The position numbers and the translations under genes were made by a program. Below are positions 1 to 64,000 of a DNA stretch of 64,000 nucleotides, piece by piece (position 1 is the first letter of the stretch; the number at the start of each line of letters is the position of its first letter). The DNA is from Tribonema minus (taxonomy: Eukaryota; Sar; Xanthophyceae; Tribonematales; Tribonemataceae). Where the stretch lies: assembly GCA_017506865.1 (NCBI GenBank), contig JAFCMP010000124.1:310001-374000 (forward strand), in the 5' to 3' direction. The notes below the pieces were generated by a model, which saw only the letters and a program-made list of their open reading frames with translations, was not told the DNA's origin and searched no databases.

Positions 1-3000
1 TCCATGTTCAGCAGCCCAAATAATTGGAGAGAACGCAATGACATACCTGGCTGCACTTGGGCTTCTTATTTGCACGGTCGCTCGTGGTGGAGGCCAGATG
101 CTCCGCACCGCACACGCATTCCGTGCACTCAACAAAATCAACTTCGACATGCATAATACCCTAGCTGCCATTGGCTTGATGCTCAGCAGCCTAGCAGGAC
201 GGAAAAGGAGGCAAAGACATACCTGGCTGCCCTTTGGCTTCTTGTTGGCGCGGTCGCTAGTGGTGGACGCCAGGTGCTCCGCACCGTACACACGCTCCGT
301 GCACTCCCGTGCCAGCCGACGTGCCTCCTCGCTCAGGTTGGGGTTGTCGGTGCGCATGTAAGTGATGAGGCCGCTCTCGTACAGCTCCTGCGCAATAATC
401 ATGGTCACCTGCAGCAGCGGCGCATGACAGTGCTCAGTCAGCATCTAGGTATGTAGGTATCGTATCCGGCTCAGTCAGTACGTGATGAGGCCGCTTTCGT
501 ACCGCTCCTGCGCCACCATCATGGTCACCTCGGCGGAATGTGACAGTGCTCAGTCAGCATCAGGTATGTACGTATTGTATGCTGCTCAAGCAGTGCGTGA
601 TGACGCTGCTCTCATATAGCTCCTGCGCCACCGTCATGGTCACCTGCGGCGACGTGTGACAGAGCTCAGTCAGCAGCATCCAGGCATGTAGGTATCAGTC
701 AGCTTCTAAGTAGGTATATGATGAGGCAGCTCTCGTACAGGGCTTGCGCCACAATCATGGCCATCTCCAGCAGCGGTATGCAACAGCGCCCAGTCAGCAG
801 CATACAGGTATGTAGGGATTATTCAGCATCTAGGTAGGTATTGAATGAAGTAGCTCTCGTTCAGGGCTTGTGCCACCAGCATGGTCACCTGCAGCAGCGG
901 TACACGGAGCATTCACTCAGCAACCGTATGTATTGGTATGTTTGGGAGTTACTCTGACTCAGACCGTACTCAAAAGAATCAGGCCACTCATACAGCTCCT
1001 GTGCCATGATCATGGTCACATGCAGCCGCTTGCAGACAGGGCTCAATCAGCCACGATCTGATGGCTGTGACTGCTGTCCCAAAGCTTTGCGTGTATGATC
1101 ACGCCGTTCTTGTACCCATGGACAGCTCCTGCGCTACCATCATCAACACCTGCGCGGAAGTGAGCGGTGCTCAGCCAGCATTAGGTATGATGGCATTGGG
1201 GCTTGTCTACTTTGTACCGGTGACGGCGGTGAGCTAAGCTACAGGACATCTTGTTGATGCAAGCGTGTATGCATGCCCATGATAATAAGGGTTGCTCAAT
1301 TTCCACAATGCGGCGCCCTATGTTGCTCAGTGTTCTGTTTCTGGCCTACTTGACGGGCACGAGCTCAACTTCAATTTCAACTTCAAGGCACTGTGCAGTC
1401 GGCTGCATCAGCCCCCTGACCAGCACTTACTGCGATTGCACCATCAAGACAACAGACATAAGTCACAGGATGCGTGCTCGCACCTCAAAAGTGAGACTGG
1501 TGAATATGATGAATGGCGAATGCGATGAAGTAACAGTGGTGCACACACGAGCGAGATGTGTTGAACGCGCACCATGTACAAAACATGCACCATGTACATC
1601 AAAGTACACACACGTTACAAGACGGTAGTCACGGATGTGTGCTCGCACTTTGGAAGTGAGCCTCAGCTTGCGGTTCCCCTCCTGCTGCAGCGTGGAGGTG
1701 ATGAAGGGGGGCGGCGGCTTGCGCCGCGAGCGCCGCGTGTCGAGCGCTGCCACGCGCCACGCAGCAGTGCTCAGCGTGTCCCGCAGCGCAACGGCGGCCT
1801 CGCCTTGCAGGTGCGTCACCTGCGGTCCAATGTTGAAGTGAAAACAGCTGCAGGTTGAAGTCTGTAGTGACCACCTTCAACTGCGGCAGTGCATGCAAGT
1901 ACTTAATGGGTGCACTTGCCGCAAGCGCTACGTGTCGAGCGCTGCCACGCACAATGCAGCAGTGCTCAGTGTGTCCCGTAGCGCGACGGCGCCCCTGCCT
2001 TTCAGGTGCGTCACCTGCGGTCCATTGTTGAAGTTGAACCGCCGCGGGGGGCGGAAGTCGCACAGCAGCAGTTGAGTCCGTGTGTTGCTTCCAGTTGGTG
2101 TGTGACGTTGCTTAGCAAAAGAGTCTACGCGTCTGCTGTGCGATATCTCTTGAACGCCATCCAATCGGGTGGAGGTCGAAAGCATTGCTGCAGTGATGGA
2201 AGCGCATGAGTGATGCTTTCGGCTCCCTGCAATCTGAGCCGAGTCTGTTCCCCTGAGTGCCCTCCCCGCCCAATGAATGGCCAATGCGCTGTTTGGGACA
2301 TGACACACTTGTACGGCATGCTCAAAGTAGCGTCCGCATCCTCTGGTCGTACTTTTCATACATCTCTGATGGTAATGCGTTCCCCGCCCTTTGACTTGCA
2401 AGTGCGCTGTTTGTGACATAATCAATAACACTTGTCCGGCACGCTCAATGCAGTGTCGACATCATCTAATTGTACTTGTTGTTAAACTCTGGTCGTAAAA
2501 ATGGAATGCCTTGAATCTTAACCAACGTGTTGATTCGGAAATGCCGACATCATATTCCAAACCCCACGTGGTTTGCTGTTCCGCATGGCTGCTTGAAGTA
2601 CTACCTGAGGTACTCAAGCGCCATCGCACAAGCTCCCTGGTCACCTATCACGGCACCTCCTGCCACAGTGCGATTCAAGCAGCTGCAGGTTAAAGTCTGT
2701 CCTTAACATCTTGAACTCAGCAGTGCATGCAAGGGATGCTGGGTGCACTACACATGGACTTATTCAGTCCACCCCCTCCACTGGCCAAGCCCTGGCTCTG
2801 CAAAATCCTAGGACTTTGCTGCGGCCAGGCACACTTGCTTAATCACCGTTTCTCAGTGAACCACATATATTTTCTTTTAAAGCTTTGAAGTAGGCTTGAG
2901 GTATCTGCACCCAGCCACTGCCACAAAAACTTTCACATTCCGACCTTTCTTCGTTGAACTTTTCTAAAAAGTAAAAAATTATTCGTAAAAAGACTGTGAA

Positions 3001-6000
3001 GGCCATATTTCAGAGAAAATATCACCAAATGTATCTTTGACAACTGATTTCAAAATACTTTGAAGTACTTGATTTGATTATTGTCAATTTTTCTTCAATG
3101 TTTCTTATGCTTTGTCTCCAACAAGGAGAGAATACACATACATACCTGCCCCGCTTGCTCCTCCTTGAGCTGCCCAGTGGATGCGTCAAAGTCCTTAGAC
3201 GTGGCCACCGGCACGCCGTCTATAGACACCAGGCGCGCCGGAAACGATCGCGTCTGCCCTGTGGCAGTTACATTTGCGTTCAAGTCCCAGTACTCGGCGG
3301 ACTTGAACTTGAGACGTGCCATCTCCCTGCGTTGCGGCGGCAACCGATCAGGGAGTGAGGGCCTTGGTGAGCGGTAAAGGAAGCAGTAAGGCAGTATATA
3401 CTATAAATGATCGGCGCACAAGCGGGATGGCAATGCAGAACCTGCGCAAAATGATTATATAAGTATAATTATTATAGAAGTATACAATTAGTACCACCTT
3501 TATTATCACATCCAGCCTATCGTAGACGTAATTTTAGTTGATTGGGTACATAGTTGATCACTCACCTTTTGACTGGTCATGACCAGGACATACTTCAGTT
3601 TAAACAGCTCTTCAACACATGCACGAGGGGCATACTGCTGGTGACGGTCAGCTTCGTTCAAACAGTCACCGCCAGGCCTACCGTCTCAATACGCCCAGAT
3701 CATGATAATTGTGATGTGCTTCGAGTTTGGTTATTGTGTATTGAGCGTTCAGATTTTGATTATCATAGCCAGGCCTCTCATATGCCTGCCGAAGTGGAGC
3801 AACGGCACAAAGCATCGCCTTTTCATGTTGCCCGGCTCATCATAGGCGTACTCCATGCTTGTTTTTTGTGCGTTGAAATTCACCTTTTGATGTTCATGAC
3901 CAGGACATAAATTTAATTGGAATAGTTCTTCTGGACATGGCCGAGGGGCGTACTGCAGTTGACCAACGCCTAGTTTTTTTTTCAAATGCCACCCGCCAGG
4001 CCTACCGTCTTGATACACCCAGTTGATCAGGATGATATGAACTTCAATGGTTTTTTTCATTTTAAAATTTGACATTCACCTTTTGATGAGCATGGCCTGG
4101 CCTCTCATGTGCCTGCCGAACTGGAGCAACAGCACCAATTTATGTTGCCCTGCTCATCAAAGGCGTACTTCCAGTTTGTTTATTGTGTGTTGAACATTCA
4201 CCTTTTGATTATCATGGCTAGGGCCACGCTCTGAACGCGCCCGGCGCTGAGCTTGGGCGCTATCTTGCGCCACAGCAGCGGCGACATGGTGTACCCGGCC
4301 AGCCTGCAGTGGGCAGCGTCGAGGCAAACAAGTGAAAATCACTTTACTGGAAGTGTACTGAGAGTGTACTGATGGTTGCAGCGCTGCGGTAACTTGTGCC
4401 ACAGCAGCGGAGACATGGTGTATCCGGCTAGCCTGTGGTGAGCAGTGGAGATGTGCGTGGAGTTAGTGTACAGGTAGTGGTACTAGTGCTTCAGCGCTAT
4501 GACATGCTTTATTCGCCCAGCCTGCGGCGGTCAGCGAGAGGGGAGAACTTTCCCAGGAGAAGTAAACTGCATTGGTGCTGTATTGTTTTGACGGGTGAAG
4601 CGCAGGGCAGTATGCCTGCCGTTGCTGCACGCAATGGGTTAGGGTTAGGGTTAGGGTTAGGCAAGTACAGCCTGTACATGAAAGTACAGGGTACAGTACA
4701 GGGTACAGTACAGGGTACTTCCTGTCTAGGATGCTGCGGCGGCGAGGCGGGCGGGGGAGTGAACACCTTGGTATGTTGCTGGCATGCATGGTCATTTGTT
4801 GAAGTTAGCATTGTTTGCTGAAGTTAGCGCGCGTACGATAGCGGCCACGTAGCAAGTCTGCCGCGCTGTTGCGCGCGTGGCTCCTGCGTTGTCTGCTGTC
4901 GTGCTGTCGTTGTGTTGCCTGCGACTACCCTCCCTCAAACTGTAGATTAGCAGGGCTTTCATCGTTGTGACCGCCCAATGTTACTGTCGTTGTCGCTGTC
5001 CCATATGCCACTGCACAGCCGCAGATTATGCCAACAAGAATGCTATCTTCTGCTGGGAAGGCTAGGACCCTCGTAGAGCTCCATGTCAAGGACACGGACC
5101 AGACGAGGGGGGCATGGAGGATGCCAAAGACAAGGCTGCCAACGCCATGGAACCAAACTTCAAGTCCGGAAGTCCACAAGCATTTTTGATAAGCAGTGCA
5201 GCACTCGTGTGTTTTGTTCCTGCGGGGCGGCAGTCTCGCACTGCTTGTCAGAGAGAGCTGTGTATTTACGGACTTGAAGTCTGGTTCGATGGCATTCACC
5301 GCCTTGTTCTTCACATTCACCATGCCGCCCTAGGCTGCTCCGTGTGTTCAGCCTCGAGCTCCACGAGGCCCCCGGCCTCCCCAGCAAAAGGACAGAGACC
5401 TCATTGTTTTCGCGTGCAGTGGGGCGGCGGCGCGACGCAGACACGTAATATTCAGGTTTTACAGATTCAAGCCGAAGTCTTAGATACTAAATGCGTACTG
5501 GCCTTTCTTTATAAGAAGAGGAACACAAGCACCTACCATTGCTGTCCACCGTGTTTCTGTACATCTCCTCAACGACTATACGTCGATGCAAATCAGCCAT
5601 GGGCACGTCATCGGTGCACGACACCGCGACATGCACACTGGCAGGCGCTGTGCACCCGCTGAGCCATGCAACACGTTTTAAGGCACCAGAAACCAACTAT
5701 GGTGGTCCGCTTTAACCTGGACTGGGTCAGTCCCGATTGAACACAAGGTGGGCAGGGAGTACAATGTAGAAATGGATGTATGTCTCCACACTTCAAGTTC
5801 GAATGCGGGCTCAGTTCAGTCCGGGTTCGAACTGAGTTAAGTCACTGCATGCAACTCCCACCCTTCACCAAGCGTGCACCCTACTTCTTAAAGTATGAGT
5901 AATGTAGTGGGGTGTTGCAGCTGACACAAGGTCGGAGCAATCATCCTGCCCTACATGGCGAGTGCATCGCTTAACCGCACCTGATCTGGCTCTGACTGTA

Positions 6001-9000
6001 GCTAATGACTCGCATAATCAATGTATGTACATGTGCACACTTGAGCCTCACCCGCGCGGTTGACAGTGCATGTCAAAAATACCAAGATGTGGGAAATGGC
6101 GTGCCCTAACCAGGCTCGAGGTATCCCGAACTGTGACCCTGACACAAAAAACTGTAACCCTGGTCGTAGGGTTTGTACCTGTCGATGATGCGACGCGCCT
6201 CCTGAGCGTCCACTAGTGCGTAGTCGATTTCACGCGTAGTCGCAAACGCGCGCGCGATCGCCTCCCTCGTGATCTCGTGGAACACTGCGCGGCTCACGGG
6301 GACCTGGAGGGCGATGACGCACCGCACATTTGAAATTGGAAGCGAGACAGGTAATGGATGAAGTACTTCACGAAGGAGTATCTTTGACAGGCAAAGTGAC
6401 GACTGACGGTGTGGCAATTGTGGGGCACTGCCCCCGCAAATGTCCTTGATGGACTGCCTTCAAGTGCTGCCTGCGCCTGCATCCTGACTGTCAATGCCGC
6501 CGCTAACTTCAAGAGCACTCCAGCCAAGCCTGCAACGCCTGAGCAACAACAGCTTCCCTTGCAACCAACCATTTGTAGACAACAGATGCCGGGCAGTGAG
6601 GTTGCAGGATACAGATCCCGCCGCCTAACCCTAACCCTAACCCTAACCCTAGCGTTAGGTCATGAGCGTTATTGCGAAGGGTATGTAGGAAGCAGAACTC
6701 AAGATACGGAAGAAGTGCTCCGTACGCCACATGCAAGCATACATCAACGATACGCATAACCACCAGCCCTTTGATGTACACCTATGTAGGGTGTGGATGC
6801 CCTCACATGCACACACGCGTGGAGCGCCGATACGTGCGCTGAAACAGAGCCAACAGCGCTCAAGCGCAGGCTCACGGGTTCTGGAAGTGTACTTCAAGAA
6901 GTACTTCAAGTATGTGATAGCCATGTCCAACCTTCGGCTGCAGTGCCTGCACCAGGTGCCAGCTGATGGTCTCTCAAATCCTATGAGTATACTTCAGAGA
7001 AGCACTACAACGAAGCACTTCAAAGAAGCACTTCAAAGCAGCACTTCAAAGCAGCACTTCAGAGAAGGACTTCAAGCATGTGACATGTGACAGTCGTAAA
7101 CTAACCTTCGGCTGCAGTGCCTGCACCAGGTGCCAGCTGATGGCCTCACCCTCCCTGTCCTCGTCAGTGGCCAGGATGATCTCATCGCAGGTGCTGGCCA
7201 GTTGCTTCAATCTGCATAACAGTTACAGTTGCAGTTGAGGACAGTTTATGATACTGAGACCGCAGCAAGGTGACACATGCGTGCTGCAAGTACCTCACCA
7301 CAGAGTTGATGGCCAGCCGTGCAGTTGTGCACCGACACCACTGCCAGAAGCGTCGCCACATGCAAGAGATCACTGAGCGTATGAAGGGCTTGTTGAAAGG
7401 CGGTGGTCGGCTGCTTCAGGCTGTGCAGCACGTGCGCTGCATTGACACAGCATCATCATACATGCATACCGCAATCCAAAGCTGTTGCCGTAAAACAGAG
7501 TCAATCGTACAACATCCCTTGCCAGCGTGCTCAGCTGTCTGCAGAACACAAGAAAGTGCGGCAGGCAGCACACACAAACGTTCCTAGGTGCAAAGCCACA
7601 ACAGGCTTGCCGTAACCCTAACTTTGACCCTAAGCAGGGGCAGCGCTCAGGCGTTCTGCTGCTACCATTGGGAACCCTGACTGGAGCACAAGCAACCCAA
7701 CTGTTTTTCTAAAAGAGGGGGGCATTGCGCTGGGATGAGCGATTGCGTGCTTGCCATTGGCATGGCCTGGCTCTGCACAAGTTCAAGTTGTCTCCAGCCG
7801 AGAGTTGTCTCCAGCCGAGAGCCGACGGGCCTGCTTGAACCCTCGGCGCACAGCACGCGTTTGAGAATAAAAGGCTACCGGTGACGCGCTTCGTGCCGGG
7901 AGAGATAATGTTCAGCAGCTCGAAGTCGCCATTAGATAAGCAAAGTTACCATTGGATACGCATGTATGCATGCTCACTGTGCTCAGGCTACCTACCTGTC
8001 GCTTATGCATCGTACAGTGGCTCAGAGCCATAAGTGCATAGGTGTTCACTGAGCTGCGGGCTGCCTGCCTACATGACAATGACGAGCTTCTTGCCCGAGA
8101 AGATGATGTGAAGTCTCAATTGCATAGGCAAATACGCATGCTCATTGCAATTTGGGCTACGTACCTGTCGATGACGGCCTTCTTGCCGGGAGAGATGATG
8201 TACAGCGGCTCAAAGTCTTTGTCCACATTCACGCCCATCGTCGCCCACTTTTCCTTCTTCAGAGCTGCCGGCACCTGTGCATGGCAGTTACATAGCGACA
8301 GTTACTAGTGACAGACCATGAGTAAGTCAGCAGTGCTCAGCGCATGCGCAAGTGTTGTGCCCGTCTCTTGCTGCAGCGCTGCTGACGCCTCCTGTGCATG
8401 ACCGCTATATCAGTTACATCAGTTACAGCAGTGCTCACGTGCACTGATGGAGCGACTGCAGTGGACAGTAACCGTACATTGACTTTATGTGACAGCAGTG
8501 GTCGGGTACACTTAAGTGAGCGATGGCATTGCTCAGTTCAAGTAAGTTAGTAACTGCAGTGCTCAGCGCATGCGTGGGGGCCACCTGAGGGCGTTGTGTA
8601 CTTCAAAGACATACACTTCAACATACACTTCCGCAGGATGCACGGTGTTGCTGACTTCACCACCCTAAGGGAGCTGTTGGAGACGTGCTGTTTGGTCAGA
8701 ATTAGAATTACTGTCTGCGACGATGTCCAAGCGTATGCGTCTGCGCTTGTGCGCCTTGCTTCCGCGCGTAGGGTTAGGGTCGAGGTTAGGGTTAGGTTTA
8801 CAAACCCGCCGTGCACGCCCCACGCGAGAGGCAACACTAGAGAATGCTGACTGGACAGCAGACACAGCAAGCCTCACGCACATTTTGCCACCATGCCGAT
8901 GATGCCGTCATCACCGGCTTCTTCGCTCACAAGTGCCAGCGGCCTTTGGTGCTAATGCACTAACAGTCGTGTCGAGGCGAAGTTGATATCACCAAGAGTG

Positions 9001-11936
9001 ATGTCACACTCAAGCACCGTTCTGAACGACCAGGGCTGGCGGCCGCAAGCCGGTTACGCCTTGCGGCCGCCAGCCCTGCGCACTCCCAAACCAACTTGAA
9101 CTTCATCTGAGCGCGCGTGTGATATCATATTGAGCGCCAAAGCCGCTGGTCTTCACGGGCAAAGTAGGCGCTATTGACAGCCTCATCGGCCTCATCGCCT
9201 CCTGGCAATGCGCGCATGGCTTACGCTGTTGTCTCGTGTCCAGTCAGCATTTCTGGTGTAGCTTCCTGCATGAAGCGTCTGCATGAGCTGGCTCGGTTTC
9301 AGCGCCAACAGCTTATATGCAATGCCATGCTGTGACAAATGGAACTGCCGCCACTATGGGGTAGCGCGTGCCCACTGCCACGGATTCGCAAATGCACTCA
9401 CAGCTCAGGCTAATCATACTTCAGAAGAATGCAGTCACAGATGTGACTGATATACTTTGGTTACATAACTTGAATAGCTCTACTTCCATTAATTTCTTCG
9501 CGTCCAAAAACAAAATATGCGCAGGCAACATTTTTTGATAAAACAGCACGAACCAGTCACACACTCGCCTGATCGTGTACCGTTAGAATCATCCTGCTGC
9601 ACGCTACATTAGGTACAACACACCACGTTCCACCCCACCTGTGCAGCGGACCCACATACTTCGAAGTATATGGACTAATCGCCTGAACATTTAACGTCAG
9701 CATCGGCAGGGTAGCCTGTCATGTGCTGAATGATGTACACATGACATCCCACTCACCTGTGTAGCAGATGATGGCAGGTCCCTTATGTGCCCTGCGCAGC
9801 TGTCAATCACAAACCCACTGGACTCCCCCAGAAATGTCTGCCCGCGGCGGCAGCGATGGCGGCGCATGGCAGGTATGAAGTGACTGTGAGGTTTGGAGTA
9901 GGGCATTGAGCTTGTGCTCGAGATGCAGATTGAATGAAACCAGTCTCACACAGTGTGAGACCTGCTGAGTTGCTGCGAAGCTTGTCCATGGGCACATGAG
10001 TAAAGGCGAGTATCATAAACTGCATGCCAGTTAATAGACAGTTACACTGAGATCCGAAGATGCTAAGGTAGATGTAGTGTGTGTGTTCTATTACCAAAGC
10101 AGCACCTCAGGATTGCGTGGTCGGCAGACGTATTGATGCGTACTGCTTGCGCCAATACCCAAGCGCTGCTTTAACTGCAGCTGGAATGACTCATTGCGCG
10201 CTCATCAAATCTTGTGCCGACAACGAGTCGCATCCAAATGGCATTGTGCTGCCAGCACAAGATCAGTGCCAACATCCAGCTGTTACAAGATGCCAGACCA
10301 GGCATTTAGCCTCGACATCAGCAAATCAATGCCCAAATCAAGATACTTCGTGCAAGAAAGACACATATTTGTACTTGAGTTCCCCTTTATCATCCAACTT
10401 GGGCGGAATCATGGAATTAGATTTGACGCTCAAACTTGGTGCACAGTTCGCAACAACTGTAACTTGCAAATTTTCCTTCAAGGATGCCCGCGCAAACGGG
10501 TGGCAACTGCCATGTCCCAGTCCACGAACACACATAGAGTGAGTGTGCCAGCGCCATGTAAGTTGCACATTGTTGCAATTCTGCTTCAGGGTTTGGGTTG
10601 TTGTTAGGGTTAGGGAGTGTGCCAGCACCATGCCTTTTGGGCACTGTTTTCATTCTGCTCTTGCCCATGTTGTGCACCACTTCACTTGATGACTTGTAAC
10701 ATTTCAGTCAATGCGTTGTGCAGTCTTCTTGAGCAGTCAGAACGACGTAACACTGGAGGTGTGTGCAGCGACTGTACGACTGCAAATACTATCAACGCTG
10801 ACCACCAATAGAGAGGCGGTCTTCTCTATCCCTTCTGCGCACAGGCATGCCACATCTGTGCTCGGGGGGGGGCAAAAAGTCAGTGGCACGTGCTACGACG
10901 TACTACACCCCCCCCCGGGGTTGTGCGAAGGAAGTGAGAGGCCTCAACAATCACAGACCACCGCCCAAAGGTATGCGCGGTGCAATCAGCTAGCAGGCCA
11001 ATAGATCGTGAGCACCGCTGTGGAGTGGCAGCGAGCGGTTCACCTCAGGCCGCATCGCAAGCTCCAAGAAAAGCTATTTGTTTCGCTGGAAAAAGGGAAC
11101 GAGACTTCTCATCGTTGAGATTTCTGCATTGATTCATAGAGCAGTAGCTATTTTCAACAAGATAGAATGTGTCTGACTTTGTTGAAGCTCGTTTCCCTCA
11201 AATTATCACACGATCGCTGTGCATGTTGGAGTTGCGCTGAGTCTGGTTAGTACTGGCGGGTGCGACGCCAACCAGATCCTTCCCAGATAATCGGCGATAG
11301 TCGGTATTTTCGTGTTCAGCTTGCAAGCAGCTCTGTTCCTCAAGGTTACACCCGCCAAGCCGACATGCCTCGAATAAAATGCTTCGTCCGTCGCATTCTC
11401 GAGCATCGGGTGCGCCAGTCGCAACTGCATGACGACATGTCATTGTCTGCGGCACTCCAGGTGCCCCCAGATGCCTCAGAGTTGATGGCAGAGAAAATAG
11501 ATCACCAAAAGCCAAGGCGCAGCTGCTCTCAATGAAAATGACAACATTCAACTTCAACATTCTCGAACTTGTTGTGTGAACGCACCTGTATGGTACGAGC
11601 CTTGGCAGGGGACTCCACTATCACAAGCTTCTTCTGCCCTTCCGCTACCATAGGTATCTCCACGCTGCTGCTGCTCTCCTCCTTCTTTGCCTTGCCTCTG
11701 GGCTTCCTGGCTGTTCCATTAGCCGCGGTAGCAGCAGACCTGGCTGCCATCGTGAGCGGTCCAATGCGGACAGCCAGAGTTGTCGGCCGCTGTCTCGCAC
11801 TCGGGAAGGTCGACACTCTGATGCCGGATCTGATGACATTGCCAAGCATGGCCTGGGTAGGCGCCACCAGCAGTAATAATAAGCTCCAATGTTTTGGGGC
11901 TCGCAGCATTATAGTCCTGAGGGAGCTGGCATGCAT
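1..11936 (-). CDS. topA: DNA topoisomerase I, type IA (organelle-targeted), 5' nine exons, partial
   Basis: Type IA topoisomerases cut one DNA strand through a tyrosine and pass the other strand to relax negative supercoils. Nine exons on the minus strand (11586-11936, 9757-9837, 8165-8274, 7106-7211, 6179-6303, 4202-4303, 3146-3326, 1649-1819, 223-408) join in phase through GT..AG introns to about 471 residues. In order they give a Ser/Thr/Ala-rich leader, the Toprim start [14 protein letters not shown], the Toprim acidic motif [52 protein letters not shown] and the active-site motif LITYMRTDN with its catalytic tyrosine. The C-terminal part runs off the left edge. The leader suggests import into plastid or mitochondrion, which is inferred. 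The family call is very secure because all core motifs occur in the right order. The introns are long and filled with partial exon copies. Confidence 0.93.
41..132 (-). repeat. Diverged copy of the 3' edge of topA exon 9 with its donor
   Basis: The plus-strand stretch acatacctggctgc... repeats the end of exon 9 and its donor (218-310) with scattered mismatches. It lies just downstream of the real exon in transcription order and has lost the reading frame. Confidence 0.75.
223..408 (-). CDS. topA: topA exon 9 (catalytic tyrosine)
   Basis: It encodes [20 protein letters not shown], then [15 protein letters not shown]. The tyrosine of ITYMRTD is the nucleophile that forms the covalent DNA link. 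The acceptor is GCAG|GTGACC and the donor CCAG|GTATGT, phase 0. Six decayed copies of its first 55-60 bases lie upstream in the intron and one copy of its 3' edge lies downstream. Confidence 0.92.
478..1160 (-). repeat. Six tandem decayed copies of the 5' edge of topA exon 9
   Basis: Six blocks at about 478-536, 595-650, 716-775, 842-900, 977-1030 and 1097-1157, spaced about 120 bp apart, resemble the last bases of the intron and the first 55-60 bases of exon 9. Minus-strand translations of the first copies still read [17 protein letters not shown] (then stop), [12 protein letters not shown] and [12 protein letters not shown]. Most keep an AG where the acceptor would be. Confidence 0.85.
1649..1819 (-). 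CDS. topA: topA exon 8
   Basis: It encodes [16 protein letters not shown], then [30 protein letters not shown] is a signature of type IA enzymes. The acceptor is GCAG|GTGACG. The donor AAA|GTGCGA is less certain. Confidence 0.85.
1918..2020 (-). repeat. Diverged copy of the 5' edge of topA exon 8
   Basis: The minus-strand frame reads [20 protein letters not shown] against [20 protein letters not shown] in the true exon (1719-1819). The acceptor sequence is copied too. The copy lies in the intron upstream of exon 8. Confidence 0.8.
2021..3145. other. topA intron 7, remainder
   Basis: I see no exon here. It contains a second copy of a short intronic block (gcagctgcaggtt... at 1848-1895 and 2678-2735) and an AT-rich stretch at 2860-3070. 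Confidence 0.5.
3146..3326 (-). CDS. topA: topA exon 7
   Basis: It encodes [16 protein letters not shown], then a segment with [13 protein letters not shown]. The EYWDL segment is the usual sequence after the RVQSVA motif. The acceptor is GCAG|GGAGAT and the donor GCAG|GTATGT. One base completes the preceding Arg codon and the exon ends in phase 0. Confidence 0.88.
3555..4110 (-). repeat. Copies of the 3' edge and donor of topA exon 6
   Basis: The block ttcaccttttgattatcatg at the true exon end (about 4196-4216) recurs in diverged form at about 3557-3595, 3728-3775, 3886-3910 and 4071-4110. Shared intron sequence such as gctcatcataggcgtact flanks it. Each copy keeps the donor-like tcacctttt. 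Confidence 0.75.
4202..4303 (-). CDS. topA: topA exon 6
   Basis: It encodes [20 protein letters not shown] and then [23 protein letters not shown] is a hallmark of the family. Donor AAAG|GTGAAT. Decayed copies of both ends of this exon lie in the neighbouring introns. Confidence 0.9.
4386..4440 (-). repeat. Copy of the 5' part of topA exon 6 with its acceptor
   Basis: The plus strand reads gccacagcagcggagacatg then gtgtatccggctagcctg, repeating 4270-4306 of the real exon with a few changes. A shorter trace may lie at 4497-4535. Confidence 0.75.
4636..4661. repeat. Interstitial telomeric repeat (TTAGGG)4
   Basis: Four exact TTAGGG units lie inside a topA intron. The sequence is unique on both sides, so this is not a chromosome end. 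Confidence 0.9.
4682..4712. repeat. 12-bp tandem repeat
   Basis: About three units of acagggtacagt lie 20 bp after the telomeric repeat. Confidence 0.75.
4813..6178. other. topA intron 5, main part
   Basis: I find no exon in this stretch. Two related blocks around 5100-5180 and 5240-5330, partly in opposite orientation (tcaagtccggaag and ggacttgaagtc), look like an old inverted duplication. Confidence 0.4.
6179..6303 (-). CDS. topA: topA exon 5
   Basis: It encodes [20 protein letters not shown] and ends with QEARRIIDR, matching the VFHEIT region that follows the Toprim domain. The acceptor is CCAG|GTCCCC and the donor ACAG|GTACAA. It ends with two bases of an Arg codon. Confidence 0.92.
6624..6651. 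repeat. Interstitial telomeric repeat (CCCTAA)4
   Basis: Four CCCTAA units in a topA intron, in the opposite orientation to the block at 4636. Confidence 0.9.
6929..6969 (-). repeat. Exact 41-bp copy of the 3' edge and donor of topA exon 4
   Basis: The 41 bases at 6929-6969 equal 7103-7143, which spans the donor of exon 4 and its last 38 bases. The copy sits 174 bp further along the intron and shows no mismatch, so it is recent or was gene-converted. Confidence 0.9.
6991..7077. repeat. 13-bp tandem repeat, about six units
   Basis: Units of the form aagcacttcaaag are repeated with small changes. The acttcaa/gaagt word is common through the introns of this window. Confidence 0.8.
7106..7211 (-). 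CDS. topA: topA exon 4 (Toprim DxDxE)
   Basis: It encodes [20 protein letters not shown], then [15 protein letters not shown]. The DEDREGE run holds the acidic residues that bind the metal in Toprim domains. The donor is AAG|GTTAGT, phase 0. Confidence 0.93.
7871..8119 (-). repeat. Copies of the 3' edge of topA exon 3
   Basis: Two diverged copies of the last 55 bases of exon 3 lie at about 7871-7932 (cttcgtgccgggagagataa) and 8069-8119 (cttcttgcccgagaagatga). A trace of the donor lies at 7988. The true exon end is at 8165. Confidence 0.7.
8165..8274 (-). CDS. topA: topA exon 3
   Basis: It encodes [20 protein letters not shown] and then [16 protein letters not shown], the family segment just before the Toprim acidic motif. 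The acceptor is CAG|GTGCCG and the donor ACAG|GTACGT. Two bases are left over and complete an Arg codon with exon 4. Confidence 0.9.
8767..8797. repeat. Short degenerate TTAGGG repeats
   Basis: The stretch reads gtagggttagggtcgaggtt then agggttaggt. A similar short run is at 10599-10615. Both are in topA introns. Confidence 0.7.
9031..9078. repeat. Perfect 19-bp inverted repeat with 10-nt loop
   Basis: The arm 9031-9049 (cagggctggcggccgcaag) is the exact reverse complement of 9060-9078. It is GC-rich and would form a stable hairpin in DNA or in the topA intron 2 transcript. No terminal-repeat element is evident around it. Confidence 0.95.
9757..9837 (-). CDS. topA: topA exon 2
   Basis: This exon has 27 codons and encodes [20 protein letters not shown] followed by LPSSATQ, the second Toprim segment (GHIRDLP). 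The acceptor is GCAG|ACATTT and the donor CAG|GTGAGT, with phase 0 at both ends. Confidence 0.9.
9838..11585. other. topA intron 1
   Basis: I see no further exon. It holds a short TTAGGG run (10599-10615) and G/C homopolymers at 10863-10870 and 10909-10920. Confidence 0.5.
11586..11936 (-). CDS. topA: topA exon 1: leader and start of Toprim domain
   Basis: The first ATG of the open frame is at 11936. An alternative ATG (MLRAPKHW) lies nine codons further in. About 95 residues of hydrophobic, Ser/Ala/Arg-rich sequence precede [16 protein letters not shown], as expected for an organelle transit peptide. The donor is CAG|GTGCGT and the exon ends in phase 0. Confidence 0.85.
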
Positions 11937-12447
11937 GCAGCCCGCACCACAGGACGCGCCGCAGCCCCCCGCAGCTGCAGAATCAGCAGTTGCAGATCAG
12001 AGTGCCGCTGAATCCTCTTCTCATCCAACAACACGTCTCATAAATTCATTTTCAACTTGAAGAAGGCGAGTCACCGCCTTATGTGCGAGATCTGCCCCAA
12101 TGCTGGTAGCTTGATTACTAAGTAGTGTGTGCTAGCAACAAGCTGCGCACCCCCAATTCGTTGACCCAATGCAACATCACAAGCACAAATGCCAGATCTC
12201 ATTTAAAGCTAGCTCGAGGCATTGACGCCTGTCATTGCAAGTCAGCTCTCAAAGCGTTCAATCGACTTGCACCTCAAACCTCTCTGCTTTGCAGCATGCG
12301 GTAGGGCATGTGAAAGTACTCTTTGCAGCAGCATGCATCAGGACGCTCCGGCTCTCACTACACAGTCGCACTGCGGCAACACACTGCGGCACCAAACGGC
12401 ATGCATGACACACATCATCAGTACGCTCCATCCATTCATGTCATATT
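11937..12447. other. Spacer between RPN13 and topA, including the RPN13 3' flank
   Basis: Both genes are on the minus strand, so this holds the RPN13 3' UTR and the topA promoter. No core promoter motif stands out. At 12316-12350 and 12400-12440 there are diverged copies of part of RPN13 exon 10 (gcatcaggacgctc and catcagtacgctcc, against gcatcagtgcgctc in the exon). Confidence 0.5.
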
Positions 12448-12630
12448 TCACTGTGTACCGCCGCTGCCGCCGCCAGTCGCTGCAGCATCCGCATCCTTCT
12501 TCTGCTTTGCAGCGTGCATCAGTGCGCTCAAGAGAGCCTGCACGCCGTCGCCGCGCGACAGTGCAGCCATCGCGTCGGGATTGTTGGCGTCCAGGCCAAA
12601 GTTGCTCATGATGGAGTTGAAATTGTCAGA
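12448..12630 (-). CDS. RPN13: RPN13 exon 10 and stop
   Basis: It encodes SDNFNSIMSNFGLDANNPDA, then a helix ending in a Lys/Ala-rich and Gly-rich tail. The TGA stop is at 12448-12450. The LxxLLxxFGL-like segment matches the family C-terminus. Confidence 0.9.
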   Translation of the reverse strand, partial: SDNFNSIMSNFGLDANNPDAMAALSRGDGVQALLSALMHAAKQKKDADAAATGGGSGGTQ

Positions 12631-15600
12631 CTGCAGGAGGTGAAGTAGAAGGCGGGCATGTCTTATGTGAGCATTGAGTTTTGAGTTCACCTTCGTTCCA
12701 TGGCAACACCGTAGTTGCAGCCTGCGCCAAAGGCTGCTGTTGGCTACCTGCAAGACGTCAGCAAGCCTGTTGGTGGCTGGCAGAGTGGCAGCAGCGCTCT
12801 ATGCCAATCACCGTTGCAGCATTGCCCATGAGGTGCTTCTTCAAGTTCGATTCAGACTGAAGTGGCGAGGCAATGGTGCAGCCGCTGCCTGGGATCTGCT
12901 GGTGCTCAAGTTTTAAGTGATCACCAACGGCGCGCCTTGGACTGTTGCCTCTCTGCCTCTGATGCCATACCAACTCAACTGAGCAGTACGCGCGCGACCT
13001 CAGCTGCAGTGATGCTCAACTCAAAAAAGAGCCCTGACGCTCACCCTAACTTAATCCTCTGCACGCGACCACACCAAGGGTAAGATAAGCCGCCAGTGAG
13101 CAACCGAACCTCAATGCAAGATCGTCAACTGTGGCAGCGTCTGTGCATGACTTCGACCTGAGCAGCACAGTGGCGATTATCATAGCTCGTCAGGGAGGCA
13201 ATTTCGCGAACAAGCGGCAACAACGCATCAACAAGCTCAGCACCTACAGCTGTTTCCGCAGTTGCAACAAGGCTGTGACCAGAACTGTCTGCAGTGGTCA
13301 ACGGGCAGTGTCTTCTGCACTGATCTGTGGGAAGATCTGGGTGAGGTCACCGGGGGTTGGTTGCCTGAGTTAGTCACCTGCACTTGGTCAGAGTAAAAAA
13401 GTCAGCGTCCGAGTCTTTTACACGCACCTGCAAAGCATGCGTCAAGCTGGCCAGGGCCTGCTGAAGCTGCGGGCTGCGGAGCGTTTCGCCCACCTCTACC
13501 TCAGCACCCCCAGGCTGCTCCTCTGGCACCAGCTGACTGAGCTCCTCTACCACCTGGATAGGGGGGGGGGGGGGGCGGGGGGGGGGGGTCCGCAGCAGCA
13601 AAATGTAAAACCACCTGTGCTGCAATGCTGTGCCAATGAGAGCTCGAGTCCCATTGCCAACCTGGTCCATCATCCAGGGCAGAATAATTGCAGCGGAGGA
13701 ACTGCTGCTCCCCCCAAGCCAGTTACTTGAGGCTTCTCAATATTGCAGTTCGTCACAAGCAGGAGCTCGTGTGCTTGACCGCATTAAGGCACTGTGCTCC
13801 GCGCTCATGGCAGCTTATGCAAGTGCTGGCGCCTTGCAAGGCGTTGCAGTGACCGCCCTTGGCTACTCCTGGACACGCAACAAGTCAACACTTGAGCACA
13901 GTGCTGGCAGGACTTGAACCCGCACTTTACAGGCCAGCATCCATTTTAAAAGAACAGCGATCCTGCGAAATGGCACGCAATGCATGCCAGCTGGCCAGAA
14001 CCTGAAGGAAGGCACTCAGACATGGACAAATATTGACTGTGCCAGCCTGCACCGGAGCGTAAAGTCACATAAATGCGCGTCGTGAAGCACACTGTTACTG
14101 TAGCTTCTCCAAGGGTTAGGGTAGCTTTCAGCCTTGCAGTGGAGGCATCACCCAAACATCACCGTGGGCACCGCCTAATTTGAAGCGTCATGTCCACTGC
14201 TGCAACGTAGACCGTAAATCAATCAAGTAGAAGCAGCAAGTCATGGCCATTGCAGAGGGCTACACACACAAGCGCGCAACGCACTTGCGCGTCACGGCTT
14301 ATCCAGCTGGCATCGTAAGGTCGCCTGCTGCGTCCGCGCCATAATTGCGGGCGAACTCAGTGCAGCTCCAGTAGTACTTGTGGTGACCTGAGACACCTCA
14401 TCACAAGGCGCATGTACACTTGGTAGCAAGCATGGCCATCAAACGCCCGGGCTTTCTGGCACCATAAGCAAAATCAACAAAATGTACATCATAGTACTGT
14501 ACGTCATGCAACAAAGCAGCACGCGTACTTACATACCTGAGGGTCATTGAGTATGCCGGTGGCCAGGACGTCGTCAGCGCTCAGCACCTCGGTGAGGGGA
14601 ACAACGCGCGGGCGGGGGGCCGCGATGCCCATCATGGCGCGCTGCAGATCCGCTGCCGTGATGCGACCTGCAGAATGCGCACACGTCGATCATAGGTACT
14701 TCAGAGTACATCATAACGCTGGAAGACACTTGCCTGTGCCTATATTTACTGGTGAAGTATATAGTATAGACATAACACCATGGCGCGCTGCAGATCTGCT
14801 GCCGTGATGCGGCCTGCGGCAATGCGCGTACACCAATCATACTTCTAAAAATGTGTATCATATCGCAGCAATGCGCAGACCTCAATCCTGATTACTGTAC
14901 GACTCTGCATTAAGAAATACTTCCACTGAAGTAGACATGTGCGTGCGCCAAAGCACATACTTGCATTGAAGCAATCATGTACTTGAAGTACGTACTCCAA
15001 AGCTATACAGTAGGAGTACCATCATGGCGCACCGGAGCTCCTCCGCAGTGATGCGACCTGAAGCTAAGCGCATTCAACATCCATCAGTGCTTCATAATGC
15101 TGGACTCAACAACTGCCTATATGTACTTGGTATATTATGATCTATAAATGAAATTTCTATCATGGCGCGCTGCAGGTCCTCAGTGGTGGCGCGTCCTGCG
15201 GCTATGCGCATACATCAAGCATCAGTACAGCGCGCTGCACCATACATACATACTACTACGAACTGTACATGCAGATATATGACATGAGAGGACAGTGCAT
15301 ATGTCTAGCAGTGCATATGGTGCGTGCTGCACAGGTATGGTGGTGGACTGTACTCATGTACCATGTGTTTGTGTAGCATTGGGCGATGGTATGCAATATA
15401 CCGTGTACTGCAGAATCAACCTGTTCTACAAGAATGTACAGGTAGTGCCATGAGCACTCAATCATTGCTGGCTGATCTCCCCCCCCCACACGAATAGAGT
15501 GTGTACAGGCATGTTACTGAAAGCTCCAAGCACAGCCAATGACCAGGTGACGACGCGGCAGCTGATAGTGGCAGCTCAGAAAGAGGTGGTTTACGCCAAC

Positions 15601-18600
15601 TTCAACATGAAGGTTTGGCATGAGACGGACACGCGGCAGCGCTCTCCTCATTCCCACTTAACGACGGCATGCTTCCAGAGCTTTAAATCATGAAGAAGCA
15701 TAGAATTCGGTGTTTGCTTGCGGCAGCAGATGATTGTGGCAGCTCAGCAGCTATGCCAACTTCAACATGAAGCTTTCACATGCGGGCACGCGAAGCTCTG
15801 CTGATTCCTACTATACATCATCGCTCCTCGACTTCAAATTGGAAGTATTATGGACGTGCTTCGAAGTAACAGTATAAATATTGGGTGCTTGCTTGACTGC
15901 AGCACTTCGGCGGACAAGTCAAGCGGTGGACTACCTGTCGCTCCGGGCGCAGCTGGTGCTGCGGCAGGCGGTGGCGGAGGCTCAGTGGCCGCTGCTGCCT
16001 GCGCCCCTGCACCAGAGCAACACAGCAGCGATCAGCAAGCCTCAGTGCTCAATAGCGAGTCTAAACCCTATCATTTTCCATCGAGTGACACTGGAGCCAC
16101 TTCACATGCCTTTCAGATCCTGTCACGGAAACCCACAGCAAATGCAGATGTGGAACCTGCGCAACTCCGAGCACCGCCTGTAGTGGCATGAAACTGGCTC
16201 TGGCAGCAGCACTCAAAGGATCACGCATGAGGCTTAATAGCTTGTGCCTCGCAACAAATGGCAGGGTGCTGCGAATGCAGCGGTTTCCAGAGAGTACGTT
16301 GTGAGGTGCAATTGCAGTAGTCCTTCAGGATTTTCTTGAGCCACCTCTGTCCAAAGCAGTGCATTGGCAAACGAGCCTCAATTAGCAGCACAGCAATCAA
16401 AAATACAACTAAGCATGTGCTCACACACAGCAGATTCCGTTGCCCATGAATACTTGACTGATGATTAATATTAGTGCCAATAGAGCATGTAAAGAACGGG
16501 GCATGTTAGGGGACATACAAGACCATGCCCGCGTGACAAACAAAGTAATATGATGGCGAGCAACACATTTTTTTCACTTCAAGTAATTACACACTGTTGC
16601 CAAAAGTGAGCTTCTACCATGCAGCATGCTTGAAGCGCTGTGTTTGCGGACAGTTGCCAATGCAATTCCCAACGGCAGCTTGACTACAAGCAAGTGGAAA
16701 CTGCTGCCATAACTCTAAGGTGGACTGTTCAGCATCGCCGTGGCGCACAGCTGGTATGTGCAGGCATCACAGTGTCAATCACGTTCATACGTACATGCCT
16801 CAAACTGCTCAAAATGGAGCTTTGTGTATGGGCAATAGCAACGTGAGGATGAATGTCATATAAGCTGCGGTTGATCACCTACATTGCCGCTCGTACAATA
16901 GCTAGAGTACTTAGAAGCGGGATGTCAAATACGCCTGTGATGATCACAAACCACCTTGGAAACAAGTGTAGCAGTATACGGAAACAAATCAAAAAATCGT
17001 AGAGCTCTATATATGCCGCGCAGAGCGTAGCCTGCTTCCCCTCAACCTACGAGGTCGTTCGCCACAGCCCTTGTGTGCTGTTTGGAGTATGTCAAAAAAC
17101 CTGCTCCAATGCTCAAACTAATCGACACGCTCGGAAGCTCAAGCACCGATCCAAAACAAAACAGTACACCTTGCGCAGCACGGACAGCGCTGCCTGGCTG
17201 ATGACGTTCCTGTCATCGGCACCGGTTGTGACGATGCCACAAGCATTTCAGAGTTGAAGTACATTAGAAGTACGTGAACAAGCATAGACTACATACCTGT
17301 CGGCTGTGGAGGCGCAAATCCCATGTTGTTCAGAATGCCCTGCAGAGACTGCAGATCCACCTGTGGCGGGGCGAATGCAGTGGAAGCAGTGACATCGCTC
17401 AGTAACAGGGTCGCGGGTATGCTGCAAGTATACCGTAGGTAACATTCCAAACTGCAGCAACTGCAAATCCACATGTGAAGGGGGACACAGCAGCAGCTGC
17501 TGTAGCACGTATCGCCTAACTACACCATGAATCCAACCAGGCTATAACTTACCAGCTCTGTCGGCACCTGGTGGCCACAATCTCTACCTTAGTTCCTCAC
17601 GCTGAGCCCTTTTCTTACCTACCTGCCATGCTTGCGCCCTGATGCTGGCATAGAAATGCAACATTAAAATTGCTCATCCTCCAGCTCACGCATACTCCTG
17701 GGTAAAGCTATGTTCAACGCACCTATACCTACCAGCTCCTCGGTGAATGACCCTTAAACGTCGCTCCCGACACTGCTGGACCATACAAGTGTGTGCTTGC
17801 CCTGGTGCCACAGATGGCCGATAACTCCAAGAATTCTAGCTCGTATCAAAGAATGCCATTCATCATTAATCAAATCTGTCACCCAAGCCCTAACTTCAAC
17901 CCTACCATAACCGACCCGTTCTGCGGGCAGTTGATCGTAATCCCGCTTCCTGACGTTAGACCTGTCATGATCTACCTATCCGCCATGCTAGTACTCTCCT
18001 GGTTGATTTGCTGACACATTAATTCCGGCACCGACCGGTATTAAAAAATGTGCCACATTAATTCCGGCACCGACCGGTATTAAAAAAAGGGGCCAGTCAT
18101 CAAAACCGCATCAAAACCGTCGTCGCCTGCGCCCAACCTGAACCCGTGCTGTGTACTGTATGTACCACCAGCCCTGTGGGCACTCATCAACCAGAACCCT
18201 AACATTGGTTGGTGATCTAACCCTAATTCATGAAATGAGCACTGTCATAGCCCGCCTGCCCTGCTTGCGCTCTTACGTTGGCATAGAAGAGCAACATAAA
18301 ACTTGCTCACCGCCCAATGCAAGCGTACTTCTGGATAAAGACATACTTCAATGTCTCCATACCTGCCAGCCCCTGAGCAACCATCAAGCAAACCCTAGTT
18401 CATGACGTTGAGCACTGTCATAGCCTACCTGCCCTGCTGGCGCGCCCGCAGTTGGCGCGGCGCCGGCGGGCCTGCTCCCGAGTGACCTGCCAGGCATAAA
18501 GGGCAAGACCTAGTGTTAGGGTCAAGCAGTTCAGGCCCGTTACGCTCAACTTGAAGACGATCAGCTTTCACGAAAGCAACAAGTTTTGTGTCGGGTAAAT

Positions 18601-21600
18601 ATACAGCAGCATGGCCAGTCGTTCTTGTTTGGGCACAGAGCACGCATGTGCTCCTGCTGTGACCCCCCCCCCCCCCACACACACACACATACCCAGACAG
18701 GCATGACCTGTGAGCAGCGTTTAGCACTTTTCGTTCTGGAATGATGTGAGCGGGGCTTTGCAGAAACGCTGCAGCCAGTACGACGCGCCATGCAGATAGG
18801 ACACCCCGCCTGGTTTTGCAGCTCCTGCTGAAGCACTTCAAAAGCAGTGTAATCACAAGCTTGTCAGCAGCGTTCGTTCTGTGTCAGGAGCGTATGGCAG
18901 CTCGATTGCTGAGCATCTGATGACTTGTAGCAGGCTGTGCAAGACTGGGATATGACTGCTGCGCGCTGCGGGACTGGGAATACGTAAGCACGTCGCGAAG
19001 CCATCATGATGAGTGACGCTCTGCATGTCGAAGTACTGGCAACTGTACATCACAGCGGGGTGATCAGCGGTCTCAAACTTCATGATGCCATTGGCCAGAA
19101 GCCACCACAAAAAAGCCTCAACGCAGGCCAGACCTTCGCCAAGCGAACGCTTTTTAATGCAATTGACCATGGAGCAACGCGGAGAAACAGTCGCTTCCTT
19201 GAACGCAACCACTGACCATAATCTTCCTTTTAAGAACCCAGCAATGACTCAGCCCTACCCCCAACTCCATGCTGCTGGCTGGCAGCGCGCAACAATTGAC
19301 AATAAGACCCTGACGTCATTGCACAAAGTTTGAAACACACATGGCGACGCCAGTCGAGCCCGCAGCAGCGCAGAGAGAGTGATGCTGGCAGCAGCGCTCA
19401 ACAGTCATCACTCACGACTCATGAGTGAGTCATCACTCATGGGTCATGCCGTGACGTGATCGTATGATAGAGGACGCCTGATGATGACCCCAGGCCAGAC
19501 AAGTCATCAGCAGCTCAGCAATGACGGCGGCACTGAGCACCCGCTACCGATGCCGTGACGGTCTTGCACTGAAAACCCACCTGATATGTTCTTGCTTATA
19601 AAACGCACCTAATAACCTCAGACAGGCCGTCGGCAGCCGGCGGAGCAGCGCCGCCAGTCGCAGCGGGAATGGGCTTTCCCTCCAGGCACGCCTGTACTGC
19701 CGCCAGATACTCCGCATCCTGTATGAGTGATGGAAAAAAAACATCAGAGATGCATGTAAACATCCAAACTTCAGGGAGGGAGTGGCACAGCAGCCGACCT
19801 GGAGTGAGAGCGCAGAGGGATCTTCAAAGTGCAGACTCAAGTTGATGATTCAGCTTCTCCTTCAGGCACGCCTGCACTGCCGCCAGGTTGTCCGCATCCT
19901 GCACATGCAATGGAGAAACAATATATTCAAAGATGTATGTATGTCAATACTTGAACCTCATGGAAGATAAGGGAGTGGCACAGCAGCCAACCTGGAGCAA
20001 GAGCGCACAGAGATACCAGCAACTTGGCATCAAGTTGAAGAGAGAAATGATCCGCGATATCAGATCAAGCTCCCCCCCCCCCGCCACGCCTGCACTGCCG
20101 CCAGATGGTCCGTGACCTCTAAAGCAAAGGCGTACTTGAAGTGCAACTTCGTGTTGGCAAATTATCATATAGAGCTTGCCCTTCAGGCACGACCGCAATG
20201 CATCCAGGAGGTCCTTGCCGTGCAAATGAATATATGGCCAAAGCGGAGTCAGATTGAGTTTGAATGGAGTCGTTGCTCACGTAGGGTTGTCATGATGTGT
20301 CACAACAACTTGAAGTAAGATATTGGGCGGAGTGAAGTCGGACCGGGTTTTTCAGGAGTGTTCGCTGATGCGGAGTCGCCATGATGCCCGGGGAAAAGCT
20401 GTTTGCAGGGTGGCGGTTTGAGGCGTGTTGGTGATACTAACAACAAACTTTGCACAGGTACAAGCGCTTAAGTAAGAGAATCTCCGGGTGCTGCTCTTCA
20501 TCTGCAGCAGGTACACCCTGTCCTACAACTACATGCTTCAAAGTACATCACATTCACGCCAAGTGCGCACCTTGTCAGCGCTCTTGTCCTGCATCCAATA
20601 GAAGAACCTCCGCGTGCTGTTCTTCATCTGCAGCAGGTACACCCTGTCCTGCGGCCGCCCTGTGTCCACCTTTGTGAACTCCATGTCTCCCGGCATCACA
20701 ATAATGTCATCTACCACCTGCGCACCAACCGCAGCGCACGCCCGAGTTCAGCTTTATGTGAATGCAAAAGTGCACGTAGCCCTCACTGCTTTTGTAAGAA
20801 TGTCATGCTGCTTACGATGGAGCAAGATATGATCTTGTGAAAATTATTTTGATACTTGTACATCAAGGTACAGCGTTGTGGACTTCATGTCGCCTGGAAA
20901 CTTAACAATGTCATCTCCCATGTGCGCATTATTATTGCACGTGCATGGTGCATCACGTGTACCCCGGACAGGTGGGACGAGGCTATAACTTGAACGTGTG
21001 CGTTTACTATACGTGCTTGTGAGCAAGCGTCGTGATGATCATCTGCGGTATTTCGCGCCGCTTGAGGAAGAATCAACAGAATTTTCATAAAGGCGGGCTT
21101 ATACATGACCAGCTGCTGTGTTAATTGAAGTTGGTGGCTGCTGCTCTGCCGCCTGCGGGCAAGCACGGTATGCGCTAGCTGTTGACACTAAGCCCAGACA
21201 GTCGTATAAGGTGCACAAGCACCATCCACCACTGAGCCCAACGGGTGCTAGCCATTTCGGGTCAGTGCTGCGTCGTCATGATAGCATACTTCATGCAGCA
21301 TGGCTCAAGAGCGTTGCGCTCATGTGCATGCTGAGCACTGATGCGGTGGCCACGCCAGCCAAAGGTACGTCAGCCGAGAAGTCAAGACTATGAACGCGCA
21401 TCGTACCAGTACCTGCCTGCACATACGCCAAGCAATCGTTGGAAAATACTTGCGTGTCGGCAAGCGAGTCGCAGATGCACGTGGTGCTGACCAAACCACC
21501 ACCTGTTAGGGTTGAGGAATTGGTGCACTGCTACACTGAGTTGTGACTGCAGCTGGCGCAGATTGAACGCAATGAGGCGAAAGCTGCAATCTGTCCTCAG

Positions 21601-22435
21601 CGCCAGTGTAATAATCCCGCATGCTGCCGTGCGACGTGACACGATCGCTGCACAATATCATGTCATGAACTTGAACTGCATTGGAGCATCTTGAGAGCAG
21701 GCTCAGAACAGCGCGCTTGGTGCTGGAAAATAAGCTGAAATACTGCCGGAAAGTAAGCTGAAGTATCGCCAGCATAGCAGGATTAGGTGCTTGCTGACGT
21801 CGAGTTTCTTTAAAAGTCATTTCGCTAATACTTCTGAAGTATTGGCTTTGTACAGGCCAACAAAAGATGCCCTTTGTTTGAAGTCATGAGATGCGACCTT
21901 GGGCGTGTTTTCTTGCTGCTGCTGCTGCTGCTGCTGTGAGTCAAGATGGCAGCAGCGAGATCGTTGATGAACATGCACCCCGCATTGTTTTAACGGAAAG
22001 CCATCGTAAAGATCGTGATAAAGATCATATTGATACAATCCTCGGCGGCACTCACTGCTCTAGTGACTCTGTCCTGCCACTGGAACCGCATGAGCTGATC
22101 CATCGCATCCTTCAGCACAGTGATCTGCAAGAAAGAACAAGCAACCGCACAAAACCTCAACTCGCGCGCGGGCAAGTTATACTTGAGCTGCTCAGATTTT
22201 GAGAGTATAGCAATATGAAGGCCACAACTCATTAGAGACTACCAATGAATGCAAGTAGGTGCGCTTGTGTGTCGCCAAGCAGGGATGATCAATATACGGA
22301 CAAAAGCTGCGACAGAAGCTGGATCTAGAGCTGGCTGACCTGTCCTTTCCGCTTGTCGGGTGTGATCGTAAATTTGCCAGCTGCTCCCTCCTTGTCTTGC
22401 AGCTTGCCAGCCTTGAAGCTAACAAACGTGCTCAT
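12448..22435 (-). CDS. RPN13: 26S proteasome ubiquitin receptor RPN13/ADRM1, complete, ten exons
   Basis: RPN13 sits on the regulatory particle through RPN2, binds ubiquitin with its N-terminal Pru domain and recruits the deubiquitinase UCH37 with its C-terminal DEUBAD domain. Exons 22340-22435, 22056-22124, 20571-20717, 19609-19718, 18429-18486, 17297-17360, 15935-16006, 14537-14667, 13428-13553 and 12448-12630 join in phase to about 351 residues, a normal length. The Pru domain is seen as MSTFVSFKAGKL, ITPDKRKGQ, RFQWQDR, DDIIVMPGDMEF and RFFYWMQDK. An Ala/Pro/Gly-rich linker follows, then the DEUBAD segment with LRSPQLQQALASLTHALQ and IMSNFGLD. All introns are GT..AG. Whether the protein binds UCH37 here is known only for the family. 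Introns carry exon-edge copies like those of topA. Confidence 0.93.
13428..13553 (-). CDS. RPN13: RPN13 exon 9
   Basis: 42 codons with VVEELSQLVPEE and TLRSPQLQQALASLTHALQ, the best conserved DEUBAD segment. The acceptor follows a nearly pure poly-C tract of 28 bases. Confidence 0.92.
13561..13588. repeat. Poly-G tract (poly-C on the coding strand)
   Basis: 28 bases of G, interrupted once by C, lie eight bases outside RPN13 exon 9, where the polypyrimidine tract should be. Confidence 0.95.
14537..14667 (-). CDS. RPN13: RPN13 exon 8
   Basis: It encodes RITAADLQRAMMGIAAPRPR, then VVPLTEVLSADDVLATGILN, the start of the DEUBAD helical region. The acceptor is GCAG|GTCGCA and the donor TCAG|GTATGT. 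Three decayed copies of its 5' edge lie upstream. Confidence 0.88.
14775..15206 (-). repeat. Three decayed copies of the 5' edge of RPN13 exon 8
   Basis: The exon edge gcgctgcagatccgctgccg (14639-14658) recurs in changed form at 14781-14820, 15024-15066 and 15163-15206. Each copy includes the acceptor-side gatgcgacctgc and some intron. Confidence 0.85.
15540..15800. repeat. Tandem pair of about 110 bp in RPN13 intron 7
   Basis: 15557-15660 and 15719-15815 share gtggcagctcag and the block ccaacttcaacatgaag. No exon is copied here. Confidence 0.65.
15935..16006 (-). CDS. RPN13: RPN13 exon 7 (linker)
   Basis: An Ala/Pro-rich linker (AQAAAATEPPPPPAAAPAAP). The phase at both ends agrees with exons 6 and 8. 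The acceptor is GCAG|GGGCGC and the donor ACAG|GTAGTC. Confidence 0.7.
17297..17360 (-). CDS. RPN13: RPN13 exon 6
   Basis: It encodes VDLQSLQGILNNMGFAPPQP, the start of the region before DEUBAD. The acceptor is ACAG|GTGGAT and the donor ACAG|GTATGT. It leaves one base for exon 7. Confidence 0.85.
17436..17482 (-). repeat. Diverged copy of the 5' edge of RPN13 exon 6
   Basis: The plus strand reads cattccaaactgcagcaact then gcaaatccacatgtg, resembling 17320-17364 of the exon and its acceptor. Confidence 0.65.
17615..18285 (-). repeat. Copies of the 3' edge and donor of RPN13 exon 5
   Basis: Blocks at 17615-17665 (cctacctgccatgcttgcgc), 17965-17995 and 18240-18285 (gcccgcctgccctgcttgcg) resemble the exon end and donor at 18422-18450. 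Confidence 0.65.
18015..18087. repeat. Exact 34-bp direct repeat with 5-nt spacer
   Basis: 18015-18048 and 18054-18087 are identical (cacattaattccggcaccga and on). Each ends in an A run. Confidence 0.95.
18429..18486 (-). CDS. RPN13: RPN13 exon 5 (linker)
   Basis: 19 codons of Ala/Gly/Pro-rich linker (SLGSRPAGAAPTAGAPAGQ). The acceptor is GCAG|GTCACT and the donor GCAG|GTAGGC. The frame is fixed only by its neighbours. Confidence 0.7.
18663..18689. repeat. Poly-C followed by (AC)n
   Basis: Fourteen C followed by seven AC units in RPN13 intron 4. Confidence 0.95.
19609..19718 (-). CDS. RPN13: RPN13 exon 4
   Basis: It encodes DAEYLAAVQACLEGKPIPAA, the helix that follows the Pru domain, and then a linker. 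The donor at 19608 (AG|GTGCGT) is preferred over GAG|GTTATT at 19617 because only it keeps the next exon open in a sensible frame. Confidence 0.8.
19855..20222 (-). repeat. Three decayed copies of the 5' edge of RPN13 exon 4
   Basis: The exon start caggcacgcctgtactgccg (19683-19702) recurs at 19866-19885, 20087-20104 and 20184-20205 with one to several changes. Acceptor and intron sequence are copied as well. Confidence 0.8.
20474..20533 (-). repeat. Copy of the inner 3' part of RPN13 exon 3
   Basis: tgctcttcatctgcagcagg then tacaccctgtcct repeats 20617-20650 of the exon almost exactly. It lies downstream of the real donor. Confidence 0.85.
20571..20717 (-). CDS. RPN13: RPN13 exon 3
   Basis: 49 codons include VVDDIIVMPGDMEF, RVYLLQMK and RRFFYWMQDKSADK, completing the Pru domain. 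The acceptor is GCAG|GTGGTA and the donor AAG|GTGCGC. Both edges are duplicated in the flanking introns. Confidence 0.92.
20866..20930 (-). repeat. Copy of the 5' edge of RPN13 exon 3
   Basis: On the minus strand it still reads MGDDIVKFPGDMKSTTLYLD, against VVDDIIVMPGDMEF in the true exon. It lies upstream of the real acceptor. Confidence 0.8.
21914..21937. repeat. (CTG)7-8 microsatellite
   Basis: Seven to eight CTG units in RPN13 intron 2. Confidence 0.9.
22056..22124 (-). CDS. RPN13: RPN13 exon 2
   Basis: 23 codons give ITVLKDAMDQLMRFQWQDRV then TRA, the FxWxDR segment of the ubiquitin-binding Pru domain. The acceptor is GCAG|ATCACT and the donor GCA|GTGAGT. Confidence 0.9.
22340..22435 (-). 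CDS. RPN13: RPN13 exon 1
   Basis: The ATG at 22435 starts MSTFVSFKAGKLQDKEGAAG, then KFTITPDKRKGQ, the first strands of the Pru fold. Donor ACAG|GTCAGC. No longer N-terminus is needed, because family members start the same way. Confidence 0.92.
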
Positions 22436-22680
22436 TCGGGCTGGTGGCTGGCCTGGCCTTGTTTTACACTGTAAGATCTGACAAACTTCAAACATATGTC
22501 AAAAAACTTCAAGAAGTTCGAGGGGGCTCACTCATCGAACACAGACCGCCGCGCGCGATACTAGTTCGCCGAACGCCCCCCCGCCGCGCCCGCACCTGTT
22601 ATGTTGGCAGCAGCAGTAGAGGCGGCAGGCAGGCAGCGGCGGCCGCCAGGGGGACCCACGACCGGATGAACCCACAACCA
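22436..22680. promoter_or_regulatory. Probable RPN13 5' flank
   Basis: The 245 bp between the RPN13 start and the TIR element must hold its promoter and 5' UTR. I see no TATA box. The part at 22540-22670 is GC-rich. Confidence 0.4.
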
Positions 22681-22683
22681 GAT

Positions 22684-22796
22684 GAAAGTGGGTGACGTTT
22701 TTCGCCCTCGCTAAGGGCCTGGCTTTTCAGAGGCCAAATCTGCCACTAATTTTGCCTAGGGCAAGTCCTAACCCTAACCGCCGAAACGGCCACTCA
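22684..22796 (+). repeat. Left terminal inverted repeat
   Basis: The tip gaaagtgggtgacgtttttc and about 110 bp in all match the inverted right end and the left end of the second copy at 51093-51215. It includes a short cctaaccctaacc run. Confidence 0.75.
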
Positions 22797-22951
22797 CTTG
22801 CCTTGATTCAGCTTTCTGGAACATGGTGGCATAGCTGGGTGTTCTGGAATAATTTGAAGGCTGATACATCTGAGAGGTCGGACATGCGTGTAGGTCTGGC
22901 CATTTATTTTCTCAGCCCTGAAGCATCGGGAGGCACAGAGAGAGTGGCGAG

Positions 22952-24001
22952 ATGACCATCGCACCCAGAGGCAGCAGCAAGGACAGAAGCAGCACAGAGT
23001 ATTACCAGGCCTGGCGGAGCAGCACTACTGGTAGGGGAGCACGCGGACTGGGCAGGCAGCATCACAACGTCCATGGACTCCGGGCCAGCAGTGCTGCGGC
23101 TGGTTGGAGCGGAAGCAGCACAAGCGGAGTAAGCAGCAGCAGCAACAGCAACGAAGGGGACACCTACAGCCTCATCAGGGTCATCCAGATGGACGAGGCT
23201 GTTCCGGACACACAGCGCAGAAACGGGTGGAGGTATACCGCCCCTAATGGCCAGTGCTACCGTGCCCAGGCCAAGTTTGAGACGGGCTTCAGAGTGCGCT
23301 GGGTCGAGGGCCTTGGCAGCTGGGCCGCCAAGAAAGCAGGCACGTGCTGGTTCAACTCGGCTCCCCCTGGAGGCGACCCTTATCTTCCGGACTTCCTGTC
23401 GTGGGCACGTAGCCTGCTGCAGTCGGGCCGTGTGCATCCTGATGATGAAGCAGCGTGGCGCTTCGCATTCGTGGACGTGGAGGGGGGTGGCAGGGGAAAG
23501 TATGTCATCTCAGCAGCCGACTCCACTTGGCGCACCATGGTGTCATGGGTACCCGCCCACCTGGGTGTTCCATCTTCCCAGCAGCAAGCCGATGGCACCA
23601 AAGTGGTGCGCTTATGGCAGCTGCCGCTCCGTGCAGGGGGTAGTGAAGACCTGACGCCGTGGTTGGAGCCTGCAGACGCGGCGGCTGCAAACACTGCTGA
23701 CGATGAAGTGTACAGACAGCTCAGCGTAGCCTCCTTTGGCCAATTGCGCCCGCAGTACGAGCCCGTGACCGTTTTTGCCAAGAGATGGAAAGCCTTGCTC
23801 CCAGGATCGTGCCTGGCTATCCTCATCGCAGATGCTTGGAGAACCAGGCAGCTACAGTTGTTCTTGAGGCGCTCACACTGCCACAGGTTCGGCTTTCGTG
23901 ATGTAGACCCTGGAACACACGAGTTCATCCCACCTGCGCCACATGGTCGGCCAGCAGGAGCTGCGAGGGCAGGTGTCAGCACGCAACGCACTCGCCGGTG
24001 A
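22952..24001 (+). CDS. N-terminal part of the TIR-element protein (frameshifted from 23943-27683)
   Basis: This is a 349-residue frame starting at an ATG just after a purine-rich leader. The first 90 residues are Ser/Gly-rich and low in complexity. After that comes a folded-looking region with KKAGTCWFNSAPPGGDP and a second block ending FGFRDVDPGTHEFIPPAP. TCWFNS resembles the Cys box of cysteine peptidases, but no further support is visible. The frame ends soon after PAPHGRPAGAA. The damaged copy at 54850-55100 reads straight through here because it lacks one base present at about 23973, so this ORF and the next were most likely one gene of about 1,580 codons. I do not recognise the N-terminal domain. 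Confidence 0.65.
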   Translation: MTIAPRGSSKDRSSTEYYQAWRSSTTGRGARGLGRQHHNVHGLRASSAAAGWSGSSTSGVSSSSNSNEGDTYSLIRVIQMDEAVPDTQRRNGWRYTAPNGQCYRAQAKFETGFRVRWVEGLGSWAAKKAGTCWFNSAPPGGDPYLPDFLSWARSLLQSGRVHPDDEAAWRFAFVDVEGGGRGKYVISAADSTWRTMVSWVPAHLGVPSSQQQADGTKVVRLWQLPLRAGGSEDLTPWLEPADAAAANTADDEVYRQLSVASFGQLRPQYEPVTVFAKRWKALLPGSCLAILIADAWRTRQLQLFLRRSHCHRFGFRDVDPGTHEFIPPAPHGRPAGAARAGVSTQRTRR

Positions 24002-27000
24002 AAACTACTTTCGCAACCTGTACTCACTGCTTCTGGGAACTGACATCTCCCATGAGACATTTCAGCGCTGGCTCAGCAGAGCAGAGGCGCCCCCAGCATT
24101 GTCTGTGCAGCAGATGACGCACTGGCTATCGTTGACCCAAGCACAGGTCGTGTTGTGGGAGCATCGCGGGAACGGCGCGTGCGTGTTTGGCGCAGCCGCC
24201 GACGCCGCAAACAAGTCATTGCTGCGCCCCAGAGCACTGCACATTGGAGTGCGCGAAGGACACGCATACAGGTTACTGGTCGATGGTCCCTGGACCGATC
24301 GGTTCGGTCACAGCGAAGAAGTAATGCTAGCCGCCGCGACGGACTTTGCCTTAGAGCATGGAGTACGAAGCCAAAAGCGCTTCAGAAACATGGCAACGTC
24401 GGAGGACATGCAGTCTTCGGAATCCCCTTCCTCGCCTCAATGTGCAGATGAGTTGACAGCGACCAACCCCGAGGGCCATGTGTTAGACACCATAGGCGAT
24501 GCATTGCATCAGCTCCGCAGTCGACAGCAGTTTGTGCAAGAATGCGAAGAGCAAAAGCTACCTGTTGAGGATACAGTCTGGTTTTGGGCCGGGGAAGATG
24601 GACTCAGGTACCTGGCCATCGAACTACACCACCGCGGGTTCTCAGGGGAGGCGAGGCTGAGCACATTTTCGACATGGACGCTTTTGAAATTCCCTGCACT
24701 GCACGTCGTCATCAAAAGCTGGTGGACTGGATCTCTATGCGGCCTTCACCCAGAAGATATCACCGGCGCACAAGCATTTCAACTGTCCTGTGCATTCGAG
24801 ACTGCGCTCTCAAAGCTGCGCAGGCAAATGCAGCACTTCAAGGTGATCAGCCAGTATTCGCCGTCCCTGCTGCGGGTACTCGAGTCTCACTGGCGTGGAC
24901 CTGTGGTCGGTGCGGAAGACCCACAGGGTGTGCAGTATACGCCACACGACATACAAGTCGACATCAACTCTGCGCACCTAGCGGCCATGTTGGCAATGCA
25001 CGAGATACCTGTCTTTGGGTACTTTGACGATGTGCAAACGTACAACGGGCACAACATCAAACCGGAAAACATGTACATTGTTGAATTGATCAAGCCTGCA
25101 GGGGCAGACATGGCTGAAGGTCGCTGTATGGATGCATTTCTCAACGCGGACATAACCCCTGTCCTTGGCTGCAACTATTTGAGGTATCTACAAGTCGTGG
25201 GCGCTCAAGCCGCACGGCACAGGATCACCCACTTCATCGAGCCCTCGCGAACAGTCAAGCGCTGCCACGTGCCAGCAGTGCTGCAGGCCTTCCTGGACAC
25301 GGACGCCAGCTCGCCTTGTGATGATGCGGAAGATGACATCTGGACTGAAGACCTGCAGCGCAAGTTCAAGAAGAGCGTTATTGTCACCGCTAGCGGGCAG
25401 GTGCAGCAGCGATACGCGGACAGCATCAGCGCTGTGATTGTCAGTGGTCGTGCTGAGGCGCAGAGCATTTCTGGGACACGGGTTGTCCCAGTCCCTGCAG
25501 AGATGGAGGCTGTGGTGTGGGAGTTGAGACAAGGTGGGGCAGTGCTGGGGCATATCTCCAAGAGAGATGCGCACATCTGCATGGACTGGCGCCGCTACTG
25601 GTACAAGGACGGCTTCTACGCGCTAGCGCTGTTCATCTTAGAGCATGTGCGCCTGCACGTGTTGGAGATGCGCAATGCATTGAGCGACTGCGGCTGCCAT
25701 AGCTTTGCATATAAGTGTGATGCAGTCTTCGCCAAGCCCCCGCAGTACTTCCAAGAACAGCAAGCGCGGTCCCGCTTTCCACATGTGTTCGGCAGTGACG
25801 CAGACTCCGATGCACGGGTGCCAGGCACATGCAAGTTTGAGGCGGCGCATCGAGCGAGCGGAGAGCGCACCTTTGGCCCCATGAGGCTGAAGTGCTCTCT
25901 GCAAGCTCTGCCGCCAGAATTGCGCCTGATTCAAGTCCCGGACCGCAGCAGAGTCCAGGTGCGTCCACTGTGGGGAGGTCTCCACTCCACTTGTTTCACG
26001 TCCCTGGACGCAGCAGAACAGGCATGGAGACAGATGAGCATGACAGCAAAGCAGGAGCGCTGGGCCGAAATTTGCGCTGCAGAGAGCCCCAGCGCCCTTG
26101 TCGCCGCCTTGAAAGACATGCTCAGCAACAGCACTGTGCCGCTCAGCACCGCTGTGACTGCCATGCACGCTGGGTGCGGCAAGAGCTACTGCCTGCTGCA
26201 TGCAGCAAAGCAGCTATTCAAAAGCGTGGTTATACTGACTCCGACCAACAGCCTGCGCACCGCCTACACCACGCAAGAGCTGCCCAAGGGATGGGTGGTC
26301 CGCACATACGACAGGCAGATGGGTTTATTCGTGGGCGAGGGAATGCAGCTGCAGAAGGCCAATGGAGCGCTTACAATGCCGAGGGTTGATGCAGTCATAC
26401 TGGAGGAAGCTGCGTACGTGTCCGTGCGCACGCTGAGCATGGTGCGCGCCGCTGCCGCCCATGTTGGTGCACATGTCATTGCCACCTATGACGTTCACCA
26501 GCTGGAGCCAGTGCAGGAGAGCACAAATGCCAACTACTCCGTGACCGTGGAAAACATTGAGAGCAGGGTAGCCCTCATGCAGCGCTTATTCCCGGTCAGC
26601 TACCACATCTTTGCACGCAAACGCGATGGCACCGCCAATGAGCAGGTAGATATGGATGATCACCTGCTGTATGTGCTCGCAGCCACCAGCGATGCAGAGG
26701 CCCGCAGGCGCGTCCTTGAGCGGTTCGGCACACGCAGCTCCTTCGAAACAGCGGCACAGAAGAAGGATGGCAAAGATCAGCGCTCTCATGATCGCTTCCA
26801 CGTCACGTACACCCGGGAATGTGCCAGGCACTGGGCCTTTCAGGAGCTGGTTCAGCGCCCAACCTCCTGCAGCAGCAGTGCGGCCAGCAGCAGGGAAGAG
26901 TTGCACAAGCGCAGCAGCGCAGATGAGATGCTGGTTAGGGGCGCACTGGTGGTTGCGGGCAAGTACCACAGGTTCAGCGGTGAAGGTGGTGGTGTAGTAC

Positions 27001-27683
27001 ACAAAAATCGTGTTTATGTGGTTATGCAGTCGGAGGCGGAAACCATCACGGTCAGCAGCCACTTTGACGGCGGTGAGAGCTTGCCAGGCGTGGAGGTGCC
27101 GCTGTACCTGGCAGAGCTGCTGTTCGACCCCCCTGGCAGCAGCACGGTGCACTCAGTGCAAGGGCGCACAGTGGAGGGAGCGCTGCATGTGCATGAGGTG
27201 GGGCACCCACGGGTCAACAAGCAGTGGTTGTACACAGCGGTTAGCAGGGGGCGTGGGCCAAGCAATGTGCATGCGCTGAACGACCGGCACTATCCTTCGC
27301 AGTTTGAGATGGGCGATGATGCCATGGCAAAGTGGGCGCTGCACAAAGCCCAAAACCACATTCGGTGGGACAAGAAGGCGGGGAAGAGCGCAACCAGCAG
27401 CGCTGATGAGCTAGCCGCTGTTCTACTGGAAGCCGTGCAGTGCGAGGGTGCATGCTGTGCCTGCTGCTATAAACCGTTTGTGTGCTCGATATCCAGTGAG
27501 CACCAGCCCACGCTGAACCGCATGTACAATGCGCTGGGGCACGAGTCCACAAACGTAGAAGTCATTTGCCTGCGCTGCAACAGGGAGAGGGGTAGCTGGG
27601 CGCCAAGGACTGCCGCGCCGTTTATGCGAGCCGTTCCAGAGCTGTTTGAAAAGCATGCACGTCAGAGTCGCACATCATGTTGA
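23943..27683 (+). CDS. Polymerase-like / SF1 helicase / HNH multidomain protein of the TIR element
   Basis: A 1246-residue frame. Residues about 335-350 (QVDINSAHLAAM) and 570-597 (FILEHVRLHVLEM, then FAYKCDAVFAK) resemble motifs A and C of B-family DNA polymerases of the protein-primed type. The DTD of motif C is changed to KCD, so activity is doubtful. Residues 742-749 (HAGCGKSY) are a Walker A loop, 817-823 (AVILEEA) a Walker B, and VHSVQGRT and YTAVSRGR (about 1097-1104) are helicase motifs V and VI, so a superfamily 1 helicase of the Pif1/RecD type is well supported. The C-terminus has CCACC near 1171, HQPTLNRMYNALGHES and CLRCNRERG, a zinc-bound HNH-type nuclease pattern. The frame is broken from its N-terminal part by one base. 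It probably drives replication or transposition of the element, which is inferred. Confidence 0.7.
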   Translation: MVGQQELRGQVSARNALAGENYFRNLYSLLLGTDISHETFQRWLSRAEAPPALSVQQMTHWLSLTQAQVVLWEHRGNGACVFGAAADAANKSLLRPRALHIGVREGHAYRLLVDGPWTDRFGHSEEVMLAAATDFALEHGVRSQKRFRNMATSEDMQSSESPSSPQCADELTATNPEGHVLDTIGDALHQLRSRQQFVQECEEQKLPVEDTVWFWAGEDGLRYLAIELHHRGFSGEARLSTFSTWTLLKFPALHVVIKSWWTGSLCGLHPEDITGAQAFQLSCAFETALSKLRRQMQHFKVISQYSPSLLRVLESHWRGPVVGAEDPQGVQYTPHDIQVDINSAHLAAMLAMHEIPVFGYFDDVQTYNGHNIKPENMYIVELIKPAGADMAEGRCMDAFLNADITPVLGCNYLRYLQVVGAQAARHRITHFIEPSRTVKRCHVPAVLQAFLDTDASSPCDDAEDDIWTEDLQRKFKKSVIVTASGQVQQRYADSISAVIVSGRAEAQSISGTRVVPVPAEMEAVVWELRQGGAVLGHISKRDAHICMDWRRYWYKDGFYALALFILEHVRLHVLEMRNALSDCGCHSFAYKCDAVFAKPPQYFQEQQARSRFPHVFGSDADSDARVPGTCKFEAAHRASGERTFGPMRLKCSLQALPPELRLIQVPDRSRVQVRPLWGGLHSTCFTSLDAAEQAWRQMSMTAKQERWAEICAAESPSALVAALKDMLSNSTVPLSTAVTAMHAGCGKSYCLLHAAKQLFKSVVILTPTNSLRTAYTTQELPKGWVVRTYDRQMGLFVGEGMQLQKANGALTMPRVDAVILEEAAYVSVRTLSMVRAAAAHVGAHVIATYDVHQLEPVQESTNANYSVTVENIESRVALMQRLFPVSYHIFARKRDGTANEQVDMDDHLLYVLAATSDAEARRRVLERFGTRSSFETAAQKKDGKDQRSHDRFHVTYTRECARHWAFQELVQRPTSCSSSAASSREELHKRSSADEMLVRGALVVAGKYHRFSGEGGGVVHKNRVYVVMQSEAETITVSSHFDGGESLPGVEVPLYLAELLFDPPGSSTVHSVQGRTVEGALHVHEVGHPRVNKQWLYTAVSRGRGPSNVHALNDRHYPSQFEMGDDAMAKWALHKAQNHIRWDKKAGKSATSSADELAAVLLEAVQCEGACCACCYKPFVCSISSEHQPTLNRMYNALGHESTNVEVICLRCNRERGSWAPRTAAPFMRAVPELFEKHARQSRTSC

Positions 27684-27689
27684 GGTTTA

Positions 27690-29690
27690 CGTGTTGAGGT
27701 TCTTGGTGCAAGCGTTTGGCATTGACGCCAAGGCATACAGTTGTATGAGAGCGTGGGCATGACTGGCGGCGGCGCGCGGCCGCGGCGGTGGCGGTTTGGT
27801 GAGTGCGCACAGCTTAAAGGCGAGGGTGACCTCATTGCATTCATGCAGGCCAGTTCAAGAGAGTACAGAAAGAGTCTGCCCATGCAAGCTACTATGGTAG
27901 CAGATCAAGTTGAAGTTTTAAGTGTGGAGTTTCTTGGTGCCAACATTTGCCATTGGCGCCAAGGCATACAGTTGTATGAGAGCGTGGGCATGACTGGCGG
28001 TGGCGCGCGGCGGCGGCGGCACTGTGGTGCGTGTGCACAGCTCAAAGACGAATTGACCTGATTGCGTTCATGCAAGCCAGTTGAAGAGAGTGCAGAAAGA
28101 GTCGCACAGCAGGTTGAAGTGTACGCTTTGAATGGATGCCAGCGTTTGCCATTGGCGCCACAGCATACAGTTATACACCACATGCTACAAAGGCACATGA
28201 ACAGCAGCATATCATTTTACTGCGGTGACTTCTCAGGTGAGTGTGGCTCTCTTAGACCCTCTTCTCTGTGCATGCACGTCACTCTTCAGGGCGTGCCGTG
28301 TCGCTCTGCATACAAGTCGTTCAGCAGGTCTACACGATTGCTAGCTGTCTGCTAAGGAAGGGAGGCACAGGATACAGCAGGCCTCTCAATGTGCAGACAT
28401 CTCATGTCATGATGCTGTGTCTCACGCAGGTACGGAGTCGGGCAGGCTGGCCAAGGCGGCCGCGGCGGTGCCGGCTGCGCAGCGGACCCCACTGGAGCAG
28501 AAACACGCCGGCCGCATCTTTGGCACCGCTGGGTCCGGCGGCAAGGATGCCTCCGCTGCAGGTGCGTGCAATTCATATCGACTGCTGCGCGTTCGGCTGT
28601 AGTCTCGGCGTGCATGCTGTCCGAACCATAATGATACCGTTTGCCATTGGCGCCAAGGCATACAGTTGTATGAGAGCGTGGGCATGACTGGCGGCGGCGC
28701 GCGTCGGCGGCGGTGGCGATTTGGTGAGTGCGCACAGCTTAAAGGCGAGGGTGACCTCATTGCGTTCATGCAAGCCAGTTCAAGAGAGTGCAGAAAGAGT
28801 GTGCGCATGCAAGCTATGGTAGCAGATCAAGTTGAAGTTTACATATTGCCTTTCTTGTTGAAGCGTTTGCCATTGGCGCCAAGGCATACAGTTGTATGAG
28901 AGCGTGGGCGTGACTGGCGGTGGCGCGCGGCGGCGGCGGCAGCACTTGGGTGCGTGTGTACAGCCCAACCACGAGATCGACCTCATTGCGTTTATGCGAG
29001 CCGGTTAAAGAGCATGCAGAAAGAGTCTGCAAATGTAGACAAGGTGGTTGTGGCAGTCTGCATGTGCTGGCGCATCGCTGCTGTTGATGAAGCTCACGTC
29101 GATACGCTAACACGGCTGCCACTGCTCCCCCCACCGTGCAGCTTGCAAGATCCGTATCGATGGCGAGCTGAAGACGCTGCCCAGCGCCAGCGACGCCAAC
29201 ACGATTCGCGGTGAGTGGGTTAGAATACGTGCGTGTGCACAGCTCAACGGCAACATTGTGATTGCGTTCATGCAAGCCAGTTCAAGAGAGTGCAGAAAGA
29301 GTGTGCGCATGCAAGCTATGGTAGCACATCAAGTTGAAGTTTACATATTGCCTTTCTTGTTGAAGCGTTTGCCATTGGCGCCAAGGCATACAGGTGTATG
29401 AGAGCGTGGGCATGACTGGCGGTGGCGCGCGCGCGGCGGCGGCGGCGGCACTTGGGTGCATGTGCACAGTTGAACGACAAAATTGACCTCATTGCGTTCA
29501 TGCAAGCCAGTTGAAGAGAGTGCAGAAAGAGTCAGCGCATGCAAGCTATGGTAGCAGATCAAGTTGAAGTTTACATGATGGAGTTTCTTGGTGCGAGCGT
29601 TTGCCATTGGCGCCAAGGCATACAGTTGTATGAGAGCGTGGGCATGACTGGCAGTGGCGCGCGGCGGCAGCTGTACAAGGTGCATGTTGA
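27690..29690. repeat. Minisatellite of about 230 bp, interrupted
   Basis: The anchor catacagttgtatgagagcg occurs at about 27733, 27964, 28658, 28885, 29388 (one change) and 29618. The spacing is 228-232 bp or a multiple (694, 503). Units also share catgcaagccagttcaagag. Two exons of a small gene interrupt the array. Confidence 0.85.
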
Positions 29691-31215
29691 CGGTGCAATG
29701 TGCCAACATGTTGATGGTGCGACCTGCCGACTAGGAGCTCAGTACCAACAGTTGGTTAGCGCCGCAGAGATGAGCACATGATGGCAATGGCGTTTCTGCG
29801 TAAATGGACATCACTGCTGGTTATGGCAACGCTCCACATTCATTTGTGGAGCTGGATTCACTAAGACCTCAAGCTTCTGATGCACATGGCGATCAGCGTT
29901 GCCGTTGACGCAAGGTGGCTGTTGGTGTACGTTGCATTGCGGTCGTGGCGCTTGGGTACAATGCCTGCCATGGAGCATGTGATGCCAACCCTTGCTTTGG
30001 TAAGCTGAGCAAAGATCAGCGTGAGCGATGCACTGTCACTGCGAACAGTAGCACAGAGCGAAGCAAAACATTTCACAACATGCGAGCGTTGATGGCTTAA
30101 CGAGCGCGAGCGCCGTGCGGCTGGTGCAGGGGTATTCCGTAGCTCGTCTGCGGTTGCATACAAATTGATTGCAGTCGGATGAATGGCTGGCTGTAGCACA
30201 CAACGGCGGCGCCAGATGTGTGGTGCATGGCTTCTTTGGTTTTGAATACTCAGTGGCGACGGCCTTCATGAATCACCGCTACAGCGGTTTTGGCGATGTA
30301 TGAAGTAGCTGGTAAGCTCATGCATAAGTGGCTTGACTTGTGGCCATTCAAACCATGATGACATCAGTTCTGCTATACTGATTGTAATCAATGCAAGCTT
30401 TCCCCAACACCAGTCACCAGCAGCTGCTGGAGTAGGTCCTCAGGTTGCCATTGGCACAATCGCCAATGCGCTATTGGTGTATGTTGCCTTACAATGGCTG
30501 GCAGGATGTCATGCTTACACAATCCCCAGCTTAAGGTGAGTGTGCCTGGCGCTGAGGGTTTATGATCAAACGCATACACTTTCTGATGCTGAAAGTGTGC
30601 TCGTCGTGGCGCGCCCACCGCTGCATGTGCACAACAATCTGCTGACCCACATAGCGACCTCAGGCACCATGCTGACATCACTGCCAGCACCTGACGTACT
30701 CCCCCCTTTGTCAACGCTGACAGGTAATCGTCGTTGAACGTCGAGTGCACTATCTCATTAGGCACCATGTAAAATGCACCACGACGTTCTTCTGTTGGCG
30801 TTGCTGGCTTGTAGGGCGGAAGGGGACAGAGCCGGGCAAGGTCACTAAAGGAGAAAACAAGAATGCAGAGAGGACTCCGGTGGACGACAGGGGACGCAAG
30901 CCCAGAGAGGGAGAGGAACTGGTGCCGATCTTTGTCAGGTGCCTCGGCGTCAGGAAGTCAGGGTGCCCAGGTCAATATGAGGGAGAGCGAAAACAGACAG
31001 TTAACTGGGACCACAGTCTGATCTTGAGGACTACCCACAATGCCCGTAACCCCAAGTGCAACGGCGCGTTTGAGGTGGACTGGGCCAAGACAAAGGAGCT
31101 GAACCCGGACATCAGTGAGGAGGACTGGGTCCGTCTGCAGACATTTAGAACAAGAGACAGGCGTGCATACCAGACGTGCGTGCTGATGGGCGGAGGGGCG
31201 GTGGTGGGAAGTTAG
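28430..31215 (+). CDS. Three-exon gene of unknown function inside the TIR element, 5' end not found
   Basis: Exons 28430-28561, 29142-29210 and 30815-31215 have good GT..AG borders (GCAG|GT, GCAG|CTT, GTAG|GGC and GCAG|GTGCGT, CGCG|GTGAGT). Their phases match: each internal junction leaves one base and takes two. The joined product includes TPLEQKHAGRIFGTAGSGGK, then KIRIDGELKTLPSASDANTI, then a basic part with VRCLGVRKSGCPGQYEG and NPKCNGAFEVDW, ending at TAG 31213-31215. The Cys pairs could bind zinc. I do not recognise a family. A first exon ending in phase 1 must lie upstream and was not identified. The frame after the TAG stays open for 126 codons up to a TGA, with Leu-rich low-complexity content. 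Confidence 0.5.
29211..30814. other. Intron-like stretch with minisatellite remainder
   Basis: Up to 29690 it is the 230-bp array. From 29700 to 30814 I see no convincing exon. Confidence 0.4.
30815..31215 (+). CDS. Last exon of the unknown three-exon gene
   Basis: 133 codons, Lys/Arg/Glu-rich at first, then with Cys and His positions (CLGVRKSGC, NWDHSLILRTTHN, NPKC) that faintly recall a zinc-binding or HNH-like fold. No firm call is possible. Confidence 0.5.
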
Positions 31216-32050
31216 TTGAAGGTTTGTGGACTGGTGTTTCGCAGCTTCGGACATATATTTGAACGGACATCACGAATATTGGTGACAGTGCGTGCACCCT
31301 GTGCCTTGCTACCAATGCTGCTGTCCTTGCCTATGTTATGCCTGCAAATGACGGCATTGGTGCTGCTGTACACACACACCGTGTCACTGTCCTTGCAAAA
31401 TTATAGGTTGTTGGCAGTTACCTTGGCCGCTGCGATGGGGGGTGTTCACATGTGTTGCATGTATGTTGCTGTCACGCTTCTGCCACTGCTGCCGTTGCGG
31501 TCAATGACTCGGTTGTCCTTTTTGCTGCTGGAGGTGTGTGTAGGGGGGGGGGGAGCCAAGGGCATGGCGTGTGCCCTAAGGTTCGCCTATACTTGAAGCT
31601 GCCACTCTTAGCACAAGATACTGGCGTGGGGAAAGTGTCAGGGTGCAGTGTGAGCTGTAGTATGATTGCAGCAGCAGCTTGAGTTGAGACTAGGTGTGTG
31701 AGGGGATCAAACAAGACGGTAGAGGTACTTGACATGACATGTAGTGAACGTAGTGTGCACCTCACTGTTGCTATCTCTTCCTGCTATGCTATCCACTCTG
31801 GCCAGGGTGGTGGTGGTGGATCTGCCTCCGTCCCCAGGCCAGCAGTTACTCTTGTCCAGATCAACCCCAGTCTAGAAAGTGAGACAAGAGGGTGGCGGCG
31901 AACAACCCCAAAGTCCACGTATATCAACATGAGAGCGTCATATACGAGACCACACGCACGTCCGACCACTGCATGTCAGCGCTCACATGTTCCAGAACAC
32001 ACAGCCATGCCACATGTTCCAGAACAATGATGATGTCAAGGCACCACTGC
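31216..32050. other. 3' flank of the three-exon gene up to the right TIR
   Basis: TG-rich sequence with a poly-G run at 31541-31550. No gene recognised beyond the in-frame extension noted for the preceding exon. Confidence 0.4.
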
Positions 32051-32214
32051 TTGCGAGATGGCCGTTGTGGCGGTTAGGGTTAGGGCCTGGATGGCTTGCC
32101 TTAGGGTTACATTAGGGCTTGGAGGGATGGCCCTAGTGGCAAAAGTGGTGCAATTTTGGCCACCTGGAAACAGGGTCCTTAAGGAGGGCGGAAAACGTCA
32201 CCCACTTTTATCTC
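32051..32214 (-). repeat. Right terminal inverted repeat
   Basis: Read on the minus strand it starts aaagtgggtgacgttttccg and follows the left end with substitutions and a roughly 40-bp insertion of TTAGGG-like sequence. Outside it lies a (tc)n run, which also flanks the tip of the second copy at 51080-51092. Confidence 0.7.
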
Positions 32215-32417
32215 TCTCTCTAATCCGCGGGGACAGCGCTGCTTGCGCAGCTCGAGGCACCTGTGATGGCGGCAGCACGTGAGGCGGCGGAAGCGGCGGT
32301 GGAAGCGCTGACGGCGACGGCGCGGCGCAGCGCTGGCAGCCTCCGCATCAGCGAAAAGTCGCGCACACGGTGCAGCGCGTGTGGCGCTGCGACATGTGCA
32401 TCAGGAGCACCACACGC

Positions 32418-32594
32418 TTCACATGCAGCCGAAACACGCGATTTGCGTCAGCCGCGGCGGCAGCGGCGGCGGTGGCGGCGGCACGCAGAACATGAGCTTC
32501 TTGATGTAAACTGCGGCCATTGACCAGTTTTGGCAGGCGGTGGCATCAGTCAACCCTCGCCTAAGAGTACTTTTGCAAATAAAGATGGCAGGTA
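32418..32594 (-). pseudogene. Distal part of a minus-strand ORF split by the non-LTR element
   Basis: If the retrotransposon and one target copy are removed, the minus-strand frame of 42304-42642 continues here as SVLPAIFICKSTLRRGLTDA and on to a TGA at about 32419-32421. The tail is Pro-rich. The product is not recognised, and the continuation could be chance in GC-rich DNA. Confidence 0.4.
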
Positions 32595-32617
32595 GTACAC
32601 TGATCGGGGACGCAAGG
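32595..32617. repeat. Left target-site duplication of the full-length non-LTR element
   Basis: gtacactgatcgggg then acgcaagg matches 42304-42325 with a single extra A. This fixes the 5' boundary of the element. Confidence 0.88.
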
Positions 32618-33280
32618 TTAGGAGGAGCCGCTGGCGGAGCGGCGGCGCGGAAGGCGAGGATGCACAGGGGACACTGAGGGCACAGCAGCACCGCACGCTC
32701 AACCTGTCAGCCTGGCTACAGCCCGAGGACTAGAGAGCGGATTTCGCTCCACCGCGGGCCTGTGGCGAACAAGGCCAGACACGCAGCGTGGGTCGCCGGT
32801 GACAGCAAGTAAGCCTCGCATTGATTTTGCTAAAGCTACCTACGCACACAGCGACATCGGCCGAAGCACAAGAAGGGCAAACTAAAAAAAAAAAAAGAAA
32901 ACATCAGACGATATCGCCGTCGACGGATCGGGAAGGGGGAACCTAGGGCACACTCTATCGCAGGACAGTAGATAGCAGCTCACCAGATTAAGGTTTGAAC
33001 GCTTGCTGACCAGCTTGATTTGCAGCCGCACAAGGGACCTCGCCTGGCAGAGACTGACTGCATTCAGCACACGCACAGACACGACAGGATCACGACACTG
33101 CAGCGGCAAGGACACGAATTGCACAGCATTGCATTCAACCTAGCTGCCTTGTGTTGGTCAGAGGCAGAGAGCTTGAGCACACCGACTCGTTCCACCACCG
33201 CTCGTTTCACGACGGCGGGAAAAGCACCTCACCAGATACACCAGAGCAGGGTGTGATCTTGAACTGGAAGTGGTATAGCT

Positions 33281-34087
33281 GTGCAGGGACGTGTTCGCGG
33301 TAGGCAGCCGCGCTTTCGAGATCGAGCCTGGGCCTTTTTTTTTTTCTTTTTTTATTTCTCTCGCCCCTCAAAGTCGCCTTTCAAAGCTATGGCCCTCCAC
33401 TGGCTTACCAGCCCTACCTCACGTGGGGAGGGGTCACCTCTGAAACGCAAACGGGGACAGCGCAACCACGGGCTGAATACTGGCTTGTGGTGGTGGCAGG
33501 TCAAAGCTGCACGCCAATCTGACACACGCCGCAGACGCCGCCATGGTGTTGGCCGTTGGGTACGCCTAGCGATACCGCCGCCGCCACCGATCCCGGGCCC
33601 GCCGCCAATCCCGGGCCCGCCGCCGATTCCGGGCCCGCCGCCGATCCCGGGCCCGCCGCCGATACCGGGCCCGCCACCGATCCCGGGCCCGCCGCCGATA
33701 CCGGGCCCGCCGCCGATCCCGGGTCCGCCACCGATTCCGGGCCCGCCGCCGATACCCGGCCCGCCACCACCTCAGCTGATGGCCCAGAGCTCTAGACCGC
33801 GGCCGATGCCAGAGGTGCCAGTGTGCAGTCAGGTTGCAGAGCTGTGCAGAAGCATGCGCAGACTACACTTGTCGTCAGCCGACTCGGACGAGCCTCAGGG
33901 CAGTGGCAGCCATGCGCACGTCAAGAAGCGCCGCCGCCATCTGACCAGCCCAGGTGCCAGTAATCACTGTAACAGGGGATGCTCACAGACGAAGCGCCCG
34001 CGGCATCAGCCTGCCAGTGACTCGGAGTCTCAAGCGGCGAGTTTACGGGAGGCACTGCCGCCAACAGCGATAATTGTACTGAGCTAG
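33281..34087 (+). CDS. Retrotransposon ORF1, first segment, with PPPIPG repeats
   Basis: The open frame begins near 33281 (GTG). The first ATG is at 33389. After a basic N-terminus come about twelve PPPIPG units (33577-33775), then a Ser/Arg-rich part with basic clusters (KKRRRH, KRPRHQ). It ends in TAG at 34085-34087, and the same frame stays open for another 656 codons. It is probably the RNA-binding ORF1 protein. The repeat could be a flexible spacer. Confidence 0.65.
   Translation: MQGRVRGRQPRFRDRAWAFFFFFFYFSRPSKSPFKAMALHWLTSPTSRGEGSPLKRKRGQRNHGLNTGLWWWQVKAARQSDTRRRRRHGVGRWVRLAIPPPPPIPGPPPIPGPPPIPGPPPIPGPPPIPGPPPIPGPPPIPGPPPIPGPPPIPGPPPIPGPPPPQLMAQSSRPRPMPEVPVCSQVAELCRSMRRLHLSSADSDEPQGSGSHAHVKKRRRHLTSPGASNHCNRGCSQTKRPRHQPASDSESQAASLREALPPTAIIVLS
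33577..33775 (+). repeat. 18-bp coding minisatellite (PPPIPG)n
   Basis: About eleven units of ccgccgatcccgggcccg with synonymous changes. The units vary mainly at third positions. Confidence 0.95.
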
Positions 34088-36058
34088 GTGGTACTACCGC
34101 CACCAGCGGCAAGTACACGCCGTCGGGCGACACTGCCGCCGGATCCACCAGTAGCGACAACGCCAATGCCAAAACGACGATCGCGGCGGAAAACGCCTTT
34201 AGTGACGGCTGCCACTGCCGCACCAGCGGCGGGGCCCGCACCGGCCAACCCGGTGGTTGCACAGCCACGGACGACTGTCACAGCCGCCGCTGCATGCGGT
34301 CGCAAGGTTACCTCCGACTTAACGGCGGCGGCAACGCCACGTGCGGCAGACATGGTGCCAAAACCACCGGCAGCCGCTGCCGCATCAGATGGCCAACGCG
34401 GGGCAGCTGCATCCCGGCGGGGTCGGCGCCACGGCGCCAACGCTGGGCCGCCCCTGGGCCGCCTCGGAAGCATTGGCAGCATCAACCGCCCAGAGTCGCC
34501 GTGTGGCAAACTGAGTGCGCTGGCAAAGGCGGTCACCATGACCGTGCCCGTAGCGATGGAAGTTGGCGAACCTACCAGTGGGCCAGCGGGTCACCAGAGA
34601 CGGATCACGTCGCGGCCTTCGCAGCCAGCTAGCAGCGGCGCCTCTCCCCAGTGGCATCCCGGTCCTCAGCCGATGGAGGTCACCGCAGCGGCAACCCCAT
34701 GTGCTGCAGACATGGTGACAACAGCACCAGCGGCCGCTGCTGCACCGGGCGGCGAACGTGGGGCGGCTGCACCCCGGCGGGGTCGGCGCCGCGCCAGCGC
34801 CCAAAGCACTGGCAGCGTCACCCGCCCAGAGCCACAGTCTGGCGGTGCGCTGGCAAAGCCGGTCACCGTGACCATGCCTGTACCGATGGAAGTTGGCGAA
34901 CCTGGGCCGGCGGGTCACCAGAGACAAATCACGTCCCGGTCTTTGCAGCCAGCTGGCAGCGGCGCCTCTCTGTCAGGCGGCAGCGTCACCTCTGACGGTA
35001 ACAGTCGCAACGGGCACCCAATATCCGGCATCACCGCTAGGACAGATCTGGCGCCCGCCAAGATACACGCTGCCAACCGGAAGGTCAATATCCCGGGGCT
35101 GGACTGCCGCATGTGCGACAAGTTCATAGTGCGAGCAAATCCTCGCGCCCTGGACAAGAATTGCCCAGCGGCACACGCATGTGCACACCAGCGCACGCGC
35201 CACACAGGGAAAGGGAAGCAATTTGCAGAACTGCATGTTCAGCTTTTCCTAGACCACCGACCAATATGCGGCGGCCTGGAGCAGGTCCGCGATGGGTGCG
35301 GCAACCTCTTCATCAGACGCACAGCAGCAAGCGCCACGACACCATCTGGTGATGTAGGGGCCCTGGACCAGTGCGACGTGTGGCGCTGCGCCGACTGCCT
35401 CGCAGGCCCGGTCGCCGCGACAGCATGCACACTGTCAGGCTGTGACCGTGCATCAGGGCATGATCACATTGCTGACATACACACCCGACCAACGACATGC
35501 GCGGCGGCAGCGGGTGGTGCAGCTGTTGGTGGGGGGAATAGCCTGAAGCCAACAGCCGCGCTGCTCGCCGCCGCTAGCAAATGTGGTCCCACACGCAAAA
35601 TCCTCGGATGCGAGCACCTGGGGGTGGACCCCAGGCAAGCCCATGCATCTACGTTGGACGGTGTGGCAGTTGCGCCGCTGCCGAGACTGACCCGGAGCAG
35701 CACAATGGGTGTGCTGCCTGGCGAAAGTCGTGCTAGCGATAGCGGCGCAACGATGTCAAGCAACGATCGTGTGCCCAGCACACCTGGCAGTGCAGCAGCT
35801 GCTGTCGCAGCGGGCGCTCAGTCTAGCGAATGCCCCAGGGACCCGACGGGATCTCACTGGCAAGGCTTGCTGGGGGCGGCTGGCGCACTCGCGCGCAGGG
35901 TACGTGCACTGGCCCTTGCCCCCAATCGGGCACGCGTCACGGTGCTTTGCGCTTGGCCGACGGGTACCAAGCTTGAACCCTGCCGCACGTCACGCCGACT
36001 GCACGCGCCAGCAACACAGACCCTGCTGGGCCGGACTCCCTGCGCACCGCGCTGGTGA
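34088..36058 (+). CDS. Retrotransposon ORF1, second segment, Cys/His-rich C-terminus
   Basis: 656 codons in the same frame as 33281-34087, directly after its TAG. The middle is Ala/Pro/Arg-rich and contains an imperfect tandem duplication of about 100 residues (34326-34640 and 34683-34970; both with MEVGEP, then GPAGHQR and ITSR). The C-terminal half has CRMCDKFIV, HACAHQRTRHTGKGKQ, CDVWRCADC and CTLSGCDRASGHDH, likely zinc-binding modules. The TGA stop at 36056 overlaps the start region of ORF2 (GTGA), and the first ORF2 ATG is five bases after it. Confidence 0.7.
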   Translation: MVLPPPAASTRRRATLPPDPPVATTPMPKRRSRRKTPLVTAATAAPAAGPAPANPVVAQPRTTVTAAAACGRKVTSDLTAAATPRAADMVPKPPAAAAASDGQRGAAASRRGRRHGANAGPPLGRLGSIGSINRPESPCGKLSALAKAVTMTVPVAMEVGEPTSGPAGHQRRITSRPSQPASSGASPQWHPGPQPMEVTAAATPCAADMVTTAPAAAAAPGGERGAAAPRRGRRRASAQSTGSVTRPEPQSGGALAKPVTVTMPVPMEVGEPGPAGHQRQITSRSLQPAGSGASLSGGSVTSDGNSRNGHPISGITARTDLAPAKIHAANRKVNIPGLDCRMCDKFIVRANPRALDKNCPAAHACAHQRTRHTGKGKQFAELHVQLFLDHRPICGGLEQVRDGCGNLFIRRTAASATTPSGDVGALDQCDVWRCADCLAGPVAATACTLSGCDRASGHDHIADIHTRPTTCAAAAGGAAVGGGNSLKPTAALLAAASKCGPTRKILGCEHLGVDPRQAHASTLDGVAVAPLPRLTRSSTMGVLPGESRASDSGATMSSNDRVPSTPGSAAAAVAAGAQSSECPRDPTGSHWQGLLGAAGALARRVRALALAPNRARVTVLCAWPTGTKLEPCRTSRRLHAPATQTLLGRTPCAPRW

Positions 36059-39000
36059 ATCAGATGCATGACCTGACGGTCACGTTCAGCTTGCTCTCCC
36101 TCCGAGAAGAGGGTAACGACCTGGCAGCGGTGTTTGACCAACTCTCCCTTAGGGAACCGGTCGTTGCCAGGTCGCCTCGCCAGCCAGCCGGGAAACATGG
36201 CGAGTCAGACGTAACGCAGGCCGGTGATAACAGCACCCACGCAACAATGACCGAGACAGCATCTGTCACGGCTATGGTTGCCAGTGGAAAGCGCAGTCGA
36301 CGCAGAGGTAAACACAGACGGCGGACGCAGGAGCGACAGGCCCAGTGCGACAATTCTCCTGCACCCCTAGGGCAGCTGGCACCAGCCACCACACCGCCAA
36401 GGGGCGGTGCCTCTGCCCCCTCAGCACCAATATCCGGGCCGGCGAAGGTCACCACCGTGACGGTGGCGACCCGGATACCCTCAACCGTGTGCCATACAGT
36501 CACCGTGGAGGAGCAGCAAGACGCGCTGGCAAAAGCCACCAACTATGGTTTTTCCACTTGGCACACGGGCCTGCAGGCACTCCACAAACAGGCGCTTGGG
36601 GAAAACACAGCGACGCTAGCACGTGGTGGGGAGCTTCGCCCCGTGAGCAACGTGGGCAACGGCAACTGCCTGATTCATACAGCTCTACACGGCATAGGCA
36701 GCGTCGCAGTTGAGCACGGACTGCCGGCCCCAGCGCTGGTGATTGCCATGCGAGAGGCACTGCTGGACGGGATGGTGGCATACGTCACGCAGGGGGCGGG
36801 CAAACAAGGGGCCAGCATGTCATCGATGCGTCAACTGACCGCGCATGCCGCAGCCCAACCTGCGTGTACACGTGAACAATTCGACACGTACGGGACACGC
36901 GCTCGCTGCCTCGCAATCGAGTACGGCACAAATGAAACGGATAGCAAGGACAGCGGGCACACGCTCCTGCTGCAACGCCTACAGGAAGAGGGCGTGTGGG
37001 GACGGCCCCTCGGTTTGTCTGTGTGGGCCATTGTTGCAGCGGTCTACGCGGTCTCGGTGACGGTGTGGCAGGCCAAGCCTCAGGCCACTGGCAGCACGCA
37101 AAAATCAACAGGGCTGGTGCTGGCACAACTGATGGGGCTGCCAGCGGTATTCGCACCGGCGACTCCAGCTCAGCCTGACTGCCATCTGGATGTGCTGTGG
37201 ACGCCGCCTGGGCTATATACAAATGTGGGACACTTTGAACTGCTTGTCGCCCCTGCGGCAGCTCCGCCCTTGCCAACCACTATGACAGCGTCGGCGACCA
37301 CTCAAGCTGACAGCACCCACATCACGGCTCCGAGTCGGACACAGCCCCGTACTGCGCTGCAGTTGCCACAGCAGCCTGAGCCACTGAGGTGTCCACTATG
37401 CACACTGGCATTTTGGCAGCTTGGTCAGAAAGAGGACAGCAAACAGCGAGGCAAACTGTCAGCTGCGAGCCGCATGGCACCGGTAGTGGCCCACTTCAAC
37501 GGTGGTAGCTGCACGAGGTCGATGCTGAACCCTGAGGCGAGCACATCACACTGTCAGCAAAATCCGGCGGCAGCATACGCCAAGGGCATCCGGCAGCAGG
37601 TTGATCACGACCCATCCGGTGACCGTGCCCCTTCAGGCAGCAGTACCTGCAGCACTGGGGCACACCATGCCAAGCATGTGCAGGAGATGAGCACCATGTA
37701 TGGTTGCACGGCAGAAGACTTCCTACGGGCGGTAAGGAAGCTGAGTGCATGCACAGGTGCCTGCGGCCTGGTCCATATGTCAGCCAGCGCGGGGCAGAGG
37801 CAATGCGCGCTGACCTCGCCATGCCACACGTGTCGACGGAATGGAAGCGCCCCCACGCGCGCACGCCCGGCAGTACCCCCGGGCCAGTCCGAGGGCGGGG
37901 GTGCGGGTAGCGACGGCGCGGCCGCGGCGGCGGGGGCTGCCGCAGCGACACCTCCAAAACTACCGGCGGTGCCGGCTAGTGGCGCTGCCAACTCAAAGTC
38001 TAGCAAGAAACGCCCGGCGGCCACGGCAACCGGCGCGCAACGCCGGCGCCGAACGGCAGCTGCTGCGGCACCGCCTAGCAGCGCCGGCAGCCGCACTCAG
38101 TCTGACAGCCTGAGGCTGCAGGACAGCAGCCCCCCCCACGGGACGGCCGTGGGATGGGCGGACATGGACGTGGACCCGCCGGACGATGCCGCGTCACCGC
38201 CCCCCCCGACCACCACCACCAGTGGCAGGCCCTCAAAGCCCCAGGCACGAGCATCCCTGGCTTGGGACCTCTCGACGCCCTCGGTCGTCCACGCACTTGA
38301 CCAGACCAATGAGGCGGATCTACTGCTGCTGCGGTTCACCACGACTGCCAACCCCTTCCGCACTCAGCTGCAGTGCACCCAGTGGGCACGGCTAGTGGAG
38401 CACGCCACACGACTACTGGCGGACGCCACAGACAGTGCACGTGAGGCGGCACGGGTGCGCCTCCACCATGGTGCCGGGGCGTTTGCTCATCAGGTTTCTC
38501 AGACTCTAGTGCAGCGCGGCTACAGGCTGCTGCACCTGCTAGCAGCGATGGCCTTTGGTAGGCAACCGGAGGGAACCGGTATGCCGCCTGCGGCCCGGCT
38601 GGCAGCGTTGCTGTCTGGCGACTTCGCGGAGCTACTGAGAAAGACGCTGTCAGCAGCAGCGGCGCTGCGGGCCCCCAAACCAAACAACGCAGCTATGGCG
38701 TCGGCACAAACGAACTTCGATGCCGACTGGACGGAGGCTGACTCCAGGCAGCAAACAGCATGCGCTGCCCTCTCAGGCAAGCGACGGGGGGTAGGCTTGG
38801 CTGCCGCACGACTAGAGGCGCGTGAAGCATGCGCCCCAGCAGACGAGGTCACGGCACAGGTGCTGGCAGCAAAGCACCCTGAAACTGGCACCCGGCCGGG
38901 GGTAGTCGATACGCCAATGGAGCAAGTGCGCGGCCTGGTACGCGACGCCCGGCGGCACTGCTTACACAGCGCAGGGGTGGCAACGACCACCGGGCCAGCT

Positions 39001-42000
39001 GGCAGCGGCAGTCCTGTCTTCGAATCGGGTCAGGCACATGATCACAGCGATAGGCCTGAGGATGCTGCCAGCGCAGCCGGACGGCGCCTCGAGGTGGAGG
39101 CGGCAGACATACTGTCGACCTTGTCCGCAGCAGGGGCGGGGAAGGCAGGAGGGCTGGACGGCCTACGCTATGAACACCTCTTGATGGCCGCTGGGCCTGG
39201 TGCACCAGTGAAAGCAGCCACCCGCCCCGTGAGCAGTGCCTCGCCAGGACTAGCTGGTGATTCAGAATCAGATGTGATGGAACCGGCATTCGCCCATCAC
39301 CTGGCCAAGGTGTTCACGACGCTGCTTGTTGAGCCCGAACTGCTGCCGGAGCAATCGCAACGGCTTCTCCGCGCCGCGGCCCTCTCAGGCATAGGACAGA
39401 AGCGGCGTCCGATCGCCTGCTCCAGTGTCTGGCGCAGACTCCTCGGGTCCACAGCGGCACGGAGTGTCAAGGGCAAGATATCGGGGCTGCTGGCCTCCAT
39501 GTCGCAGTTTGGCGTAGGATACCGGTCTGGCGTCGAGCATGTGGCAGCGCGCGCGCGCGTGTGGCACGAGCTGTATGGCACCACTATCCAACTGGACTGT
39601 GAGAACGCATTTAACAGTGTGGATCGCGCCGCCATTGTGCGGGGGCTTATGCTCTTCTGTCCGGAGCTGCTCCCGCACTTTGAGTCCGTATACTGTGGTG
39701 ACACTGCCCCAGAGATGCGGGTGGAGGTGAACGGTGAAGCTCGCATTATCTGCTCCCACCTAGGGTGCCAGCAAGGGGACCCTCTAGGGCCGCTGTACTT
39801 TGCAGTGGCAGCGGCCTTCCTACTCTTCTACCCTGATGGAGTGAATGCGACGCCCGGCAGTATGCCGGCCTACGGCCACAGCACAGCGGAACCGCCAGCC
39901 CCGCACTGCGCTTTCCTGGATGACCTCAACGTGCTGCAAGCTGCCTACTTCGACGATGCAGCGGCCGCTGGGGTGGCAGAGGTGATCCGCCGGCTGGCGG
40001 CAGGGGGCCTACGCGTTCGACCAGACAAGTCGCTGGCCATTGCCATGCGCGGCACAGTGTTTGATGAAGCGGCCAGAGCACGCCTGCGCGCCCTTGACAT
40101 ACCGTTTGTGGACACCACCATGCCAGAATCCAGTCAGGGCTTTACGTCGGTCGGGGTACCGGTAGGGCACCCAGCCTATGTGCACGCTGCCATGAGCAAG
40201 CATCTTGTCGACGCAGGGACATGGCGATTGTCGTGGCAGCTAGCTGGAATGGCGCGGCATCACCTACAGGCAGCACAGTTCATTCTACGCAGGTCACTGA
40301 CGAAGCGCATGGGCTTCTTAGCTCGGGTCGTTGACACGGCTTTGAGTGAGACATGGTTGCACGCGTTTGACGGGTTCTGTGCATGGACGCTCGAACGCAT
40401 GCTGCATCTGCACGGCTGCTCTACCGCGGCAGCCATGAAGTCACACCTGCTGGCCGCCTGCACTGCTGGTGACAATGAGGAAGCCAGCAGTGGCAGCGTG
40501 CTGGTATTGCCGCGCTTGGGCCCGCCAGAACTCACGGACATCGCAGTGCCACTGCGGGCGTCACGGTTGCCGGAGCGACGAGGCGGTCTGGGCATGCCGC
40601 TTTTGGGGCTACTGGCACCAGCCGCATACACGGCCCAGGCATGCACAACACTGAGGCCGGCAATAATTCATGCCACTGTGGCAGCAGGGGCCCTGAGGCT
40701 CGGCACTGACGAACACGGCGCAGTCACCTGGTTCGCGCAGCACTCATGCGCAATACGCGAGGACCAGGGACTGCCGCCAATCATCGAGGCCGTGCGACGC
40801 TCTACGCGAGCGCTGACAGCTGATGGCGGCGAAAAATCACGCACAGCTGTGGCCGAGCAGCTCCCAGCATCGTTGCTACGGTGGGCAGCAGATACGACGG
40901 CCGCAGCGTCGACGCTCCCCACTGCGGTGCAAGCGATCTACGCCGCAACTGCCGTCACGGAGACAGTGACCACTGAGCCAGCCCCACACACCCACGGCAT
41001 TGTGCCTGGCGCCGAGGCGGCCGCTGCGGCGGCGACCGTACCTGGCCCTCAAGCCGCTGCCGGGGCTGCCCCTTCCACGCCCGCTAAAACACAAACTAGC
41101 GCGGAAGAAAGCAGCTGCAGCGGCGGGCAGGAGGACGACGACGACGACTGGGAGGCCTATGCTGACGAGATCTGCAGGAAGGTAGTGCCCCGCCGCCGGC
41201 GCGGTCACTTCACGCACGGACTACAAGCCGGCCTTTCAAATGTTCTTCGACGTCAATACGAGGATTGCCTGGTGGAGGACCTAGAGGCTGCCTCGGCTGG
41301 TGCCGTGGGCAAGCCGACGCAGGCTGCACCTATTGGTGACTCGCGCGACACCAGCCGCCGCCGCCAACAGGCTAGCGCACGGGTCCTGGCGCAGCTGCGC
41401 AGCCAGCGTGCGTCCGGGGCAATGGCGTGGATGAGCGTGCCACCCACTGCCAATGACCGCCCGGGTGCGGCGCCCATGTCCAGTATGGCAGCAGCCACGA
41501 TGATTTTGATTGCGATCTTCATAGACGGGTGGGGCATACAGGGCGAGGTGTGCCCATGGCGGTGCAGTGATGTGAGCCCCACCTCCACGCATGCGATCAG
41601 CTGCCCCAGCCAGCACATACGGGGGCACAACGCGACACACACTGCCCAAAAGCGGTGCCTGCAGCGCATCTTGAGACAGCACCATGTCTCTATTGTCCGC
41701 AATGAGGACGCTAGCGTCTTCAAGGTACCGGGGTATCGGGCGGACACAGTCATTGACCCAGGGTGTCTGCACTTTAGCAGTGCATACCGTAACAAGGGAA
41801 TAGTGCTAGACACAAGTGTGCGCGCGCCCACAGCGAGCTCGTACCTGACAGGCAAAACAAATGCCTCGAACACGGACGGCTATGCTGCTGGGGTGGGGGA
41901 GGACGCGAAGGTCAAGCACCACACCGGCACCTTGACGTCATCTTGGGCTTTTGTGCCATTCGTGCAGGAGTCGTACGGACGGCTGGGCAAGCAGACAAGC

Positions 42001-42225
42001 CTTTTTGTTAAGGAGTTGGCAATGCACTCAGCACTGTGCTCAGGGGGGGGGAAGGCAGATGTGTTACGCAAGGCCGGGTTAGCTAAGCGTCAGATCCTCA
42101 TTGAGCTGAGCATATCGCTGGCGCGGGAGTTGGCGGAGCGCGTCATGGCGTACACACGTGGAGCGCGAATGCTGGGCTGTGTTGCGGCGCCGGTATCCAA
42201 GCTCCTAGGGCACAGCGCAGACTAG
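36055..42225 (+). CDS. Retrotransposon ORF2: OTU-like protease, zinc fingers, reverse transcriptase, restriction-like endonuclease
   Basis: 2056 codons from an upstream GTG; the first ATG is at 36064. Residues 200-395 look like an OTU cysteine protease: GNGNCLIHTAL with Cys205, and HFELLV with His393. CPLCTLAFW near 445 and the C/H cluster near 560-590 are probable zinc fingers. The reverse transcriptase has motif A LDCENAFNSVDR (Asp1181), motif B GCQQGDPLGPLYF (about 1235) and motif C AFLDDLNVL (Asp1289-1290, with FLDD instead of FADD). An acidic low-complexity stretch follows. The C-terminus has a CCHC-like CPWRCSDVSPTSTHAISC (from 1833) and the restriction-like endonuclease motifs YRADTVID (about 1894) and IVLDTSV (about 1918). 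The protein copies its RNA at a nicked target site. Near-identical copies downstream suggest recent activity. Confidence 0.9.
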   Translation: MNQMHDLTVTFSLLSLREEGNDLAAVFDQLSLREPVVARSPRQPAGKHGESDVTQAGDNSTHATMTETASVTAMVASGKRSRRRGKHRRRTQERQAQCDNSPAPLGQLAPATTPPRGGASAPSAPISGPAKVTTVTVATRIPSTVCHTVTVEEQQDALAKATNYGFSTWHTGLQALHKQALGENTATLARGGELRPVSNVGNGNCLIHTALHGIGSVAVEHGLPAPALVIAMREALLDGMVAYVTQGAGKQGASMSSMRQLTAHAAAQPACTREQFDTYGTRARCLAIEYGTNETDSKDSGHTLLLQRLQEEGVWGRPLGLSVWAIVAAVYAVSVTVWQAKPQATGSTQKSTGLVLAQLMGLPAVFAPATPAQPDCHLDVLWTPPGLYTNVGHFELLVAPAAAPPLPTTMTASATTQADSTHITAPSRTQPRTALQLPQQPEPLRCPLCTLAFWQLGQKEDSKQRGKLSAASRMAPVVAHFNGGSCTRSMLNPEASTSHCQQNPAAAYAKGIRQQVDHDPSGDRAPSGSSTCSTGAHHAKHVQEMSTMYGCTAEDFLRAVRKLSACTGACGLVHMSASAGQRQCALTSPCHTCRRNGSAPTRARPAVPPGQSEGGGAGSDGAAAAAGAAAATPPKLPAVPASGAANSKSSKKRPAATATGAQRRRRTAAAAAPPSSAGSRTQSDSLRLQDSSPPHGTAVGWADMDVDPPDDAASPPPPTTTTSGRPSKPQARASLAWDLSTPSVVHALDQTNEADLLLLRFTTTANPFRTQLQCTQWARLVEHATRLLADATDSAREAARVRLHHGAGAFAHQVSQTLVQRGYRLLHLLAAMAFGRQPEGTGMPPAARLAALLSGDFAELLRKTLSAAAALRAPKPNNAAMASAQTNFDADWTEADSRQQTACAALSGKRRGVGLAAARLEAREACAPADEVTAQVLAAKHPETGTRPGVVDTPMEQVRGLVRDARRHCLHSAGVATTTGPAGSGSPVFESGQAHDHSDRPEDAASAAGRRLEVEAADILSTLSAAGAGKAGGLDGLRYEHLLMAAGPGAPVKAATRPVSSASPGLAGDSESDVMEPAFAHHLAKVFTTLLVEPELLPEQSQRLLRAAALSGIGQKRRPIACSSVWRRLLGSTAARSVKGKISGLLASMSQFGVGYRSGVEHVAARARVWHELYGTTIQLDCENAFNSVDRAAIVRGLMLFCPELLPHFESVYCGDTAPEMRVEVNGEARIICSHLGCQQGDPLGPLYFAVAAAFLLFYPDGVNATPGSMPAYGHSTAEPPAPHCAFLDDLNVLQAAYFDDAAAAGVAEVIRRLAAGGLRVRPDKSLAIAMRGTVFDEAARARLRALDIPFVDTTMPESSQGFTSVGVPVGHPAYVHAAMSKHLVDAGTWRLSWQLAGMARHHLQAAQFILRRSLTKRMGFLARVVDTALSETWLHAFDGFCAWTLERMLHLHGCSTAAAMKSHLLAACTAGDNEEASSGSVLVLPRLGPPELTDIAVPLRASRLPERRGGLGMPLLGLLAPAAYTAQACTTLRPAIIHATVAAGALRLGTDEHGAVTWFAQHSCAIREDQGLPPIIEAVRRSTRALTADGGEKSRTAVAEQLPASLLRWAADTTAAASTLPTAVQAIYAATAVTETVTTEPAPHTHGIVPGAEAAAAAATVPGPQAAAGAAPSTPAKTQTSAEESSCSGGQEDDDDDWEAYADEICRKVVPRRRRGHFTHGLQAGLSNVLRRQYEDCLVEDLEAASAGAVGKPTQAAPIGDSRDTSRRRQQASARVLAQLRSQRASGAMAWMSVPPTANDRPGAAPMSSMAAATMILIAIFIDGWGIQGEVCPWRCSDVSPTSTHAISCPSQHIRGHNATHTAQKRCLQRILRQHHVSIVRNEDASVFKVPGYRADTVIDPGCLHFSSAYRNKGIVLDTSVRAPTASSYLTGKTNASNTDGYAAGVGEDAKVKHHTGTLTSSWAFVPFVQESYGRLGKQTSLFVKELAMHSALCSGGGKADVLRKAGLAKRQILIELSISLARELAERVMAYTRGARMLGCVAAPVSKLLGHSAD

Positions 42226-42303
42226 GCTGCTGCGTTGACGCAAGCTTTTCGATTGCATAGGCAACCCGGCCTCCCTTGGGCCTTTATAAATACAAGTCCA
42301 TAC
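42226..42303 (+). other. 3' UTR of the non-LTR element
   Basis: 78 bp ending tttataaatacaagtccata then c. It is shared with both truncated copies and is probably what the reverse transcriptase recognises. It contains the small stem gcgttgacgc. Confidence 0.7.
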
Positions 42304-42325
42304 GTACACTGATCGGGGCGCAAGG
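42304..42325. repeat. Right target-site duplication of the full-length non-LTR element
   Basis: gtacactgatcgggg then cgcaagg, the partner of 32595-32617 with one base missing. Confidence 0.88.
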
Positions 42326-42642
42326 CCGGAAGCTGTTGGAGCCCGTCGCTACGAAGTATGCATGCAGGATGTCGCTGCCCGGAGCAGCCGGTCCTCTAGC
42401 TTCAGAAGGCATAGCAATTGCGCGCATACGCTCAGTTCTCTCGGCAGCGCTCCACAAGGCGTACTCTTTGCGTGTGATGCATATGGCGGAGCTTAAAGGG
42501 GCGGACAGATTGACGACGACGTAGTTGGGAGGGCGATGCAATTTGGCAATGTCGTCATCAATGCGTATTGAGACATTTCCAATTGTCACATCAAACATGA
42601 AAACTCTGGTAGCATCATCATTCATCTGGGCTTCTTCGCGCC
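42304..42642 (-). pseudogene. Exon of an unknown minus-strand gene, interrupted by the retrotransposon
   Basis: The minus-strand frame starts after TCAG at 42643 and reads REEAQMNDDATRVFMFDVTI, then GNVSIRIDDDIAKLHRPPNY and further to RPCAPIS, where the element begins. The frame is open on both sides of the insertion, so a coding exon was probably hit. Upstream exons were not identified and I do not recognise the product. Confidence 0.45.
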
Positions 42643-43048
42643 CTGAGCAAGAAGTAAGAAAAGTGCACATGCGGCGGCAGAGCAGAGATGTGGTACACAT
42701 GCCTGAACGATGCATGTCTGGCAATTCAAGGCATGCGACGCATGGGTATCACATGTATGCATTCACCTCAGCACGGGGTTACTATTCCATCAGATAACAA
42801 CAGGCAAATGCCATGGTGCTCTGCTGAGTCAGATTAACTTTGTATGTGTGACATATAAGACACGCATTGACAAGTACCAATCAACACTAAGACATTGTCA
42901 TACGTGTCCAATGGACATGCTGCTGCAGCTTTTTGAGTCTGCTGGCCCTTGTTGCCCTCCTCGTGCTTTAGCAGTGAGCGTCTCACAGGCGCTGGCTCTG
43001 CTGCCTAGTCTGAGATTCAATCAGTGGACCAGGCACGCAAATGCAAGT
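42643..43048. other. Stretch with no recognised gene between two retroelement copies
   Basis: It is probably intron of the interrupted minus-strand gene. I see no convincing exon. Confidence 0.4.
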
Positions 43049-43058
43049 ACAGCAGGAC

Positions 43059-43923
43059 GTATGGACTTGTATTTATAAAGGCCCAAGGGAGGCCGGGTTG
43101 CCTATGCAATCGAAAAGCTTGCGTCAACGCAGCAGCCTAGTCTGCGCTGTGCCCTAGGAGCTTGGATACCGGCGCCGCAACACAGCCCAGCATTCGCGCT
43201 CCACGTGTGTACGCCATGACGCGCTCCGCCAACTCCCGCGCCAGCGATATGCTCAGCTCAATGTGGATCTGACGCTTAGCTAACCCGGCCTTGCGTAACA
43301 CATCTGCCTTCCCCCCCCCTGAGCACAGTGCTGAGTGCATTGCCAACTCCTTAACAAAAAGGCTTGTCTGCTTGCCCAGCCGTCCGTACGACTCCTGCAC
43401 GAATGGCACAAAAGCCCAAGATGACGTCAAGGTGCCGGTGTGGTGCTTGACCTTCGCGTCCTCCCCCACCCCAGCAGCATAGCCGTCCGTGTTCGAGGCA
43501 TTTGTTTTGCCTGTCAGGTACGAGCTCGCTGTGGGCGCGCGCACACTTGTGTCTAGCACTATTCCCTTGTTACGGTATGCACTGCTAAAGTGCAGACACC
43601 CTGGGTCAATGACTGTGTCCGCCCGATACCCCGGTACCTTGAAGACGCTAGCGTCCTCATTGCGGACAATAGAGACATGGTGCTGTCTCAAGATGCGCTG
43701 CAGGCACCGCTTTTGGGCAGTGTGTGTCGCGTTGTGCCCCCGTATGTGCTGGCTGGGGCAGCTGATCGCATGCGTGGAGGTGGGGCTCACGTCACTGCAC
43801 CGCCATGGGCACACCTCGCCCTGTATGCCCCACCCGTCTATAAAGATTGCAACCAAAATCATCGTGGCTGCTGCCATACTGGACATGGGCGCCGCACCCG
43901 GGCGGTCATTGGCAGCGGGCGGC
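43059..43923 (-). mobile_element. 5'-truncated inverted copy of the non-LTR element
   Basis: 865 bp on the minus strand match the 3' end of the full-length element from about 41435 to 42303, with only a few differences. It is flanked by the 10-bp duplication acagcaggac at 43049-43058 and 43924-43933. It keeps the open C-terminal endonuclease frame (43137-43923). Confidence 0.93.
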
Positions 43924-43985
43924 ACAGCAGGACTGCAAGCAGCAGAGGTTGTGGGACAGCGAAATGATTTGGGGTCGCATGTCAT
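43137..43985 (-). pseudogene. Endonuclease-domain remnant of ORF2 in the inverted copy
   Basis: The minus-strand frame matches the last 260 residues of ORF2: CPWRCSDVSPTSTHAISC, YRADTVID and IVLDTSVRAPTAS are present. The N-terminal 20 residues come from flanking DNA, so this is not a complete gene. Confidence 0.85.
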
Positions 43986-44263
43986 GTGTCTGTGCAGTTG
44001 ACATAGGCCTACCTGGTTTTATTGTGTGGGGTGCTGGTGGTATACCATGGTGTGAAGAAGGGTGAGCCTTTTTGCAATTCAACCTCACTTCAGAACAGGG
44101 ATGCTGCATCAATCACTGATATGAGTGGGCATTTCGTGCCTCCAGCAGCAAGCATGAAAGTGCATGCCCGGCTGTCAATGGGGATGTATGTGTGTGTTTT
44201 TACATATATGCATGTATTCACATGTGTTGGTGTTGCACCAATGCGTCGAGAATGACTCTTTTC
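43934..44263. other. Spacer with no recognised gene
   Basis: It probably includes the 3' UTR of the kinase-like gene. The plus strand has a TG/AT-rich run at 44180-44230. Confidence 0.4.
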
Positions 44264-44770
44264 TCACTGCCCCGGCTGCCAGATGCTGCGCAGAGCTTCC
44301 GTACCAGCAGCAAATGCGCCATCAAGCAGCGCAGTCATGAAGCGGCGCCCGGCGCTTCCTTTCGGGAGCAAATATACGTGCTCTTTCATCACCTTGCCCA
44401 GCTGCCACAGGTCCATCCACGGCTCCCATGCACTTCCAATCTTAACATCAGGGGGCATATGCTCAGCTTTACCCCGCCAGAACACACAGTCACCGATGCG
44501 TCCGGCCACCTCCCAGTCTACGAGAAAGTAACCGCTGGTGTGGTACAGTATGTTCGCACTGCGGATGTCCCTGTGCACGAATCCACGCTCATGGACAGCA
44601 CCAAGAATGGTGAGTACGTCACGGCACAGCTGCCACAGAGCAGCCTCGTGCTCCAGATGCCACCTGGCGCCGACCGGCGTGAGTTCCAGCACTAGTCGCT
44701 GACCCGCGTGCTCAGTGCTGACAGTGACCTGCTGCATGGGGTGCTCCAACTGGATGGGGGTGTCACCGAT
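44264..44770 (-). CDS. Kinase-like gene, last exon (catalytic loop)
   Basis: It starts after ACAG at 44771 with IGDTPIQLEHPM. HRDIRSANIL has the catalytic Asp and Asn. The usual DFG is DWE, and the glycine after it is shifted. TGA stop at 44264. Confidence 0.8.
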   Translation of the reverse strand: MGDTPIQLEHPMQQVTVSTEHAGQRLVLELTPVGARWHLEHEAALWQLCRDVLTILGAVHERGFVHRDIRSANILYHTSGYFLVDWEVAGRIGDCVFWRGKAEHMPPDVKIGSAWEPWMDLWQLGKVMKEHVYLLPKGSAGRRFMTALLDGAFAAGTEALRSIWQPGQ

Positions 44771-47700
44771 CTGTGAGGCAAGACAAGATCATGTTAGCAG
44801 ACAACAAAGGATAGGGTTAGAGGTAGGGTTAGGGTTTAGGCACCGCTTCACTACACCACACTGCGCTTTAAACGCGGGCGGGCTGTCGCAGCAGCAATAG
44901 TCATTCCCAATGCAACTGACAACCATCAAATTGTTGCCTTCATGAAGATCACCGACAACATGTACGTCGTGCTGTACGGAGCCATTTGCCCCTGTCAATG
45001 CCTGCAGGGGCAGTGCATTTGAGACCAGGCGGCTTATGAGGACTGTCAAGGACGACTAGAAGGCTTGCCAACCGATTGAATCTACAACGATTGCTGTCTT
45101 GGTTGACCCAACGGATCTACCAAGCAAGATGACGCAATACCGTTCAGTTTGGTTCAGTTGCTCAGTCACACATCTGCAAACACTTGCAATTCATGTCTGC
45201 ACTCCCCTAGCGCCCAAATGGGTGCTCCATGAGGCGTTCAACATGTCGACGCGGTGCCTGACCTTTTTGTTGATATTCTAGTGCGTAGTTTTATAAATAA
45301 GTCAATTGAATCATGGAGAGTTTGGCAGATATAGACTGATCAATATCGATTGCACAGCCGCACAAAGACAATGTTCGCGGACCAAATGCATCGGATCCTC
45401 TTGGAGTAATAATTGCTTGAGTGCTTGCGAGCATGCATGTTGCACATGTCCAAAGGACGTTTTGTGGTACCACGCAGTACGAGTGCAAGCTTGCTTGTTG
45501 CACATGTCTGAGGGTCGTCTCGTGGTATCACAATTTGCCTGCATGGCACAAGTAAACAAGTAAAACGCATCTCCTTCTTTCCAAAATTGCAACTATTTTT
45601 CCATTTCTTTTCAAGAAAAAATAAGGTGCTCCCCTGTCTTTTACATGGGGAGATCAAGCACGGCAGTGTTACATCTGATTATCTCACCTTAAAACTACTG
45701 CAGCGCAATGCGCCGGCGATGCCCGTATTGAGCATGCAATACACATCCAACATATCCTGCACGTAGGCAGGAGGTACCCACACCGTCTTGAAAACAGCAC
45801 GGTGGTGCAGCGCTAACTCAGAGTCAGGTAGCTGCAGCCCTGCGGGACAATTCAGATGTAAATGACACAAATTCGCGTCAGCACACTTGGGCGCACATGG
45901 ACAGAGACACAGTCAGCATACTTGGCGCACTTGGACTGCGACAAGCATCGTGGTCTCCAACTACACGCACCAGCATGCTTTTGCGCTACATGGGAGCACC
46001 AGGCTTCAAAAAGAAGCACGCAACTGACGATGGCAGCTTGACCATGAGCACGGCCCAGTGTTTTTTATCAAGTCACCTGATGGTACACATGCAATATTTT
46101 CATGCATGTTGTGAATACGCTACAGATGTACGTACTATTATGTGTTCTCTGATGCGAGTGTGCACCCATGTGAATCTGTGATAACCTTCAAGGACAATAC
46201 TCTACAGTTGAACTTTTTGTGGGCACCAAGAGTTGCAGCATGTTTATTGGACCTTCGCACTCGTGTACAAGTTTGATGTCACTTTGATGCCTACCTCCCC
46301 CACTCGTTGCTGCTGTACAACTGATATGCCTCCACTATTCTTGACAAAAAGCAGCTTTAAATTATCATTACCTCTCCGGGTGTTCCTCATTAGATTTCCC
46401 ACAACCAGCAAGCAGGCACCACTGTAATCAGACTTTCCTCAGCATTGCCACATCAACCAAAAGCTGAGTGAGTATGCCATTGCAGACAGAGGTGACATGA
46501 CACAGGCGCACTTCTCTAGTTCAACACAGTGCCCTGGTCTGCATGTAGTGCGGCCGATACCCTGTTCCATGCGCGTGAAAGCAGCCAAGCCAGAGTGTAC
46601 TCCTACTGCTCAAACATGACATCTGCCCCAAACCCTAACTGTGGCATTTGGCATCTCATACCAATTTGAAAGGCAGGAGCTCTTACCACGGGCAGATATG
46701 TATGGCGAAGGCCGATACAGGTTGCAGAAATGGCAGAACGGGCGCAGGTGGCAGAAGGCTCGTGGTATGCACGGTGCGAAGCCAGCGGATGATGTTGATG
46801 AAGGTGAGTAGAGCATTTCGTCGCCCATGAAAGCCCCCTATCTGCAAGCAGCGCACAGCAACAGGAGCTTAGAGGCGGTCCAAGGAGCCAAGTTTGACTT
46901 GACATGTCAAAATGCAAAGTGGTGCACCATTGGCCATGATGGCGTCACCAACTTCCACAACAGCTTTAGGGATCGATGAGGAGATCATGGCTTATGCAGG
47001 AGGTGTGCATTTAAATATATATATGCTTTCAGCTATTGGCAACCAGATGGTGAGGCCGAACTTAGCACATATGCAAGGCCCGGCAACTTTGAGAGCATGC
47101 TGACTTGCGTTGCAGTTGTGGTGCCTGTCGTGGCCTGTGGGAGCGCTGCTGGTGCCGGGTGGACCGCTCTGACGCTGCGGCATGCGTTGCATCGCCAGCA
47201 TTATCCGACGCTGTTCAGATGTCATGGGAAAGCCTCAATCATCATGCTCCTAATCAATTGCCAGAAATCACGGCCCCTACAAGTTGTACAGAATGGGTCT
47301 CAGAGTGCTGAAAGCATTGCCGACTGCAACTTGCTGCAGTGGCGTCCATGCCTTGCAACAATGTCGTCAAGAGCTGGTTTCGGCTGATACCATACATCAA
47401 CGGCGGATGAAAGGTACACGGGCGCAAACTGGGAACGTGTGCATTTGACCTACCTGGTGCTCCACAATCATCCGAGGCTTGCTGTTCTGCTCCAATGCAA
47501 TTGCATGTACGCCAAGCTTGTCGCCCGCAACAATCACTAGCAGGATGTAGCCCAGCTTGCCGTACATAGCGGCATTGGCGCCAAGGTGCTTGGCAGCGCA
47601 CTTACTCAGAGCGGACTGCAGCAAGGGCAAGTGCAAGGCTTCCGCTGAATGTACTATGCGCGTGGTTGGTTGAAGTAGAGGGTAAGCAGCAACCACCACA

Positions 47701-49462
47701 AGGAACACATGACTTATGCACATAGTGTTCCCACACATTGAGTTTAAACAAGCACGTTCAGCACTTGGAAATGATTATCCCCAAGCTCAGCAACCAAAAC
47801 CAGCACCTGCAACATGGCTGAAACTGACAACATGGGGCAGCGGCAAGTGCAGCAAATGCGCAATGTTGACATCCGCAGTAAAGACTGATGAAGTCACTCA
47901 CCGCATACTGGCGCGCGTCAGCCTTTTCTTCGCCTCCCATCCACAGGACACCATTCAGTAGCACCATGTAATCGCGCTGTTTGGACTCCAGTGTGATGGT
48001 CTCGTCAACGTCCGCTCTGCATCTCGTGTGAAAGCACCTGTCAGCGGCATACATATAGTGCCTGCAGGTTACATCTAGTAGCTGCTGCGGAGACATGCAA
48101 CAGCATGGCTTGAATGACGACGTGACAGGCGTGCACCCACTTATTGCGATGTGTTCCTGGTGACATCTAACAACAGGTTCACGAGGAGACACAATACACA
48201 GACCCAACAAGAAGCGGCTGCTAATGAGTTGATGTATGATGCACACTGCTCACCTGGATACGACGGCATTGAAGGAGAGCAGGCTGGCTGCAAGTGCAGG
48301 CAAGTGCCAGCCAATGCATTGCCAAAATCCTCTCAACTGGAGCTCTGTGGGCTGCTTGTTTGGCTGCGGAACAGTCAATGCGTACTCCAGCATCAAAACA
48401 AATTGGTGCGGATTTTCACCCTGCGTGGCTGGCACAAACAGGGGGCGGCCAGGGTGCAAAGTGCGCGACCACTTGGACTCGAGAACTGCCATGTTGGAGT
48501 TCGGCACAGGCACCGGGCTTGCTGGCGGTTGTGTCAGGATTGCACGCAGCCGAGAAATGTCAAGCTGCCTTGGGAACTCCGCATCGTCAAAGGGCTTGAA
48601 CAGGCAATCTGCATGTATGCTTGAATCGTCTGCACGCACATGACAGCACGAGGTCACGGCGCCATTGATTGGGTGCTCAGCAGAAGCAGAATTTTTGAAA
48701 AGAAAGTGTACATATGATGATGTAGCGTGCCCAACTCTCCCATTGTTATGCACGATGGTCCAGGTTGATGAGAGCGTGGTCCAGGTCTGATGAGAACTCT
48801 GCGCGGCAGTGGTTGCAAGCATATGCCAGTCACATCATACATAATATTTGCTAGACAAGCACTATATGCATGATCAGCACTGCAACAGCTGCGGCATTGC
48901 AGCCGCGACACACACACAGGTCAACAGCTCAGAGGTCACGCACAACGTTTTGCCTGAAACATCAGCTACGTACCACCACCGATTTGCATGCAAACATCCG
49001 CTGCGAGCTTATACTGCTGGACTTATTTTATGTAAACACACAATCATGAATGACGGCTAGGTAAAGCACTATACCTCAGGTAGGGGATCTGTACCGTGGG
49101 AAAGAGAGGGGGGGCGCCTCATGGTTTGCAGCAACAAGATTTGCACCATGATGCTTTTGTGCCAAGCAAACCGCTTGTGCCAAAACAAGTCAGCAACAAT
49201 GCGGCAAGCACTTTGTGATGAACCAAAGAGTGTCGGTGACAATTGCAGTCATGCACAGAAACATGCAAGATAAGGTCAGATGACCACAACTTGCACTGTG
49301 CCACTTGGACTGTTGGATGTGCGTACAGGGCGCTGGCTGAAGCCATCTACCTGCACCGGCAAGGGGCGCTGACTAAAGCAACCTACCTTCACTGGCAAAT
49401 GATTTGAAGGCAGCGGCAATCCTTAGGAAGGAAGGAGCAGCCAGCTCACCTATTGGCATTGC
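44264..49462 (-). CDS. Protein-kinase-like gene, at least seven exons, 5' part uncertain
   Basis: Exons 49387-49462, 48254-48608, 47902-48016, 47454-47615, 46687-46841, 45688-45839 and 44264-44770 have GT..AG borders, and all but one junction agree in phase. The C-terminal exon reads VHERGFVHRDIRSANILYHT then FLVDWEVAG, the catalytic loop and a DFG-like DWE of a eukaryotic-type kinase, with a C-lobe ending IWQPGQ. The middle exons hold AVLESKWSRTLHPG, GYILLVIVAGDKLGVHAIAL and ALLTFINIIRWLRTV, a layout seen in algal and fungal kinases with an N-terminal nuclease-fold (Crinkler-like) part; that link is inferred. The junction 46687/45839 is out of phase, so one exon is probably missing between them. 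More exons probably lie at 49.6-50.8 kb. Confidence 0.65.
44813..44839. repeat. Degenerate TTAGGG interstitial repeat
   Basis: agggttagaggtagggttag then ggttta, in the last intron of the kinase-like gene. Confidence 0.8.
45437..45535. repeat. Tandem pair of about 60 bp
   Basis: ttgcacatgtccaaaggacg and ttgcacatgtctgagggtcg begin the two units, both followed by a tggta-tcac/ccac stretch. No exon is copied. Confidence 0.75.
45688..45839 (-). CDS. Kinase-like gene exon
   Basis: It encodes GLQLPDSELALHHRAVFKTV, then WVPPAYVQDMLDVYCMLNTG, ending SSFK before GTGAGA. It ends in phase 0, matching the last exon. Confidence 0.65.
46687..46841 (-). CDS. Kinase-like gene exon
   Basis: It encodes IGGFHGRRNALLTFINIIRW, then LRTVHTTSLLPPAPVLPFL. 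The acceptor is GCAG|ATAGGG and the donor GTG|GTAAGA. It joins in phase with the exon at 47454-47615. Confidence 0.65.
47454..47615 (-). CDS. Kinase-like gene exon
   Basis: 54 codons: SALSKCAAKHLGANAAMYGK, then LGYILLVIVAGDKLGVHAIA and PRMIVEHQ. Acceptor GCAG|TCC and donor CCAG|GTAGGT, phase 0 at both ends. Confidence 0.7.
47902..48016 (-). CDS. Kinase-like gene exon
   Basis: It encodes ADVDETITLESKQRDYMVLL, then NGVLWMGGEEKADARQYA. One base completes an Arg codon from the previous exon. Donor GCG|GTGAGT. Confidence 0.7.
48254..48608 (-). CDS. Kinase-like gene exon
   Basis: It encodes DCLFKPFDDAEFPRQLDISR, then NSNMAVLESKWSRTLHPGRP and QLRGFWQCIGWHLPALAASL. The phase agrees with both neighbours. 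Confidence 0.7.
49387..49462 (-). CDS. Kinase-like gene exon
   Basis: It encodes AMPIGELAAPSFLRIAAAFK then SFASE. The acceptor is ACAG|GCAATG and the donor GAAG|GTAGGT. One base is left, matching the next exon. A diverged copy of its 3' edge and donor lies at 49342-49376. Confidence 0.65.
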
Positions 49463-51092
49463 CTGTATATGCTGCAAGGTGAAGTTAGTAGAGTCTTTCA
49501 AACTGCGGTGAATGACTACTGCCTCACTCGGTAGATTCATGCCTTTGTACCGCCGTAGGCACCCCACAGTGCATCGAACATTGCCGCACAACAATGGCTC
49601 CATTGCACTAACCACTGGCAGCGGTGGGCACCGGTGCATCTTGTGCAAGCCGCATTTTTTCCGCTGTGTCTTGTGCAAACAGCACTAGCTGCATCTCGCT
49701 CAGGTCCTGCCTCCGCCTGAGCCGTGTGTCCAAATAATCCTGCAGCTGCTCGTCTCTCCGGCCCAGATAGCTGCCTCCTGATCCAAGGGCCTTTTCTGCC
49801 TCTTTGATCATTGCTAATTAGCACCGTTACCTTTTGCAACAGAGTCATCTCCTTACTGTCGGGCACAGCGCCAGCGTTGCGGTGATCCTCATTGCCGATT
49901 AACTCCATTAGCTTCTACAACTGAGTCATCCCCTTACTGTCAGGCACAGCGCCAGCATCGACATCAACCTCGCTAGCGGCCTCCTGCATGCCCCCCAGTG
50001 GAGATGGCTGGTCAGCACCAGAAGCTGTCATGCGCGAGGGGAACAGGGACAGAGCCAGCTGTACACAATGAGTATTCGCTTAGAGTGGGTAGGTGGGTGG
50101 GTGGGGGGGGGGAGTGCATGCGTGACACAGTGGTACAGTACTGCTGGACACTGCCAGCGCAGCCTATCGCCAGCTCAACATTGGCGCCCTCACTTGCGGC
50201 TTGTCTGTCTCCTGCACAAAAACAAAGTGCAAACAGCTGTTTACCAGCTACTGCCACATGTACAAGCGAGACAGGAAACAGGACGGAGTGTGCACATCAT
50301 GACTGACCAAGTGAAGCATGAGGGTGCACTAGCAGCTGCTGGGAGAGCTCCCTTGACTTAAGTCTCACGTGTGAACTGTCCGACAGCCACGCGTGCAGCT
50401 CACCATCTATTTGCATTTCTCCTTTGCCGCTCGGATGCACGCCACCGCTGAGGTCGCCAGCCTCATTGTTCTTGCCTCCGCCAGCTTTAAACGAAGCTCC
50501 CAAGGGCACAGAAGCTGGCCAAGCGTAAAGTCAAGGGGGGACACAACAGCGTCGACGCCTGGCAGTCCCTCGTACTGCAGACAGTGATGCGACGACAGCC
50601 GCAGCGCAGTAAGTGAGTAATTCACCTGGGGTGTCCCTTGTGCGCGAGGCGATGCTTACATGCCTGGAGGCAATCGGGCATCTGCCACAGCGTAAAGTGA
50701 AGGCGCCGCCAGGCGCGAATGCCCCCAAGATTAGCGCCAACACTGGTGCCGCCGGGTACAGCATGTTCGCTGTGGCTGAAAGCGATGGCGACTTGGCTTC
50801 GTCTACTCCAGGTCGGTTACTCAAGGTGTTTCTTAGATCAGTGTGCGCAGTACGAGAGTGTGTGCGGGGCCGCCCTCAGCTGGCTGAATCACTTCAAGCC
50901 AAGCTCGCAGCTTGGCCTCTCGCCTTGTTCAGCAGAGGAAGAATCCAGGCCGCGCGTATGAGCCGGAAGTCTGTTGCAAATTTGTCGAGCTTGTTTTTTT
51001 GCACAGCGCCTCCTCTCATTCTCTCACGCATTATTCTTCTTTCAGGTTGAAGTTAGTTCGGGAAGTTGTAGTTTTTTACAATGAGAGAGAGA
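49463..51092. other. Probable 5' part of the kinase-like gene, exons unresolved
   Basis: Minus-strand frames that look coding include MIKEAEKALGSGGSYLGRRD (49621-49811), GAVPDSKEMTLLQK (about 49836-49880; duplicated in diverged form at 49913-49960) and YEGLPGVDAVVSPLDFTLGQ (50480-50582). Phases could not be joined with confidence. A poly-G run lies at 50101-50112. Near 51069 a (ga)n run flanks the second TIR-element copy. Confidence 0.4.
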
Positions 51093-51215
51093 GTGAAAGT
51101 GGGGGACGTTTTTCGCCCTCGCTGAGGGCGTGGCTTTTGAGGCCAAATCTGCCACCAAGTTTTGCCTAGGGCAGCTATCCAAGCCCTAACCCTAACCGCC
51201 CCAACGGCCACTCAG
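51093..51215 (+). repeat. Left terminal repeat of the second TIR-element copy
   Basis: gaaagtgggggacgtttttc and about 120 bp more match the ends at 22684 and, inverted, 32214. It contains ccctaaccctaacc. Confidence 0.85.
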
Positions 51216-51386
51216 TTGCCTTGATTCAGCTTCTGCGAGTGATGGCAAGGGCTTGGGTGTTCTGGAACAATTTGAAGGCTGCTAAACCTGAGAGGCCGGA
51301 CATGCGTGCAGGTCTGGCCATTTATTTTCTCAGCCCTGAAGCATCTGGAGGCACCGAGAGAGTGGCGAGATGACCATCGCACCCAG

Positions 51387-51387
<1 letters not shown>

Positions 51388-51453
<66 letters not shown>
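51388..51453. repeat. (AGC)22 trinucleotide expansion
   Basis: 66 bp of AGC units sit where the intact copy has only two to four. In frame they would add a polyserine run after MTIAPR. Confidence 0.97.
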
Positions 51454-51456
<3 letters not shown>

Positions 51457-51563
51457 GAGAATTATCAGGACTGGCGGAGCAGCACCACTGGTAGGGGTGC
51501 ACGCGGACTGGGCAGGCTGCATCACAACGTCCATGGACTCCGGGCCAGCAGTGCTGCGGCTGG

Positions 51564-52121
51564 TTGAGCGGAAGCAGCACAAGCGGAGTAAGCAGCAACA
51601 GCAACGAACGGGATACCTACAGCCTCATCAGGGTAATCCAGATGGACGAGGCTGTTCCGGAAACACAGCGCAGAAACGGATGGAGGTATACCGCTCCTAA
51701 TGGCCAGTGCTACCGTGCCCAGGCCAAGTTTGAGACGGGTTTCAGAGTGCGCTGGGTCGAGGGCCTCGGCAGCTGGGCCGTCAAGAAAGCAGGCACGTGC
51801 TGGTTCAATTCGGCTCCCCCTGGAGGCGACCCTTATCTCCCGGACTTCCTGTCGTGGGCACGTACCCTGTTGGAGTCGGGCCGTGTGCATCCTGATGGCG
51901 AAGCAGCGTGGCGCTTTGCATTTGTGGACGTGGAGGGAGGTGGCAGGGGAAAGTACGTGATCTCAGCAGCCGATTCCACTTGGCGCACCATGGTGTCATG
52001 GGTACCCGCCCACCTGGCAGTTCCATCTTCCCAGCAGCAACTTGCCAACTTGAAGCCGATGGCACCAAAGTGGTGCGCTTATGGCAGCTGCCACTCCGTG
52101 CAGGGGGTAGTGAAGACCTGA
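51564..52121 (+). pseudogene. Broken N-terminal ORF of the second TIR-element copy
   Basis: It reads like 23110-23650 of the intact copy (RNGWRYTAPNGQCYRAQAKF, KKAGTCWFNSAPPGGDP) until the 14-base insertion at 52041 shifts the frame and ends it. Confidence 0.85.
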
Positions 52122-52221
52122 GGCCGTGGTTGGAGCCTGCAGACGCGGCGGACGCGGACACTGCTGACGATGAAGTGTACAGACAGCTCAGTGTAGCCTC
52201 CTTTGGCCAATTGCGCCCGCA

Positions 52222-52234
52222 GTACGAGCCCGTG
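52222..52234. repeat. Left target-site duplication (13 bp) of the truncated retrotransposon
   Basis: gtacgagcccgtg, repeated at 54840-54852. The uninterrupted site is at 23755-23767 in the other TIR-element copy. Confidence 0.96.
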
Positions 52235-52725
52235 TGATGCGGGTGGAGGTGAACGGTGAAGCTCGCATTATCTGCTCCCACCTAGGGTGCCAGCAAGGGG
52301 ACCCTCTAGGGCCGCTGTACTTTGCAGTGGCAGCGGCCTTCCTACTCTTCTACCCTGATGGAGTGAATGCGACGCCCGGCAGTATGCCGGCCTACGGCCA
52401 CAGCACAGCGGAACCGCCAGCCCCGCACTGCGCTTTCCTGGATGACCTCAACGTGCTGCAAGCTGCCTACTTCGACGATGCAGCGGCCGCTGGGGTGGCA
52501 GAGGTGATCCGCCGGCTGGCGGCAGGGGGCCTACGCGTTCGACCAGACAAGTCGCTGGCCATCGCCATGCGCGGCACAGTGTTTGATGAAGCGGCCAGAG
52601 CACGCCTGCGCGCCCTTGACATACCGTTTGTGGACACCACCATGCCAGAATCCAGTCAGGGCTTTACGTCGGTCGGGGTACCGGTAGGGCACCCACTGGG
52701 CCAGCCTATGTGCACGCTGCCATGA
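52234..52725 (+). pseudogene. Reverse transcriptase remnant (motifs B and C)
   Basis: It contains GCQQGDPLGPLYF and AFLDDLNVL. The 8-base insertion near 52695 ends the frame. Confidence 0.9.
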
Positions 52726-54839
52726 GCAAGCATCTTGTCGACGCAGGGACATGGCGATTGTCGTGGCAGCTAGCTGGAATGGCGCGGCATCACCTACAGG
52801 CAGCACAGTTCATTCTACGCAGGTCACTGACGAAGCGCATGGGCTTCTTAGCTCGGGTCGTTGACACGGCTTTGAGTGAGACATGGTTGCACGCGTTTGA
52901 CGGGTTCTGTGCATGGACGCTCGAACGCATGCTGCATCTGCACGGCTGCTCTACCGCGGCAGCCATGAAGTCACACCTGCTGGCCGCCTGCACTGCTGGC
53001 GACAATGAGGAAGCCAGCAGTGGCAGCGTGCTGGTATTGCCGCGCTTGGGCCCGCCAGAACTCACGGACATCGCAGTGCCACTGCGGGCGTCACGGTTGC
53101 CGGAGCGACGAGGCGGTCTGGGCATGCCGCTTTTGGGGCTACTGGCACCAGCCGCATACACGGCCCAGGCATGCACAACACTGAGGCCGGCAATAATTCA
53201 TGCCACTGTGGCAGCAGGGGCCCTGAGACTCGGCACTGACGAACACGGCGCAGTCACCTGGTTCGCGCAGCACTCATGCGCAATACGCGAGGACCAGGGA
53301 CTGCCGCCAATCATCGAGGCCGTGCGACGCTCTACGCGAGCGCTGACAGCTGATGGCGGCGAAAAATCACGCACAGCTGTGGCCGAGCAGCTCCCAGCAT
53401 CGTTGCTACGGTGGGCAGCAGATACGACGGCCGCAGCGTCGACGCTCCCCACTGCGGCCCGGGTGCAAGCGATCTACGCCGCAACTGCCGTCACGGAGAC
53501 AGTGACCACTGAGCCAGCCCCACACACCCACGGCATTGTGCCTGGCGCCGAGGCGGCCGCTGCGGCGGCGACCGTACCTGGCCCTCAAGCCGCTGCCGCG
53601 GCTGCCCCTTCCACGCCCGCTAAAACACAAACTAGCGCGGAAGAAAGCAGCTGCAGCGGCGGGCAGGAGGACGACGACGACGACTGGGAGGCCTATGCTG
53701 ACGAGATCTGCAGGAAGGTAGTGCCCCGCCGCCGGCGCGGTCACTTCACGCACGGACTACAAGCCGGCCTTTCAAATGTTCTTCGACGTCAATACGAGGA
53801 TTGCCTGGTGGAGGACCTAGAGGCTGCCTCGGCTGGTGCCGTGGGCAAGCCGACGCAGGCTGCACCTATTGGTGACTCGCGCGACACCAGCCGCCGCCGC
53901 CAACAGGCTAGCGCACGGGTCCTGGCGCAGCTGCGCAGCCAGCGTGCGTCCGGGGCAATGGCGTGGATGAGCGTGCCACCCACTGCCAATGACCGCCAGG
54001 GTGCGGCGCCCATGTCCAGTATGGCAGCAGCCACGATGATTTTGATTGCGATCTTCATAGACGGGTGGGGCATACAGGGCGAGGTGTGCCCATGGCGGTG
54101 CAGTGATGTGAGCCCCACCTCCACGCATGCGATCAGCTGCCCCAGCCAGCACATACGGGGGCACAACGCGACACACACTGCCCAAAAGCGGTGCCTGCAG
54201 CGCATCTTGAGACAGCACCATGTCTCTATTGTCCGCAATGAGGACGCTAGCGTCTTCAAGGTACCGGGGTATCGGGCGGACACAGTCATTGACCCAGGGT
54301 GTCTGCACTTTAGCAGTGCATACCGTAACAAGGGAATAGTGCTAGACACAAGTGTGCGCGCGCCCACAGCGAGCTCGTACCTGACAGGCAAAACAAATGC
54401 CTCGAACACGGACGGCTATGCTGCTGGGGTGGGGGAGGACGCGAAGGTCAAGCACCACACCGGCACCTTGACGTCATCTTGGGCTTTTGTGCCATTCGTG
54501 CAGGAGTCGTACGGACGGCTGGGCAAGCAGACAAGCCTTTTTGTTAAGGAGTTGGCAATGCACTCAGCACTGTGCTCAGGGGGGGGGAAGGCAGATGTGT
54601 TACGCAAGGCCGGGTTAGCTAAGCGTCAGATCCATTTTGAGCTGAGCATATCGCTGGCGCGGGAGTTGGCGGAGCGCGTCATGGCGTACACACGTGGAGC
54701 GCGAATGCTGGGCTGTGTTGCGGCGCCGGTATCCAAGCTCCTAGGGCACAGCGCAGACTAGGCTGCTGCGTTGCCGCAAGCTTTTCGATTGCATAGGCAA
54801 CCCGGCCTCCCTTGGGCCTTTATAAATACAAGTCCATAC
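52235..54839 (+). mobile_element. 5'-truncated copy of the non-LTR element, inserted into the TIR element
   Basis: 2.6 kb matching 39713-42303 at very high identity. It starts inside the reverse transcriptase, just before motif B. Differences include 8 inserted bases (ctgggcca) near 52695, which break the frame, and 6 inserted bases (cccggg) near 53457, which do not. Confidence 0.96.
52710..54761 (+). pseudogene. C-terminal ORF2 remnant with restriction-like endonuclease
   Basis: 683 codons nearly identical to the end of ORF2, including CPWRCSDVSPTSTHAISC, YRADTVID and IVLDTSV. It has no transcriptase of its own, so it is not autonomous. Confidence 0.9.
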
Positions 54840-54852
54840 GTACGAGCCCGTG
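54840..54852. repeat. Right target-site duplication (13 bp)
   Basis: gtacgagcccgtg, identical to 52222-52234. The TIR-element sequence resumes directly after it (accgtttttgccaag). Confidence 0.96.
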
Positions 54853-55572
54853 ACCGTTTTTGCCAAGAGATGGAAAGCCTTGCTCCCAGGATCGTGCCTG
54901 GCTATCCTCATCGCAGATGCTTGGAGAACCAGGCAGCTACAGTTGTTCTTGAGGCGCTCACACTGCCACAGGTTCGGCTTTCGTGATGTAGACCCTGGAA
55001 CACACGAGTTCATCCCACCTGCGCCACCTGGGCGGCCGGCGGGCACTGTGAGGGCGGTGTCTGCACGCAACGCACTCGACGGCACCGTGCCCCTCAGCAT
55101 CGCCAGCATGAAGCAGACTGCATGGCAATGCACAGCTTGTGTGACATCCTGCACTGCTGCCGCCGCTCCATGCTGCATAGGCACCGCTGCCAACTGGGTC
55201 CACGGCGCCGACATCGTGGCCGAGCACCTCCAGCGCGTGCGCGAGCATGTGCAAATCGTAGCAGGCAAGAATGCGACGATGAGCGGCCTCTCACTGGGAG
55301 CGGTGCCTGACAAGAAGGGCGCATACTTCCTGTACAAGGCGCGCAACAAGATCGCTGACGCCGACGCCTACAACGCAGTCCTGGCCGCTACCAGCAGCGA
55401 CACTCAGCTGCCGCCTGGCACATTTAAAACCCACCTGGGCAGCAAGCGTGGTGAGAGCATCACAAGTACTTCCCAAGTTGGCATGCCTTTGCTGTCCTTG
55501 CTATCAGTACTTGAAGTTGTACATTATGTCCTGGACCGCATGGGGGTTGAGCACACGATAATCGGGCGATAA
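54850..55572 (+). pseudogene. Resumed TIR-element frame fused to unrelated sequence
   Basis: Residues 1-75 match the end of the 349-residue ORF and run without a shift into VSARNAL, showing the frame before the intact copy's indel. From about 55085 the sequence is different (GAYFLYKARNKIADADAYNA) and not recognised. Confidence 0.7.
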
Positions 55573-55578
55573 CCAAAT
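55086..55578. other. Unassigned stretch between the TIR-element copy and the second retroelement
   Basis: It must contain the 3' UTR and end of the minus-strand retroelement. I see no poly-A or clear boundary. Confidence 0.4.
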
Positions 55579-57237
55579 CTACGGAGGGGCCGGCGGTTCG
55601 GCGCTGGCCGGCGAGGGCCGCGGCACTTGCAACAGTGCGATGCGGCGGTAAGCACTGACGTCGCCATCAGGGGCAATGACTGCGTTCCAGTTGTCGATCA
55701 CGACACGTGTGAGCGCGCGCTGTAGCGCGAGGGAGGCGCGGCGGCGCCAGAAGGCAACGCGCTGCGCGAGATTGTAGCTGCCCTGCGAGCTCTGCTCGGC
55801 GAGTGCGTGTAGCAGCGCTTGGGTGTCGCGTGACATAGCGCCGAAGTGGTCAAAGGCTGCGGAAAATAGGGTGTGTGTAGTGGGGTCCAGGGCCCCTGAG
55901 ACTACGTATGTGTCTATCTTTTCCTGCGAAGCCGATTCAAGCACGCGCAGCACGCGCTGCACATCGCGCGCGCCCCCCTGAGCCTGACGGAGGCGGGAGG
56001 GACATGAGCTGTCACGTATGGTGACGTCTATGCAACAAGCTACTTGAAAGCCGCCGCGCAGTTTAGTGCACCGGCCTGCCGCTACCGCGTCGGCGCTCGG
56101 CTGCACTTTAGGGACTGGAAGGCAGATCTGGTTGCTGCCGAAGACGATGTCCATGAACTTGTTGAACCCGTGGCGCGCCGCGTAGCGGCGGAAGGGGGCA
56201 AGGGTGTCCTGGTCGAGACCGCGGAGGTGGGCCACCTGCTTGAGCATCTGAAAAAGCGCGTCTGCGAGCAAGTTGTGTCGCGTGACGTTGAGCCCTTGTG
56301 TGCAGCGGCGCAGGTGGGCACCTGACTCCACTGTTTTATGGCACTTGGGGCACCGCGCCGCAGCGGAGGCGGGGCGCTCCACGCCCAGGTGGCGCCGCAG
56401 CGTCTCGCGGAATTCCGGCGGCGACATGGTCTCCGCTGGGTCAGTGCTCGGCAGTTGCGCCAAGAAACCCATGGCCCCCTTGGAGGCACCGCTGCGCCAC
56501 GCCGCGACTGCTTCCAACGCATTTGCTGCTTCAAGCCGGCGCAGCTGCGTGGCGGCGAGCGCTGCGTCTAGCACCCGTGATAGCGCGGCTTGACGCCGCG
56601 GCATCACGGCGGCCAGCGGGGCCTGGGCGGAGCCTGGCTCGCACGCCGCCGCTGGCGCAGCGCGGCGCGCGCCGGCGCGAGTCCGCATGCCCAGCCCCGC
56701 AGCTCCGCCTGCCCGTTGCAGCAGATCGCGCAGTGCCCGCCACGCGCCGTCGTCCTGGCGCCAGTCCTGGTACCAGACCGAGGGCAGGAGCAGTGCGAGG
56801 GCCGCTGCGGCATCATCGCTGCCGCTGCGCAGCTGCTGCAGGCAGGTAGCTATCTGAATGAAGGTGAAGCCGTAGCGGGCGTGCTCCAGGACGCGGCTGC
56901 GTGCCGCCACTGGAAACGCCGCCAGTGCCGGTCCCATGCACTCGAGGGTACGCGCAGCAAATGCGGCACATGCACGCGGCGCCGCGCCCAGCACGCCAAA
57001 GCCGCCGCTCCCCAGCCGCAGATGCACGCGTACCTGCTGATGTGCTAGTAGCGTCACCGGGGCCTCGCCACCCCAGTCTGCGCCGCGTACCCATGCCACT
57101 GCCGCCGCCCACAGAGAGGGCGGTGCCGCCGCCGCCGCAACCGCCGGCGGGCTGCGGCAATCGCCACCAGCCGCCGGCGCGCCATCATGGGCCGGCGGCG
57201 TAAGGCCCGCCGATGGCTCCTGCGCCAGCGCAGCCAC
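55579..57237 (-). pseudogene. Detached C-terminal part of the second retroelement: thumb region and restriction-like endonuclease
   Basis: The frame is open from about 57272, before the listed ATG, and reads GLGAITLAAVAAL, like the GGLGL segment after the transcriptase thumb. CPKCHKTVESGAHLRRC is the CCHC knuckle, and FMDIVFGSNQ, then ACCIDVTIRDSS, are the endonuclease motifs. It ends at TAG 55579. Cut from its transcriptase by the plastid insertion, it can hardly work. Confidence 0.8.
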
Positions 57238-57335
57238 GGCCGCCAGCGTGATGGCGCCTAAACCATCGCCACTTTTTATTAAATCTCCATTTTTGGCTTT
57301 CTTACTGTTAACCTTTATAATATTTTATCTTAAAA

Positions 57336-57382
57336 AAGGATAGATAGTAAAGTTTTTCTGAAATATTTTACTATCTATCCTT
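57336..57382. repeat. Hairpin with 16-bp perfect stem
   Basis: 57336-57351 (aaggatagatagtaaa) pairs exactly with 57367-57382 across a 15-nt loop. Such stem-loops commonly end plastid transcripts. Confidence 0.93.
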
Positions 57383-57726
57383 GGTTTAAAACGAGCTCAA
57401 ATTAATTTAATTGGTGAACTTTTAAACTATTCTTTAAATGATCTTCGTGAAATTAAAATAGCTCTAAAAATTATGTCGACTGGTTTTATTTGGCCCACAA
57501 AGTTTTTTTAAGTTTAAATTATTTTGGGCGTTTGCTGCGGCTGAATTTAGAACTTGCCAGATAGGGCCACTGAATTTTTCTTTAGTCTTTTTTATTTTAT
57601 TTTTTTTTTACGTATAATAATTAAATTTTATTAAAATGCGGTTGGGGTTTCTAGAAGGGTCATTAGATAAAAAACCAAAAATGAATAAAGAAGTAAAAAA
57701 GGATCTTTTACTGTTCTAATCTCAGC

Positions 57727-58032
57727 GTGCATACCAAAACGGCTCCTAATTCTGTAGAAAAGTTTGCGTTGGGGCTGGGTTGTGAATTTTTTTTGTTTTC
57801 CCGGCGCCTCCGTTACTTTTTAGGAGGCGACCGCCGGACTGAGCAGACATTCCATCTTTATAATAAAAAAAGGCCTGTTTTTCTTGTTAAATATTCCTTG
57901 TGGGGTTATCTCAGCTCCAGTTCATATACAAAATCCAAAGTAGTTAAAGGGGGTAAAAAATTAAGTTTTAGAGCCATGATAAAATTGTTAGATATATTTA
58001 TTAAAACCCGTTTCGACCCCAAGGCCTATTAA
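57727..58032 (+). pseudogene. AT-rich organellar ORF fragment
   Basis: 101 codons with KVVKGGKKLSFRAMIKLLDI near the end. The content looks organellar, but I cannot name the gene. Confidence 0.35.
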
Positions 58033-58213
58033 TGAATACATGGAATTAGTCCAATCTAATTTCTTTAATTGGAAAAAATAAAATACCACAACTAGCAATT
58101 GTTGGGGGCTAAAGAAACGATTTTTGTAAAATCTTTATCACGGAGTTTGTTTTTAATAATTTTAATTTTTATTTTAAATCAACGAATAATTTAAACAAGA
58201 GAAAAAAAATTTG

Positions 58214-58246
<33 letters not shown>

Positions 58247-58249
58247 CAA
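58214..58249 (+). pseudogene. rrl: Fragment of plastid 23S rRNA
   Basis: tgtcgggtaagttccgaccc then gcacgaaaggcgt is the highly conserved domain IV segment of 23S rRNA. Only about 35 bases are present; the flanks are unrelated AT-rich DNA. Confidence 0.88.
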
Positions 58250-58366
58250 AAAAAAATTATTCAAAGTAATGAACCTTTTTTATGGAATTTAATAAAAAAA
58301 ATAATACGATTTTAAAATAATGTGTGAAATTAAAAACATCTTTTTTTAATGAAGTACTTTTTTATT

Positions 58367-58411
58367 GGTAACGTCAGAACTTCCTCCTTGATAAAAGAGG
58401 TTTACATCCCA
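58367..58411 (-). pseudogene. rrs: Fragment of plastid 16S rRNA (V3 side), minus strand
   Basis: Read on the minus strand, gggatgtaaacctcttttat then caaggaggaagttctgacgt matches the 16S segment that normally follows the piece at 58683. Confidence 0.8.
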
Positions 58412-58469
58412 GCGTATAACGTGATACTATTAAGATAATACTACCAAAACTTGTTTGAAACAAATAAAA

Positions 58470-58619
58470 GGTAAAACCGTTTTTTTAAGCCCAGAAAAAG
58501 TTAATCCTGGTCGTTTACCTGTTGGAAATCGTAGTTTTTCTATTGGAAAAAATCCAAATCCTGTTGTACCATTAGGACCGCGTAGTGGTTCTACCCATGG
58601 AGCACGTTTTTTAAACTAA
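58470..58619 (+). pseudogene. AT-rich organellar ORF fragment
   Basis: One frame reads NPGRLPVGNRSFSIGKNPNP, then VVPLGPRSGSTHGARFLN and a stop. It looks like a real organellar protein end, but I do not recognise it. Confidence 0.35.
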
Positions 58620-58682
58620 GACTACTAAATTTGAAATTTCAGTAAAAAAAATCGCTATTTCTGAAAATCTAGAAGCTATGCG

Positions 58683-58727
58683 TGGGCGAAAGCCTGACGG
58701 AGCAATACCGCGTGAGGGATGACGGCC
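58683..58727 (+). pseudogene. rrs: Fragment of plastid 16S rRNA
   Basis: gggcgaaagcctgacggagc then aataccgcgtgagg is the conserved 16S segment near E. coli position 370-410. It has plastid-type GACGGAGCAAT rather than bacterial GATCCAGCAAT. Confidence 0.9.
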
Positions 58728-58877
58728 CTAATTTAGTATCTAATTCTTTAATTTGTTTTTCGCTTTGATAACATAATAAATCTGCTTGATTTTTTAAATC
58801 TTCGCATAATATTGAGAGTGAGATTTGTTTTAACCTTTTCATTTTACTTTTTATACTTTTTATTTTAACCAAAAAGG

Positions 58878-58917
58878 AAATATAGGAAAGTACGGTTAAC
58901 CGTACTTTCCTATATTT
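58878..58917. repeat. Perfect 40-bp palindrome
   Basis: aaatataggaaagtacggtt followed directly by its reverse complement. No loop. Typical of dispersed palindromes of algal plastid genomes. Confidence 0.95.
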
Positions 58918-59006
58918 TTAGAAGTTTAGATTATATTTTTGTTTTTTTTTATTGTTTATGGCATTTTTTGAGTATTCAAGCTTTGAACCTGTTATTAAGA
59001 TTACAC

Positions 59007-61550
59007 TTATTTGTGTGGCCGTCCAAAAATTCCGTCGAAGCGCCGTAGCTCCTCGTGCGTGAGGGATGGCGCCGTGTTGCGCGCGACATGCCCTGCGCGG
59101 GCGGGGACAGCAAGACGCAGAATCGAGAAGGCAGCCTGCACATCCTCCATCTGCACCAGCTCCGCCACCAGGCGGTCGGTGCCGGGGGCACGAAGGGTCG
59201 CCGCTACGTGTGTGCGCACGAAGTCCTCGGTGCCCACCGGCACCCCCATCAGCGTGACGCCGTCGTCACATACTGGTACGGAAACATCGGCGGCGGCGAA
59301 GACGGCGGCGGCGCGCTCGCGAGCGCCGCCTGAGGCCGGCACCAGCGCTGCGCATTTCGTGACATTGACCTGAATGTTCAGCTCGCTCAGCGCCTGTTGT
59401 AAGAAGCAGAAAGCGCGGCCAACGTGGCCGAGCACTGGCGCGTCACAGCTGGGCGTCATGATGGTGAGGTCATCGAGGTAGCCCGGAAGCGCCAGCTGCG
59501 GGAACTTGGCGCGGGCAGCCACCATGGTGCCGCGCAGTGCCAGCGCGAACAGCAGCGGCCCCAATGGGTCGCCCTGCTGCACGCCCTGTTGGGAGAGGAT
59601 GATGGCGGCGTCGGCGTGCCCATCTAGGCCAAATTGTAGCCAAGGGGCCCGCCCGGGGCCGTAGATATGCTCGACGTAGCCGTACAGGCCAGGCAGATGC
59701 TCGGCCACCGCAGTGAGGACTGCCGAGCGCGACAGCGCGTTGAAGGCATTACTGCCGTCAATGGCAAGGAGCACGCCGCCGCACTCATGCGTGAGCTGCG
59801 CCATGAGCGCCACCCTCTCCGCGCCCCCCCGCGCGCCGACCCCAAACTGGCCAATGGGTTCTAGCAGCGCGGAGACACGGTCTCGGGTGTCCGTGCAAAA
59901 GGTGCGGGCGAACAGGCGGCGGATGGTGTCGCCGCACGCGATGGGGCGCGCCTTCTCGCCCACAGCGCTGAGGCGCGCGGCTGCATGGAGGCGCCAAAAG
60001 GGGGCGGGCAGTGTGGCGGGGGTGGAGTACGCCGTGGTACCCAGCCACGCCAGTAGCTCAAGGAGCCAGTCACTGGCAACCATGCGCCCCGACGTGTGCG
60101 CCGTGTGCCGGACGCACTGCTGGAGGTGGGAGTTGCGCAGCCCAGAGGGACCGGCGGCCGAGCCAGGGTTGGCGGTGAGGATGGCCTCACGTAGCCCGTC
60201 CGCTGTGAACGAAGCGCAGTTGAGTGGTGCCGGCGCCGCCAGCGCCGCCGCCGCCACTGAGCTGCGCGCCCGCGATGCCGCGGCATCCAGCTTCGCAGGC
60301 GCATCGCCAGCTGGGTGTTTAGCCTGCAGTTTATGCAACTTGAAGGTAGCGGAGTCGCGGGGGGCAGATGTGTCAGTGCCCTCCGCCAGCAGCCGCGCGG
60401 CGCGCCCGACGCCGCCCGGCTGCCGCGCCGTCGCCGCCGCGCGCTCGCGGACTGCCGCCGCCGCCTCCGTCATGGACCTAGCGCGACGCGCGCACGCACG
60501 GGCGGCGCCACGGCGGCAGAAGGCCAGCGCTGTGCGCGTGAGTAGCTCCAGCTCGCCTGCCGCGAAGGCCGCGAAACGGTGCGCCCGCGGCAGGGAGCCG
60601 TCGGGCACTAGCAGCAGGCACGGCAGCAGATGCAGCAGCTTGCACCATGCACCCGCTGTAGCGGACGCCTGCGCCGCTGCCTCGGCACTGTGCGCCTGCG
60701 CTACCGCCGTTTGCGCCTCCCGGAGGCCCGCCAGCGTGGCCGTCAAAGCGGCCGTGAAGTCCGAGCGGTGCTCCAGGCGAATGCGACGGCCAACCACCAG
60801 TTGCTGCTGCAGTACGTAGTCAAAGGAGAGTTCGTCCAGCGCTGCGCGCGCGGGCGAGAGCGGCGCGAGCGTCCAGAGCGGAAGCGCGCTGCGCCACGTT
60901 GGCCCTGCCGCAGCCACCGCGGCAGCTGCGCGGGCGCCGTGGCCCTGCGTGCCGCCACTGGCTGTAGGGAGGGGGAGAATGGGGGGCAGAGGCGCGACGC
61001 CGCGAGGCCCGCGCGGCCGCTGCATTGTGCTCGCGGGCCCGGATTTGTCGAGGTGCTTGCGCAGGTGCAACTTCGTGAGCACGCACCCGGGCTCGCCGCA
61101 CGAGACGCATGCGCAGAGTACCAGCTCAGGTTCCACGGCGCGGTAGGTGCCCTCGCCAGCGCGGTGGAGGGTCAGACACTCGGCGTCAATCACCTGCATA
61201 CGCGTGAGGAAATCTGCAGGCATATCCGGATGCTCGCGGCGCTGGTGATCCGCCAGCGCCGTGGCGATGCGGCGCGCCAGCGCCGGCGACGCTGATGTCT
61301 GCGCGGTGAGCGTGTGCGCCTCCCCGTTCCTGCGAAGGCGCGGTTTGGGCACTGGCACCCGAAAGAGGCAGCCAGTGTCATGTAAAGGGCAGCGCGGATA
61401 AATGGCAGCCGTTGCAGGCTGAGCGGGCGCCTGCACTGCCTCGGGCTGCGCCGCCGGCGGATCTGTGCCCGCCGCGGCAGCCGCTGCTGCAGCAGCAGCT
61501 GCCGCAAACGCCGCTGGTGCGGCTCCCCCTGAAGTAGAGTCGAACATCAT
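59007..61550 (-). CDS. Reverse transcriptase ORF of the second retroelement, 3' end replaced by plastid DNA
   Basis: 847 codons. An Ala-rich start is followed by CPLHDTGCLF, with HQRREHP downstream (a CCHH finger), and CACVSCGEPGCVLTKLHLRK. The transcriptase has GPSGLRNSHLQ, motif A AIDGSNAFNALSR, motif B QQGVQQGDPLGPLLF and motif C GYLDDLTIM, and the thumb runs to LRRFDGIF. The frame then enters AT-rich DNA and stops after GRPHK. It copied element RNA at the target. The loss of the endonuclease makes this copy defective. Start: two adjacent ATGs at 61550 and 61547, 33 bases after an in-frame TAA. Confidence 0.85.
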   Translation of the reverse strand: MMFDSTSGGAAPAAFAAAAAAAAAAAAGTDPPAAQPEAVQAPAQPATAAIYPRCPLHDTGCLFRVPVPKPRLRRNGEAHTLTAQTSASPALARRIATALADHQRREHPDMPADFLTRMQVIDAECLTLHRAGEGTYRAVEPELVLCACVSCGEPGCVLTKLHLRKHLDKSGPASTMQRPRGPRGVAPLPPILPLPTASGGTQGHGARAAAAVAAAGPTWRSALPLWTLAPLSPARAALDELSFDYVLQQQLVVGRRIRLEHRSDFTAALTATLAGLREAQTAVAQAHSAEAAAQASATAGAWCKLLHLLPCLLLVPDGSLPRAHRFAAFAAGELELLTRTALAFCRRGAARACARRARSMTEAAAAVRERAAATARQPGGVGRAARLLAEGTDTSAPRDSATFKLHKLQAKHPAGDAPAKLDAAASRARSSVAAAALAAPAPLNCASFTADGLREAILTANPGSAAGPSGLRNSHLQQCVRHTAHTSGRMVASDWLLELLAWLGTTAYSTPATLPAPFWRLHAAARLSAVGEKARPIACGDTIRRLFARTFCTDTRDRVSALLEPIGQFGVGARGGAERVALMAQLTHECGGVLLAIDGSNAFNALSRSAVLTAVAEHLPGLYGYVEHIYGPGRAPWLQFGLDGHADAAIILSQQGVQQGDPLGPLLFALALRGTMVAARAKFPQLALPGYLDDLTIMTPSCDAPVLGHVGRAFCFLQQALSELNIQVNVTKCAALVPASGGARERAAAVFAAADVSVPVCDDGVTLMGVPVGTEDFVRTHVAATLRAPGTDRLVAELVQMEDVQAAFSILRLAVPARAGHVARNTAPSLTHEELRRFDGIFGRPHK

Positions 61551-61583
61551 TACGATGAATGAGGGGAGCGCCGCACCGGCGGC

Positions 61584-62474
61584 TTACAGGCCCGAGGCGC
61601 CGCCGCCTCCCTCCGGTGCCGGCGGCGGCGCCGTCAAGGTGCAGAGGAAGCGGTCGGCGGCGGACTGACCCTGAGGCAGCCCGCGCGAAGGGCGTGCAGC
61701 GGGGGGTTCCGCCGCCGAGCGCGGCGTGCGCTCAGCAGCCGTGCGCTTGCGGCTGGGGCGGGGTGTGCCACTGTCGGACATAAGCGCGCTGCTGTCACTG
61801 GCAGGCATGGGGGGCTGCCCGCTGCGCGAGGGGGAGGCGCTGCAGCCGCTGCCGTGCCGAGCCGCTGGCGACGATGCGCGCCGACACCGCGAGCGCCCGC
61901 GTGAGCAGGAGCGCGGCGGCTGCCGCGGCGCCGCCGCTGCCTCCGGTGCCACCGCGGGGTCTGCTGCCGCACATGCGGCCGCTGCCGCTGCCGCGCCGGC
62001 AGCACCTACAGCAGGCGGCGGCGCGCCCGCCGCCTCCGCGCCCGCCGCCTCCGCCGCGGCGGCGCCCGCCGCCGCCGCGCCTGCCGCCTCCGCGCCCGCC
62101 GCCGCCGTTGCCCCGTCCGCCGCCACCGCGGCCGCCGCGCCAGCCGCTTCAGAGCTAGCCTCAAGGTCTCCCGCCACGGGCATGGTGGCCACCGCGCCGG
62201 CGGCGTCCGCCGCCGGCACCGCCACGCGCGCAGCGTGCGCCGCTTCCGCTGTCAGCTGCGCCTCGAGTCGAGCGGTCGCCGCAGCGTTGCGCATCTGCTC
62301 TCCTTCGCGCAGGCTCCGTTGCTGCGCCGCCAGCCGTTCCGCACGAACTTGCTCTGCCAGAGACCGGTCACAATCGGCCTCAGCAGCCCGCTTTCCCGCC
62401 TCGGCGGCTGCCAGCCGTTTTGTCAGTGCCTTGACCTGCTGCTGCAGCCCCTTCCGCGCGGTCCTCCCCTCCAT
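61584..62474 (-). CDS. Coiled-coil ORF of the second retroelement
   Basis: 296 codons. The first 90 residues (QQQVKALTKRLAAAEAGKRA and on) are a strong coiled coil. The rest is Ala/Gly-rich, then Arg/Ser-rich. The ATG at 62474 follows an in-frame TAG by three codons. It may trimerise like ORF1 proteins of other non-LTR elements, which is inferred. It ends in TAA at 61584, in frame with the transcriptase ORF. Confidence 0.65.
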   Translation of the reverse strand: MEGRTARKGLQQQVKALTKRLAAAEAGKRAAEADCDRSLAEQVRAERLAAQQRSLREGEQMRNAAATARLEAQLTAEAAHAARVAVPAADAAGAVATMPVAGDLEASSEAAGAAAAVAADGATAAAGAEAAGAAAAGAAAAEAAGAEAAGAPPPAVGAAGAAAAAAACAAADPAVAPEAAAAPRQPPRSCSRGRSRCRRASSPAARHGSGCSASPSRSGQPPMPASDSSALMSDSGTPRPSRKRTAAERTPRSAAEPPAARPSRGLPQGQSAADRFLCTLTAPPPAPEGGGGASGL

Positions 62475-62483
62475 GATGGCCCC

Positions 62484-63824
62484 CTACAGCTGCTGAATGC
62501 GCTGCTCCTGGCCCAGCTGCGCAGGGTCCGCGTCGGCCGCCGGCGGCGGCGGCGAGGCGCCCGGCGACGCGCTCGCCCGCGCGGGTGTCGAGGCGGCGGC
62601 AGCGTCCGTCGCGGCGGCGCCGGTCGCCGCCGGCGCTGGGGGCTGCGAGGCGGCGGCGCCGGTGGGCGCACGCTGCGTCGCGGCGGCTGCCGCCGCGGCT
62701 GGAGCCGCGGCTACCGCAGGGTCACCGGCCGCTGTGCCAGTGGCGGCAGCTGGCGTGGTGCAGATGGCGGGGAGCGTGGTGTGTGCGCAACGCGCTGCCC
62801 GGCACTGCTGACCTGGGCGCGTGAAGTGCCGTCGCAGGCAGGACGGGCACGCCGTCAGATTATCTGGGCCCAGCAGCCGCAGCGCTACTTCCGTGCCGTC
62901 CACTGTGCATAGGACCGAGTGCGCGAGTTGCCGCGCCACGCCGCGGGCCACTGTGAGCTCCCAAACACCAGCGGCGCCTGGCGATGCCGCCGACGCCGGC
63001 GCCGCGGATGAGGCCGCACCGCCAATGCCCACGCCACAGGTCTTCAGAGCGCTGGCCAGCAGCAGAAAGGCGGCGGAAGTACCGCCGCCGCCCGCCCGCA
63101 AGCGCACCGGCGCGATGGGCATGCCAGGAGCTGCGAGTGCGGGCGCAAGCAGCATTGCAAGCTGCGCTGCAGACCACGCAGCCGGCGCGCCGCGCACAGT
63201 CACCGTGACCGGGGCGCTCATGTCACCAGCGCGGGCGATGCGCAAGCGGAAGCCGCTGAAGCTGAAGTCAGCGGAGTCGCCGGCCGCGCCGAGAGCCGCG
63301 TCAACGAGCGCAGCCGGCGCACGCAAGCATAGCATGCGGAAGTCATCGCGAGGCGACAGCGGCGCCAGCGTCTCTGCACCCTTGAGCAAGGATGCAAGCG
63401 AGGCAGCGTCTACGGCGCCCGCCCTCGCCGCCTCATGCATGTACGTGAGCGCCGTCGCTAGCAGCTGCTGGCGCCCCCGCGTGAGTCGGGCGCGGCGCTG
63501 GGCGGCCGCCGCTGGGGTGCTGCGCTCGCGCTCGTGAGGCTGACGGGCCGGCGCGAGCTCCGCTAACAGTGCGCGGACACTGGCCGGCAAGGCAGCCAAG
63601 TGCTCCTGGTTGTAGCAGGAGACAGAATCCACCGTAAAGGATGTGTAGTCCGCGCCAGCTGCCGCAGCAGGTGGTACAAACGGCTGTCCTTCTACTGTCT
63701 GGCGGCCCTGCAGGCGCGCTGCCGCTGCCATAAGGCGACCCGCAGCGGCTCCACCCTTGCGCCCCGCCGCCGCTACAGTGGGGGGAACGAAGAAGTACTG
63801 CTCCTGATCAGCAGCCTGAAACAT
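62484..63824 (-). CDS. ORF1 of the second retroelement with zinc knuckle
   Basis: At least 446 codons; the true start may lie to the right, since the frame remains GC-rich and open-looking near the window edge. A folded central part (FSFSGFRLRIARAGDMSAPV) resembles an RNA-recognition-like domain only loosely. CPSCLRRHFTRPGQQCRAARC looks like a CCHC-type zinc knuckle. It ends at TAG 62484, with the frame continuing. Confidence 0.65.
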   Translation of the reverse strand: MFQAADQEQYFFVPPTVAAAGRKGGAAAGRLMAAAARLQGRQTVEGQPFVPPAAAAGADYTSFTVDSVSCYNQEHLAALPASVRALLAELAPARQPHERERSTPAAAAQRRARLTRGRQQLLATALTYMHEAARAGAVDAASLASLLKGAETLAPLSPRDDFRMLCLRAPAALVDAALGAAGDSADFSFSGFRLRIARAGDMSAPVTVTVRGAPAAWSAAQLAMLLAPALAAPGMPIAPVRLRAGGGGTSAAFLLLASALKTCGVGIGGAASSAAPASAASPGAAGVWELTVARGVARQLAHSVLCTVDGTEVALRLLGPDNLTACPSCLRRHFTRPGQQCRAARCAHTTLPAICTTPAAATGTAAGDPAVAAAPAAAAAAATQRAPTGAAASQPPAPAATGAAATDAAAASTPARASASPGASPPPPAADADPAQLGQEQRIQQL

Positions 63825-64000
63825 CGCGCGTGCCTGCTGGTCCAGTTGCTCCCGCGTGAAGGCGGACGAGGCAGCAGTGTAGCTGCCTCGGGGAGTGAAG
63901 TAGGCTGCATCGTGGCCGTGCAGCAGCCGTGCCTCCTCCCGAAGCAGGTTGCTCTTCGCTGTAAGCGACGGGACTGTTGTCGCGGTTTTGGCGGCTTTGG
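63825..64000 (-). other. Right edge, continuation of the retroelement 5' region
   Basis: GC-rich like the ORF1 next to it. The sequence is too short to decide whether coding continues upstream of the ATG at 63824. Confidence 0.4.

What the first reader, a model, noticed from the sequence alone, without database searches (positions are those of the whole stretch)
1..22435. Introns of two unrelated genes are littered with decayed copies of exon edges plus splice sites
In topA and RPN13 at least nine exons have one to six diverged copies of their start (with acceptor) or end (with donor) in the adjacent intron, always in the same orientation and next to the parent exon. A trace is also seen in the kinase-like gene (49342-49376). 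This suggests a recurrent process that tandemly duplicates short segments spanning splice junctions, after which only one copy is used. It could explain how introns grow in this genome, and the copies may act as decoy splice sites or as a source of alternative exons. The sequence shows the copies directly; the mechanism is inferred.
Basis: partly seen in the sequence, partly recalled or inferred. Interest (0 to 1): 0.85.

Follow-up and report, generated by a model that had tools for sequence, protein, structure and literature searches.

The report
Splice-junction duplications that lengthen algal introns
In this ochrophyte-like algal genome, stretches of about 150 bases crossing an exon-intron border are copied again and again into the neighbouring intron, where the copies decay while only the original stays in use, so introns appear to grow outward from their splice sites.

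Summary
In topA and RPN13, 12 of 35 splice edges (9 exons) have significant copies in the adjacent intron. Over 19 genes of the same genome, 63 of 180 edges do; at score >=20 copies lie on the expected side for 58 of 180 edges, the wrong side for 2 of 179, inverted for 0 of 180. Spacing is about 143 nt; 126 of 161 copies cross the junction; none of 60 nearest copies holds a whole exon. Copies evolve nearly without constraint, yet many keep a splice site that scores like real ones. Junction events exceed simulated random placement. Copies age outward in 16 of 17 arrays and mostly derive from the functional edge, not from one another. Five genes (47 edges) have none. The kind is known: amphioxus 'mirages', one potato case. 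New here are the lineage, the density and the outward-ageing pattern without concerted evolution. No RNA shows whether the decoy sites are used; the trigger is unknown.

The parts
12448..22435 (-). RPN13 (ADRM1-like) gene, 10 exons: 22435-22340, 22124-22056, 20717-20571, 19718-19609, 18486-18429, 17360-17297, 16006-15935, 14667-14537, 13553-13428, 12630-12448
   Evidence: model, open frame; coordinates; stramenopile RPN13 relatives, PF04683/PF16550
1..11936 (-). bacterial-type topA gene, 9 exons in the window: 11936-11586, 9837-9757, 8274-8165, 7211-7106, 6303-6179, 4303-4202, 3326-3146, 1819-1649, 408-223; further exons lie left of the window
478..1196 (-). six upstream copies of the acceptor edge of topA exon 9 (580-478, 696-597, 819-714, 939-845, 1051-978, 1196-1089)
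1..130 (-). downstream copy of the donor edge of topA exon 9 (spacing 176); two further copies left of the window
1925..2712 (-). copies of the acceptor edge of topA exon 8: 2059-1925 (junction-spanning) and 2712-2677 (intron part only)
4386..4536 (-). two upstream copies of the acceptor edge of topA exon 6
3512..4096 (-). four downstream copies of the donor edge of topA exon 6
6891..7036 (-). copies of the donor edge of topA exon 4: 6973-6891 (exon part 98% identical over 42 nt) and 7036-7008 (intron part only)
7879..8104 (-). three downstream copies of the donor side of topA exon 3: 8104-8065 (weak, score 18), 8001-7943 (mostly intron part), 7927-7879 (exon part, stops short of the junction)
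14776..15228 (-). three upstream copies of the acceptor edge of RPN13 exon 8
17452..17483 (-). weak upstream copy of the acceptor edge of RPN13 exon 6 (score 15 against at most 14 in controls; its AG reads AT)
19853..20207 (-). three upstream copies of the acceptor edge of RPN13 exon 4
20477..20510 (-). downstream copy of a stretch near the 3' end of RPN13 exon 3; it does not reach the donor
20868..20928 (-). upstream copy of the acceptor edge of RPN13 exon 3 (its AG reads AC)
49328..49398 (-).

Best explanation
Introns of this genome grow by recurrent tandem duplication of DNA segments, mostly 100-200 nt, that cross a working exon-intron junction. A unit made of intron tail plus exon head is doubled upstream of an exon, or one of exon tail plus intron head downstream. 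Only the inner copy stays joined to the rest of the exon, so it alone remains coding. The outer copy becomes intron, keeps its splice signal for a while and decays without much constraint. Later duplications mostly start again from the working edge and push older copies outward, so the array ages with distance from the exon. Shown by sequence: anatomy, side and strand rule, spacing, near-unconstrained decay, outward ageing, exon as main source, excess at junctions. Inferred: that splicing ignores the outer sites because exon definition favours the nearest acceptor-donor pair (sampled introns hold about five times as much sequence as exons), and that the trigger is a property of working junctions rather than of their sequence. 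The molecular trigger is unknown; a nucleosome- or Okazaki-sized replication or repair product is my guess from the spacing.
For: 63 of 180 edges in 14 of 19 genes; right side 58 of 180, wrong side 2 of 179, inverted 0 of 180 at score >=20. In the six MCM genes, all of which were taken, 15 of 43 edges. 126 of 161 copies cross the junction. Spacing median 143, IQR 120-174, n=137. Exon-part divergence .114 against .219 for the intron part in the 63 copies with at least 25 aligned nt on both sides, about 1:2 as expected if only the exon is frozen. Copy-exon differences by codon position .096/.089/.212. Exon-involving families 68 v intron-only 35, and 31 v 2 at score >=60; random placement with intron drift raised to fit gives fractions .32-.35 (maximum .47) and .33-.38 (maximum .52). 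Intron-only families also hug exon edges, 9 of 33 within 40 nt v 2.7 expected. Identity to the exon falls outward in 16 of 17 arrays. Non-exon bases shared between copies at codon positions 1 and 2: 67, against 24.6 by coincidence and 241 if copies were made from one another.
Against: Five genes with 47 edges show none (L025, L029, L036, L037, L038), so the process is gene-specific in an unexplained way (heterogeneity p=2.5e-7; expected counts per gene are small). By plain coverage the contrast inside the window is mild: 60-mers with a local copy at score >=16 are 36% at junctions, 31% inside exons, 23% in introns. Intron flanks of copies are less alike (.672) than a plain neutral simulation with the same exon identity gives (.749); I had to let introns drift 2-2.5 times faster to match, so rate differences or conversion from the exon are not excluded. 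Shared changes exceed coincidence (67 v 24.6), so a minority of copies were made from copies, for example in topA exons 9, 10 and 11, L022 exon 1, L023 exon 3 and L028 exon 3. Changes private to one copy show a mild third-position excess (.052/.065/.090) and stops are few (5 of 1505 codons.33% v .80% in a uniform-mutation simulation). 35 of 161 copies do not cross the junction. Apart from CCT-alpha, gene models rest on homology and splice consensus, not RNA.
Confidence: 0.75

Rival explanations
1. Ordinary tandem duplication strikes everywhere at one rate. Copies of exon edges merely stay recognisable longer, because the exon side does not mutate.
For: Local direct repeats are common in 20 stretches fetched without regard to genes: 22% of 60-mers score >=18, against 1.1% in a null and 5% inverted. 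35 intron-only families exist. The detection bias is real: exon side .114, intron side .219 divergence.
Against: Most copies do not seem to have seeded further copies although they carry nearly the same sequence, and this test does not depend on that bias.
Confidence: 0.15
2. The copies are kept because they work, as alternative or poison exons or as decoy splice sites regulating the gene.
For: Splice dinucleotides are intact in 50 of 63 acceptor and 61 of 69 donor copies. 47 of 73 donor and 41 of 64 acceptor copies score like real sites, against 3.0% and 9.9% of random intronic GT/AG. Exon parts are better kept than flanks. Private changes have a mild third-position excess and stops are few.
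Against: The third-position excess in private changes is small (.052/.065/.090) and position 2 is not the slowest; silent changes of the parent can explain it. 20 of 92 copies carry frame-shifting gaps. Identity falls with distance from the exon. Intact dinucleotides are only slightly above the neutral expectation (76 of 88 v 67.5), and local alignment favours them.
Confidence: 0.06
3. The copies stem from gene conversion or unequal exchange within pre-existing minisatellites, not from repeated duplication at the edge.
For: Exon parts are more alike than flanks, as conversion from the exon would give. Amphioxus mirages show concerted evolution.
Against: Adjacent copies are no more alike than distant ones: mean difference -.017, and 183 of 200 permutations reach it. 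The outward decline of identity in 16 of 17 arrays is not an obvious conversion pattern.
Confidence: 0.08
4. The blocks are dispersed or introner-like elements, or assembly artefacts.
For: None found.
Against: Each of the 63 significant edges beats 200 stretches from introns of other genes. Exon parts of copies differ from the exon by 0-31%, unlike duplicated reads. They occur on many contigs.
Confidence: 0.01

Closest known systems
[quoted passage not shown] PMC3087553 and PMC3902484 seen as passages; the original Adh paper is not held)
   Same: Tandem units cross exon-intron boundaries at both acceptor and donor edges; units of 150-160 bp in globin BflGb6 and 157 bp in BflGb9; many copies keep AG/GT; normal splicing reported there from RT-PCR.
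   Different: Other eukaryotic lineage; 35% of the sampled edges here; copies age outward from the exon and show no concerted evolution, whereas amphioxus BflGb6 units do; allelic and somatic instability not testable here.
[quoted passage not shown] potato RdRp case PMC4974935, abstract and Results section; Drosophila PMC2891723, abstract)
   Same: Tandem duplication that supplies splice signals; the potato case crosses an intron-exon border as here.
   Different: Those events create a new intron or a new exon arrangement. Here coding sequence stays the same and an existing intron lengthens.
Tandem or mutually exclusive exon duplication (recalled, no call)
   Same: Same-strand copies of exon sequence in the adjacent intron.
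   Different: Whole exons with both splice sites and protected frames; here 0 of 60 nearest copies are whole exons.

Membership tests
Mirage-type boundary duplications | Tandem repeats that span an exon-intron boundary | tested here: met
   126 of 161 copies cross the junction; nine families drawn at their period
Mirage-type boundary duplications | Both 5' and 3' boundaries can be duplicated | tested here: met
   29 of 91 acceptor edges, 34 of 89 donor edges
Mirage-type boundary duplications | Copies do not disturb normal splicing | not testable with these tools
   no RNA reads; the one gene matched to a transcript protein (L025) has no copies
Mirage-type boundary duplications | Concerted evolution within the cluster (reported for BflGb6) | tested here: not met
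   17 arrays
Mirage-type boundary duplications | Length instability between haplotypes or somatic cells | not testable with these tools
   one assembly only
[quoted passage not shown]
   the tool states that this genome has no relatives held; the models show lengthened, not added, introns
Introner elements | Near-identical sequence in introns of unrelated genes | tested here: not met
   introns of other genes as control (19 genes, not the whole genome)
Tandem exon duplication | Whole exon with both splice sites copied | tested here: not met
   0 of 60 nearest copies

The most novel reading that the evidence does not exclude
Working splice junctions themselves are duplication hot spots. Something tied to being a used exon edge (co-transcriptional R-loops or nicks, a nucleosome or Okazaki unit parked at the border, or an unspliced-RNA-templated ends-in integration) copies about 150 bp around the junction again and again, while near-identical decayed copies a few hundred bases away are mostly spared. 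Introns then grow as a conveyor of their own exon edges.
Probability: 0.3. Interest if true: 0.9.

Novelty: new variant of a known kind. Interest (0 to 1): 0.7.

Why it matters
How introns reach their lengths is an open question. Here the length can be read in part as dated layers: recognisable exon-edge copies already cover 12.4% of intron sequence in the sample (aligned parts only). The genome offers a natural experiment on how a spliceosome ignores strong duplicate splice sites about 150 nt away, and on whether splicing or transcription leaves a mutational mark in DNA. If confirmed genome-wide, it would turn a curiosity of amphioxus genes into a more general route of intron growth.

Tried and rejected
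Dispersed repeats and introners: rejected by other-intron controls. Inverted copies: none at score >=20. Coding constraint on copies: little support. Purging of decoy sites: not seen; splice dinucleotides are kept at about the neutral rate or slightly above. A motif as trigger: TTGAAGT/ACTTCAA is strongly over-represented in introns but only mildly so near duplication joints (9 and 12 of 136 joints at 0-20 and 20-40 nt, v 4.6 and 4.8 for random points) and is absent from the modelled introns of two copy-rich genes, L030 and L031, so it is not required. GC or intron length as the cause of gene heterogeneity: no clear rule by eye. Breakpoint microhomology: not measured; the copies are too decayed. 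The copy-copy flank identities were dropped because free end gaps made them unreliable; searches replaced them with end-penalised alignment. The first random-placement simulation (7 genes, no calibration.22 v .62) was superseded.

Sampling told plainly: topA and RPN13 came with the finding. The CCT loci L022-L024 were picked partly because the table already showed repeated profile positions there; L025 and L026 were picked without that; other CCT genes in the table were not fetched. All six MCM loci were taken. The three ALDH genes (one search scored only 12 of 55 candidates), two DEAD genes (35 of 139 candidates scored) and one of several Rpb2 genes were chosen for having several exons. Stretches L002-L021 have no exon models, except that topA continues through L003 and L002. 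Edges whose boundary I could not set were left out before counting (lists in the scripts). In the intron-length comparison, 13 introns that may hide unmodelled exons were left out. The 85-of-89 count covers copies with a frame known in that call, of 137 copies with a placed junction. The L034 exon 2 acceptor was set 3 nt too far left and L027 exon 2 has a GC donor in my model; both stayed in the counts. One 17-aa exon of L025 was missed.

Full report
What is in the window. The stretch 1-22435 holds two genes on the minus strand. One is a bacterial-type topA whose 120 listed relatives are 49-58% identical type I topoisomerases. The other is RPN13, whose best named relatives are stramenopiles: Chrysoparadoxa australica 43%, Scytosiphon 41%. 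Both give open frames across GT-AG introns. The window is C124:310001-374000 of a 158.18 Mb assembly in 554 contigs. A CCT-alpha gene model from the same assembly (L025) matches a EukProt transcript protein at 472 of 472 paired residues, with one 17-aa exon missed in my model. A transcriptome of the same species therefore appears to exist, and the splice rules used here hold for that gene, which itself has no edge copies.

Beyond the window. Exon-wise profile searches of the whole genome already show the pattern. Read by eye, repeated partial profile ranges sit on the same strand next to the fuller exon in C51 (two), C135 and C5 of the chaperonin table, and in C445, C156, C146 and C1 of the MCM table. 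They also do so in C445 of the tRNA-synthetase table and in C246 and C511 of the kinesin table (122 of 191 candidates scored). I saw none in HSP70 (73 of 98 candidates scored) or Rpb2. I fetched 17 more genes or gene parts. The edge test then covers 180 edges of 19 genes: 63 are significant (37 of 102, 26 of 78), in 14 genes. At score >=20 the copies lie on the expected side in 58 of 180 edges and on the wrong side in 2 of 179. Both wrong-side cases are exons of 117 nt or less, where the 70-nt query reaches the other edge. Inverted: 0 of 180. The six MCM genes, all taken, give 15 of 43. Five genes (L025, L029, L036, L037, L038) give 0 of 47; the heterogeneity is significant (chi-square 65.6, 18 d.f., p=2.5e-7).

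Anatomy. There are 161 copies in 63 families, one to eight per edge; 126 cross the junction and 35 do not. Junction-to-junction spacing has median 143 nt, IQR 120-174, 5-95% 89-218, n=137; the search could hardly see spacings under about 60 nt. The exon part of the nearest copy has median 53 nt (IQR 40-70), and none of 60 contains the whole exon. Drawn at their period, young examples such as L022 exon 2, L028 exon 2 and L030 exon 1 match over exon tail, donor and intron head. These are plain tandem duplications with one end in the exon and one in the intron. Acceptor edges (29 of 91) and donor edges (34 of 89) are hit alike. Introns with copies are longer, median 1067 v 649 nt (n=30 v 38, p=3e-4); within copy-bearing genes 1067 v 797 (n=30 v 17), p=0.06.

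Fate of the copies. In 63 copies with at least 25 aligned nt on both sides, the exon part differs from the exon by .114 and the intron part by .219, close to the 1:2 expected when only the exon stands still. Differences by codon position are .096.089 and .212. Third positions also count the parent's own silent changes. Changes private to one copy are .052.065 and .090, a mild third-position excess. 20 of 92 copies have frame-shifting gaps, and 5 of 1505 codons are stops, fewer than the .8% of a uniform simulation. Copies thus look nearly unconstrained, with the low stop count and the mild third-position excess as small dissents. Splice dinucleotides remain in 50 of 63 acceptor and 61 of 69 donor copies. 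41 of 64 and 47 of 73 still score within the range of real sites, while only 9.9% and 3.0% of random intronic AG and GT do. Use of a copy site would bring a frameshift or stop in 85 of the 89 copies with a known frame. How the spliceosome avoids them is not shown; exon definition, which favours the closest acceptor-donor pair, is my inference.

Is it aimed at junctions. The obvious bias is that exon copies stay recognisable longer. I simulated tandem duplications placed at random in the same genes (unit lengths taken from the observed ones), aged them with frozen exons, and ran the same repeat finder. Real intron flanks decay faster than the plain model (intron identity .672 observed v .749 simulated at equal exon identity), so intron drift was raised 2-2.5 fold until the flank identity fitted. 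Random placement then gives an exon-involving fraction of .32-.35 (maximum .47, 12 runs per setting) against 68 of 103 observed. Among strong families it gives .33-.38 (maximum .52) against 31 of 33. Intron-only families also lie close to edges, 9 of 33 within 40 nt v 2.7 expected. Faster turnover deep inside introns, or a dependence of duplication on GC, could weaken this comparison.

Source and order of the copies. In 16 of 17 arrays with three or more usable copies, identity to the exon falls with distance from it (mean rank correlation -.65), and adjacent copies are not more alike than distant ones. At codon positions 1 and 2, the 143 pairs of copies share 67 non-exon bases, where coincidence predicts 24.6 and full nesting 241; at position 3 the numbers are 146, 62.5 and 388, as silent changes of the exon would add. 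Most copies were therefore struck directly from the working edge; a minority, for example in topA exons 9, 10 and 11, L022 exon 1, L023 exon 3 and L028 exon 3, were copied from copies. A copy carries nearly the same sequence as the edge yet less often seeds further copies. This argues, independently of detection bias, that being the working edge matters. Conversion of copies by the exon could mimic part of it.

Comparison with what is known. [quoted passage not shown] PMC3902484, one passage). A single boundary-crossing duplication made a new intron in potato (PMC4974935, abstract and Results section). A review calls tandem genomic duplication a genuine route of intron gain (PMC3443670, passages). 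My ten library searches showed no report of the pattern in an ochrophyte or as a route of intron lengthening, judged from capped listings of titles and abstract openings; the library lacks most subscription papers. The present case works like a mirage. It differs in lacking concerted evolution, in ageing outward, and in its density.

Verdict. The kind is known; the lineage, scale and exon-sourced order are, as far as these searches show, new. The cause is open. The spacing near 150 bp suggests a nucleosome- or Okazaki-sized intermediate, but this is inference.

Noticed in passing
introns of the 19 sampled genes; random loci; window: The heptamer TTGAAGT/ACTTCAA occurs 1.69 times per kb in introns and 0.41 in exons, against 0.11 expected from trinucleotides; AACTTCAA is 22.7-fold over-represented in 16 fetched stretches. 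Function unknown; mildly enriched near duplication joints.
   Followed up: partly
genes L025, L029, L036, L037, L038: No edge copies in 47 edges although other genes of the same families (CCT, MCM, ALDH) are full of them; no simple rule in GC or intron length seen.
   Followed up: partly
36055-42225, 59007-61550: Two long open frames with reverse transcriptase domains (PF00078), probably non-LTR retrotransposons.
   Followed up: no
41253-41873, 43489-44001, 53789-54409: The same translated stretch occurs in three places and in both orientations, apparently fragments of one retroelement.
   Followed up: no
23943-27683: A 1246-aa open frame with weak helicase matches (AAA_30, UvrD_C_2, below cut-off).
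   Followed up: no
4636-4661, 6624-6651 and random loci: Interstitial telomere-like GGGTTA/CCTAAC runs; CCCTAA-type octamers are 33- to 89-fold over-represented in 16 fetched stretches.
   Followed up: no
33581-33765: An 18-bp repeat of about 10 copies that reads as a proline-rich PIPGPP repeat.
   Followed up: no
loci L002-L021: Local direct repeats at score >=18 vary from 0 to 53% of 60-mers between 20 stretches, so duplication-rich and duplication-poor regions alternate.
   Followed up: partly
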